From Diprion similis (Eukaryota; Arthropoda; Insecta; Hymenoptera; Diprionidae), in NCBI RefSeq assembly GCF_021155765.1, contig NC_060107.1, forward strand, positions 2,090,501 through 2,154,500: a stretch of DNA of 64,000 nucleotides. The letters are read 5' to 3'. Below are positions 1-64,000 of this stretch, piece by piece (position 1 is the stretch's first letter; every line of letters starts with the position of its first letter). The position numbers and the translations under genes were made by a program. The notes under the pieces are model-generated. The model was not told the origin of the DNA. It saw only the letters and a list, made by a program, of their open reading frames with translations, and ran no database searches.

Positions 1-805
1 AACAGAAAGAAATCGAGGATTTGAAGTTAGCGGAATTGCAATCCAAATTTTCCGATCTTAAAGCCAAATACTCTGCTGCTAAAGAACAAAACAACGATCA
101 TCGTATCAAATTGCAGAAAATTCAAGAGGCGAAGCAAATTACGAACACGGGGACGACGTCGCTATCAGTCCTCTCAAGTCCACTCCTCGGAATGAGTTTC
201 GCTAAACCCGAGGTATCGTATTTGAGTATAACCGATCAGCGTATTTTTGGACGTTGAATATTAAATACTCCGAAGGATTTGAATAATTTAAAAAACGCAA
301 CGATTTACATTTCGTTTAAATTAGGAAAGTATTGCATTACTGTCATTTCCAGGGAAGTATGATATCATCGACACCCGTTCATAGTCCGCCTGGGACTGAA
401 ATGACACATTTTGATATACCTTCCGACCTAAGTAGCATTGACGGAATGCAGACAGTAAGTTCATTTCATATCTTGATTAGGGTCTTATATTCTGCACGAA
501 GAACAACTAATAATTTTATGCTGTCTATTCAGATTGCAGAAATAGAACGCGGGTATGAAACGTTGAGTCAGTCTAATAAAACCGACGCTGCAAAATTGAA
601 TCAAACAGATAGGACAGAAAATACTGGCTCAAACTCATCTGCAATTGGTGTGGTAAGATGATATTCTATCCACATGAACTCCACTGACATTATTATTCAA
701 ACGAACGTTCATGCGGTTTACTATTTTTTTTTTTTGTTCCTTCATTTTCAGGTACCACAACAGAGAAATATAAAATCTTACAAACCATGTTACAGACGAA
801 AGTAA
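1..805 (+). CDS. 3' end of an unidentified coiled-coil protein gene (partial)
   Basis: Four in-frame coding pieces join with clean GT-AG junctions: 1-212 (entering frame at base 3), 353-454, 533-652 and 752-805, ending in TAA at 803-805. Together they give about 161 C-terminal residues. The first exon encodes a charged heptad-rich helix (lysine, glutamate and glutamine with regular leucines), which I read as the end of a coiled coil. It is followed by a low-complexity serine/threonine/proline tail containing SSTPVHSPPGTEM, which has several proline-directed S/T-P phosphosite-like motifs, and a basic C-terminus (SYKPCYRRK). I do not recognise the family; a cytoskeletal, Golgi or centrosomal coiled-coil protein would fit but is not shown. 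It is transcribed towards the glycerol kinase gene. The 5' part lies outside the window. Confidence 0.6.
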
Positions 806-1502
806 ACATGGACGTTAAAGCGTTACAAATTTTTTTTTTCACACATAATAATAATAATTATTATTATTATTTCATAAGGATTCACGGATGCAATGAATTC
901 AGGACATTACTTGAAATCAATGAACAAACGACGTAAATACCTTCATTATTCATACAAAGTCGGGTGTTTTTTTTTTTTTTTTTGTTAGATTTTCAACTTT
1001 ATTTTTATTACCAACAAATAATACAGAATATATATATAATATATAATAATATAACCAAAATGATGAGCGTAGTTGGTCTGTGGTTCCGGAGTAGAACGCT
1101 GCATTTATAATTTTTCACATACTTTCAATAGAAACCACTGTCTAAGTGTATCTTTATATGGGATCTGGTGTATAAACATTCTTATCCATCACCAATTTAC
1201 ATACATAGTATCATAATAAACAGTCTGCAACAATTGTATAAATATAGATTAACTTTATTCAATTTGACGGATCTTGTACAAACAGACGAATTTCAGCGGG
1301 CTGGACAGAATGGATGTATTTCAAAAGATACTACAAGTTGTGTATAGCGCTCTGTATACACTAGCCGTAGCATCTTTTGGGATATGTCTGTTCTATCCGA
1401 ACCACCAAAACACATCTGTTTCCATAGAACTTGTCGAATTTAGGTCTTTGTAGGTAATATATCACTGTACTGTGAAAACTAGGTATTCACAGTTGCACAT
1501 TG
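806..1502. other. convergent 3' spacer between the coiled-coil gene and glycerol kinase
   Basis: AT-rich non-coding sequence between two convergent stop codons. It holds poly-T runs near 831-839 and 967-983, a short ATA/ATT-rich stretch near 847-871 and TA-rich sequence near 1029-1053. It probably carries both 3' UTRs. TTTATT, the reverse complement of AATAAA, is seen near 1253 and could serve the minus-strand gene. I see no gene here. Confidence 0.6.
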
Positions 1503-4056
<2,554 letters not shown>

Positions 4057-6643
4057 GTTTACATAAATTATAATGTGCGCATCGGTGAGTGCCAATCGTC
4101 CTATGATCGCCCTTCGTTGTATAGTAGTAGTTATGTAATTAAGATCATAAAACAGAGGCTACGAGATGAGTGATATTATCATAACCTACAAATATGCTGT
4201 GTGACCGATAAACAAATTTGTAAGTTAGATCTTAGATCGGGGCTCGACGGTATCCCCGCATTATCTGGGGCTCTATGGTTTGTGGACCATGATACGGAGT
4301 CACGCATTCATGCATTCAGGCGAATGAAGTATGTAAATAATTGGAATAACCAAAAAATAGATAACGAAGCATGATACGCGGTGTACGTGTGTGCGTGTGC
4401 GTGTGTGCGTAGTTGCTAATGAACGATGCGCCATCAAACATGACGGGAGACCTTGATGAGTTGCACACGTTGATAGAAGTCAAAAACACGTGGCAGTTAG
4501 CGGCCACGATTTTTGAGGGTATTAATCATCTTTCAGAACACCGTGAAACGTCATTTGTTTAATCAGGGTGTTCGACAGGGGGGTAAAAATAATAATACCT
4601 ATCCAGAGGGTTGATTATTTTCTGTACTTATTTCTTCAATAGTCGTTATATTTGTCACGTTACAATCGTAACAGGAAACACGAGTTCGTCAACAAACTAC
4701 GAGATTCGAGTCACGTCGCACGTTCGAACCGCGCCAATTTTAAATCGTTTCCCGTTGATGCAGGAAAAAAAACGAATTTTCAACGTGAATAAGTAACGAG
4801 GATTGATTTCTTGTTCTCCGATTAATACTCAGATCGGTCAGACTGCCCAGACAGCCAGTACATCGATAATTTGACGATAATCTGGATGAATTCGTTATAG
4901 AGTTTGAAATACCGCAAAAACCACAAATTGCCTAATCGAGCGCGCGTTGCCAACGTTGAGAAAATTTTCCAGAGAACCGAAGAGTGGTAACATCTTCGAT
5001 CAGCGGGCGAGCGAGCAGCACTCGTCTCATTTCACTTTGTGTTACCGGTAAGGAGTGTTGCTCGTTACTTCATCCCCGCAAATTATCTCGTATACCGATT
5101 TCAGCCGTATTAGAATATCGCACTAATAACGCCACAATCGACATCGCATAGTGATTTATATATATTGTTTTTAAAACGTTACAGGAGGATTGATGGTAAA
5201 CTGGCGGCGTAATAAAGATTTATTACCTGGCGGGATATCTTTATTACGGTAGAGTGAGTATCTTCTTCTTTCTACCAGCATTCTTTTTTCTCCTTCTATC
5301 TCTCTCTCGCCGTCTCTCTTTTTTTTCTCTATCTCTGTCACCATTCGGGCAAGTGATTATAATAATTTTCGATCAGCGTTAAAAACCCCTCGATTTTTCA
5401 TAAATCATTTATCAAATCTCAACCAGAGTCTCGGATGTTAACAGGTTCGTGGAATAATAGAATAACGCGTTCGTAAATGTACTCAGTCGTTTGTTGAAAA
5501 ATATTTCCGCATCAAATTTATACCGAATTCAATGTAAAACTTTTTTTTCACTCCCCCTCCTTTTCCTAGCTTTTTCTCACTCTCTCTAGCACTCTCAATA
5601 TGATTGAGATAAATTTTCGAAGAGGTTAGCAATCTCGTGACGTGTCAAGCGAGCACTCCATTCCATATGGTGGTCACTGGCTCCACTACTGGTCATTGAC
5701 ATGCTGGCATTCAATAGAATTTCACATTTAAATTACTTCTCAAAATTTCGGATTCAATCGACCTCTTCCGCGACTTATTGTACGACAATAATTCGACCGC
5801 ACGGATAATGTTACAATGACTTAATTAATTACCGTCGATCTTATTTCTCTTTGCGGTTGAAGATTATTTTTTAGCGAAAAAAAATTTCACCATAATTTAC
5901 GGTGGGGTGTGTCTCGCATGATGATTTTTATTTTCCATTTTTAGTTAATACTTCAGGGTATTGGAAGATTTTTTTTTCCTCAAATTTATTATCTCGTTAT
6001 TTTTCCAAATCGAATCCTTCCGAACTTCCTGGTTTTTTTTTTCCCTTAATGATTATTATTATTATTATTTTTTTTTTTACTTTTTCGTTCCTTTTTCGTC
6101 CACAACCTTATCACGTTCTGAATAGTAGATAACGGGTTAACCTAAAAAAAAAGACACTAGAATAGAAGTATTACAAAGTCACTTCTATGTGCTTATGAAT
6201 GTATGCGTGAATATCTGTGCTAGCTTATCACTATACTTTAATATTTCCTCTCCGTTCGCAAGATTCTTATCGCCTCCCATACAAATGAGAGTTCTTAGAG
6301 ACTCCCATAGGAGCGAGGATAAAAAAGTCGTTTGAATGAGAATCTAAAACTTTTATTCAGAGGTGTAATAACCTGCTTATTGTGCAAATATTTGGTATCC
6401 AGTTCTAATATACCACTTTATCCAACATTCCAACTAATTAACAAATAAAATATCATCTCTAGGATTATAGGTTTCATATTTTTCCACCTATGACGAGGTG
6501 AAAAAAGTGAACGACTTCCAGCCAAGATTCAGTTTACTGTTTCCTCCTTTGCTAAATTACTTACGTGAAATATTTTCAATGTACTTTTTTGTCTGGGTGC
6601 AGTGCTACTGTAAGGACTTGGCACGAAATAGGACATCCCAAAA
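4057..6643. promoter_or_regulatory. divergent upstream region of glycerol kinase and vigilin, with likely vigilin 5' UTR
   Basis: 2.6 kb without coding potential between two divergent start codons. It contains a GT-rich microsatellite (4381-4410), pyrimidine-rich tracts at 5264-5330 and T-rich tracts near 5968-6085. CCG|GTAAGG at about 5047 looks like a donor and could end a non-coding first vigilin exon. The matching acceptor would be GGGTGCAG ending at 6602, giving a 41-base leader in exon 2 (6603-6643). The leader exon is an inference from splice-site shape only. Confidence 0.4.
4381..4410. repeat. GT-rich microsatellite
   Basis: Imperfect (GT)n/(GTGC)n run of 30 bases in the upstream region of glycerol kinase. 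Ordinary simple repeat. Confidence 0.85.
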
Positions 6644-9600
6644 ATGCAGCAGCAATCAGTAATGGAAGAGGGTACGGCCTATGAGCCACCCACATACAGC
6701 TACGATGAGACCTTCCCGGTTCTCCCCGAATCAGCCAGCCCAATCTCCAGCAGCCCCAATCCCCTTTCAACGAAAAACAACAGTATGCGTGTTGGTTGTT
6801 CGGTCGTGACACAGGTACTGATCATTATTGTTGCTACTTGAGAAACCATAGTCTCGGATTCCTGATTTTCCTCTTATTAGTGCATTTTTTCTCATGAAAA
6901 TTAAATTTCAGGTTTTCCATGTTCCTGTCGAAGAGCGCAAGTTTGACCATAGCGACAAATTTGGAGAAGGTGAATCGGTGAGAACCTGCCTTGCAATAAT
7001 GAAGGAAAGTGGTGCTCACATTGAGATATCATCCTCCAAAGATCAGTCATTGACATTTCTAGTCACTGGCAAACAAAACGAAGTCTTGGAAGCTCGACGT
7101 CGTATTCTGACAACGTTCCAAACCCAGGTAGACAAAAATATCCTGACTTGAATGCATGAAAAATACAATACTTGAAATTTTCATTTCACCTGCCATGAAA
7201 ATGTTCATGTCAGTCCTTTGTTATTTCTACTAAAAAAAAAAACAAAAAAAAAAAACAAAAAAAAAAAACGATGATACTTGATAATGTTTATTTTACGTAT
7301 TTTTAAAGTACCATCACGCCGTACGGATATTTATTCAAGCTTTTACAGCCGTCACTTTATTATTTCTCACAACTGTATGCTTTGAGCATGGATGTATTTG
7401 ACATTGGCGTTTAAGTTCAATCGGGCCTATTATTGACATACCATGTAATTTCAGGCGAATAAACAACTCAACATTCCTAAAGAACATCATCGCTGGATCC
7501 TGGGCAAGCAAGGACAGAGATTGAAGGATTTAGAGAAGACGACAGCTACAAAAATTCAAATACCTTCAGTGCAGGATCAGTCCGATACGATAACAATCAC
7601 TGGCACTAAGGAAGGTATTGAAAAGGCTGAGCATGAAATCAAAGTGATTTCCGACGAACAGGTAAATTTTTTTCCTATACCGAAAAAAGACGTGGCTTCC
7701 CAGTTTTGCTGGCGGACATTTGATAACAATATTTTCTCCCTCTTCAAATTTCAGTCAAAAAAGGCTTTCGAGATTGTTAGTGTGCCAACGATTTACCATC
7801 CTTTTATACATGGTCCCCGTAATGAAACTCTAAATGCAATGATCGCTGAAACCGGGGCGCGTATAAACATTCCTCCGCCGTCGGTACAAAAAGATGAAAT
7901 AACTATAGCAGGTGAAAAGGAAGGTGTTCTAGCAGCGAAAGAAAAGATCGAAGCTATCCACAGAGACATGGTACGATTTTGGGTGTTATATGAAATTTAA
8001 CGTTTAGGCGTGAAATAATATTCCAGTTTTTTGAATGTGTGCCTGATTGAATTCTTAGGCGCAAAGATGCACAACGGTGTCCGTTGAAGTGCCAAAATCT
8101 CAACACAAGCACGTCATCGGACCCCGTGGAAGTACCATTGCCGAAATACTGCAGCTTACTGGCGTCAGTGTGGAGATGCCTTCTGCAGATTCAGCAACAG
8201 GAACTATAACCCTTCGTGGCCCACAAGAGAAGCTTGGACTCGGTGAGATTTGATGCAAAAAATTCATTTCTGACAATCTATTGATCGCCGTGACTTACAA
8301 ATGAGCCTTATCTTCATTTTTTTTCTTAGCACTGGGTAAAGTTTATGAAAAGGCAAACAGTGTCCGTAGCACAACAGTCGAGGCTCCTGCTTGGATCCAT
8401 AAATACATTATCGGCCGTAAAGGAGCAAACATCAAAAAAATAACCCAAGACTTAAGCAACGTTCATGTGGAATTTACCAACACAGAAGATAAGATCAAGA
8501 TCGAAGGACCCCCTGAAGATGTAGAAAAAGTTCAAACTGAACTACAGAACATGGTCACTGATCTCATCGACAAGCTTACATTCGCCGAGCTTAACGTTGA
8601 TCCCAAATTCTACAAGCATATTATTGGGAAGAACGGAACGAACGGTAAGCAAGGGGTCGTTGTTTTTTACTATTCAATCTTTGTCAGTATTCACATATTA
8701 AGATATTTTCTAAACGTTTTCTAGTTAATCGTTTGAATGAGGAGACTGGAGTTGTGATCAACATATCTGAGAACGACGGGAAAAACCTTATTCGCATTGA
8801 GGGAAACTATGCTGGCGTAGAAAAAGCCAAAAAGGTAAGCTCATTTTTTGATGTGTGTAATACATGTACCAATATGAAATGTTGATCATCAGGAGCTCAT
8901 GGAGATGGTTGAGAAATTGGAAAATGAAAAGGAAAAGGACGTTATAATCGACCATCGTTATTACCGCAGCATTATTGGAAGCAAAGGCGATAACATCAAA
9001 GAAATCAGAGACAAGTTCAATCAAGTCCAAATAACTATCCCTGGACTAGGTAAAATATCGTTCAATATCACGTAGCAAAATTTGAAATTTGAAGTATTCT
9101 TAGCATTCAATACATTTTCTTTTATTCTTATAGGCGAAAAACGTGATGTGGTAAAAATTCGAGGCCCCAAAGAGGACGTGGATAAGTGCCACAAATATTT
9201 GATGAAGTTGGTCAAAGAGCTTAACGAGAATAGCTTTGTAATGGAGGTTCCTATTTTTAAACAATTTCACAAGTTCGTCATAGGTAAAGGGGGCGCCAAT
9301 ATTCGCAAGGTTGGTTTGGAACTCTCATGTCCTTGATTATTATTATCTCCTGATATAATCAGAGCGAAGTTGGAAAAAGATACGTATACTTATTACATAA
9401 ATTTATATGTATTTTTCAATTAGATTCGAGAAGAAACTCAAACGAAGATCGACTTGCCAGCTGAGGGTGAGAAAAGCGACGTTATCACTATAACGGGAAA
9501 GAAGGAAAATGTTGAAGAGGCTAAAGAGAAAATTCAAAAGATCCAAAATGAATTGGTACGGTTTACTTTTTTCCAGAATTTCTAATTGAATATTTTTATT

Positions 9601-12486
9601 CATTACTTTTCACCCTATTATTCAAAAAGTTACTTATTAATTGCAGGCAAACATAGTCACGGACGAGATTGTAATACCTCCAAAGTTTTACAATTCACTA
9701 ATTGGAACTGGAGGAAAATTAATTCATTCCATTATGGAAGACTGCGGAGGAGTTGCTATCAAGTTTCCAACTGCCGAGAGTCAAAGCGATAAGGTAATTA
9801 AACGCCTGGGAATGAGATTCCACTTTGCAAAAGGTATTGGTAATTAGAGTGCAAGTAAAACATTGCTACTATTCAATAGGTCAGCATCAGGGGGCCAAAA
9901 GATGACGTCGAAAAGGCAAAACAACAGCTTTTAGAATTATCCAATGAGAAACTTCTGTCTAGCTTCACTGCTGAAGTTCGAGCCAAGGCCCAACATCACA
10001 AATTCCTTATCGGAAAAAGCGGTGCGAACATTAAGAAGGTAATAAACAATTTGGTAATTCTCAAGTTCAATCGAGTGTTACTCGTGATTCCACGTAAGGC
10101 ATTTTTTGATTTTGATATATCTTTTTCCCCCATAGATCCGGGAATCCACGGGAGCACGAATTATTTTCCCAACTGACAAAGACGAGGACAAAGAGGTTAT
10201 CATGATCATTGGCAAGCAAGATGCTGTAGACAAGGCCAAAGCCGAGCTTGAATCTACCATTAAAGAAATAGTAAGCTTCCGTGGCTGGAATTCAATTCAA
10301 AACACAAAACAAAAGTAAATAAAAAAATTTATGGAAATTATTCTCACAGGACAATATCACAGAGAGTGAAGTCAGCATTGAGCCCAAGCATCACAGACAC
10401 TTTGTGGCTCGTAGAGGAGAAGTACTTCACCGAATCGCAGAAGAATGTGGTGGAGTTCAAATCTCTTTCCCACGCGCTGGTGTCGACAGCGACCGCGTTG
10501 TCATCAAGGGAGCGCTTGAATGTATCAAAGCTGCGAAACAACGTATGTTGGAAATTGTCCAAGAGCTGGTAAGTAGTAAATTTGTAATTGTAACCAATCT
10601 TTATAACTCAATTTAAACCTGAAGTCGTATTTTCCAGTGTATTATGTACCGAATTACTCATAAAAATTTTATTCACATTCTAAAAATCTTTGATTAAACC
10701 TGGTATATTCTTACACATTATTTTTACCTCACAGGAATCTATGGTAACAATCGAATGTATAATTCCGCAACGACATCACCGCACAGTTATGGGTGCTAGA
10801 GGCTGCAAGGTTCAGGGTATCACTGCAGATTTTGATGTGCAAATCAAATTTCCAGATCGTGTTGTGCAGGGTAATTATATCAATGCTTACCTTTTTATAA
10901 TGCACAGTTAATGTACTCTGAAACGAAAAAATATCGGTACAATTTGACACCATTTTACCGATATCAGTTGAGTAAAATTTAATTTTCAAATTTCCACACA
11001 ACTTTTTACAGAAGAACATCGTCCCGATGAACAAGTCAATGGCGAGGATGCAGAGGCAGTAGAAACCGTTCCTGCTTGCGATATAATCCGAATCACTGGA
11101 CAGCCAGACAAGGCAGAGGCAGCTCGACAAGCTCTTTTAAGTCTTGTTCCAATCACTATTGAGGTGCGTTGAGAAAGTTTGTTTTGTATGCGATATTCAC
11201 TTATAGATACGAATAATCTATTGATTTTTTCTCTCAGGTTGAAGTGCCGTTCGACCTTCATCGCTCGATCATAGGACAACGAGGTCGCGAAGTCAAAGAG
11301 CTAATGGAAAAATACGATGTACATATCATGCTGTCACCGGCTGAACAAAAATTAGATTTTATCAAGGTAATAAAATCTTCATTCAATTACAGATTTCAAT
11401 TTTGACGCAACTTGAGTAATTTTCTTTACCTATTTCTGTTTTCACAGATTTCTGGAACACCACCGTGTGTCGAAGAAGCAAAAGAAGCTATTCTGGAGAA
11501 ATGCAAAAATCTAGAGGCTCAGCGACAAGATAGAGCCTTAAAATCTTTTGAATTAAAGGTAACACTAGAACCTTTGTAAATATATATAAAAAAAAAATCA
11601 CGTATTTTTGTATATTTTAGCCCTTACTTATATTTGCATATCGTTTTTAGCTTGAAGTAGATCCAGAATATCATCCTAAAATAATCGGTCGCTCAGGCGC
11701 TGTAATAAAGAAAATTAGATCTGACAATGATGTTCAAATAAATTTCCCACGCATTGGGGATCCTGAACAACATATTATCACCATCACTGGTTATGAAAAA
11801 AATGCTCAAGACGCTCGTGACGATATAATGAAGATAGTCAACGAGCTGGTAAGTTTCAATGCTTTTATTCTTCTATTCGTTATTCGAAATTTTGTTTTTG
11901 TGATAAAGTAAAACACAATGTCCATGCTCTATAGAACGAGCAGTCCAAAGAAGAAGTCCATATCAAGGCAGCTGTACACTCGCGATTAATCGGAGCCAAA
12001 GGAAGGAATATTCGTAGAATAATGGACGAGTTTAAAGTAGACATCAGATTTCCACGAAATACCGATCCGGATCCTAACATTGTGACAATAATGGGGAGCG
12101 AGGATAACATCAACGACGCTAAAGAGCACCTGCTGAATTTGGAGGAGGAATACGTACGTTTTTGAATATGACTGAGAGTAAAAAGCAATAAATATGTACC
12201 ATGAAGCAAATGAAAACTAAATTTGAGTGATGCAATTTGTCCACAGCTCCAGGATGTCAGCGAGAACGAAATACGAAACAGTTTCCGTTCTCCGACTCAA
12301 CGAGATGAGGGAGGGTTGAGCGGCACTGAAAGCGAGACTGGATTCGTAGTTAAAGGAGGGCCATGGGAGCAGCAGCAACGAGCTGCTCCGAACACAGCCA
12401 GCGTTACGGAATTTCCATCTTTCGGCGGTTCCGCTGCTCCCATGCCTGCGTCTGCCCCATCTGGTCCTTGGGGAGCTAAGCGCTAG
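6644..12486 (+). CDS. Dp1: vigilin / Dp1, multi-KH-domain RNA-binding protein, 21 coding exons, 1242 aa
   Basis: A scaffold of tandem KH domains that binds RNA (mRNA, tRNA) at ribosomes and ER, and heterochromatin in Drosophila (known of the family). Exons: 6644-6814, 6912-7127, 7455-7661, 7755-7970, 8059-8242, 8330-8644, 8725-8834, 8893-9049, 9134-9309, 9424-9555, 9647-9793, 9880-10038, 10136-10270, 10350-10568, 10735-10870, 11012-11163, 11238-11366, 11448-11558, 11651-11848, 11935-12153 and 12247-12486. They sum to 3729 nt in frame. An in-frame TAG at 6629-6631 supports the start. KH loops in order include GKQG, GPRN (degenerate), GPRG, GRKG, GKNG, GSKG, GKGG, GTGG, GKSG, ARRG (degenerate), GARG, GQRG, GRSG and GAKG, preceded by a KH-like repeat with no GxxG. 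Human vigilin is about 1268 aa. The Gly/Pro/Ala tail ends GPWGAKR. Confidence 0.97.
7232..7268. repeat. interrupted poly-A tract in a vigilin intron
   Basis: Runs of A separated by single C residues inside the intron between vigilin exons 2 and 3. Simple low-complexity sequence. Confidence 0.8.
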
Positions 12487-12999
12487 AGTAGAGTAGAAGA
12501 CATCTTCTAATAAATATCGGTCGAGTTTATAAGCTAATGAATTTTAAGGTAACTTTCCTCTGACAAACGACAAGGGTAACACTGCTGCTGGGTGGTTCCC
12601 TGTTCCATTACTGATGCTGCTGCACACGACCTGGCCACTCTCTTGGACTTTGACACTGGTTTACTACACAATGTACGACGACATGTTTATATTTACAGTT
12701 CAAACTGACGTATTTATGTATCTGTAACTGCAACGCATAATAATCGTCGAAAAAAAAAACAAAAAATTTATTATAACACACGGTGACATACTACACTATA
12801 TAGGTATCAGATTATTTATAATGTAGTACATTTGGGGGTGATTTCAATTTGAACAGAAGCTTTTGTTTCTATCCAGTCGATATGCCTTGTAGATACAGAT
12901 ATATTGTACTTAAGACTGTGGCTTCATAGGAATTAATTTGCGTACTGTATATTCTTCAGATATGTCGATTCTATACGGATCAGACACCGTGGTGGCTAA

Positions 13000-13033
<34 letters not shown>

Positions 13034-14590
13034 TAACATCTATTAATTAGCCAAGCATAATATTTTGTTTATTTATTTATAACTTTTTGTATATAAATTC
13101 CAATTTCTGTGTTGGACGTTATAATGAAATTGGCTAGCAAAGCCAGGCATTGATATTAACTGCTGAATGTTAAATGGAGAAAATTAATGGAAAATTTCTA
13201 AAACTGTATTAGGTCAGTTTAAAGAACATGTTCCTATACAATATATACTGAATCTATTGTAGAAAATTAGCGATTATAATCCACGTACACATATACTGCT
13301 CTAAAAGAAAAAAACGGCACACTTTCAATTGCTTGCTTTTCAGAATTTACAAATTTACGCTTAGTTAAAATAGTTTATTAGCACGACGTAAATCGAGATT
13401 TTTTAATAGTATAAATGTATACTGAAAAAATATGAATTTTTTAAAATATGAGTGTTATCCTGACAACAATGAGACATGAAAAGGCACGAAAAAAAGATAT
13501 CTATATATATATATAACGCATATCCTGTATTGTCGATTTGAGTAACTTCTATGTTGATATGAAAAGCAAGGATTTTCTTCAATACGGATGACTTTAAAAA
13601 TACGAAAACGCTTTGGGAACATAATCTTTATAAGACCTTTCAATTTAGTAATTGATTGACAACCCAGACTAACTATTATAACAAGATGTGTCCAGTTGTA
13701 ACTGGCGTTGTTAAAAAATAAGTAAGTACTCTACATTCAGATAGGGTATACGATACTGTTCAGTGTGTGAATTTTTATTTATTCAATCTTGTTTTACAAC
13801 AACAACAACTTTGGTGTATGATATGAAAAATCATATATACCAATGTATGAGGCCAACTAGTTAAGAAAACTATTCGGTTCAAGTGCCTTGTCTACTTTCT
13901 TCAAAGACAGCTCATTTTCAATTGTTGGAGGAATGTGAATATTAGGTTTATGTATATGATATTGATAATAATTATTGTATGATTAACCATGTGTAACCAG
14001 AAGAATATTGCATATATACCACTGTCAAGAGACGAGCAAAAAAAAAATGACAGCTAATAATCATGGATTAAAGAATTACCGAACACAGCACACTGAAATT
14101 TTCATTACTATATTTTTCAGATTTACAGCAACATTTATAAAAAAAAAAAACCTATTTTGAATTACCAATATTAATCAATGCACGTTTTATCAAATACATA
14201 ATACATTAATTATACACACATATTAATATTGCATGCATACATTCGTACTATACATACACATTCAATCGATAAAATAACTGATTTAATTTTTAACCAATTT
14301 ATTGTTTTTTTTTTTTTTTTTTTTTTTTTAGTAACGAGAATGCAGTAGGAAAACGTCGAGTAGGTATGTACAGGTAGACATGCATGCGCCTGACGCTGAG
14401 GGCGACGGCAATTCGATAAACACGAAGACTATGCCTGATTTTCGAGCGATGTTTTAACCGCGAATTATGATGCTTCGGAATTCACAATCGGAACGTACTG
14501 TTCAGTGTGTATTGGATAATTTGGTCAGTGTATTTATACTAAATTTATATCTATTTGGTATTTAATATACACACGATAGGCGTGTGAGAC
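12487..14590 (+). other. vigilin 3' UTR and spacer
   Basis: 2.1 kb of AT-rich, non-coding sequence after the vigilin stop. An AATAAA lies at 12509-12514, only about 23 bases past the stop, so a longer 3' UTR using a later signal is more likely. A T-rich run lies at 13009-13034 and a 25-base poly-T at 14305-14329. I see no gene. Confidence 0.5.
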
Positions 14591-14631
14591 GGTGAAACAA
14601 ACCGTCCAATTGAAATTAGAAATGTCTGCAA

Positions 14632-14672
14632 ACATTGAAGATGAGTTATATGTGCCTATAGCCGAAAGGAAA
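14632..14672 (+). other. possible orphan first coding exon
   Basis: An ATG at 14632 opens MSANIEDELYVPIAERKG, followed at about 14672 by a GTGTGG donor-like sequence. The acidic start followed by a YVP..ER segment resembles the N-termini of some RNA-processing proteins such as DEAD-box helicases, but the similarity is too short to name. No continuing plus-strand exon is seen before minus-strand genes take over at 14965. It could be an alternative or unfinished exon, a gene remnant or chance. Confidence 0.2.
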
Positions 14673-14964
14673 GGTGTGGTAAAAAACATACGAAATTCAT
14701 TCAGTTTTAATAAATATATTAAAATACGGAGAACGATAACTTGCCTTGAATTTTTTAAAAGGTTTTTAGAGATTTTTTGATATAAATGTTCAAATTTTGT
14801 AAATCTCTTTGCATTTTATGTGCATTGATAACTTTCACGATTTCTGGCTGTACAAACACAGCATATTTGAATAATATAATAATTAAGAAAATTTAGGCAA
14901 ATCTTTTTCTACAATTCCTGCGAATTAAGACTCGTAAGAGAATATCCACTTCATTTACAATCCA

Positions 14965-15579
14965 CTAAAAAAATGATGAAAAATCAGAGAATTCCAAAGC
15001 TTTCAATTGCTTGACAAATCCGTCATTTGGCTTTATGCATTCCCTGATAGATTTCACCTCTTGATAAGCTTGATCATAGGATAGATTTTTTTTAATCATT
15101 AAATACCCTATCACAACGGATGCTGATCGAGATACGCCCGCGTTACAGTGTATAAAAATGCCCTGACCCTGACTTTCACGCATTATTCCCAGACAGGCTT
15201 TTAATGCCTCTGAAATTTTAGCTTCTGGAATATCCATCAAATCTATAAAGTTGTACTGAATATCTTCAAATACAATTTCCAACTTTATACCAATACTTAT
15301 AATATGCCGTATCCCATGGGTTTGTAATATATCAATATTAACTGCTGGATCTTGAGAGCCAAAGTATAAACCAGGCTCCACCATAGCCATTTGCAAATCT
15401 GGTTTTGTATCAACGACGAATGGTAGTCCTTTGTCTATTAATCTCATCTCGCTCCCTAAAATTTCATACTTTTCACCCAGCATATTAGTTACTACGGTGT
15501 TACAGTGTTTTAGCTCCTTTTTCTTAGCTGTTAAAAGGGAGCTCAGACTCATGATGGAGGATCGATTAAACAGCAGCAA
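14965..15579 (-). CDS. dual-specificity phosphatase, DUSP19-like, single exon, 204 aa
   Basis: Atypical dual-specificity (Ser/Thr and Tyr) protein phosphatase. The signature HCNAGVSRSAS places the catalytic cysteine at residue 145 and the phosphate-binding arginine at 151. The aspartate of LMDIPEA (residue 116) aligns with the general acid. DLQMAMVEPGLYFGSQDPA and the N-terminal segment before it resemble DUSP19/SKRP1 rather than MAP-kinase phosphatases with a rhodanese domain, which is absent. Length is close to the roughly 200-217 aa of DUSP19. The first ATG is at 15579; a second in-frame ATG at 15552 would remove nine residues and is plausible. The whole reading frame is one exon, unlike its multi-exon neighbours. 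Substrate is unknown; DUSP19 acts on the JNK pathway in mammals. Confidence 0.88.
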   Translation of the reverse strand: MLLFNRSSIMSLSSLLTAKKKELKHCNTVVTNMLGEKYEILGSEMRLIDKGLPFVVDTKPDLQMAMVEPGLYFGSQDPAVNIDILQTHGIRHIISIGIKLEIVFEDIQYNFIDLMDIPEAKISEALKACLGIMRESQGQGIFIHCNAGVSRSASVVIGYLMIKKNLSYDQAYQEVKSIRECIKPNDGFVKQLKALEFSDFSSFF

Positions 15580-15692
15580 CGCAATCTATTACCAATTTTA
15601 AGGATTAGAGATTGCAACCTGCTGTTTAAGTTTTTTATTATTCGGGTAAAAAATGTAAAATATCGACTATCACTACGTAAAATGATGTTCAG

Positions 15693-17189
15693 TTAATTGA
15701 CAGCTATGGATAATTGATCCTCACAAATAATATTCTTTTTTAAGTCCAAGGGGTCGTAACCCACCTGGCATAAATAGAGAGCATACGGTGGCAACACTTT
15801 CACACGTGAGTCCCAGTTGCGACGTGAGGGAACTTGTAGCATACACCGAATATCTTTTTCTGTAATTATTCCTTGTCCTAATGAGATTAGGGTTCCCACC
15901 ATTCGACGGATCTAGCAATTTAAATATGGAACGAGTCGTATTAATTGTTATAAAAATTGTAAAACACTGGAATATAGCGTTAGATTGCATGTCCCATACC
16001 AATGATGATCATTACCTGATTATAAAGAAATGATTTAGCCCCACACCTGAAATCCCAGTAATCGAACTGTGCAGAAAGGGGATCATCAATTATTAAAGGC
16101 TGACCCTTCTCCACAGTGAAGTAATCAAGTTTCCGGACATAAACGATCGGATTATTTTGATACTTGTTCATTATTTTTCCAGCAAATGTTTGGAAATCTT
16201 TTGGTCCGACGAAAAGCTGAATTCCGCTTTTTACTCGTTCCACATCGAAGGAAACATTCTTGCTGAAAATGAACAGTAGTATTATTTTATACAGCTGAAA
16301 TTTAGTGATAAGTAATTTCTGGAACAAATTCTGTTATACTTTCATACCCAAGAAGTGCAAAGCTTCGATACATCTCACTGATAGGCAAAGCCTGATAGCA
16401 TTGTTTCTTAGGGACCATGAGACGATACAAATATGATCGATTCCTGGCCGAGTGTCTGGCATGAAAGTCTGTGCTGACTTGGTAACAGGAAGTGATTCTG
16501 CGTCGTTAAATTTGATATGTGTCTTTGAAACAAGTAAATAACTTTTAGATCGATAAGATGTTGAGCAAGATTTGCATAACAGTCTATAAATACACTGACC
16601 TGATCTCATCATCATTTTTAGCAAAAGTCTTGTTCAGTGTTTGCTGAATATACAGCGGATTGTAGGACTCGTTTTCTGGATGAATCAAGTCGATGTGGGC
16701 TGTTGTAGATAGAGCATGAACGCCGCTATCTGTTCTGTGAAAATCACAGTAAGTATAAAAATCAGGGAATTAGATGATAGGAAATTCTTGAGCAGTATTT
16801 AATTATACTTATTTTTCAACCACCCCATAAATTTCTTCAGTAATCATACTATGAAATTGTTTATAAAGTATAATCAGCGATTAAAACCTGCTGGAAGCCT
16901 GAAAAAGCGGTTCAGATAGACTTCGGGGTTCAATGGAATTGGCCAATGCTTCTTCAATAGTGCCTTGAATTGTGCGTAAAGACTTTTGTCTTTGCATTCC
17001 TCTGCAATTGTTTTTGTATATTGTATAAAAATTCAAACAACGAATTAGGCTGGACTAAGTTTTATCTACTGTTTTAGTATTAGTATAAACCAAGTTGTGA
17101 TATGCTACAAAGTATTATAAATCTTGTATAAAACACGCGTACCTGAAGCGCGTGCCGATGTAATTCATGTATAATAAGTATCTTTTCAT
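15693..17189 (-). CDS. PUSL1: tRNA pseudouridine synthase-like 1 (TruA family), 6 exons, 303 aa
   Basis: Isomerises uridine to pseudouridine in tRNA; the animal PUSL1 subgroup is linked to mitochondria. Minus-strand exons: 17189-17143, 17001-16888, 16734-16600, 16497-16348, 16262-16016 and 15911-15693. They sum to 912 nt, 303 aa, the same length as human PUSL1. MKRYLLYMNYIGTRFRG is the TruA N-terminus. RTDSGVHA carries the catalytic aspartate, residue 56 by my exon count. TDFHARHSARNRSYLYRL is the conserved core strand, and SFLYNQIRRMVGTLISLG the C-terminal TruA motif. Exon 4 begins at an ACGCAG acceptor; an upstream AG at CAAAG would put a stop in frame, so I prefer the former. The gene is head to head with IFT122. 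Confidence 0.94.
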
Positions 17190-17579
17190 TTCTAACAGCT
17201 TAAATCAGTGCTAATTGTAAGTAACATTAATAACCGAGTAAGCTGAGTAGGCGTCTCATTTGTAGAATTCGGCATGCGGCACGTGAAATTTCCTAACCTA
17301 ATCCGACTGAATTCTGATAGGTTAAGGCTGAGTCTATAAATGTTGACAATGCTGAAGTTGGTAACCTTAACGTAACCAACAAGAAGTTGGCATTTCAAAA
17401 TATGAACACATTTTATTCGTTATGATTTATTAGCTAAATTTCAGACAAACCTTAGGGTGCGAAGTAACGATTTTCATAAGCACGCATCGTTAGAGTAACT
17501 TTACTAATATCAACCTCGTAAATGTGGTTGAGACTAGATTTGTAGGGTGAGGTTAGAACGCCACAGAAATCTGGATCAC

Positions 17580-17593
17580 GTTGCCTCGGTAAC
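17580..17593. promoter_or_regulatory. RFX X-box-like site upstream of IFT122
   Basis: GTTGCCTCGGTAAC has two perfect RFX half-sites, GTTGCC and GGTAAC, with the central dinucleotide TC in place of the usual AT. RFX factors drive ciliary genes in animals through such X-boxes in the promoter-proximal region. This one lies 212 bp before the IFT122 ATG, where a ciliary X-box is expected. Function is inferred. Confidence 0.65.
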
Positions 17594-17598
17594 CGGTT
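17591..17598. promoter_or_regulatory. Grainyhead/CP2-type palindrome AACCGGTT
   Basis: Exact 8-bp AACCGGTT, the classical Grainyhead/CP2 consensus, overlapping the last three bases of the X-box-like site. An 8-mer occurs by chance, so binding is not shown. Confidence 0.35.
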
Positions 17599-17804
17599 CA
17601 ATTTGCGAAGTGTCAAAAATCAAAACAAACTGTTAATTCGACCCAGTAGCGTGCGCTTATTTAACGTAAATAGCGATGTATGGATGTATTTGTGTAGACT
17701 CAGTGATTAACAGTTCTTGAATCTAAATTATGACAATGCGCTGCTAAATTCATTGCAAGTGAACGATTTAGAGGTATTCTTGTTGTCACACTCAGGTTAT
17801 TAAA

Positions 17805-20800
17805 ATGAGATCTCATCCTACATGGGTTGATAAAGTTCAAGACAAAACAGACCAGTGGTAAGTGATCAAGAACAGCAGCAATTAAATACGCGGTAAACAA
17901 TTGAACAAACAATTGTGAGGTGTCTTAGGTTTTCACTTTTATATGCAAAGTTTGTTCAATGTGTATGCACATACTTGCGCATACAGCATTCAAACGAATC
18001 CCAAAGTTTGCATAGTATTTTCCATATCCAAACGCAGTTACAGATATTCTTTTTAATCTTACTTCTTAGTCCTCATTATCCAATTGATTGCTTCCAAATT
18101 TGTTTCAGCATCTATGACCTCTGCTTCAACCCAGATGGAACCCAGTTGATAGTTGCAGCTGGCAGCCAAGTCCTTGTCTACGAAACCAATGATGGTGCGC
18201 TTGTACAACCACTCAAAGGTATATTTTCGCCATAATTCAATGCTCAATATAATACAGTTCATGTCCTTTCTTTCCACCATTATACCAGATTGTAAATTTT
18301 AATTATTAAAATAAACTGGATTAAAAATCATTCTGATTAATTCTATTGGATATTTCAGGACACAAAGATGTCGTCTATTGTGTTTGCTACGCGAGAGATG
18401 GAAAGAAGTTTGCGTCTGGCAGTGCAGACAAAAGCGTCATTATATGGACTTCCAAGCTCGAGGGAATATTGAAATACTCGTAAGATGTTACTAAAGTTTT
18501 TCACGCCGGTTTCTTCTCATGTAAACCTGTGTAATGCCAATTACTAATACAGGGTAAATTTTTCAGCCACAGTGAAGCTGTTCAAGCGATGCAATTCAAT
18601 CCTGTCTCGCACCAGCTACTCAGCTGTGCACTTTCGGACATCGCATTTTGGTCCACTGAACAGAAGGCTGTACAGAAGCTGAAGTCTGGAGGCAGAGTAA
18701 ATTGCTGTGCTTGGACGAAGGATGGTCAGTACTTGGCCATCGGACTTGCGCTCGGATATGTTTCTATTAGAAATAAGGTTCGTCCATTCATTATCTCAGA
18801 TTTTTAATTGAAACGTAGTAACTTTAGAGACTACTTTCAGAATGGAGAAGAAAAGACTCGCATTGATCGTGCAGGAGCAACGCCAATCTGGAGTTTGTCT
18901 TGGAGCCCATTGAAGTAAGTTGATACATTTCCGAACTGTTCTTCTCCCTAATAAATCAATGGAAGTGTTACTTTTATTTTTAATGACTACAGGGATGATT
19001 CTGCTGATGTCTTATGCGTTGCTGATTGGGGTGGCGGTCTTTCCTTCTACACTCTGGCTGGCAAAACAGTGAGCAGGGATAGGTCGCTGAACTTTATTCC
19101 ACTGAATGTGACTTACTTTCCTGACGGACAATACATTCTGGTTGCTGGCAGCAATAAGCGCTGTTTACTTATGACCCACGACGGCATTCAGTTGGCTTCG
19201 GTTGGCGATACTTTTTCATCTTGGGTATGGAGTTGTGCCGTTCATCCAGGATCCTCACATGTTGTGCGTTCAATTTTATTTGTCAATCTCATTGAAATTC
19301 ACAAATAGATTTACACTAGCTAACATCCTTTGTGTCCTAGGCGATTGGTTGCCAAGATGGAACAATAACCTATTCTCAATTATCCTGGAACACTGTTCAC
19401 GGTTTGTATGGAGACCGATATGCATATCGAGAAAATATGACTGATGTTATAATCCAGCACCTGGTTACGAATCAAAAAGTTCGAATTAAGTGCAAGGATT
19501 TGGTAAGCTGTAATTCGAGAGTTCTTTATTTATTCCTATGTCTCCAGTCTGCATCGAATAAAATTGCACGATTGTTATTTCAGGTCTGTAGAATTGCAGT
19601 TTATCGAGATAGACTCGCTGTGCAATTACCTGAACGAGTGATCATATATGAGCCTTCAGGAAACAGCGAAGGAATGCACTATCGCATTAGGGACAAACTT
19701 TCTCAATCCTTGAATTGCAATTTGTTAGTTGTAACCACAAACCATTTGGTACTGTGCCTAGACAAACGACTACAGAGCTTAACTTTTGCTGGTATTGTTG
19801 AAAGAGAGTGGATTCTCGATGGCGCTATTACCTACATAAAAGTCGCCGGTGGTCCGTCAGGTCAAGAGTGCATCATTGCAGGTTTGAATTTATTTTTTTA
19901 CTTAACAGATTGACATTAGTCTAACGGTAATTCATATTCGATACCAAACTCGTCAATATTATATTTCAGGATTGAAAACTGGATATGTTTCAAAGATATA
20001 TCTCGACAATCCGTTTCCAGCTCAACTAGCAAAAGTTGGAGGTGCTATACACTGTCTAGATATTAGTCCACTAAAAGAAAAATTAGCCGTAGTAAGTGAC
20101 ACGGGTTTGCTTACCGTGTTCGATCTGAATACAGAAGAAATATTACGAGAAATCCAAGATGTTACAAGCGTTGCATTCAATTCCGTATTCGAGGATATGA
20201 TGTGCTACTCAGGGAACGATTATTTGGCTGTCAAAGTCGCTGATTTTAACGAATACAAACAAAAGTTTTCCGGCTTTGTTGTCGGTCATAATGGGTCCAA
20301 GTTGTACTGTTTAAATGGAGCGGCGATTGTGACGATAGAGGTATGGTTCCAAATATGTAACTCGCGAAGTCTCTTTTAAGTCTTTATGTTAATTTGGTAA
20401 CAATGACTAGAAGATTGAAACGAATTTCAGGTACCATTATCATCATCTATGTATCAGTACCTAGAAAGAGGCATGTTTAAAGAAGCTTTTGCAATAGCTT
20501 GCTTAGGCGTAGCTGAAGGAGATTGGCTTGCCTTAGGGACTGCTGCTCTAGATCACTTAGAATTGAACGTAGCATATGCAGCATTTTCGCGTATCAAAAA
20601 ATTACGCTATATCGATATCGTTTCTGAAGTTGAAGAGAAATTGAATTCTGGGGAATGGGGTCGAGAAGCTTGTATGGCTACTGCGGCTGCAGCTATGGGA
20701 AAACTTCGAGAAGCTGCAAGATTGTACCAGAAAGCTGGACTTCAACAATTCGCTCTTAACATGTATTCAGATTTGAGAATGTTCGATATCGCTCAAGAAT

Positions 20801-23030
20801 TTATAACGAGTGGTAACACGCAGGTAAATTAAAAATAATTTTCTTCTTTGTTCAACTCTCATTTTGCAAAATTGAGGAATTATAGCCTACAATTTTATGT
20901 CTACATCCCAGGATCGAACAATTTTACTGAGGCGAAGAGCTGAGTGGGCAAAAAGTTTGGGAGAACCTCGAGCAGCTGCTGAAATGTTCCTCACTGCTGG
21001 AGACGTTCAACGTGCCATTAATATTATTGCTGAATATGGTTGGATTGACATGTGTGTATCAGTTACCTGATTTAAAATTCAACAATTTTCTTTTCCTACA
21101 CATTGATCTTAACGATTCAGGCTCATCAAAGTTGGACGACAACTGGACAAGGCTGAGAGAGACAGTTTATCTATGATAGCTAAAAAGCTGAGACAGTTGG
21201 GCGCAACGCATGGCGCTGCTGAAATATTCAGTCGATTAGGAGATGATCCTGACGTTGCTGATGTTTTGATAGATGCACAAGCATGGCCTGAGGCGTTTGA
21301 ACTGGCGGAAAGAAATCCGAAACTAAAATCTCGCGTCTATGGACCATATGCAAGATGGTTAGCTGAAACTGGTCGTTTTTCTGAAGCTCAAGAAGGTAAG
21401 ATATGAAATTCTTCGTTGTTTGATGTCTTATTAATAATTAAATATTTCAACTAACTTTATTCGGGCAGCATTTCAAATGGCTGGTCAACCTGAGGAATCG
21501 ATATCTGTTCTCACACTGTTGGCCAAAAATGCTGTGGCAGAGAAAAGATTCCGCGATGCCTCGTACTTCTATTGGATCCTTTCACAACTGAGTCTCGATT
21601 TAAGCAAACGTACTGAAGAAATAATTGCAACTTTTCAAATATATCATGATAAAGCTGATATTTACTACGCGTATAACGAAGTTTACAAATATTTGGTGAG
21701 TTGTAATTTGATTCTTGATGAATAATCAGTACAATAATCGTCAGATCTGGTCCTAAAATGTTATACCTTCCTATTTCAGGAAGAACCTTTCACTTCATTG
21801 ATGCCGGAAGCTTTGTTTAATATATCTCGATTTTTGCTAATGAAAACTCAAGATATGCAAGTCGAGGGAGTGTCACAATTCACCATAACTTATACACTCA
21901 TTAAGCAAGCGCGTATTCTTGGTGCCCATAAATTGGTAACACAGCTCTTTGAGCGATTGCGGGGTATGAAAGTTCCTGCAAGTCTATTATCGCAAGTGGA
22001 GGTCTCAACTTTGGCAGCTAGGGCTTATCCTTACAGCGATCCCGAAGAACTTCTACCTCTCTGCTACCGCTGTTCTACCTTTAATTCACTTCTACCTTCT
22101 AACAACATTTTTGGAAATAAATGTGTTCAGTGTGGACTTAAATTTCAGCATTCATTCGTCATGTTTGGTAAGTTTCAGTCAAAAGGATATTTCATTCGTA
22201 AATACTTTGAAACTCTAGATGGGGAAAAACATAGTCGAGACCGATTCTACTAGAAGTCCTGAATCATTGTTTTCTGTATTCATTCCGTCAGTTTAATATT
22301 GTTCTAATTTAATGTAAATATCTTGATTTTCCAGAAATATTACCTATAGTTGAATTTGAGTTGGAAGAAGGAATTACTGACGAGGAAGCCAGAAGATTAA
22401 TTGAAGAACCAAGACCTCTCTCTGATAGTTCTTCAATCAGTGATAATCAACTCAATATACCTACAGCCGTTGGAGACTTGTTCACAGCTCGTTTAATACG
22501 ATACGAGGTATGTATCGCAACTCTATCTCTTACTCAGGAATTTATATATATCCGCTCTTGTCATGTATAGTTGCAATTATTCTTTGGGTATATGACACAA
22601 ATTTTCAATCCTTACAGGATAAGACAGGCGAATCAACAATTACCGTTGGGCGAGGTGTTTTAGCGAGTATAGAACCGTCCAGCGTACTAATTGCACACTG
22701 GCCAAAACCCTTCAAGACTAGATACTTCAGAAATCTTTTGCCGGATCTTCAAATAACTTTGTGCAAATCATGTTTAAAGGTACCGTTCACTTGAAGCTTA
22801 TTTAGTCATTAATAAATGACCGAATTCTCACAAGACGTTGGAGATGTTTTGCCTTAGTGTTGAAATGCTAAAGGAGTATCGTTATTTTTATAACCAGTTG
22901 TGTGTTTATGATCTTTCAGTTATTCCATTCAGATGACTACGAATTGGCAATATTACGTCACGGCCACTGTCCATTCTGTAGAAGTTCACAGCTACCTAGA
23001 GCAGAACAAATTACAAGACATGCAACGTGA
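17805..23030 (+). CDS. IFT122: intraflagellar transport protein 122 (IFT-A subunit), 17 exons, 1178 aa
   Basis: Core subunit of the IFT-A complex for retrograde transport in cilia; Drosophila Oseg1. Exons: 17805-17857, 18109-18218, 18359-18479, 18567-18777, 18841-18914, 18993-19260, 19341-19502, 19584-19881, 19970-20340, 20431-20823, 20912-21051, 21121-21395, 21469-21695, 21780-22167, 22335-22507, 22618-22779 and 22920-23030. They sum to 3537 nt in frame. The N-terminal half has WD40 repeats ([37 protein letters not shown]). [20 protein letters not shown] and [13 protein letters not shown] are IFT122-specific. The second half is alpha-solenoid/TPR-like, followed by a zinc-binding CYRCS...CVQCGL segment and a final [14 protein letters not shown]...HCPFCR motif. 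Human IFT122 is about 1241 aa. An AATAAA lies at 23069-23074. Expected expression is limited to ciliated cells, matching the X-box upstream. Confidence 0.96.
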
Positions 23031-23068
23031 AAAGGAATGTCTAAAGAAAACAAGTCAAATCTCGTAGG

Positions 23069-23074
23069 AATAAA
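23069..23074 (+). terminator. polyadenylation signal of IFT122
   Basis: AATAAA 39 bases after the IFT122 stop codon, giving a very short 3' UTR. Canonical signal in the right place; the cleavage site is not determined. Confidence 0.6.
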
Positions 23075-23439
23075 GAAATGATCAAGCTATTTATTTTTCA
23101 GCTGTTAGCAAATTAATTTCAACTCCCCTTTTTATTATAAATTTAAAAAAATTATTTATATTACACTATTTATAATTTGGTAACGTCAATGACCAGTTCA
23201 CTGTAATGTTATCATGGTCTTGAAAAATCCAGTAATAGTTATTGAAATGAATAAGTAAACGTATGCCTAGCGGTAAAGTAAGTTTAGTCACAGTTATCCA
23301 AGACAGAAATTACGGTTGTTGGAAATTATCGAGTAGATGATAATTACTCTGACAGCTAAGTAAACAGTACTCCGTTACCGAGATCTCAGAGTTGCCAGTG
23401 ATATCCTACCTTTTCAATCAGTTGTACGGAACTGCAAAG
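23075..23439. promoter_or_regulatory. spacer and presumed promoter/5' UTR of the CUB gene
   Basis: 365 bp of AT-rich non-coding sequence between the IFT122 polyadenylation signal and the start codon of the next plus-strand gene. I see no open frame or clear core promoter motif. Confidence 0.4.
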
Positions 23440-25641
23440 ATGTTCAGCGTGTTGCTTGCAGTGATTTTTGCCGTCGCAACGATTGCATCTGGTCAGAGTG
23501 CTGCCTGGGATCAATCCCTGGGAGATGCAACGACATTTCAAGATGCTCCATCGGAGCGTCAAGGAAAATGTAAGTTCGGTCATTACATAGTTGAGGTTCA
23601 TCTCTCAGGGATCCTTTTATCCCAAAACGTAATACAATCACGTCGTTACTAATGTATTCACGTTATTCTATTGTTCCATACAGTTTTTCCGCTCTTCAGT
23701 GTCATCAGATTTGCTAATACTCAATGTACTGGAAGCAATAATTTGAATGGTACGTGCTTTACAAGACGAGAATGTTCCAATTACGGCGGGACTGCGTCTG
23801 GGACTTGTGCCAATAGCCTTGGCGTTTGTTGTGTTTGTAAGTATCATAGAATACATTCCCTTAACTGATCACTATTAGTCAGATTGGATTAGAAAAAAGT
23901 GTGGGAAAGTGCTTTGAAATTTTTTAAATCAATCAAGTGTCGTGTGACTTTTCCTGGGGTGATATGTGTAGCAAATTGTTTGCCCATATTTCGATAACTA
24001 GTTTACAATTTAGACAGAAAAGGATAATATGTTCACTTCATGTTTGACTTCAATAATTGTTTAGCGCATAGATATTCTATAGGAAAATGATTTGGGTGCT
24101 TTCTTTAGATACCACAGATGCTACGTTTCTTCAATGATTCTTCATGAAATTCACTATTTTCACCCAGACATATACATGTTTGAATTAAATAATATTGTTT
24201 CACAGTTGTGAGAACATGCGGTTCTACCACCAATATGAACAATACATATTTCATAAATCCCGATTATCCAACAACGTATGCCGGTGGAGATCGATGCACA
24301 ATTGTCGTTCGTCCCTGCAATTCTCATATTTGCCAAGTAAGCAGAAATGTATTTGAAAATTTTTAATGACCTCAATGCCTTAGATATTTAAATGATGATT
24401 TCTACTGCACATAGTTACGTTTGGATTTCTTGGACTTCTCCCTGGCCCAACCAGATGGAACTGGTGTGTGTGATTTAGATTTTTTGACTGTAACTGGTGG
24501 AGCAACCCTTGTTCCCAGGCTTTGTGGAGAAAATACCAATCAGCACGGTATAGTTTGATGTGAAAAAAATGTTGTTTCTTTATGTGACATTCATCACGTG
24601 CAAAAATCCGAAAAAGACGCATACCTAAGCTAGATACTAGAATATATATTTTTTGTCTACAGTTTATGTAGATTTTGACGGACCAGCTCCAATTACGATA
24701 TCGATCGATACCGACGTAAACTATGTCTTTGATCGCCGTTGGAATATAAGGATACAGCAGATAGCCTGTGAATCTGTATGGCGCGGTATGTACCATAGTA
24801 TTTGCCAATATTCTTTTCAAATCACATGAAAATAGTTGAAAATTATTACATCTATTTCATTTCAGCTCCCAGTGGGTGTCTGCAATATTATACTACAACT
24901 ACTGGCACTGTAACAAGCTTCAATTACGGTACCGTAGTGAATCCAAGATGTAAGTAAAATATGATATCATTTCTGTGATTGAAACAATTCTCCTTCACTG
25001 TAAAATCAACGATTTTCAATACTTCGACATTTCAGCTCCACTGGTCGGTACTCGTCAACTGGTAAATTTAAATTACGGTGTTTGTGTGAGAATGACTGTA
25101 GGCTATTGTGCGATTCAATGGTCACAGGATAACACCCTGTCCTTCACTGTTTCTGGAGATACAGACGGCCTTGACACAACAGTAATTGGTAAATTTTTCT
25201 CACAGTTTTTCAAAAGGAAAAAATCTGTTCATGACGCAGTAACTTCGACTTTCATCATTTAACAGGAACAGACTTGGCTGCAGTTACTGGAACAGATTGT
25301 ACAGCGGATTTTGTCATAATACCAAATCCATTCGATACAACAGGTACCGCTTTAGATGTTGATCGCTTCTGTGGAAATGGTTTCGTAACTGTTATCAGTA
25401 AGTACAGTCTCCCAAATTACAGTAGAATGAAATGTCGCATTTTCTTCAATTCATGCTATCAAAGGATTGGTTACGAAATAAATTTTTTTAGCTATCTTGA
25501 TACTCATATCAGCTCTTCTATTTTCCAGGTTCTTCAAAACCGTTCGTACTTTACGTCATTACAAACGGAGATGAAACTGGTGATGTTCTAAACAGAGGAT
25601 TTATTCTAGACTATCAGCAAATAGCTTGTCCAATATTCTAG
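23440..25641 (+). CDS. secreted CUB-domain protein with N-terminal cysteine-rich motif, 9 exons, 383 aa
   Basis: Exons: 23440-23569, 23684-23836, 24206-24336, 24415-24547, 24663-24785, 24866-24949, 25036-25188, 25266-25397 and 25529-25641. They sum to 1152 nt in frame. The ATG at 23440 opens a clear signal peptide (MFSVLLAVIFAVATIASG). A six-cysteine motif follows at residues 58, 68, 74, 85 and 92-93, ending CCV; its spacing is reminiscent of a compact clip domain. A CUB domain starts near residue 99 (RTCGSTT, then NPDYPTTYAGGDRC, LDFLDFSLAQPDG, PRLCGENTNQHVYVD), and a second, more divergent CUB-like half runs from about 221 to the end. Proteins with this architecture are multiplied in insects, mostly without known function; no protease domain follows. 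An extracellular binding role is inference. Convergent with PTGES2. Confidence 0.85.
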
Positions 25642-25966
25642 ACTAAAACCACTAAAACTAAGCTATTATTATTTAATGCCTACTATGAAAGTATTTAATG
25701 AATTCGTTTGTCAGTTGGACCGTGTTCAAAGATAAATTTTTTAGGGTGGCTAATTTTCTCTAGACACAGTCCAATATTGTGAATAAATTTGATGCACTTA
25801 ATTTATCTGTAGTCAATAACAATTACATCTAATTAGCAATGGCCATCTTATTTCTAGTTTGTGATTGGTACAAAGTTCGACCCCATATGTTTAAATACTA
25901 TAATGAATATTTATTAATTAACAAATAAGTAAATACATACACTTACATATTCCTAGTAATAATAAT
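25642..25966. other. convergent 3' spacer, CUB gene / PTGES2
   Basis: 325 bp between two convergent stop codons. AATAAA at 25782-25787 serves the plus strand, and TTTATT at about 25910-25915 is a minus-strand AATAAA for PTGES2. No gene. Confidence 0.6.
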
Positions 25967-27842
<1,876 letters not shown>

Positions 27843-28039
27843 CTATCCCGTGATTATTATGTGAAATAAAAAATGAAAGAACTGAAAAGCTTTGCTGTAA
27901 AGAACTGTAAAGTAACACTTCTTCGAACATCTCCGGTCGACGTAGTGCAGTTTGCGCGGTAAAGGTTAACAATAAGTATGTAAGGTCAAAAGCCAAGATA
28001 GTACGAAGAACAAGCCTAATCCTCTTTGGGACAAGCTAA
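27843..28039. promoter_or_regulatory. PTGES2 promoter and 5' UTR, squeezed against the satellite
   Basis: About 200 bp between the PTGES2 ATG and the first sequence alignable to the satellite monomer. The PTGES2 core promoter and leader must be here, within the satellite edge, or spread over both. No TATA box is obvious. Confidence 0.4.
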
Positions 28040-28185
28040 AAAATTTATCAATTTGCTGTTGCGACTGTTGACATGCTGGTTGCACTGCCAACAGACTGCG
28101 CGCAATCGATTTATCTCAAAAAATTACCATGATACAGTGCATCAAAAAATTATTTCAGACATTCTTGAACTCAGGGAAATTTTGA
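28040..28185. repeat. decayed satellite monomer, left edge
   Basis: Alignable to the second half of the 314-bp monomer but with many substitutions and small indels, becoming exact near AAAAAATCCAAAGGGGTTAG. It carries ACTGCGCGCAATCGA where core copies have ACTGCGCTCAGTCGA. Typical of array edges, which escape homogenisation. Confidence 0.8.
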
Positions 28186-30512
28186 CTCAAAAAATCCAAA
28201 GGGGTTAGCCTTCCTTTTTTGCGATTTTCAGAGCTCGGAAACTTTTTGTCTCAGAATCGATTTGCAGGACGCTTTTCCCACTATTTGGACCCTCAGGAAT
28301 GCGAAAATGTCCTCAAAAAGATCGTGGAATCAATAGCAGAGAAATGACGAAGAAAATTTCTCATTTTTCGGCTGTAACTTTCGATTCGTTGCTCGCAGCG
28401 TATTCGGACTGCGCTCAGTCGATTCCTCTCGAAAAATTACGTCGATATAGGGCATCATAGAATTGATTCAACCATTCTCCAAAATCGGCCAAATTTCGAC
28501 TAAAAAAATCCAAAGGGGTTAGCCTTCCTTTTTTGCGATTTTCAGAGCTCGGAAACTTTTTGTCTCAGAATCGTTTTGCAGGACGCTTTTCCCACTATTT
28601 GGACCCTCAGGAATGCGAAAATGTCCTCAAAAAGACCGTGGAATCAATAGCAGAGAAATGACGAAGGAAATTTCTCATTTTTCGGCTGTAACTTTCGATT
28701 CGTTGCTCGCAGCGTATTCGGACTGCGCTCAGTCGATTCCTCTCGAAAAATTACGTCGATATAGGGCATCATAGAATTGATTCAACCATTCTCCAAAATC
28801 GGCCAAATTTCGACTGAAAAAATCCGAAGGGGTTAGCCTTCCTTTTTTGCGAATTTCAGAGCTCGGAAACTTTTTGTCTCAGAATCGTTTTGCAGGACGC
28901 TTTTCCCACTATTTGGACCCTCAGGAATGCGAAAATGTCCTCAAAAAGATCGTGGAATCAATAGCAGAGAAATGACGAAGGAAATTTCTCATTTTTCGGC
29001 TGTAACTTTCGATTCGTTGCTCGCAGCGTATTCGGACTGCGCTCAGTCGATTCCTCTCGAAAAATTACGTCGATATAGGGCATCATAGAATTGATTCAAC
29101 CATTCTCCAAAATCGGCCAAATTTCGACTGAAAAAATCCGAAGGGGTTAGCCTTCCTTTTTTGCGAATTTCAGAGCTCGGAAACTTTTTGTCTCAGAATC
29201 GTTTTGCAGGACGCTTTTCCCACTATTTGGACCCTCAGGAATGCGAAAATGTCCTCAAAAAGATCGTGGAATCAATAGCAGAGAAATGACGAAGGAAATT
29301 TCTCATTTTTCGGCTGTAACTTTCGATTCGTTGCTCGCAGCGTATTCGGACTGCGCTCAGTCGATTCCTCTCGAAAAATTACGTCGATATAGGGCATCAT
29401 AGAATTGATTCAACCATTCTCCAAAATCGGCCAAATTTCGACTGAAAAAACCCAAAGGGGTTAGCCTTCCTTTTTTGCGATTTTCAGAGCTCGGAAACTT
29501 TTTGTCTCAGAATCGTTTTGCAGGACGCTTTTCCCACTATTTGGACCCTCAGGAATGCGAAAATGTCCTCAAAAAGATCGTGGAATCAATAGCAGAGAAA
29601 TGACGAAGGAAATTTCTCATTTTTCGGCTGTAACTTTCGATTCGTTGCTCGCAGCGTATTCGGACTGCGCTCAGTCGATTCCTCTCGAAAAATTACGTCG
29701 ATATAGGGCATCATAGAATTGATTCAACCGTTCTCCAAAATCAGCCAAATTTCGACTGAAAAAATCCAAAGGGGTTAGCCTTCCTTTTTTGCAAATTTCA
29801 GAGCTCGGAAACTTTTTGTCTCAGAATCGTTTTGCAGGACGCTTTTCCCACTATTTGGACCCTCAGGAATGCGAAAATGTCCTCAAAAAGACCGTGGAAT
29901 CAATAGCAGAGAAATGACGAGGGAAATTTCTCATTTTTCGGCTGTAACTTTCGATTCGTTGCTCGCAGCGTATTCGGACTGCGCTCAGTCGATTCCTCTC
30001 GAAAAATTACGTCGATATAGGGCATCATAGAATTGATTCAACCATTCTCCAAAATCAGCCAAATTTCGACTGAAAAAATCCAAAGGGGTTAGCCTTCCTT
30101 TTTTGCGAATTTCAGAGCTCGGAAACTTTTTGTCTCAGAATCGTTTTGCAGGACGCTTTTCCCACTATTTGGACCCTCAGGAATGCGAAAATGTCCTCAA
30201 TAAGATCGTGGAATCAATAGCAGAGAAATGACGAAGAAAATTTCTCATTTTTCGGCTGTAACTTTCGATTCGTTGCTCGCAGCGTATTCGGACTGCGCTC
30301 AGTCGATTCCTCTCGAAAAATTACGTCGATATAGGGCATCATAGAATTGATTCAACCATTCTCCAAAATCGGCCAAATTTCGACTAAAAAAATCCAAAGG
30401 GGTTAGCCTTCCTTTTTTGCGATTTTCAGAGCTCGGAAACTTTTTGTCTCAGAATCGTTTTGCAGGACGCTTTTCCCACTATTTGGACCCTCAGGAATGC
30501 GAAAATGTCCTC

Positions 30513-33338
30513 AATAAGATCGTGGAATCAATAGCAGAGAAATGACGAAGAAAATTTCTCATTTTTCGGCTGTAACTTTCGATTCGTTGCTCGCAGCGTA
30601 TTCGGACTGCGCTCAGTCGATTCCTCTCGAAAAATTACGTCGATATAGGGCATCATAGAATTGATTCAACCATTCTCCAAAATCGGCCAAATTTCGACTA
30701 AAAAAATCCAAAGGGGTTAGCCTTCCTTTTTTGCGATTTTCAGAGCTCGGAAACTTTTTGTCTCAGAATCGTTTTGCAGGACGCTTTTCCCACTATTTGG
30801 ACCCTCAGGAATGCGAAAATGTCCTCAAAAAGATCGTGGAATCAATAGCAGAGAAATGACGAAGAAAATTTCTCATTTTTCGGCTGTAACTTTCGATTCG
30901 TTGCTCGCAGCGTATTCGGACTGCGCTCAGTCGATTCTTCTCGAAAAGATACGTCGATATAGGGCATCATAGAACTGATTCAACCATTCTCCAAAATCGG
31001 CCAAATTTCGACTAAAAAAATCCAAAGGGGTTAGCCTTCCTTTTTTGCGATTTTCAGAGCTCGGAAACTTTTTGTCTCAGAATCGTTTTGCAGGACGCTT
31101 TTCCCACTATTTGGACCCTCAGGAATGCGAAAATGTCCTCAAAAAGATCGTGGAATCAATAGCAGAGAAATGACGAAGGAAATTTTCCATTTTTCGGCTG
31201 TAACTTTCGATTCGTTGCTCGCAGCGTATTCGGACTGCGCTCAGTCGATTCCTCTCGAAAAATTACGTCGATATAGGGCATCATAGAATTGATTCAACCA
31301 TTCTCCAAAATCGGCCAAATTTCGACTAAAAAAATCCAAAGGGGTTAGCCTTCCTTTTTTGCGATTTTCAGAGCTCGGAAACTTTTTGTCTCAGAATCGT
31401 TTTGCAGGACGCTTTTCCCACTATTTGGACCCTCAGGAATGCGAAAATGTCCTCAATAAGATCGTGGAATCAATAGCAGAGAAATGACGAAGAAAATTTC
31501 TCATTTTTCGGCTGTAACTTTCGATTCGTTGCTCGCAGCGTATTCGGACTGCGCTCAGTCGATTCCTCTCGAAAAATTACGTCGATATAGGGCATCATAG
31601 AATTGATTCAACCATTCTCCAAAATCGGCCAAATTTCGACTAAAAAAATCCAAAGGGGTTAGCCTTCCTTTTTTGCGATTTTCAGAGCTCGGAAACTTTT
31701 TGTCTCAGAATCGTTTTGCAGGACGCTTTTCCCACTATTTGGACCCTCAGGAATGCGAAAATGTCCTCAAAAAGATCGTGGAATCAATAGCAGAGAAATG
31801 ACGAAGAAAATTTCTCATTTTTCGGCTGTAACTTTCGATTCGTTGCTCGCAGCGTATTCGGACTGCGCTCAGTCGATTCTTCTCGAAAAGATACGTCGAT
31901 ATAGGGCATCATAGAACTGATTCAACCATTCTCCAAAATCGGCCAAATTTCGACTAAAAAAATCCAAAGGGGTTAGCCTTCCTTTTTTGCGATTTTCAGA
32001 GCTCGGAAACTTTTTGTCTCAGAATCGTTTTGCAGGACGCTTTTCCCACTATTTGGACCCTCAGGAATGCGAAAATGTCCTCAAAAAGATCGTGGAATCA
32101 ATAGCAGAGAAATGACGAAGGAAATTTTCCATTTTTCGGCTGTAACTTTCGATTCGTTGCTCGCAGCGTATTCGGACTGCGCTCAGTCGATTCCTCTCGA
32201 AAAATTACGTCGATATAGGGCATCATAGAATTGATTCAACCATTCTCCAAAATCGGCCAAATTTCGACTAAAAAAATCCAAAGGGGTTAGCCTTCCTTTT
32301 TTGCGATTTTCAGAGCTCGGAAACTTTTTGTCTCAGAATCGTTTTGCAGGACGCTTTTCCCACTATTTGGACCCTCAGGAATGCGAAAATGTCCTCAATA
32401 AGATCGTGGAATCAATAGCAGAGAAATGACGAAGAAAATTTCTCATTTTTCGGCTGTAACTTTCGATTCGTTGCTCGCAGCGTATTCGGACTGCGCTCAG
32501 TCGATTCCTCTCGAAAAATTACGTCGATATAGGGCATCATAGAATTGATTCAACCATTCTCCAAAATCGGCCAAATTTCGACTAAAAAAATCCAAAGGGG
32601 TTAGCCTTCCTTTTTTGCGATTTTCAGAGCTCGGAAACTTTTTGTCTCAGAATCGTTTTGCAGGACGCTTTTCCCACTATTTGGACCCTCAGGAATGCGA
32701 AAATGTCCTCAAAAAGATCGTGGAATCAATAGCAGAGAAATGACGAAGAAAATTTCTCATTTTTCGGCTGTAACTTTCGATTCGTTGCTCGCAGCGTATT
32801 CGGACTGCGCTCAGTCGATTCTTCTCGAAAAGATACGTCGATATAGGGCATCATAGAACTGATTCAACCATTCTCCAAAATCGGCCAAATTTCGACTAAA
32901 AAAATCCAAAGGGGTTAGCCTTCCTTTTTTGCGATTTTCAGAGCTCGGAAACTTTTTGTCTCAGAATCGTTTTGCAGGACGCTTTTCCCACTATTTGGAC
33001 CCTCAGGAATGCGAAAATGTCCTCAAAAAGATCGTGGAATCAATAGCAGAGAAATGACGAAGGAAATTTTCCATTTTTCGGCTGTAACTTTCGATTCGTT
33101 GCTCGCAGCGTATTCGGACTGCGCTCAGTCGATTCCTCTCGAAAAATTACGTCGATATAGGGCATCATAGAATTGATTCAACCATTCTCCAAAATCGGCC
33201 AAATTTCGACTAAAAAAATCCAAAGGGGTTAGCCTTCCTTTTTTGCGATTTTCAGAGCTCGGAAACTTTTTGTCTCAGAATCGTTTTGCAGGACGCTTTT
33301 CCCACTATTTGGACCCTCAGGAATGCGAAAATGTCCTC
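30513..33338. repeat. trimeric higher-order repeat, 942 bp x 3
   Basis: Inside the satellite, an AATAAG monomer, a TTCTTCTCGAAAAGAT monomer and a GGAAATTTTCCATT monomer recur as a unit. AATAAG marks lie at 30513, 31455 and 32397; the TTCTTCTC marks at 30936, 31878 and 32820. Both series are spaced exactly 942 bases, that is 3 x 314. Confidence 0.9.
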
Positions 33339-36300
33339 AAAAAGATCGTGGAATCAATAGCAGAGAAATGACGAAGAAAATTTCTCATTTTTCGGCTGTA
33401 ACTTTCGATTCGTTGCTCGCAGCGTATTCGGACTGCGCTCAGTCGATTCCTCTCGAAAAATTACGTCGATATAGGGCATCATAGAATTGATTCAACCATT
33501 CTCCAAAATCGGCCAAATTTCGACTAAAAAAATCCAAAGGGGTTAGCCTTCCTTTTTTGCGATTTTCAGAGCTCGGAAACTTTTTGTCTCAGAATCGTTT
33601 TGCAGGACGCTTTTCCCACTATTTGGACCCTCAGGAATGCGAAAATGTCCTCAAAAAGATCGTGGAATCAATAGCAGAGAAATGACGAAGGAAATTTTTC
33701 ATTTTTCGGCTGTAACTTTCGATTCGTTGCTCGCAGCGTATTCGGACTGCGCTCAGTCGATTCCTCTCGAAAAATTACGTCGATATAGGGCATCATAGAA
33801 TTGATTCAACCATTCTCCAAAATCAGCCAAATTTCGACTGAAAAAATCCAAAGGGGTTAGCCTTCCTTTTTTGCGAATTTCAGAGCTCGGAAACTTTTTG
33901 TCTCAGAATCGTTTTGCAGGACGCTTTTCCCACTATTTGGACCCTCAGGAATGCGAAAATGTCCTCAAAAAGATCGTGGAATCAATAGCAGAGAAATGAC
34001 GAGGGAAATTTCTCATTTTTCGGCTGTAACTTTCGATTCGTTGCTCGCAGCGTATTCGGACTGCGCTCAGTCGATTCCTCTCGAAAAATTACGTCGATAT
34101 AGGGCATCATAGAATTGATTCAACCATTCTCCAAAATCAGCCAAATTTCGACTGAAAAAATCCAGAGGGGTTAGCCTTCCTTTTTTGCGAATTTCAGAGC
34201 TCGGAAACTTTTTGTCTCAGAATCGTTTTGCAGGACGCTTTTCCCACTATTTGGACCCTCAGGAATGCGAAAATGTCCTCAAAAAGATCGTGGAATCAAT
34301 AGCAGAGAAATGACGAAGGAAATTTCTCATTTTTCGGCTGTAACTTTCGATTCGTTGCTCGCAGCGTATTCGGACTGCGCTCAGTCGATTCCTCTCGAAA
34401 AATTACGTCGATATGGGGCATCATAGAATTGATTCAACCATTCTCCAAAATCGGCCAAATTTCGACTGAAAAAATCCAAAGGGGTTAGCCTTCCTTTTTT
34501 GCGAATTTCAGAGCTCGGAAACTTTTTGTCTCAGAATCGTTTTGCAGGACGCTTTTCCCACTATTTGGACCCTCAGGAATGCGAAAATGTCCTCAAAAAG
34601 ATCGTGGAATCAATAGCAGAGAAATGACGAGGGAAATTTCTCATTTTTCGGCTGTAACTTTCGATTCGTTGCTCGCAGCGTATTCGGACTGCGCTCAGTC
34701 GATTCCTCTCGAAAAATTACGTCGATATAGGGCATCATAGAATTGATTCAACCATTCTCCAAAATCAGCCAAATTTCGACTGAAAAAATCCAGAGGGGTT
34801 AGCCTTCCTTTTTTGCGATTTTCAGAGCTCGGAAACTTTTTGTCTCAGAATCGTTTTGCAGGACGCTTTTCCCACTATTTGGACCCTCAGGAATGCGAAA
34901 ATGTCCTCAAAAAGATCGTGGAATCAATAGCAGAGAAATGACGAAGGAAATTTCTCATTTTTCGGCTGTAACTTTCGATTCGTTGCTCGCAGCGTATTCG
35001 GACTGCGCTCAGTCGATTCCTCTCGAAAAATTACGTCGATATAGGGCATCATAGAATTGATTCAACCATTCTCCAAAATCGGCCAAATTTCGACTGAAAA
35101 AATCCAAAGGGGTTAGCCTTCCTTTTTTGCGATTTTCAGAGCTCGGAAACTTTTTGTCTCAGAATCGTTTTGCAGGACGCTTTTCCCACTATTTGGACCC
35201 TCAGGAATGCGAAAATGTCCTCAAAAAGATCGTGGAATCAATAGCAGAGAAATGACGAAGGAAATTTCTCATTTTTCGGCTGTAACTTTCGATTCGTTGC
35301 TCGCAGCGTATTCGGACTGCGCTCAGTCGATTCCTCTCGAAAAATTACGTCGATATAGGGCATCATAGAATTGATTCAACCATTCTCCAAAATCAGCCAA
35401 ATTTCGACTGAAAAAATCCAAAGGGGTTAGCCTTCCTTTTTTGCGATTTTCAGAGCTCGGAAACTTTTTGTCTCAGAATCGTTTTGCAGGACGCTTTTCC
35501 CACTATTTGGACCCTCAGGAATGCGAAAATGTCCTCAAAAAGATCGTGGAATCAATAGCAGAGAAATGACGAAGGAAATTTCTCATTTTTCGGCTGTAAC
35601 TTTCGATTCGTTGCTCGCAGCGTATTCGGACTGCGCTCAGTCGATTCCTCTCGAAAAATTACGTCGATATAGGGCATCATAGAATTGATTCAACCATTCT
35701 CCAAAATCGGCCAAATTTCGACTGAAAAAATCCGAAGGGGTTAGCCTTCCTTTTTTGCGAATTTCAGAGCTCGGAAACTTTTTGTCTCAGAATCGTTTTG
35801 CAGGACGCTTTTCCCACTATTTGGACCCTCAGGAATGCGAAAATGTCCTCAAAAAGATCGTGGAATCAATAGCAGAGAAATGACGAAGGAAATTTCTCAT
35901 TTTTCGGCTGTAACTTTCGATTCGTTGCTCGCAGCGTATTCGGACTGCGCTCAGTCGATTCTTCTCGAAAAGATACGTCGATATAGGGCATCATAGAACT
36001 GATTCAACCATTCTCCAAAATCGGCCAAATTTCGACTAAAAAAATCCAAAGGGGTTAGCCTTCCTTTTTTGCGATTTTCAGAGCTCGGAAACTTTTTGTC
36101 TCAGAATCGTTTTGCAGGACGCTTTTCCCACTATTTGGACCCTCAGGAATGCGAAAATGTCCTCAAAAAGATCGTGGAATCAATAGCAGAGAAATGACGA
36201 AGGAAATTTTCCATTTTTCGGCTGTAACTTTCGATTCGTTGCTCGCAGCGTATTCGGACTGCGCTCAGTCGATTCCTCTCGAAAAATTACGTCGATATAG

Positions 36301-38990
36301 GGCATCATAGAATTGATTCAACCATTCTCCAAAATCGGCCAAATTTCGACTAAAAAAATCCAAAGGGGTTAGCCTTCCTTTTTTGCGATTTTCAGAGCTC
36401 GGAAACTTTTTGTCTCAGAATCGTTTTGCAGGACGCTTTTCCCACTATTTGGACCCTCAGGAATGCGAAAATGTCCTCAAAAAGATCGTGGAATCAATAG
36501 CAGAGAAATGACGAAGAAAATTTCTCATTTTTCGGCTGTAACTTTCGATTCGTTGCTCGCAGCGTATTCGGACTGCGCTCAGTCGATTCCTCTCGAAAAA
36601 TTACGTCGATATAGGGCATCATAGAATTGATTCAACCATTCTCCAAAATCGGCCAAATTTCGACTAAAAAAATCCAAAGGGGTTAGCCTTCCTTTTTTGC
36701 GATTTTCAGAGCTCGGAAACTTTTTGTCTCAGAATCGTTTTGCAGGACGCTTTTCCCACTATTTGGACCCTCAGGAATGCGAAAATGTCCTCAAAAAGAT
36801 CGTGGAATCAATAGCAGAGAAATGACGAAGGAAATTTTTCATTTTTCGGCTGTAACTTTCGATTCGTTGCTCGCAGCGTATTCGGACTGCGCTCAGTCGA
36901 TTCCTCTCGAAAAATTACGTCGATATAGGGCATCATAGAATTGATTCAACCATTCTCCAAAATCAGCCAAATTTCGACTGAAAAAATCCAAAGGGGTTAG
37001 CCTTCCTTTTTTGCGAATTTCAGAGCTCGGAAACTTTTTGTCTCAGAATCGTTTTGCAGGACGCTTTTCCCACTATTTGGACCCTCAGGAATGCGAAAAT
37101 GTCCTCAAAAAGATCGTGGAATCAATAGCAGAGAAATGACGAGGGAAATTTCTCATTTTTCGGCTGTAACTTTCGATTCGTTGCTCGCAGCGTATTCGGA
37201 CTGCGCTCAGTCGATTCCTCTCGAAAAATTACGTCGATATAGGGCATCATAGAATTGATTCAACCATTCTCCAAAATCAGCCAAATTTCGACTGAAAAAA
37301 TCCAGAGGGGTTAGCCTTCCTTTTTTGCGAATTTCAGAGCTCGGAAACTTTTTGTCTCAGAATCGTTTTGCAGGACGCTTTTCCCACTATTTGGACCCTC
37401 AGGAATGCGAAAATGTCCTCAAAAAGATCGTGGAATCAATAGCAGAGAAATGACGAAGGAAATTTCTCATTTTTCGGCTGTAACTTTCGATTCGTTGCTC
37501 GCAGCGTATTCGGACTGCGCTCAGTCGATTCCTCTCGAAAAATTACGTCGATATGGGGCATCATAGAATTGATTCAACCATTCTCCAAAATCGGCCAAAT
37601 TTCGACTGAAAAAATCCAAAGGGGTTAGCCTTCCTTTTTTGCGAATTTCAGAGCTCGGAAACTTTTTGTCTCAGAATCGTTTTGCAGGACGCTTTTCCCA
37701 CTATTTGGACCCTCAGGAATGCGAAAATGTCCTCAAAAAGATCGTGGAATCAATAGCAGAGAAATGACGAGGGAAATTTCTCATTTTTCGGCTGTAACTT
37801 TCGATTCGTTGCTCGCAGCGTATTCGGACTGCGCTCAGTCGATTCCTCTCGAAAAATTACGTCGATATAGGGCATCATAGAATTGATTCAACCATTCTCC
37901 AAAATCAGCCAAATTTCGACTGAAAAAATCCAGAGGGGTTAGCCTTCCTTTTTTGCGATTTTCAGAGCTCGGAAACTTTTTGTCTCAGAATCGTTTTGCA
38001 GGACGCTTTTCCCACTATTTGGACCCTCAGGAATGCGAAAATGTCCTCAAAAAGATCGTGGAATCAATAGCAGAGAAATGACGAAGGAAATTTCTCATTT
38101 TTCGGCTGTAACTTTCGATTCGTTGCTCGCAGCGTATTCGGACTGCGCTCAGTCGATTCCTCTCGAAAAATTACGTCGATATAGGGCATCATAGAATTGA
38201 TTCAACCATTCTCCAAAATCGGCCAAATTTCGACTGAAAAAATCCAAAGGGGTTAGCCTTCCTTTTTTGCGATTTTCAGAGCTCGGAAACTTTTTGTCTC
38301 AGAATCGTTTTGCAGGACGCTTTTCCCACTATTTGGACCCTCAGGAATGCGAAAATGTCCTCAAAAAGATCGTGGAATCAATAGCAGAGAAATGACGAAG
38401 GAAATTTCTCATTTTTCGGCTGTAACTTTCGATTCGTTGCTCGCAGCGTATTCGGACTGCGCTCAGTCGATTCCTCTCGAAAAATTACGTCGATATAGGG
38501 CATCATAGAATTGATTCAACCATTCTCCAAAATCAGCCAAATTTCGACTGAAAAAATCCAAAGGGGTTAGCCTTCCTTTTTTGCGATTTTCAGAGCTCGG
38601 AAACTTTTTGTCTCAGAATCGTTTTGCAGGACGCTTTTCCCACTATTTGGACCCTCAGGAATGCGAAAATGTCCTCAAAAAGATCGTGGAATCAATAGCA
38701 GAGAAATGACGAAGGAAATTTCTCATTTTTCGGCTGTAACTTTCGATTCGTTGCTCGCAGCGTATTCGGACTGCGCTCAGTCGATTCCTCTCGAAAAATT
38801 ACGTCGATATAGGGCATCATAGAATTGATTCAACCATTCTCCAAAATCGGCCAAATTTCGACTGAAAAAATCCGAAGGGGTTAGCCTTCCTTTTTTGCGA
38901 ATTTCAGAGCTCGGAAACTTTTTGTCTCAGAATCGTTTTGCAGGACGCTTTTCCCACTATTTGGACCCTCAGGAATGCGAAAATGTCCTC
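32700..38990. repeat. ten-monomer block duplicated in tandem, 3140 bp x 2
   Basis: Private variants repeat at exactly 3140 bases (10 x 314): TTCTTCTCGAAAAGAT at 32820 and 35960, GGAAATTTTCCATT at about 33062 and 36202, the ATATGGGGC variant at 34411 and 37551, GAAATTTTTC at 33691 and 36831. The marks 300 bases outside (AATAAG at 32397 against AAAAAG at 35537, and 35960 against 39100) no longer match, so boundaries are approximate. Confidence 0.88.
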
Positions 38991-41900
38991 AAAAAGATCG
39001 TGGAATCAATAGCAGAGAAATGACGAAGGAAATTTCTCATTTTTCGGCTGTAACTTTCGATTCGTTGCTCGCAGCGTATTCGGACTGCGCTCAGTCGATT
39101 CCTCTCGAAAAATTACGTCGATATAGGGCATCATAGAATTGATTCAACCATTCTCCAAAATCGGCCAAATTTCGACTGAAAAAACCCAAAGGGGTTAGCC
39201 TTCCTTTTTTGCGATTTTCAGAGCTCGGAAACTTTTTGTCTCAGAATCGTTTTGCAGGACGCTTTTCCCACTATTTGGACCCTCAGGAATGCGAAAATGT
39301 CCTCAAAAAGATCGTGGAATCAATAGCAGAGAAATGACGAAGGAAATTTCTCATTTTTCGGCTGTAACTTTCGATTCGTTGCTCGCAGCGTATTCGGACT
39401 GCGCTCAGTCGATTCCTCTCGAAAAATTACGTCGATATAGGGCATCATAGAATTGATTCAACCGTTCTCCAAAATCAGCCAAATTTCGACTGAAAAAATC
39501 CAAAGGGGTTAGCCTTCCTTTTTTGCGAATTTCAGAGCTCGGAAACTTTTTGTCTCAGAATCGTTTTGCAGGACGCTTTTCCCACTATTTGGACCCTCAG
39601 GAATGCGAAAATGTCCTCAAAAAGACCGTGGAATCAATAGCAGAGAAATGACGAGGGAAATTTCTCATTTTTCGGCTGTAACTTTCGATTCGTTGCTCGC
39701 AGCGTATTCGGACTGCGCTCAGTCGATTCCTCTCGAAAAATTACGTCGATATAGGGCATCATAGAATTGATTCAACCATTCTCCAAAATCAGCCAAATTT
39801 CGACTGAAAAAATCCAAAGGGGTTAGCCTTCCGTTTTTGCGAATTTCAGAGCTCGGAAACTTTTTGTCTCAGAATCGTTTTGCAGGACGCTTTTCCCACT
39901 ATTTGGACCCTCAGGAATGCGAAAATGTCCTCAAAAAGATCGTGGAATCAATAGCAGAGAAATGACGAAGAAAATTTCTCATTTTTCGGCTGTAACTTTC
40001 GATTCGTTGCTCGCAGCGTATTCGGACTGCGCTCAGTCGATTCCTCTCGAAAAATTACGTCGATATAGGGCATCATAGAATTGATTCAACCATTCTCCAA
40101 AATCGGCCAAATTTCGACTAAAAAAATCCAAAGGGGTTAGCCTTCCTTTTTTGCGATTTTCAGAGCTCGGAAACTTTTTGTCTCAGAATCGTTTTGCAGG
40201 ACGCTTTTCCCACTATTTGGACCCTCAGGAATGCGAAAATGTCCTCAATAAGATCGTGGAATCAATAGCAGAGAAATGACGAAGAAAATTTCTCATTTTT
40301 CGGCTGTAACTTTCGATTCGTTGCTCGCAGCGTATTCGGACTGCGCTCAGTCGATTCCTCTCGAAAAATTACGTCGATATAGGGCATCATAGAATTGATT
40401 CAACCATTCTCCAAAATCGGCCAAATTTCGACTAAAAAAATCCAAAGGGGTTAGCCTTCCTTTTTTGCGATTTTCAGAGCTCGGAAACTTTTTGTCTCAG
40501 AATCGTTTTGCAGGACGCTTTTCCCACTATTTGGACCCTCAGGAATGCGAAAATGTCCTCAAAAAGATCGTGGAATCAATAGCAGAGGAATGACGAAGAA
40601 AATTTCTCATTTTTCGGCTGTAACTTTCGATTCGTTGCTCGCAGCGTATTCGGACTGCGCTCAGTCGATTCTTCTCGAAAAATTACGTCGATATAGGGCA
40701 TCATAGAACTGATTCAACCATTCTCCAAAATCGGCCAAATTTCGACTAAAAAAATCCAAAGGGGTTAGCCTTCCTTTTTTGCGATTTTCAGAGCTCGGAA
40801 ACTTTTTGTCTCAGAATCGTTTTGCAGGACGCTTTTCCCACTATTTGGACCCTCAGGAATGCGAAAATGTCCTCAAAAAGATCGTGGAATCAATAGCAGA
40901 GAAATGACGAGGGAAATTTCTCATTTTTCGGCTGTAACTTTCGATTCGTTGCTCGCAGCGTATTCGGACTGCGCTCAGTCGATTCCTCTCGAAAAATTAC
41001 GTCGATATAGGGCATCATAGAATTGATTCAACCATTCTCCAAAATCGGCCAAATTCCGACTGAAAAAATCCAAAGGGGTTAGCCTTCCTTTTTTGCGATT
41101 TTCAGAGCTCGGAAACTTTTTGTCTCAGAATCGTTTTGCAGGACGCTTCTCCCACTATTTGGACCCTCAGGAATGCGAAAATGTCCTCAAAAAGATCGTT
41201 GAATCAATAGCAGAGAAATGACGAAGGAAATTTCTCATTTTTCGGCTGTAACTTTCGATTCGTTGCTCGCAGCGTATTCGGACTGCGCTCAGTCGATTCC
41301 TCTCGAAAAATTACGTCGATATAGGGCATCATAGAATTGATTCAACCATTCTCCAAAATCGGCCAAATTTCGACTGAAAAAATCCAAAGGGGTTAGCCTT
41401 CCTTTTTTGCGAATTTCAGAGCTCGGAAACTTTTTGTCTCAGAATCGTTTTGCAGGACGCTTTTCCCACTATTTGGACCCTCAGGAATGCGAAAATGTCC
41501 TCAAAAAGATCGTGGAATCAATAGCAGAGAAATGACGAAGGAAATTTCTCATTTTTCGGCTGTAACTTTCGATTCGTTGCTCGCAGCGTATTCGGACTGC
41601 GCTCAGTCGATTCCTCTCGAAAAATTACGTCGATATAGGGCATCATAGAATTGATTCAACCATTCTCCAAAATCGGCCAAATTTCGACTGAAAAAATCCA
41701 AAGGGGTTAGCCTTCCTTTTTTCGAATTTCAGAGCTCGGAAACTTTTTGTCTCAGAATCGTTTTGCAGGACGCTTTTCCCACTATTTGGACCCTCAGGAA
41801 TGCGAAAATGTCCTCAAAAAGATCGTGGAATCAATAGCAGAGAAATGACGAGGGAAATTTCTCATTTTTCGGCTGTAACTTTCGATTCGTTGCTCGCAGC

Positions 41901-44900
41901 GTATTCGGACTGCGCTCAGTCGATTCCTCTCGAAAAATTACGTCGATATAGGGCATCATAGAATTGATTCAACCATTCTCCAAAATCGGCCAAATTTCGA
42001 CTGAAAAAATCCAGAGGGGTTAGCCTTCCTTTTTTGCGAATTTCAGAGCTCGGAAACTTTTTGTCTCAGAATCGTTTTGCAGGACGCTTTTCCCACTATT
42101 TGGACCCTCAGGAATGCGAAAATGTCCTCAAAAAGATCGTGGAATCAATAGCAGAGAAATGACGAAGGAAATTTCTCATTTTTCGGCTGTAACTTTCGAT
42201 TCGTTGCTCGCAGCGTATTCGGACTGCGCTCAGTCGATTCCTCTCGAAAAATTACGTCGATATAGGGCATCATAGAATTGATTCAACCATTCTCCAAAAT
42301 CGGCCAAATTTCGACTGAAAAAATCCAAAGGGGTTAGCCTTCCTTTTTTGCGATTTTCAGAGCTCGGAAACTTTTTGTCTCAGAATCGTTTTGCAGGACG
42401 CTTTTCCCACTATTTGGACCCTCAGGAATGCGAAAATGTCCTCAAAAAGATCGTGGAATCAATAGCAGAGAAATGACGAAGGAAATTTCTCATTTTTCGG
42501 CTGTAACTTTCGATTCGTTGCTCGCAGCGTATTCGGACTGCGCTCAGTCGATTCCTCTCGAAAAATTACGTCGATATAGGGCATCATAGAATTGATTCAA
42601 CCATTCTCCAAAATCAGCCGAATTTCGACTGAAAAAATCCAAAGGGGTTAGCCTTCCTTTTTTGCGATTTTCAGAGCTCGGAAACTTTTTGTCTCAGAAT
42701 CGTTTTGCAGGACGCTTTTCCCACTATTTGGACCCTCAGGAATGCGAAAATGTCCTCAATAAGATCGTGGAATCAATAGCAGAGAAATGACGAAGAAAAT
42801 TTCTCATTTTTCGGCTGTAACTTTCGATTCGTTGCTCGCAGCGTATTCGGACTGCGCTCAGTCGATTCCTCTCGAAAAATTACGTCGATATAGGGCATCA
42901 TAGAATTGATTCAACCATTCTCCAAAATCGGCCAAATTTCGACTAAAAAAATCCAAAGGGGTTAGCCTTCCTTTTTTGCGAATTTCAGAGCTCGGAAACT
43001 TTTTGTCTCAGAATCGTTTTGCAGGACGCTTTTCCCACTATTTGGACCCTCAGGAATGCGAAAATGTCCTCAAAAAGATCGTGGAATCAATAGCAGAGAA
43101 ATGACGAAGGAAATTTCTCATTTTTCGGCTGTAACTTTCGATTCGTTGCTCGCAGCGTATTCGGACTGCGCTCAGTCGATTCCTCTCGAAAAATTACGTC
43201 GATATAGGGCATCATAGAATTGATTCAACCATTCTCCAAAATCGGCCAAATTTCGACTGAAAAAATCCAAAGGGGTTAGCCTTCCTTTTTTGCGATTTTC
43301 AGAGCTCGGAAACTTTTTGTCTCAGAATCGTTTTGCAGGACGCTTTTCCCACTATTTGGACCCTCAGGAATGCGAAAATGTCCTCAAAAAGATCGTGGAA
43401 TCAATAGCAGAGAAATGACGAAGGAAATTTCTCATTTTTCGGCTGTAACTTTCGATTCGTTGCTCGCAGCGTATTCGGACTGCGCTCAGTCGATTCCTCT
43501 CGAAAAATTACGTCGATATAGGGCATCATAGAATTGATTCAACCATTCTCCAAAATCAGCCAAATTTCGACTGAAAAAATCCAAAGGGGTTAGCCTTCCT
43601 TTTTTGCGATTTTCAGAGCTCGGAAACTTTTTGTCTCAGAATCGTTTTGCAGGACGCTTTTCCCACTATTTGGACCCTCAGGAATGCGAAAATGTCCTCA
43701 AAAAGATCGTGGAATCAATAGCAGAGAAATGACGAAGGAAATTTCTCATTTTTCGGCTGTAACTTTCGATTCGTTGCTCGCAGCGTATTCGGACTGCGCT
43801 CAGTCGATTCCTCTCGAAAAATTACGTCGATATAGGGCATCATAGAATTGATTCAACCATTCTCCAAAATCGGCCAAATTTCGACTGAAAAAATCCGAAG
43901 GGGTTAGCCTTCCTTTTTTGCGAATTTCAGAGCTCGGAAACTTTTTGTCTCAGAATCGTTTTGCAGGACGCTTTTCCCACTATTTGGACCCTCAGGAATG
44001 CGAAAATGTCCTCAAAAAGATCGTGGAATCAATAGCAGAGAAATGACGAAGGAAATTTCTCATTTTTCGGCTGTAACTTTCGATTCGTTGCTCGCAGCGT
44101 ATTCGGACTGCGCTCAGTCGATTCCTCTCGAAAAATTACGTCGATATAGGGCATCATAGAATTGATTCAACCATTCTCCAAAATCGGCCAAATTTCGACT
44201 GAAAAAACCCAAAGGGGTTAGCCTTCCTTTTTTGCGATTTTCAGAGCTCGGAAACTTTTTGTCTCAGAATCGTTTTGCAGGACGCTTTTCCCACTATTTG
44301 GACCCTCAGGAATGCGAAAATGTCCTCAAAAAGATCGTGGAATCAATAGCAGAGAAATGACGAAGGAAATTTCTCATTTTTCGGCTGTAACTTTCGATTC
44401 GTTGCTCGCAGCGTATTCGGACTGCGCTCAGTCGATTCCTCTCGAAAAATTACGTCGATATAGGGCATCATAGAATTGATTCAACCATTCTCCAAAATCG
44501 GCCAAATTTCGACTGAAAAAATCCGAAGGGGTTAGCCTTCCTTTTTTGCGAATTTCAGAGCTCGGAAACTTTTTGTCTCAGAATCGTTTTGCAGGACGCT
44601 TTTCCCACTATTTGGACCCTCAGGAATGCGAAAATGTCCTCAAAAAGATCGTGGAATCAATAGCAGAGAAATGACGAAGGAAATTTCTCATTTTTCGGCT
44701 GTAACTTTCGATTCGTTGCTCGCAGCGTATTCGGACTGCGCTCAGTCGATTCCTCTCGAAAAATTACGTCGATATAGGGCATCATAGAATTGATTCAACC
44801 ATTCTCCAAAATCGGCCAAATTTCGACTGAAAAAACCCAAAGGGGTTAGCCTTCCTTTTTTGCGATTTTCAGAGCTCGGAAACTTTTTGTCTCAGAATCG

Positions 44901-47900
44901 TTTTGCAGGACGCTTTTCCCACTATTTGGACCCTCAGGAATGCGAAAATGTCCTCAAAAAGATCGTGGAATCAATAGCAGAGAAATGACGAAGGAAATTT
45001 CTCATTTTTCGGCTGTAACTTTCGATTCGTTGCTCGCAGCGTATTCGGACTGCGCTCAGTCGATTCCTCTCGAAAAATTACGTCGATATAGGGCATCATA
45101 GAATTGATTCAACCGTTCTCCAAAATCAGCCAAATTTCGACTGAAAAAATCCAAAGGGGTTAGCCTTCCTTTTTTGCGAATTTCAGAGCTCGGAAACTTT
45201 TTGTCTCAGAATCGTTTTGCAGGACGCTTTTCCCACTATTTGGACCCTCAGGAATGCGAAAATGTCCTCAAAAAGACCGTGGAATCAATAGCAGAGAAAT
45301 GACGAGGGAAATTTCTCATTTTTCGGCTGTAACTTTCGATTCGTTGCTCGCAGCGTATTCGGACTGCGCTCAGTCGATTCCTCTCGAAAAATTACGTCGA
45401 TATAGGGCATCATAGAATTGATTCAACCATTCTCCAAAATCAGCCGAATTTCGACTGAAAAAATCCAAAGGGGTTAGCCTTCCTTTTTTGCGAATTTCAG
45501 AGCTCGGAAACTTTTTGTCTCAGAATCGTTTTGCAGGACGCTTTTCCCACTATTTGGACCCTCAGGAATGCGAAAATGTCCTCAAAAAGATCGTGGAATC
45601 AATAGCAGAGAAATGACGAAGAAAATTTCTCATTTTTCGGCTGTAACTTTCGATTCGTTGCTCGCAGCGTATTCGGACTGCGCTCAGTCGATTCCTCTCG
45701 AAAAATTACGTCGATATAGGGCATCATAGAATTGATTCAACCATTCTCCAAAATCGGCCAAATTTCGACTAAAAAAATCCAAAGGGGTTAGCCTTCCTTT
45801 TTTGCGATTTTCAGAGCTCGGAAACTTTTTGTCTCAGAATCGTTTTGCAGGACGCTTTTCCCACTATTTGGACCCTCAGGAATGCGAAAATGTCCTCAAA
45901 AAGATCGTGGAATCAATAGCAGAGAAATGACGAAGAAAATTTCTCATTTTTCGGCTGTAACTTTCGATTCGTTGCTCGCAGCGTATTCGGACTGCGCTCA
46001 GTCGATTCTTCTCGAAAAATTACGTCGATATAGGGCATCATAGAACTGATTCAACCATTCTCCAAAATCGGCCAAATTTCGACTAAAAAAATCCAAAGGG
46101 GTAAGCCTTCCTTTTTTGCGATTTTCAGAGCTCGGAAACTTTTTGTCTCAGAATCGTTTTGCAGGACGCTTTTCCCACTATTTGGACCCTCAGGAATGCG
46201 AAAATGTCCTCAAAAAGATCTTGGAATCAATAGCAGAGAAATGACGAGGGAAATTTCTCATTTTTCGGCTGTAACTTTCGATTCGTTGCTCGCAGCGTAT
46301 TCGGACTGCGCTCAGTCGATTCCTCTCGAAAAATTACGTCGATATAGGGCATCATAGAATTGATTCAACCATTCTCCAAAATCGGCCAAATTTCGACTGA
46401 AAAAATCCAAAGGGGTTAGCCTTCCTTTTTTGCGATTTTCAGAGCTCGGAAACTTTTTGTCTCAGAATCGTTTTGCAGGACGCTTTTCCCACTATTTGGA
46501 CCCTCAGGAATGCGAAAATGTCCTCAAAAAGATCGTTGAATCAATAGCAGAGAAATGACGAAGGAAATTTCTCATTTTTCGGCTGTAACTTTCGATTCGT
46601 TGCTCGCAGCGTATTCGGACTGCGCTCAGTCGATTCCTCTCGAAAAATTACGTCGATATAGGGCATCATAGAATTGATTCAACCATTCTCCAAAATCGGC
46701 CAAATTTCGACTGAAAAAATCCAAAGGGGTTAGCCTTCCTTTTTTGCGAATTTCAGAGCTCGGAAACTTTTTGTCTCAGAATCGTTTTGCAGGACGCTTT
46801 TCCCACTATTTGGACCCTCAGGAATGCGAAAATGTCCTCAAAAAGATCGTGGAATCAATAGCAGAGAAATGGCGAAGGAAATTTCTCATTTTTCGGCTGT
46901 AACTTTCGATTCGTTGCTCGCAGCGTATTCGGACTGCGCTCAGTCGATTCCTCTCGAAAAATTACGTCGATATAGGGCATCATAGAATTGATTCAACCAT
47001 TCTCCAAAATCGGCCAAATTTCGACTGAAAAAATCCAAAGGGGTTAGCCTTCCTTTTTTGCGAATTTCAGAGCTCGGAAACTTTTTGTCTCAGAATCGTT
47101 TTGCAGGACGCTTTTCCCACTATTTGGACCCTCAGGAATGCGAAAATGTCCTCAAAAAGATCGTGGAATCAATAGCAGAGAAATGACGAGGGAAATTTCT
47201 CATTTTTCGGCTGTAACTTTCGATTCGTTGCTCGCAGCGTATTCGGACTGCGCTCAGTCGATTCCTCTCGAAAAATTACGTCGATATAGGGCATCATAGA
47301 ATTGATTCAACCATTCTCCAAAATCGGCCAAATTTCGACTAAAAAAATCCAAAGGGGTTAGCCTTCCTTTTTTGCGATTTTCAGAGCTCGGAAACTTTTT
47401 GTCTCAGAATCGTTTTGCAGGACGCTTTTCCCACTATTTGGACCCTCAGGAATGCGAAAATGTCCTCAATAAGATCGTGGAATCAATAGCAGAGAAATGA
47501 CGAAGAAAATTTCTCATTTTTCGGCTGTAACTTTCGATTCGTTGCTCGCAGCGTATTCGGACTGCGCTCAGTCGATTCCTCTCGAAAAATTACGTCGATA
47601 TAGGGCATCATAGAATTGATTCAACCATTCTCCAAAATCGGCCAAATTTCGACTAAAAAAATCCAAAGGGGTTAGCCTTCCTTTTTTGCGATTTTCAGAG
47701 CTCGGAAACTTTTTGTCTCAGAATCGTTTTGCAGGACGCTTTTCCCACTATTTGGACCCTCAGGAATGCGAAAATGTCCTCAAAAAGATCGTGGAATCAA
47801 TAGCAGAGAAATGACGAAGAAAATTTCTCATTTTTCGGCTGTAACTTTCGATTCGTTGCTCGCAGCGTATTCGGACTGCGCTCAGTCGATTCTTCTCGAA

Positions 47901-50900
47901 AAATTACGTCGATATAGGGCATCATAGAACTGATTCAACCATTCTTCAAAATCGGCCAAATTTCGACTAAAAAAATCCAAAGGGGTTAGCCTTCCTTTTT
48001 TGCGATTTTCAGAGCTCGGAAACTTTTTGTCTCAGAATCGTTTTGCAGGACGCTTTTCCCACTATTTGGACCCTCAGGAATGCGAAAATGTCCTCAAAAA
48101 GATCGTGGAATCAATAGCAGAGAAATGACGAGGGAAATTTCTCATTTTTCGGCTGTAACTTTCGATTCGTTGCTCGCAGCGTATTCGGACTGCGCTCAGT
48201 CGATTCCTCTCGAAAAATTACGTCGATATAGGGCATCATAGAATTGATTCAACCATTCTCCAAAATCGGCCAAATTTCGACTGAAAAAATCCAAAGGGGT
48301 TAGCCTTCCTTTTTTGCGATTTTCAGAGCTCGGAAACTTTTTGTCTCAGAATCGTTTTGCAGGACGCTTTTCCCACTATTTGGACCCTCAGGAATGCGAA
48401 AATGTCCTCAAAAAGATCGTTGAATCAATAGCAGAGAAATGACGAAGGAAATTTCTCATTTTTCGGCTGTAACTTTCGATTCGTTGCTCGCAGCGTATTC
48501 GGACTGCGCTCAGTCGATTCCTCTCGAAAAATTACGTCGATATAGGGCATCATAGAATTGATTCAACCATTCTCCAAAATCGGCCAAATTTCGACTGAAA
48601 AAATCCAAAGGGGTTAGCCTTCCTTTTTTGCGAATTTCAGAGCTCGGAAACTTTTTGTCTCAGAATCGTTTTGCAGGACGCTTTTCCCACTATTTGGACC
48701 CTCAGGAATGCGAAAATGTCCTCAAAAAGATCGTGGAATCAATAGCAGAGAAATGACGAAGGAAATTTCTCATTTTTCGGCTGTAACTTTCGATTCGTTG
48801 CTCGCAGCGTATTCGGACTGCGCTCAGTCGATTCCTCTCGAAAAATTACGTCGATATAGGGCATCATAGAATTGATTCAACCATTCTCCAAAATCGGCCA
48901 AATTTCGACTGAAAAAATCCAAAGGGGTTAGCCTTCCTTTTTTGCGAATTTCAGAGCTCGGAAACTTTTTGTCTCAGAATCGTTTTGCAGGACGCTTTTC
49001 CCACTATTTGGACCCTCAGGAATGCGAAAATGTCCTCAAAAAGATCGTGGAATCAATAGCAGAGAAATGACGAGGGAAATTTCTCATTTTTCGGCTGTAA
49101 CTTTCGATTCGTTGCTCGCAGCGTATTCGGACTGCGCTCAGTCGATTCCTCTCGAAAAATTACGTCGATATAGGGCATCATAGAATTGATTCAACCATTC
49201 TCCAAAATCAGCCAAATTTCGACTGAAAAAATCCAGAGGGGTTAGCCTTCCTTTTTTGCGAATTTCAGAGCTCGGAAACTTTTTGTCTCAGAATCGTTTT
49301 GCAGGACGCTTTTCCCACTATTTGGACCCTCAGGAATGCGAAAATGTCCTCAAAAAGATCGTGGAATCAATAGCAGAGAAATGACGAAGGAAATTTCTCA
49401 TTTTTCGGCTGTAACTTTCGATTCGTTGCTCGCAGCGTATTCGGACTGCGCTCAGTCGATTCCTCTCGAAAAATTACGTCGATATAGGGCATCATAGAAT
49501 TGATTCAACCATTCTCCAAAATCGGCCAAATTTCGACTGAAAAAATCCGAAGGGGTTAGCCTTCCTTTTTTGCGAATTTCAGAGCTCGGAAACTTTTTGT
49601 CTCAGAATCGTTTTGCAGGACGCTTTTCCCACTATTTGGACCCTCAGGAATGCGAAAATGTCCTCAAAAAGATCGTGGAATCAATAGCAGAGAAATGACG
49701 AAGGAAATTTCTCATTTTTCGGCTGTAACTTTCGATTCGTTGCTCGCAGCGTATTCGGACTGCGCTCAGTCGATTCCTCTCGAAAAATTACGTCGATATA
49801 GGGCATCATAGAATTGATTCAACCATTCTCCAAAATCGGCCAAATTTCGACTGAAAAAATCCAAAGGGGTTAGCCTTCTTTTTTTGCGAATTTCAGAGCT
49901 CGGAAACTTTTTGTCTCAGAATCGTTTTGCAGGACGCTTTTCCCACTATTTGGACCCTCAGGAATGCGAAAATGTCCTCAAAAAGATCGTGGAATCAATA
50001 GCAGAGAAATGACGAAGAAAATTTCTCATTTTTCGGCTGTAACTTTCGATTCGTTGCTCGCAGCGTATTCGGACTGCGCTCAGTCGATTCCTCTCGAAAA
50101 ATTACGTCGATATAGGGCATCATAGAATTGATTCAACCATTCTCCAAAATCGGCCAAATTTCGACTGAAAAAATCCAAAGGGGTTAGCCTTCCTTTTTTG
50201 CGAATTTCAGAGCTCGGAAACTTTTTGTCTCAGAATCGTTTTGCAGGACGCTTTTCCCACTATTTGGACCCTCAGGAATGCGAAAATGTCCTCAAAAAGA
50301 TCGTGGAATCAATAGCAGAGAAATGACGAAGGAAATTCCTCATTTTTCGGCTGTAACTTTCGATTCGTTGCTCGCAGCGTATTCGGACTGCGCTCAGTCG
50401 ATTCCTCTCGAAAAATTACGTCGATATAGGGCATCATAGAATTGATTCAACCATTCTCCAAAATCGGCCAAATTTCGACTGAAAAAATCCAAAGGGGTTA
50501 GCCTTCCTTTTTTGCGAATTTCAGAGCTCGGAAACTTTTTGTCTCAGAATCGTTTTGCAGGACGCTTTTCCCACTATTTGGACCCTTAGGAATGCGAAAA
50601 TGTCCTCAAAAAGATCGTGGAATCAATAGCAGAGAAATGACGAAGGAAATTTCTCATTTTTCGGCTGTAACTTTCGATTCGTTGCTCGCAGCGTATTCGG
50701 ACTGCGCTCAGTCGATTCCTCTCGAAAAATTACGTCGATATAGGGCATCATAGAATTGATTCAACCATTCTCCAAAATCGGCCAAATTTCGACTGAAAAA
50801 ATCCAAAGGGGTTAGCCTTCCTTTTTTGCGAATTTCAGAGCTCGGAAACTTTTTGTCTCAGAATCGTTTTGCAGGACGCTTTTCCCACTATTTGGACCCT

Positions 50901-53900
50901 CAGGAATGCGAAAATGTCCTTAAAAAGATCGTGGAATCAATAGCAGAGAAATGACGAAGGAAATTTCTCATTTTTCGGCTGTAACTTTCGATTCGTTGCT
51001 CGCAGCGTATTCGGACTGCGCTCAGTCGATTCCTCTCGAAAAATTACGTCGATATAGGGCATCATAGAATTGATTCAACCATTCTCCAAAATCGGCCAAA
51101 TTTCGACTGAAAAAATCCAAAGGGGTTAGCCTTCCTTTTTTGCGATTTTCAGAGCTCGGAAACTTTTTGTCTCAGAATCGTTTTGCAGGACGCTTTTCCC
51201 ACTATTTGGACCCTCAGGAATGCGAAAATGTCCTCAAAAAGATCGTGGAATCAATAGCAGAGAAATGACGAAGGAAATTTCTCATTTTTCGGCTGTAACT
51301 TTCGATTCGTTGCTCGCAGCGTATTCGGACTGCGCTCAGTCGATTCCTCTCGAAAAATTACGTCGATATAGGGCATCATAGAATTGATTCAACCATTCTC
51401 CAAAATCGGCCAAATTTCGACTGAAAAAATCCAAAGGGGTTAGCCTTCCTTTTTTGCGATTTTCAGAGCTCGGAAACTTTTTGTCTCAGAATCGTTTTGC
51501 AGGACGCTTTCCCACTATTTGGACCCTCAGGAATGCGAAAATGTCCTCAAAAAGATCGTGGAATCAATAGCAGAGAAATGACGAAGGAAATTTCTCATTT
51601 TTCGGCTGTAACTTTCGATTCGTTGCTCGCAGCGTATTCGGACTGCGCTCAGTCGATTCCTCTCGAAAAATTACGTCGATATAGGGCATCATAGAATTGA
51701 TTCAACCGTTCTCCAAAATCAGCCAAATTTCGACTGAAAAAATCCAAAGGGGTTAGCCTTCCTTTTTTGCGAATTTCAGAGCTCGGAAACTTTTTGTCTC
51801 AGAATCGTTTTGCAGGACGCTTTTCCCACTATTTGGACCCTCAGGAATGCGAAAATGTCCTCAAAAAGATCGTGGAATCAATAGCAGAGAAATGACGAAG
51901 GAAATTTCTCATTTTTCGGCTGTAACTTTCGATTCGTTGCTCGCAGCGTATTCGGACTGCGCTCAGTCGATTCCTCTCGAAAAATGACGTCGATATAGGG
52001 CATCATAGAATTGATTTAACCATCCTCCAAAATCGGCCAAATTTCGACTGAAAAAATCCAAAGGGGTTAGCCTTCCTTTTTTGCGAATTTCAGAGCTCGG
52101 AAACTTTTTTGTCTCAGAATCGTTTTGCAGGACGCTTTTCCCACTATTTGGACCCTCAGGAATGCGAAAATGTCCTCAAAAAGATCGTGGAATCAATAGC
52201 AGAGAAATGACGAAGGAAATTTCTCATTTTTCGGCTGTAACTTTCGATTCGTTGCTCGCAGCGTATTCGGACTGCGCTCAGTCGATTCCTCTCGAAAAAT
52301 TACGTCGATATAGGGCATCATAGAATTGATTCAACCATTCTCCAAAATCGGCCGAATTTCGACTGAAAAAATCCAAAGGGGTTAGCCTTCCTTTTTTGCG
52401 AATTTCAGAGCTCGGAAACTTTTTGTCTCAGAATCGTTTTGCAGGACGCTTTTCCCACTATTTGGACCCTCAGGAATGCGAAAATGTCCTCAAAAAGATC
52501 GTGGAATCAATAGCAGAGAAATGACGAAGGAAATTTCTCATTTTTCGGCTGTAACTTTCGATTCGTTGCTCGCAGCGTATTCGGACTGCGCTCAGTCGAT
52601 TCCTCTCGAAAAATTACGTCGATATAGGGCATCATAGAATTGATTCAACCATTCTCCAAAATCGGCCAAATTTCGACTGAAAAAATCCAAAGGGGTTAGC
52701 CTTACTTTTTTGCGAATTTCAGAGCTCGGAAACTTTTTGTCTCAGAATCGTTTTGCAGGACGCTTTTCCCACTATTTGGACCCTCAGGAATGCGAAAATG
52801 TCCTCAAAAAGATCGTGGAATCAATAGCAGAGAAATGACGAAGGAAATTTCTCATTTTTCGGCTGTAACTTTCGATTCGTTGCTCGCAGCGTATTCGGAC
52901 TGCGCTCAGTCGATTCCTCTCGAAAAATTACGTCGATATAGGGCATCATAGAATTGATTCAACCATTCTCCAAAATCGGCCAAATTTCGACTGAAAAAAT
53001 CCAAAGGGGTTAGCCTTCTTTTTTTGCGAATTTCAGAGCTCGGAAACTTTTTGTCTCAGAATCGTTTTGCAGGACGCTTTTCCCACTATTTGGACCCTCA
53101 GGAATGCGAAAATGTCCTCAAAAAGATCGTGGAATCAATAGCAGAGAAATGACGAAGGAAATTTCTCATTTTTCGGCTGTAACTTTCGATTCGTTGCTCG
53201 CAGCGTATTCGGACTGCGCTCAGTCGATTCCTCTCGAAAAATTACGTCGATATAGGGCATCATAGAATTGATTCAACCATTCTCCAAAATCGGCCAAATT
53301 TCGACTGAAAAAATCCAAAGGGGTTAGCCTTCCTTTTTTGCGAATTTCAGAGCTCGGAAACTTTTTGTCTCAGAATCGTTTTGCAGGACGCTTTTCCCAC
53401 TATTTGGACCCTCAGGAATGCGAAAATGTCCTCAAAAAGATCGTGGAATCAATAGCAGAGAAATGACGAAGGAAATTTCTCATTTTTCGGCTGTAACTTT
53501 CGATTCGTTGCTCGCAGCGTATTCGGACTGCGCTCAGTCGATTCCTCTCGAAAAATTACGTCGATATAGGGCATCATAGAATTGATTCAACCATTCTCCA
53601 AAATCGGCCAAATTTCGACTGAAAAAATCCAAAGGGGTTAGCCTTCCTTTTTTGCGAATTTCAGAGCTCGGAAACTTTTTGTCTCAGAATCGTTTTGCAG
53701 GACGCTTTTCCCACTATTTGGACCCTCAGGAATGCGAAAATGTCCTCAAAAAGATCGTGGAATCAATAGCAGAGAAATGACGAAGGAAATTTCTCATTTT
53801 TCGGCTGTAACTTTCGATTCGTTGCTCGCAGCGTATTCGGACTGCGCTCAGTCGATTCCTCTCGAAAAATTACGTCGATATAGGGCATCATAGAATTGAT

Positions 53901-54772
53901 TCAACCATTCTCCAAAATCGGCCAAATTTCGACTGAAAAAATCCAAAGGGGTTAGCCTTCCTTTTTTGCGAATTTCAGAGCTCGGAAACTTTTTGTCTCA
54001 GAATCGTTTTGCAGGACGCTTTTCCCACTATTTGGACCCTCAGGAATGCGAAAATGTCCTCAAAAAGATCGTGGAATCAATAGCAGAGAAATGACGAAGG
54101 AAATTTCTCATTTTTCGGCTGTAACTTTCGATTCGTTGCTCGCAGCGTATTCGGACTGCGCTCAGTCGATTCCTCTCGAAAAATTACGTCGATATAGGGC
54201 ATCATAGAATTGATTCAACCATTCTCCAAAATCGGCCAAATTTCGACTGAAAAAATCCAAAGGGGTTAGCCTTCCTTTTTTGCGAATTTCAGAGCTCGGA
54301 AACTTTTTGTCTCAGAATCGTTTTGCAGGACGCTTTTCCCACTATTTGGACCCTCAGGAATGCGAAAATGTCCTCAAAAAGATCGTGGAATCAATAGCAG
54401 AGAAATGACGAAGGAAATTTCTCATTTTTCGGCTGTAACTTTCGATTCGTTGCTCGCAGCGTATTCGGACTGCGCTCAGTCGATTCCTCTCGAAAAATTA
54501 CGTCGATATAGGGCATCATAGAATTGATTCAACCATTCTCCAAAATCGGCCAAATTTCGACTGAAAAAATCCAAAGGGGTTAGCCTTCCTTTTTTGCGAA
54601 TTTCAGAGCTCGGAAACTTTTTGTCTCAGAATCGTTTTGCAGGACGCTTTTCCCACTATTTGGACCCTCAGGAATGCGAAAATGTCCTCAAAAAGATCGT
54701 GGAATCAATAGCAGAGAAATGACGAATGAAATTTCTCATTTTTCGGCTGTAACTTTCGATTCGTTGCTCGCA

Positions 54773-54950
54773 TTGTATCCGGACTGCGCACAATCGCGCA
54801 ATTTCTCGTGTAAAATTGAGTATATATCATGCTTGAAGGAGTTGATTCCAGCACCTTATGAGAATTGTCAAATATTCAGCAAAAATCAACCAAGCTCAAT
54901 CCTCCCTATTTTTCGAGTCAAATTTTTTTTTCTCTTAGAATCTATCGGTC
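54773..54950. repeat. decayed satellite monomer, right edge
   Basis: After CGCA at 54772 identity drops sharply, but the sequence still aligns base-for-base in stretches to the monomer (GGACTGCGCACAATCG, TTCTCG, GAGTTGATTC, TCAAAT, GCAAAAATCAACC, TATTTTTCG). It shares CAATCG with the left edge instead of the core CAGTCG. Likely an old monomer that has not been homogenised. Confidence 0.7.
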
Positions 54951-56727
54951 GAATGATCATCCGAAGACTTATTGAATACCGAGGAATACGAAGAAGACAT
55001 TCAAAACATTCTTGGACCAACAGCTGAAGAAATTGTAGAAAATTCTTATTTATTTATTTATTTCAACCTCAGTTACATCGGATAGTAACATATAACGCAA
55101 CATCATGCATTTCGTATCCTCCAAACGTACATTGTCTATCTTATACAACATCCCTCATAAGTAGCTTACGGTCATTATATACTTCACTTTTTTGACCTTA
55201 TATGTATAATACCCAATTTTCTTATAGGATCTCAAACGATTTTTTTCCTTGCGTTTCACTTCACAACTATTTGCTTACTTGTTGAAAGTATGTACGTACA
55301 TTGCACTGACACCAGATCACTGGCACGAGGATTGGTTCGAAAGCATGGTGAAGAAACTGGAACTGAAACTATGTGTCTGTGGATTTGTGATTTATCTTCC
55401 TACCTCTTCGAAAACCCGGTGCTAATTTCTCGGTTTCTGGCCGGAAGTTCTGATTTCTAGTTCGAAGCGATTCGTGACTTCTCGCAACGTATTCCTCACG
55501 CGAAATTGATCAGATTATCCACAATAAGGTCCGTAACATATACTATGCAGGTTACTGGAAATTTTACGGCGACTTTGAATGTTCGACTTTAACTTTAGAA
55601 CCCGTCTATAACGTGTCGTAGTCAAATACACATAGATAAACAGTTTAAGCTTGTCTACAGCGGGCCCACAATCGTATATATTTCGGTATACTTATGTCAA
55701 AAAAATGACATTGTGTTTCAACAGTGCTTACGAAATCAAGATTGAATTATTTGAGTTGGGAATTAATCGACGATCTACATACTACATTTTACGAACATAT
55801 AAGCAAAAATATTTTTATCTCAGAAATTTTGAGGCCCAACGGCTTCGAAGACGCAACGAATTCGTAGAAATTTTGCCGTTTTGCGTCCGTTACTTGTTCA
55901 AAGCGTCGATTGCAGCAATTCGGGAGTTGGGGATCGCAGCAAAAAGTCGTTTTCTTCTGCAAAATATAAGTATTGATATTGCTTCATATCAATCAATTAT
56001 CCCTGCTGTTTCCCGAATTGCTACGTCTGCCGCAAAATGAAAACAATGTTCGCCTCGTTCATTTCTCGTCTTTTAGGCAGTTCATAGTAATGCCCAAAAA
56101 CCTCACACGAATTTCAATAAATCAAGGAACCATGCTTCTACTACCTTACTAACGTATCACATGAAATTCCCGCCTAACCCGCATAGGTATGTTAATAGTT
56201 CGGACAATCACCGCAAGAGAATGGCGGGAACGATTGGCTCAACTGCAACAATTCAAATACCTCAGATGCATACTTCCCGATCAACTCTACGTATCCAAGA
56301 ATTACAAACTTATTATTTTCGAAACATGAAATCCACAAGTCAAGATTTCTGTCTTGGTTCTGAAAGTCCATTAGCAATTGTAACGGTAGTTACCTCGCTG
56401 CTTAGTCAATATTCCGCCATTAAGCTTGGTTTTCCATTCGAAACAATGCAAAACCATATTGCGTTGGTTATTGAATTTCGTCGCGTGATATTGCGCAACC
56501 AACCCACGTTCAGACCGTGGCATTTGTGACTCCTACCACGGCAACCAACATTACCGATCAGAGTCACTTGTCACCGGACCACCTGAGACGTGTGTCGTAT
56601 TTTTCGAATTAAATATTCGCTTGTTTTATCGTTAGAAATAATCTATCGAACCAATATACGCAGCACGGCGTAAATTCTGACGGTGAAATATACTGCTTCG
56701 ACGATTAGTCATTCGTAGACTTAAAAC
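54951..56727. other. 1.8-kb region with no recognisable gene
   Basis: Between the satellite edge and the GST start. Two moderately long plus-strand open frames occur: about 129 codons ending at 56040 (no ATG until inside it) and 122 codons from an ATG at 56161 to 56529. Neither translation shows a known domain, a signal peptide or a helical pattern, and both are rich in rare combinations, so I treat them as chance or remnants. The last 150-200 bp should include the GST promoter and leader. Confidence 0.4.
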
Positions 56728-58088
56728 ATGAGTACGAAACATCTGAGTGTCGGTGAGTTGAAATGTAACAAGTTATATACATATAACATAATAATCAGTA
56801 TTGTTCACGCACACTTATGCCTGCAATTAAATCTAATGAACAGTTATGATTATGCGGCTATTAATTTATTCATTCTCAGGATCTAAAGTCCCACCCTTGG
56901 TCCCTGGCAAGCTACGATTGTACAGCATGCGATTTTGCCCATTTGCCCAGAGGGTTCATCTCGTATTAGATGCTAAAAAAATACCGTAAGCAATGCCGAA
57001 ACAATTATGTATATCTGATACCGCCAATCTCTTTATTGATAAAAGGCAAACGTCCGATCTGATTTTACATAAGTTACACCACTTTATTTCTATGTTGCAG
57101 AACCCATAGTTATAATCGTATTGAAGATAATATATTTTTGTAATCCTTGTTTGCACTTGGAATTCCTACTCAAACTTCTTGTTTTCGCTATTTCAGGTAT
57201 GACGTTGTCTATGTTAATTTGACACACAAGCCAGAATGGCTGGCGGAAAAAAATCCATTCAGTAAAGTTCCACTGCTTGAATTTGAAGATGGGAATATTC
57301 TTTACGAAAGTCTGATCATAGTGGATTACTTGGATGAGGCTTATCCGGAACACCGTCTGTATCCGACTGATCCCTTATTGAAGGCTCAAGAGAAGTTACT
57401 TATCGAAAGATTTGGTGCGATAATAGTACTTATGAACAAGGTACAAACAGCAAGCATGTAATTCTCATTTATGCAAAAATAATCAAGGTGTATCGTTTTA
57501 TATCTGACAATGAATTCAGCTGTTATACAAGTTATACACAACCCATTGTTATGTTTGTAATTCTTATCTTCTAAATTGCTCAAGGTTTACTATACACCGA
57601 CCATGGAACGTGAGCAGTTTGTTGAGATCTTGAACGGCCTTGAAATCTTTGATAGAGAACTTGTTAGGAGAGGAACTCCATTCTTCGGTGGTAAACAACC
57701 TGGAATGGTGGATCTGATGATATGGCCGTGGTGCGAGAGGGCAGATTTGATCAGGATTCTGAGGGGAGATCAGTTTGTCCTTCCTCGTGAAAGAATTCTT
57801 AGACTGGTCGGTAAACAATATACAGTAAATAGTAGACATAAATTACTTGACTCAGTGAAATACTTTTAGAATCTTCCAGAATCATGGGATATAAGTCATG
57901 ATTCATGGGAAAAAAATTGCTAAGATCTCTTTTAAGCATTGTGAATTTGAATTCAGCTGGAATGGAGAAGCGCGATGAAAGAAGACGAGGCTGTGAAAGG
58001 TAGTTATTTGGACGGAGAAACGCACGCCAAGTTCATACGCAGTAGGCAAGCTGGTTCAGCCCAATACGACTTCCTTATTCCACAATGA
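56728..58088 (+). CDS. GstO: glutathione S-transferase, omega class, 5 exons, 242 aa
   Basis: Omega GSTs catalyse thiol transfer and dehydroascorbate reduction; in insects some act in pteridine pigment synthesis and stress defence. Exons: 56728-56752, 56880-56985, 57197-57440, 57585-57806 and 57957-58088. They sum to 729 nt in frame. The N-terminal thioredoxin domain has [13 protein letters not shown] with the omega-specific catalytic cysteine at residue 28 (rather than Tyr or Ser), then [14 protein letters not shown] and [15 protein letters not shown] with the glutathione-contacting ES pair. The C-terminal helical domain has [20 protein letters not shown]. The last intron uses a weak donor (CTG|GTCGGT) that I chose because it restores the [13 protein letters not shown] alignment; a GTAAAT donor 21 bases later would also keep frame. 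Which paralog this is cannot be told. Confidence 0.93.
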
Positions 58089-58718
58089 GTGCCTTTGCGA
58101 TGATATACTGCTGCTGATAATTAAATAATATACTTATGCAATATTTTAATGAAACGTTCATTGGTTAAATAATTGATGTATGTACAAATGTTATATATAC
58201 TTTATGGATACAAATATTCATTTTATTACGAACTCTGTGATCATATGGGCAAAGTTGAGCTTACGTTTTCTGTACGGATCCAGAATTGATCATTGTTCCG
58301 TTTTCCCCCCATTAAAATAAATACGAACTTTTGTACAATATACTACATTAACTTGCAATTGTTTATTTTACATTATTCAGTATGAAATTACAAACAGGGT
58401 CATTCATTTGTTACTGAATACTAGTGCGACTGACACTGCCATTCCACCTGGCACCTGCGAAAGCAGCTTTCTCTCACTGGGGTCTCGTGTTCAGCAACGA
58501 ATGACCCTGTCGGTCCCCACATAAAACTTAAAAAATATGGAATAATAAAATTATAAAAACGTATCAAAGTTCCCTTTTCTTAATACTGTTTTTTGTAACA
58601 GATACGACAATGTCTTATAGCAGCATCACTTCACTTCTCTCCTTTTAAATTATGTTGATAACAAAATTTCACTTCCAACTCAGTCTTGGTGAAATGGCCA
58701 GAGCTTCTTGAATATTTT
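58089..58718. other. convergent 3' spacer, GST / CCDC167
   Basis: 630 bp between convergent stops. AATAAA at 58316-58321 fits the GST transcript. A GC-richer, hairpin-prone stretch at 58395-58509 is listed separately. No coding gene. Confidence 0.5.
58395..58509. other. inverted repeat / potential RNA hairpin
   Basis: The left arm 58395-58418 and the right arm 58490-58509 can pair: 11 perfect bases (CAGGGTCATTC with GAATGACCCTG), a 4-base bulge, then GTT-A-CTGAA against TTCAG-C-AAC. The loop of about 71 bases is GC-rich for this region. It could be a structured RNA, a small mobile-element remnant or a 3' UTR element. Nothing shows it is transcribed. Confidence 0.5.
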
Positions 58719-59228
58719 TTATATGCCTCCGTATATCATTGAATACAGACCAAAAAGCAAGAAACAAGCGAACACAAAGCTCGCTGCGATCATGAAAGAC
58801 CGTGTATTTTCATGCCGCAGGTCCTTTAGTGCTTTCTCATTGCGATCGAGTACATCCTTAACTTCCTCTAATTCTCTTTCTAGTCTGTTCCGATTTTCAA
58901 TAGTTAGCAATTTTGTCCTCAATTTTTTCTCAATCAGCTCAACCTTATGTAGCGAGGCTTCTAACGCTTCCTGAACAACCTCCATCTGAAAATGTAATTT
59001 ACTCACATCAGATAATTACTGTACAAGTTAAACATCCTTATTTCGTGCAAACTGTCTCCTTTGATTAGTAATATGAGGCACTGCATAGGAGTTATTATAT
59101 TTTTTATCCAAACGCATTGACAATATATTTTCCACCCACAGTAGGCGTTTCTCCATTATGTTAGTTTAAATAAAAGATACATGTTTTACAACAAATACCT
59201 CATTTATGATCGTCCTTTGTTGCGACAT
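58719..59228 (-). CDS. CCDC167: coiled-coil domain-containing protein 167, 2 exons, 98 aa
   Basis: Small tail-anchored coiled-coil protein of unknown function. Minus-strand exons: 59228-59199 (MSQQRTIINE, ending GAG|GTATTT) and 58985-58719. They sum to 297 nt in frame. Residues about 15-75 form a charged coiled coil (RLERELEEVKDVLDRNEKAL). The family motif LKDLRHENTRSFMIAASFVF precedes one hydrophobic membrane span (ACFLLFGLYSMIY) at the C-terminus. Human CCDC167 is 97 aa with the same layout, LRQEN before a single C-terminal span. The first exon is short, so its call rests on the good donor and the in-frame join. The gene is head to head with the POLR1D-like gene. Confidence 0.87.
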
Positions 59229-59731
59229 ATTGTGGAGTAATTCACAAGCAGTTATAAAAAAATATTCAAACGTCTAAGCTTTAAAATTTTTTTAATTCCT
59301 CTTCATATGTCGCCCGCTCTCAGCATTTAGCAACACTGCTGCCTACCTAAAACCTAAAACTCCACGTCAAATAAAATTTTAACAACACGAGTGATCCGTG
59401 TTCATTCAAGAGTAAGAAATTGACGGTCAGGCCGCCCTCTTGAAAGTGAAAAAGAAATCTAGAAATACGCGTAACCTCTGTTTATGTATTCCTAACCTAA
59501 AAAATATGCTCTGGATTATTACATGAACAAGTAAAGTTGTTTTGTACAACTTACGATCATGTTGTCGTTGTTTTTATAACATGTTCGATGATTCTTAAAT
59601 ATCTATATTGAATTGACCGAAAAGGTCGTCATTCATCTGTAATGTGATGAATTTTATTATAAGAAAAATAAATCAAACTATAATTCCAAGTACGTTCGGG
59701 ACTGAAGCGCTTCAAGAATCATAAGCAAGCA
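59229..59731. promoter_or_regulatory. bidirectional promoter region, CCDC167 / POLR1D-like gene
   Basis: 503 bp between divergent start codons, AT-rich, no open frame of note. It should hold both promoters and leaders. I see no canonical core element that I would name. Confidence 0.45.
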
Positions 59732-60050
59732 ATGGATGAGGAGACGTTGAACAGGTAAATAGTTTTACATTTATCGTAAATTTTGACCTTTCGCTCGCTC
59801 TACGTACGTTAATAAAATTATGCACTTGAGTAGGCTTGCAGCTGAAGCGCTGATGGAAGAGGCAAAGGTTGGCGCTAGAAGAGCAGAAGTAATGGGTCCT
59901 AGTGGCTGGATAAAACCAAAACATACAATAAACAAAAGATTTCTTCACTCAACACTTAGAAACGCGGTTCTCTCCAACAAGCATCGTCCTGTACAAAAAG
60001 ACAAAGCGCCAGATGATCGTCGCAAAAGAGACAGTGACAATAACAAATGA
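59732..60050 (+). CDS. small POLR1D isoform 2-like protein, 2 exons, 79 aa
   Basis: Exons 59732-59754 and 59834-60050 join as AAC AG|G to give 79 residues. The core LMEEAKVGARRAEVMGPSGW followed by KPKHTINKRFLHSTLRNAVL matches the layout of the short vertebrate protein made from alternative exons of POLR1D (isoform 2): an acidic N-terminus, AKRGKTRAETMGPMGW-type motif, then NKRFL and a basic charged tail. That product lacks the RNA polymerase subunit fold and has no settled function. Here no exon encoding the RPAC2 polymerase domain is seen in the 2.3 kb downstream, so it appears to be a gene of its own. The C-terminus is very basic and hydrophilic (DRRKRDSDNNK), suggesting a nuclear or nucleolar protein. 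Confidence 0.8.
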
Positions 60051-61345
60051 TATACAAGTGTTAAAGTCCACGGATTAAGCTTTCAATCATTAATTCGAAG
60101 ACTTCGATTACACATAGTTCAGATTTTATTGTATATGACAAGAACTGTTTGAACTTTACACGTGATTTGCGTACACGTATACAAAGTCATTGTATATTAC
60201 GTAATTTTTATCGATACCTGTTTTTGATCAGGTAAAGTGGAATATCTGTATTGTGTGTGCTCCTATTTTAAGCAAATTCTGCAATATAAAAATGGCATTG
60301 GATATTTTATCATGAGATGTAAGATCGATATTCTATGAATATGAAGAACAACTAAGTATAGTATTTGTGTAAAAAGCCAATCGACTTCTGTCACACAATT
60401 TATATTTTTTTCAATTGTTTTATGTCAAAGATTTGACAGATTTTGTACAGGATAAAATTGGGAAAGTTATAATTCATCAAGTAATATAATTCTTAGATGC
60501 ACATACAATATTCGAAAAAAAAAAAAAGGAAAGCAGTTCTATTGAAACATTGGTGTGTTATTTCTTTATCCGTTTTTTTTTCTATAATTGTGAAATTTAC
60601 ATTATTTGGGGATTTGAATTTAACAATTAGTTTGTCACATAAAAATACACCAGACAAAAATTTAATAAGTTTATCATTCAACCACTATTATTAAATGACA
60701 CCTCATTTTTAATTGATTAATTAAAATAGTTAATCATTTCCACTTCATACCCAAAAAAAAAAGAATATCATGTAATAAAATAAAAAATCCACACCACGTG
60801 ATACAGTAGACTGTTTTTTTTTTGTGTTTGTGAGCACCAATACCACTAAATATATAATTATACTATTAAAGACATAGATTATTGACAATAAATTCCCACT
60901 TATAAAATTATATATATATATATATAAATTTAACTATTAAAAATGGTTGTTTTTTTAGATCAGTTGTTTTGCATTGATAAGTTGCGTATATTATAATAAT
61001 GATTGACTGTTTTATAACAATTTCCTTTTCCCCATTAATACCATTATCCACAAATTTTTCGTTTCCTTTTTTTTTTTTTTTTTTTTTGTTTTTGTTTTGT
61101 ACATACAAGGCAGGTCACTAAAAACGCATTATACATAAGTATTTACGGAGTCCCTCTCGTCATCAGAATTGATTATAAAAAAGAAAAAGAATTGACTTCA
61201 ATGTTCTTCATTTGACAATATAGATGTTTGATAAAAGTGAGGAACTTGTTTGTATACGTATATCGAAAGTATGGATAAGCCAAGTGGATGGAGTTCGTGA
61301 TCCAAGAATAATTTACGGGGAATGCGAAACTCCAGAGAAAGACGG

Positions 61346-61376
<31 letters not shown>

Positions 61377-62319
61377 TTTTTCACAATTATAGTAGTGTAT
61401 AATTGATGTAGTAACTCTTTTCTAAAAATTTGAAAAAACAAGAATGCGACGAAAAAAAAAAAAAAACGTGTACAAAACAATGACGACACAATCAGTTCTT
61501 CAATTGCTTTGCATCTAATGAAATATTCAAAAAAATAAAATCTATCTGTGATATGAATTCGTCATCGTATTTTGATTCATGTACGAATAACGATTGATTC
61601 GTGTTTAATGTACAGAGAAAAGACAAGACAATGAGAAAGAAAGAGAGAAAAAGAGAGAGAGGTCATTGTGTGTACAATACTATTATAATAATGAATACAA
61701 TGTGTGGTATAATAATACCCTAAAACTGTTTTACAATATATATATATATATTTACAAGTAAAACTTATCTTCTATCATTTTTGTTATTTATTTATTTTTT
61801 CTTCTTTTTATTCTTAACTTTGATATTCTTGCGTTCGGTTTTATATGCATAACATCAGATTCATTATCATGACATATAGTATATGCTTACATAACAATTG
61901 TTCAAATGATAAAACTTAGTGTCAATATTTCAATAATGACATAAGTTACGCGGTACTGAACGTTTAACAAATTGTGCAACTTAAGATTCACGCCTAATAG
62001 ACAATAATGATGGAAAAAAAAAAACAATTCTTTTCCAGTCTACGTTGATTTTTTCTAAATATCTTTCTACCTACAAAGAAAACAGCTTGTTTTGCATTGA
62101 TAAAAAATACGTACATGTATATAACAACATAACTGTATTTACATTAATCAACATAATTGATTAATTTCTACTCTCCTTCAGTTTACTACCGATTCGAAGA
62201 ATGTTCAACCTCGTCGATAGCAACAGCATTGTTCTGATGTAAATTCAGCAGGGAAATTTTTTTTTTTTTTTTTTTTTCTAATTAGGAAAAAAGAACTTGC
62301 GGTACATAACATCACCGTA
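60051..62319. other. AT-rich convergent spacer with simple repeats
   Basis: 2.27 kb between the POLR1D-like stop and the CPT1 stop, probably holding both 3' UTRs. Simple repeats seen: (TA)n at about 60909-60926 and 61738-61751, T-rich or poly-T runs at 61068-61087, 61351-61381 and 62260-62278, a purine-only GA-rich stretch at 61633-61662. AATAAA near 60774 could serve the plus-strand gene. I see no coding sequence or tRNA. Confidence 0.6.
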
Positions 62320-63598
62320 TTACGCCGATCCGTTTTTATGCTGTTGTAATTTTTTATACTCGGTGAATAGATTCCTCATATCAGAAAGCGCTGTTTCTAT
62401 CGCGATTGCAAACCTTGCTGAATTCTGAAAGAATAAGAAATGAAAAAGAAGCGTGAAAGTAGATAGGAAATCAATTAATAATTAATCGGTCTAATGCTCT
62501 TTATAGATGATACTATATTCATCGAACTTACCGTATCGGGCGAACTCTTCTTGCTTGAAATATGGAAGAACAGGAAATCCTCTCCGGCAATGATATAAGA
62601 AACGCCGTATCCATCATCAGCTACCGGTCCAAATCCACCTCCAGCAGATATACAATTTGGATATTTCTTCAAATCTAATCTCGAGGTTTGTCCATGCGGT
62701 GTCTGTGACGTTGAGAGTCTCCAGGGTTCGCTCAAGACTTCCTGCATATACATTTTTGGATAAAATAAAGCGTCATTACTTTACTCGGAAACGTGAAAAG
62801 ACGTTCGTCGACTACTTACGACAATGTATATCACAACATATTACCTTAAGGAACGGGGAATCGACTTCCAGGTACTTAGATACAACGTACAGGCAGAATA
62901 GGTGACGATCTATTCCCTTGCCGCACATCGCATCCTGGTAGCCTAGCTGATGACGAGCTGTAGCGGCAGTAAGCAGCTTGTATCTTTGATCAATCTACAA
63001 CCGCAAGGTTAAGATAATTTTTTTATAAAACTTGCAAGTATTACTGAACGATAGAAAAAAAAAAAAAAAAAAAAAACATTACTTCTTAACTTATACGCAA
63101 AACTTACAGTCGCAGATTTATCCTCCATAGATTTAACCCAAGCTGCAGATTCAATGGTGCAAGGTCGAACAGTTTCGGTTCTACCTTCCCTGAATAACCT
63201 TGTCATCGATGCTTCATAAGTTAGACTAAATTTACCAGCATCTCTATAATAAGCTAACTGAAGAGCCATTTGTATATAAGCATCTGGCGATACTTTACAC
63301 AACTTCATGAAACCCTTTCCATAAGCGGTGTGCATATAAATTCTCAACTCTACATCATTCAACAGCTTCTGAGCAACCTGGAAATAAAAAACTTATGTTT
63401 TACAGTGTCTGTGTGCGTGAGACACAAGGTTTACAGAAGGATTGATTTAAGCATCGAGTCAAATAATTGACACGACCCCTCACCAAATAAGAGTTTTCGA
63501 TAGCTTCTATACATTCCGGACTCATGTCCCATTGAAGACGAACCGGAGGTGGAGGAGTAAATTCAGGAGTTCCCATTGTACGTCCATCTTCTCCGTAT
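62320..63598 (-). CDS. CPT1: carnitine O-palmitoyltransferase 1, C-terminal half (partial), last 5 exons
   Basis: Outer mitochondrial membrane enzyme that makes acylcarnitine from long-chain acyl-CoA, the gate to beta-oxidation; Drosophila withered. Minus-strand exons in window: 63598-63484 (entered in phase 2), 63377-63108, 62994-62845, 62741-62532 and 62424-62320, with stop TAA at 62322-62320. They give about 283 C-terminal residues. Hallmarks: [20 protein letters not shown], the [11 protein letters not shown] motif that holds the carnitine-binding [20 protein letters not shown], and [13 protein letters not shown], which points to CPT1 rather than CPT2. The catalytic histidine and the N-terminal transmembrane region lie in upstream exons beyond the window. 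Confidence 0.94.
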
Positions 63599-64000
63599 CT
63601 GTATTATATGAAAACAGTGTTGAAAGAAAACCAGATGCAATGCTCACCGCTTGAAATATTTACAATCATGCCATCAAATTCAATTGATAATAAAGCTTGG
63701 CTATAAGAATTGATTAGAACACGTTGCAACGATATTGTCGATTGAATTTGATTAATGCTATACCTGATAGTGAACCCAAAATTTACAGTAACATTGTGTT
63801 TCTCTGTTAGTTTTGTTTTATTAATCTTTGTCAATAAATGTAGAATCTTGTAATTAAATGGCACGAAACAGAATGTTACCTCTAAGATTTTACTCCACAA
63901 ATTTAATATTATTTCATACATAATAGAGGATGATGATGATGATGATGATGTGCAATATACAAAGCAGATGAAACTATTTGCAATCCTCGTCTCTCCGGTG
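63599..64000 (-). other. CPT1: CPT1 intron, running off the window
   Basis: 402 bp upstream of the first CPT1 exon in view. No minus-strand coding segment continuing the protein is seen, so the window probably ends inside an intron. A (GAT)n trinucleotide run lies at about 63928-63950. Confidence 0.55.

Follow-up and report, generated by a model that had tools for sequence, protein, structure and literature searches.

Our analysis of a 64,000-nucleotide stretch of Diprion similis DNA (the window) indicates that the tandem array within it very probably belongs to a dispersed satellite family that is interspersed with genes and has a monomer of 300 to 314 bp, and that it was probably amplified in place. 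The array is long, arranged head to tail, and composed of near-identical units, and its monomer occurs in high copy number in the genome, as is characteristic of satellite DNA. The window begins 2.1 Mb into C3, one of 14 chromosome-sized contigs in a genome of 269 Mb.

Structure and gene setting of the 314-bp array

Tandem Repeats Finder reported a period of 314, 85.0 copies, and 98% matches at positions 28094-54796 of the window, and the 85 units of ~314 bp themselves span 28094-54781 (26.7 kb; Table 1). More specifically, anchor spacing within the array was exactly 314 in 80 of 83 intervals, 313 in two, and 315 in one; with the divergent first unit counted (n = 85), 81 units were 314 bp long, three were 313 bp, and one was 315 bp. 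Mean pairwise identity among the units, which fall into 43 distinct types, was 0.985 (n = 85). When identity at a lag of 314 bases was assessed in 1-kb windows, values were 0.98-1.0 within the array, falling to 0.63-0.93 in array windows holding an indel or an edge, and ~0.24-0.31 outside. The repeat finder, the anchor spacing, and the pairwise identities thus confirm the homogeneous period-314 satellite of about 85 copies described in the first-pass annotation. The bounds given there (28186-54772) do enclose array but are slightly tight, as a divergent unit begins at 28094 and a decayed monomer extends to 55045. Blocks of three and ten units have been duplicated exactly, a pattern that suggests unequal crossing-over, and these duplications, together with the array-specific sequence groups described below, support the earlier proposal of recent homogenisation.

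Table 1. Positions of the array, its parts, and neighboring features in the window
Feature	Position	Strand	Basis
Prostaglandin E synthase 2 (PTGES2) homologue, exon	26638-26997	-	PDB 1z9h, E = 1.3e-21; GST_N_3, 1.7e-5
Putative first coding exon of PTGES2	27462-27842	-	Open frame beside the PTGES2 exon, same strand; no Pfam match
Divergent first unit (313 bp), left array edge	28094-28406	+	nhmmer, 329.8 bits (following unit, 404.2 bits)
Homogeneous tandem array, 84 units of ~314 bp (monomer M)	28407-54781	+	M read on the + strand
Box A, example (~60-bp, slowly evolving block that spans the monomer junction)	28702-28760	+	Unit positions 296-314 plus 1-40
3-unit (942-bp) block, three exact copies	30291-33116	+	Lag-3 run, 6 identical units from 30291
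10-unit (3140-bp) block, two exact copies	32803-39082	+	Lag-10 run, 10 identical units from 32803; copies at 32803-35942 and 35943-39082
Decayed monomer (positions 1-267), right edge	54782-55045	+	nhmmer, E = 4.1e-19
Insert X remnant (model positions 367-504 of 515)	55277-55428	+	nhmmer, E = 2.9e-20
Glutathione S-transferase (GST) gene exons, right of array	57144-57866	+	GST_N_3, 2.3e-13; GST_C_2, 5.6e-9

The array lies between ordinary genes, as had been noted at first pass, with genes close on both sides, and at the sequence level this proximity supports its description as a euchromatic satellite. In addition to PTGES2, whose putative first exon ends 251 bp from the array start, and the GST gene, the window holds exons of an FGGY kinase (glycerol-kinase type), a vigilin KH protein, a dual-specificity phosphatase, IFT122, CCDC167, and a carnitine acyltransferase. 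A coding role for the array itself was rejected, as the unit length is not divisible by 3 and no stop-free frame within the array exceeds 107 codons. Rfam returned no family at gathering score over the whole window, and ARAGORN found no tRNA.

A dispersed family with largely array-specific monomers

A 32-base piece of the monomer, searched at ≤3 mismatches, gave 9231 genome-wide matches (4133 forward, 5098 reverse; reversed control, 0). The ~100 places listed among these matches omit even exact matches in the window's own array, which holds 61 of them (up to position 54567), and for this reason an apparent confinement of exact matches to C3 and C10 was dropped. Our comparison set comprised the window array and seven further arrays that were read on C2, C3, and C10, amounting to at least three arrays on C3, at least three on C10, and two on C2; most pieces of the related arrays on C3 and C10 were 82-89% identical. 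Gene-proximal arrays were found on both C3 and C10, with a gene at ≤1.3 kb in three of the four arrays tested: the window array, the array at C3:1.22 Mb, which adjoins an inositol monophosphatase gene, and that at C10:18.06 Mb, which adjoins AHSA1 and adrenodoxin genes. The open frame neighboring the fourth (C10:16.55 Mb) had no Pfam match. In a thin sample of 700-base pieces from the interiors of C1 and C2, the family was seen in 0 of 16, as expected for a family making up ~1%, and large blocks of the same satellite may exist elsewhere in the genome.

To examine how the arrays are related, we built a tree from 74 monomers sampled across the eight arrays, of which 66 differ in sequence. Six arrays formed single sequence groups (bootstrap 100, 100, 99, 98, 94, and 89), the exceptions being those at C2:13.14 Mb and C3:0.775 Mb, and the eight array labels required 7 changes on the tree, the minimum possible and a number that none of 200 shuffles matched. 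In most of the arrays, units are thus nearest to other units of their own array, which is the mark of concerted evolution. The tree also grouped arrays by chromosome, namely, a C3 trio (99/83), a C2 pair (99/96), and two of the three C10 arrays (100/97), with the array at C10:18.06 Mb not joining the other two. As judged from these sequences, arrays on one chromosome tend to be each other's closest relatives.

The family is apparently new, although of an ordinary gene-interspersed kind; no printed occurrence of a 14-base monomer core was found in the literature text examined. According to PMC7642928 and PMC7919458, the Drosophila 1.688 (359-bp) family and Rsp-like are complex satellites that also occur in gene-proximal euchromatin, and the present family resembles them in kind, being likewise a complex satellite near genes whose unit measures a few hundred bp. 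PMC7919458 places satellites at ~0.07% of autosomal versus 1% to >3.4% of X-linked Drosophila euchromatin; in the 314-bp family, by comparison, inserts (insert X, below) lie on at least 9 contigs, any of which may be sex-linked. According to PMC3411249, the TCAST-like monomers of Tribolium castaneum lie near genes on all chromosomes, some as composites in which a non-satellite segment separates pieces of monomer, and euchromatic tandem forms reach tetramers. The 314-bp family likewise has arrays near genes and such a segment (X) between monomer pieces, but one of its arrays reaches 85 units. D. pini satellite DNA is described, in the citations of Rouleux-Bonnin et al. 1996 within PMC2220036 and PMC13192020, as comprising four transcribed subfamilies.

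Insert X and a possible mobile origin

Beyond the right edge of the array lies a remnant of a segment, X, that splits a monomer around position 250-270 at related loci. Scoring 40 of 367 candidates yielded 42 X matches, on at least 9 contigs (C1, C2, C3, C4, C6, C8, C9, C10, and C13). This dispersal, together with decayed X at an edge in all seven arrays that were read to at least one edge, would fit arrays that are the expanded core of one non-autonomous transposon comprising M and X. The order of the parts is also consistent with such an element, since X was followed by monomer sequence at all 14 loci read (by its start in 13, by its tail alone in one), as is the regularity of X at C10:19.56 Mb, where eleven matches are spaced 2165, 2479, or 2793 bp apart; by coordinate arithmetic, these spacings equal a single long monomer of ~595 bp to which 5, 6, or 7 lengths of 314 bp are added. 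A published parallel exists in the transposon-like elements of TCAST, which PMC3411249 describes as bearing long inverted repeats and, in some cases, ACT duplications. However, inspection of the M-X alignments by eye, which was not systematic, revealed no target-site duplication, no inverted termini, and no outer ends common to the copies; the nearest candidate for such a duplication was a ~10-base overlap, not a clean one, between the monomer ends flanking X. Unlike the TCAST inverted-repeat forms, M and X mostly share one orientation and show no such ends by eye. Moreover, monomer sequence also precedes X at five of the 14 loci, once inverted, with several loci cut too short to tell. On balance, we consider a transposon origin of the arrays, a possibility touched on in the first-pass annotation, unlikely.

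Under the favored explanation, a satellite amplified in place, an old monomer copy belonging to an M-X composite would have lain 5' of PTGES2, and the plain 314-bp unit would then have been amplified there by unequal crossing-over or a replication-based process. New arrays seem to have been seeded mainly along the same chromosome, whether through duplication over short distances, through excised circles, or through a mobile carrier that has since vanished.

Box A, centromeres, and significance

Any effect of the array may be confined to the chromatin around PTGES2, and it probably serves no dedicated function. The sole hint of function in the satellite is box A, which would take on meaning if it bound a sequence-specific protein and the array thereby acted on nearby genes or in chromosome-wide recognition. 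Of the two longest runs that are invariant between the eight arrays, one, of 16 columns, falls in box A (107 of 20000 column shuffles gave a run of ≥16), the minimum of within-array polymorphism in six arrays coincides with it (reached by 676 of 20000 circular shifts), and the array lies very near the putative first PTGES2 exon. Nonetheless, these statistics are modest and come from only eight and six arrays, respectively, and box A could merely mutate or recombine differently. In edge copies found through X, box A reached 0.821, a value biased upward because the X query included the junction. The second invariant run, box B (CAAAGGGGTTAGCCTT), equals that of box A between arrays, but we do not claim it as a constrained block, because of the following features: (i) the search pattern that located three of the eight arrays included box B; (ii) it varies within the window array; and (iii) it fails in the edge copies, scoring 0.744 versus 0.708 for the rest (rank 147 of 314; 14 copies found through X, with 6 to 14 covering any given position). 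We thus regard a functional regulatory array as decidedly improbable, and slightly more doubtful still is the wider proposition that gene-flanked arrays genome-wide are large clusters of protein-binding sites, each 314-bp unit contributing a single constrained box of ~60 bp. If true, such binding could serve in chromosome recognition, as a boundary, or as a CENP-B-like box in dispersed arrays.

False expansion or misplacement of the array by the assembly is very improbable: misassembly can yield block-identical stretches, but the array has many unit types and decayed edge units, and its family includes several similar arrays.

The first-pass suggestion of a young centromere or pericentromere seed, to which block structure in a homogeneous satellite and a monomer of 2 × 157 bp might point, finds no support and is the least probable explanation of all, given that a centromeric satellite should form a gene-poor block at one place per chromosome and that this family instead has several arrays per chromosome (C3 and C10) in gene-dense surroundings. 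By position, a better candidate is a different, 279-bp satellite, which fills the starts of C6, C8, and C12 (3 of the 14 large-contig starts read) and also occurs at the start of the unplaced contig C15; CCTAA repeats were likewise seen at contig starts. A homogeneous array between genes does not by itself make a centromere seed.

The locus instead offers a clean assembled case of satellite spread and homogenisation in gene-rich DNA, with fresh block duplications mid-array, edges marked by decayed monomers and by an old insert, X, common to the arrays, and nearest array relatives that often share a chromosome. Arrays lying beside defined genes provide a means to test the effect of such satellites on neighboring genes.

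Structure and gene neighbourhood of the window array

Measured between anchors, the spacing of the array in the window (see table) was exactly 314 bp in 80 of 83 intervals, 313 bp in two and 315 bp in one, which bears out the spacing claimed in the first-pass annotation; when the divergent first unit is counted, three units of 313 bp and one of 315 bp are found among the 85. These units share a mean pairwise identity of 98.5% and comprise 43 distinct types, some arranged in exactly repeated blocks; multi-unit repeats of such kind are produced by unequal crossing-over or a similar process. The array is CpG-rich, with an observed/expected ratio of 1.44 versus 1.01 and 1.12 in its flanks.

Features of the 314-bp satellite array and its edges (window positions)
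Feature	Position	Strand	Remarks
Putative first coding exon of PTGES2	27462-27842	minus	Inferred from position, 251 bp left of array
Tandem array	28094-54781		Unit 314 bp, 85 copies
Divergent first array unit	28094-28406		
3-unit block	from 30291		Three exact copies
10-unit block	from 32803		Two exact copies
Decayed monomer	54782-55045		Right of array
X remnant (non-monomer)	55277-55428		Right of array; E=2.9e-20
First GST exon detected	starts about 57144		Right of array

A Pfam search of the putative first PTGES2 exon gave no match; the next PTGES2 exon matched PDB 1z9h (E=1.3e-21). Farther out in the window lie exons of FGGY kinase, vigilin KH, a dual-specificity phosphatase, IFT122, CCDC167 and carnitine acyltransferase, with no match for 3 of the 10 window frames searched among these more distant neighbours. 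An AT-rich stretch (26-28% GC) occupies 60001-62000, with the CCDC167 exons on one side and those of carnitine acyltransferase on the other.

The 314-bp family in the genome

The window corresponds to C3:2090501-2154500. In the genome assembly (269,008,206 bases in 60 contigs, of which C1 to C14 measure 10.9-28.0 Mb), a 32-base monomer piece gave 4133 forward and 5098 reverse matches at up to 3 mismatches, its reversed control giving none. At 314 bp per match, these 9231 matches would account for roughly 1.1% of the genome (2.9 Mb), a figure that omits more divergent copies. Exact matches of this piece numbered 61 inside the window; an exact 26-base piece spanning the monomer junction matched 460 times genome-wide (112 forward, 348 reverse; control, 0). 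Arrays, named here by contig and position in Mb, were located by two routes: a 701-base search with 1763 candidates, of which the four scored were C3:0.775, C3:1.224, C10:16.55 and C10:17.54; and the 32-base matches listed (about 100 of 9231 places, incomplete even for exact matches), among which were C10:18.06, C2:12.74 and C2:13.14. These seven were compared with the window array. The monomer measures 314 bp in six of the eight, the window's included, about 312 bp in C2:12.74 and mostly 304 bp in C2:13.14.

A tree was built from 74 sampled monomers (66 different). The eight arrays supplied 67 of them, the window contributing 10, and the other 7 came from loci of the non-monomer insert X. On this tree, the eight array labels required 7 changes, the minimum possible, a value equalled by 0 of 200 shuffles. 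Six of the eight arrays formed single groups (bootstrap 100, 100, 99, 98, 94 and 89), and C2:13.14 and C3:0.775 needed two changes. The three C3 arrays grouped together (99/83), as did both C2 arrays (99/96) and the pair C10:16.55 and C10:17.54 (100/97), with C10:18.06 standing apart. Units are thus for the most part homogenised within their own array, and the nearest relatives of an array tend to lie on the same chromosome.

Insert X and a possibly constrained junction block

Non-monomer stretches at the array edges resemble one another, and a search with one of them returned 42 matches to X, on C1, C2, C3, C4, C6, C8, C9, C10 and C13, in the 40 candidates scored out of 367. An X match stood at an edge in all seven arrays with at least one edge read: in monomer orientation, on the right in the window and C10:18.06, on the left in C2:13.14, C3:0.775 (one edge only read in each of these two), C3:1.224 and C10:16.55, and on both sides in C10:17.54; C2:12.74 was read in its interior only. 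Among the 14 X places read, X reached about 510 bp. Where seen, the monomer breaks off near position 258-267 before X, and it restarts near 249-271 after it. Of the 14 loci, 13 have a monomer start downstream of X and one (L053) has only a monomer tail there; upstream, monomer sequence was detected in 5 of 14, once inverted (L055), several loci having been cut off too early to tell. At C10:19.56-19.58 Mb, eleven X matches are spaced 2165, 2479 or 2793 bp apart; by arithmetic on match coordinates, each of these distances is the sum of a 595-bp long monomer and 5, 6 or 7 times 314 bp. From its edge positions, dispersal and this spacing, we conclude that X is an old companion of the monomer; their junction may have arisen either by insertion of X into the monomer or by loss of X from it. 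The same spacing points to a higher-order structure at C10:19558799-19583981 (whole-genome coordinates), with one X-bearing monomer of ~595 bp per 5, 6 or 7 plain units.

The consensuses of the eight arrays agree at 170 of 314 columns. Invariant columns form runs of up to 16, a length found twice; of 20000 column shuffles, 107 produced a run at least as long, and 2 reached the observed unevenness of invariance over 25-column windows. One of the two 16-column runs lies in box A, a slowly evolving block of ~60 bp over the monomer junction. Polymorphism within arrays was scanned in six arrays (79, 20, 13, 30, 16 and 16 units); the C2 arrays were excluded, as were units at array ends, units of any length other than 314 bp and units out of register. 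Polymorphic columns were fewest at 303-314 and 1-29, numbering 4 against an average of 18 in a 30-column window; among 20000 circular shifts, 676 gave as low a minimum. Box A is possibly a binding site; alternatively, mutation or conversion alone could account for it. Constraint on the second invariant run, box B, is not claimed, because it is compromised by how three of the arrays were found.

Centromeric or euchromatic satellite

The first-pass annotation had offered two readings of the array, namely, a young centromere or pericentromere seed and a euchromatic satellite. The former found no support. A different satellite, of 279 bp, occurs at 3 of the 14 large-contig starts read (C6, L014; C8, L016; C12, L030), coverage of C11 to C14 being limited to 700 bases. 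It also lies within the opening 10 kb of contig C15 (125 kb; L027) and, at C1:15.0 Mb (L040), in 1 of 16 interior samples. By position only, it is the better centromere candidate and possibly (peri)centromeric. The 314-bp profile had no match in the loci carrying it, so the two are unlike; nor did the profile match any of the interior samples, which comprised 9 from C1 and 7 from C2 of 700 bases each.

Other repeats were observed. CCTAA repeats open C1, C2 and C3; repeats common to several contig starts (loci L009-L012, L015 and L029), which in L009-L011 lie behind CCTAA arrays, are probably subtelomeric. Two other tandem repeats, at C2:7.0 Mb (L045) and the start of C14 (L032), show period lengths near 191 and 148 bp.

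The euchromatic reading is favoured by genes close to the arrays. C10:18.06 is flanked by AHSA1 (PF08327, 6.6e-13), ~0.8 kb ahead of where monomer traces begin, and by adrenodoxin (PDB, best 9.8e-15), ~1.2 kb past where they end; at C3:1.224, inositol monophosphatase (PF00459, 3.2e-37) is ~0.7 kb from the last trace. A frame near C10:16.55, which may be RNF11-like, had no match in a Pfam search.

A 14-base monomer core was not found in the literature searched, where Diprion pini satellites are mentioned through citations and a sentence in other papers. Gene-proximal euchromatic satellites are described for Drosophila (PMC7642928, PMC7919458) and Tribolium (PMC3411249). Taken jointly, these results confirm the array and lend the centromere reading no support; the reading as a euchromatic satellite, supported by sequence, is very likely.
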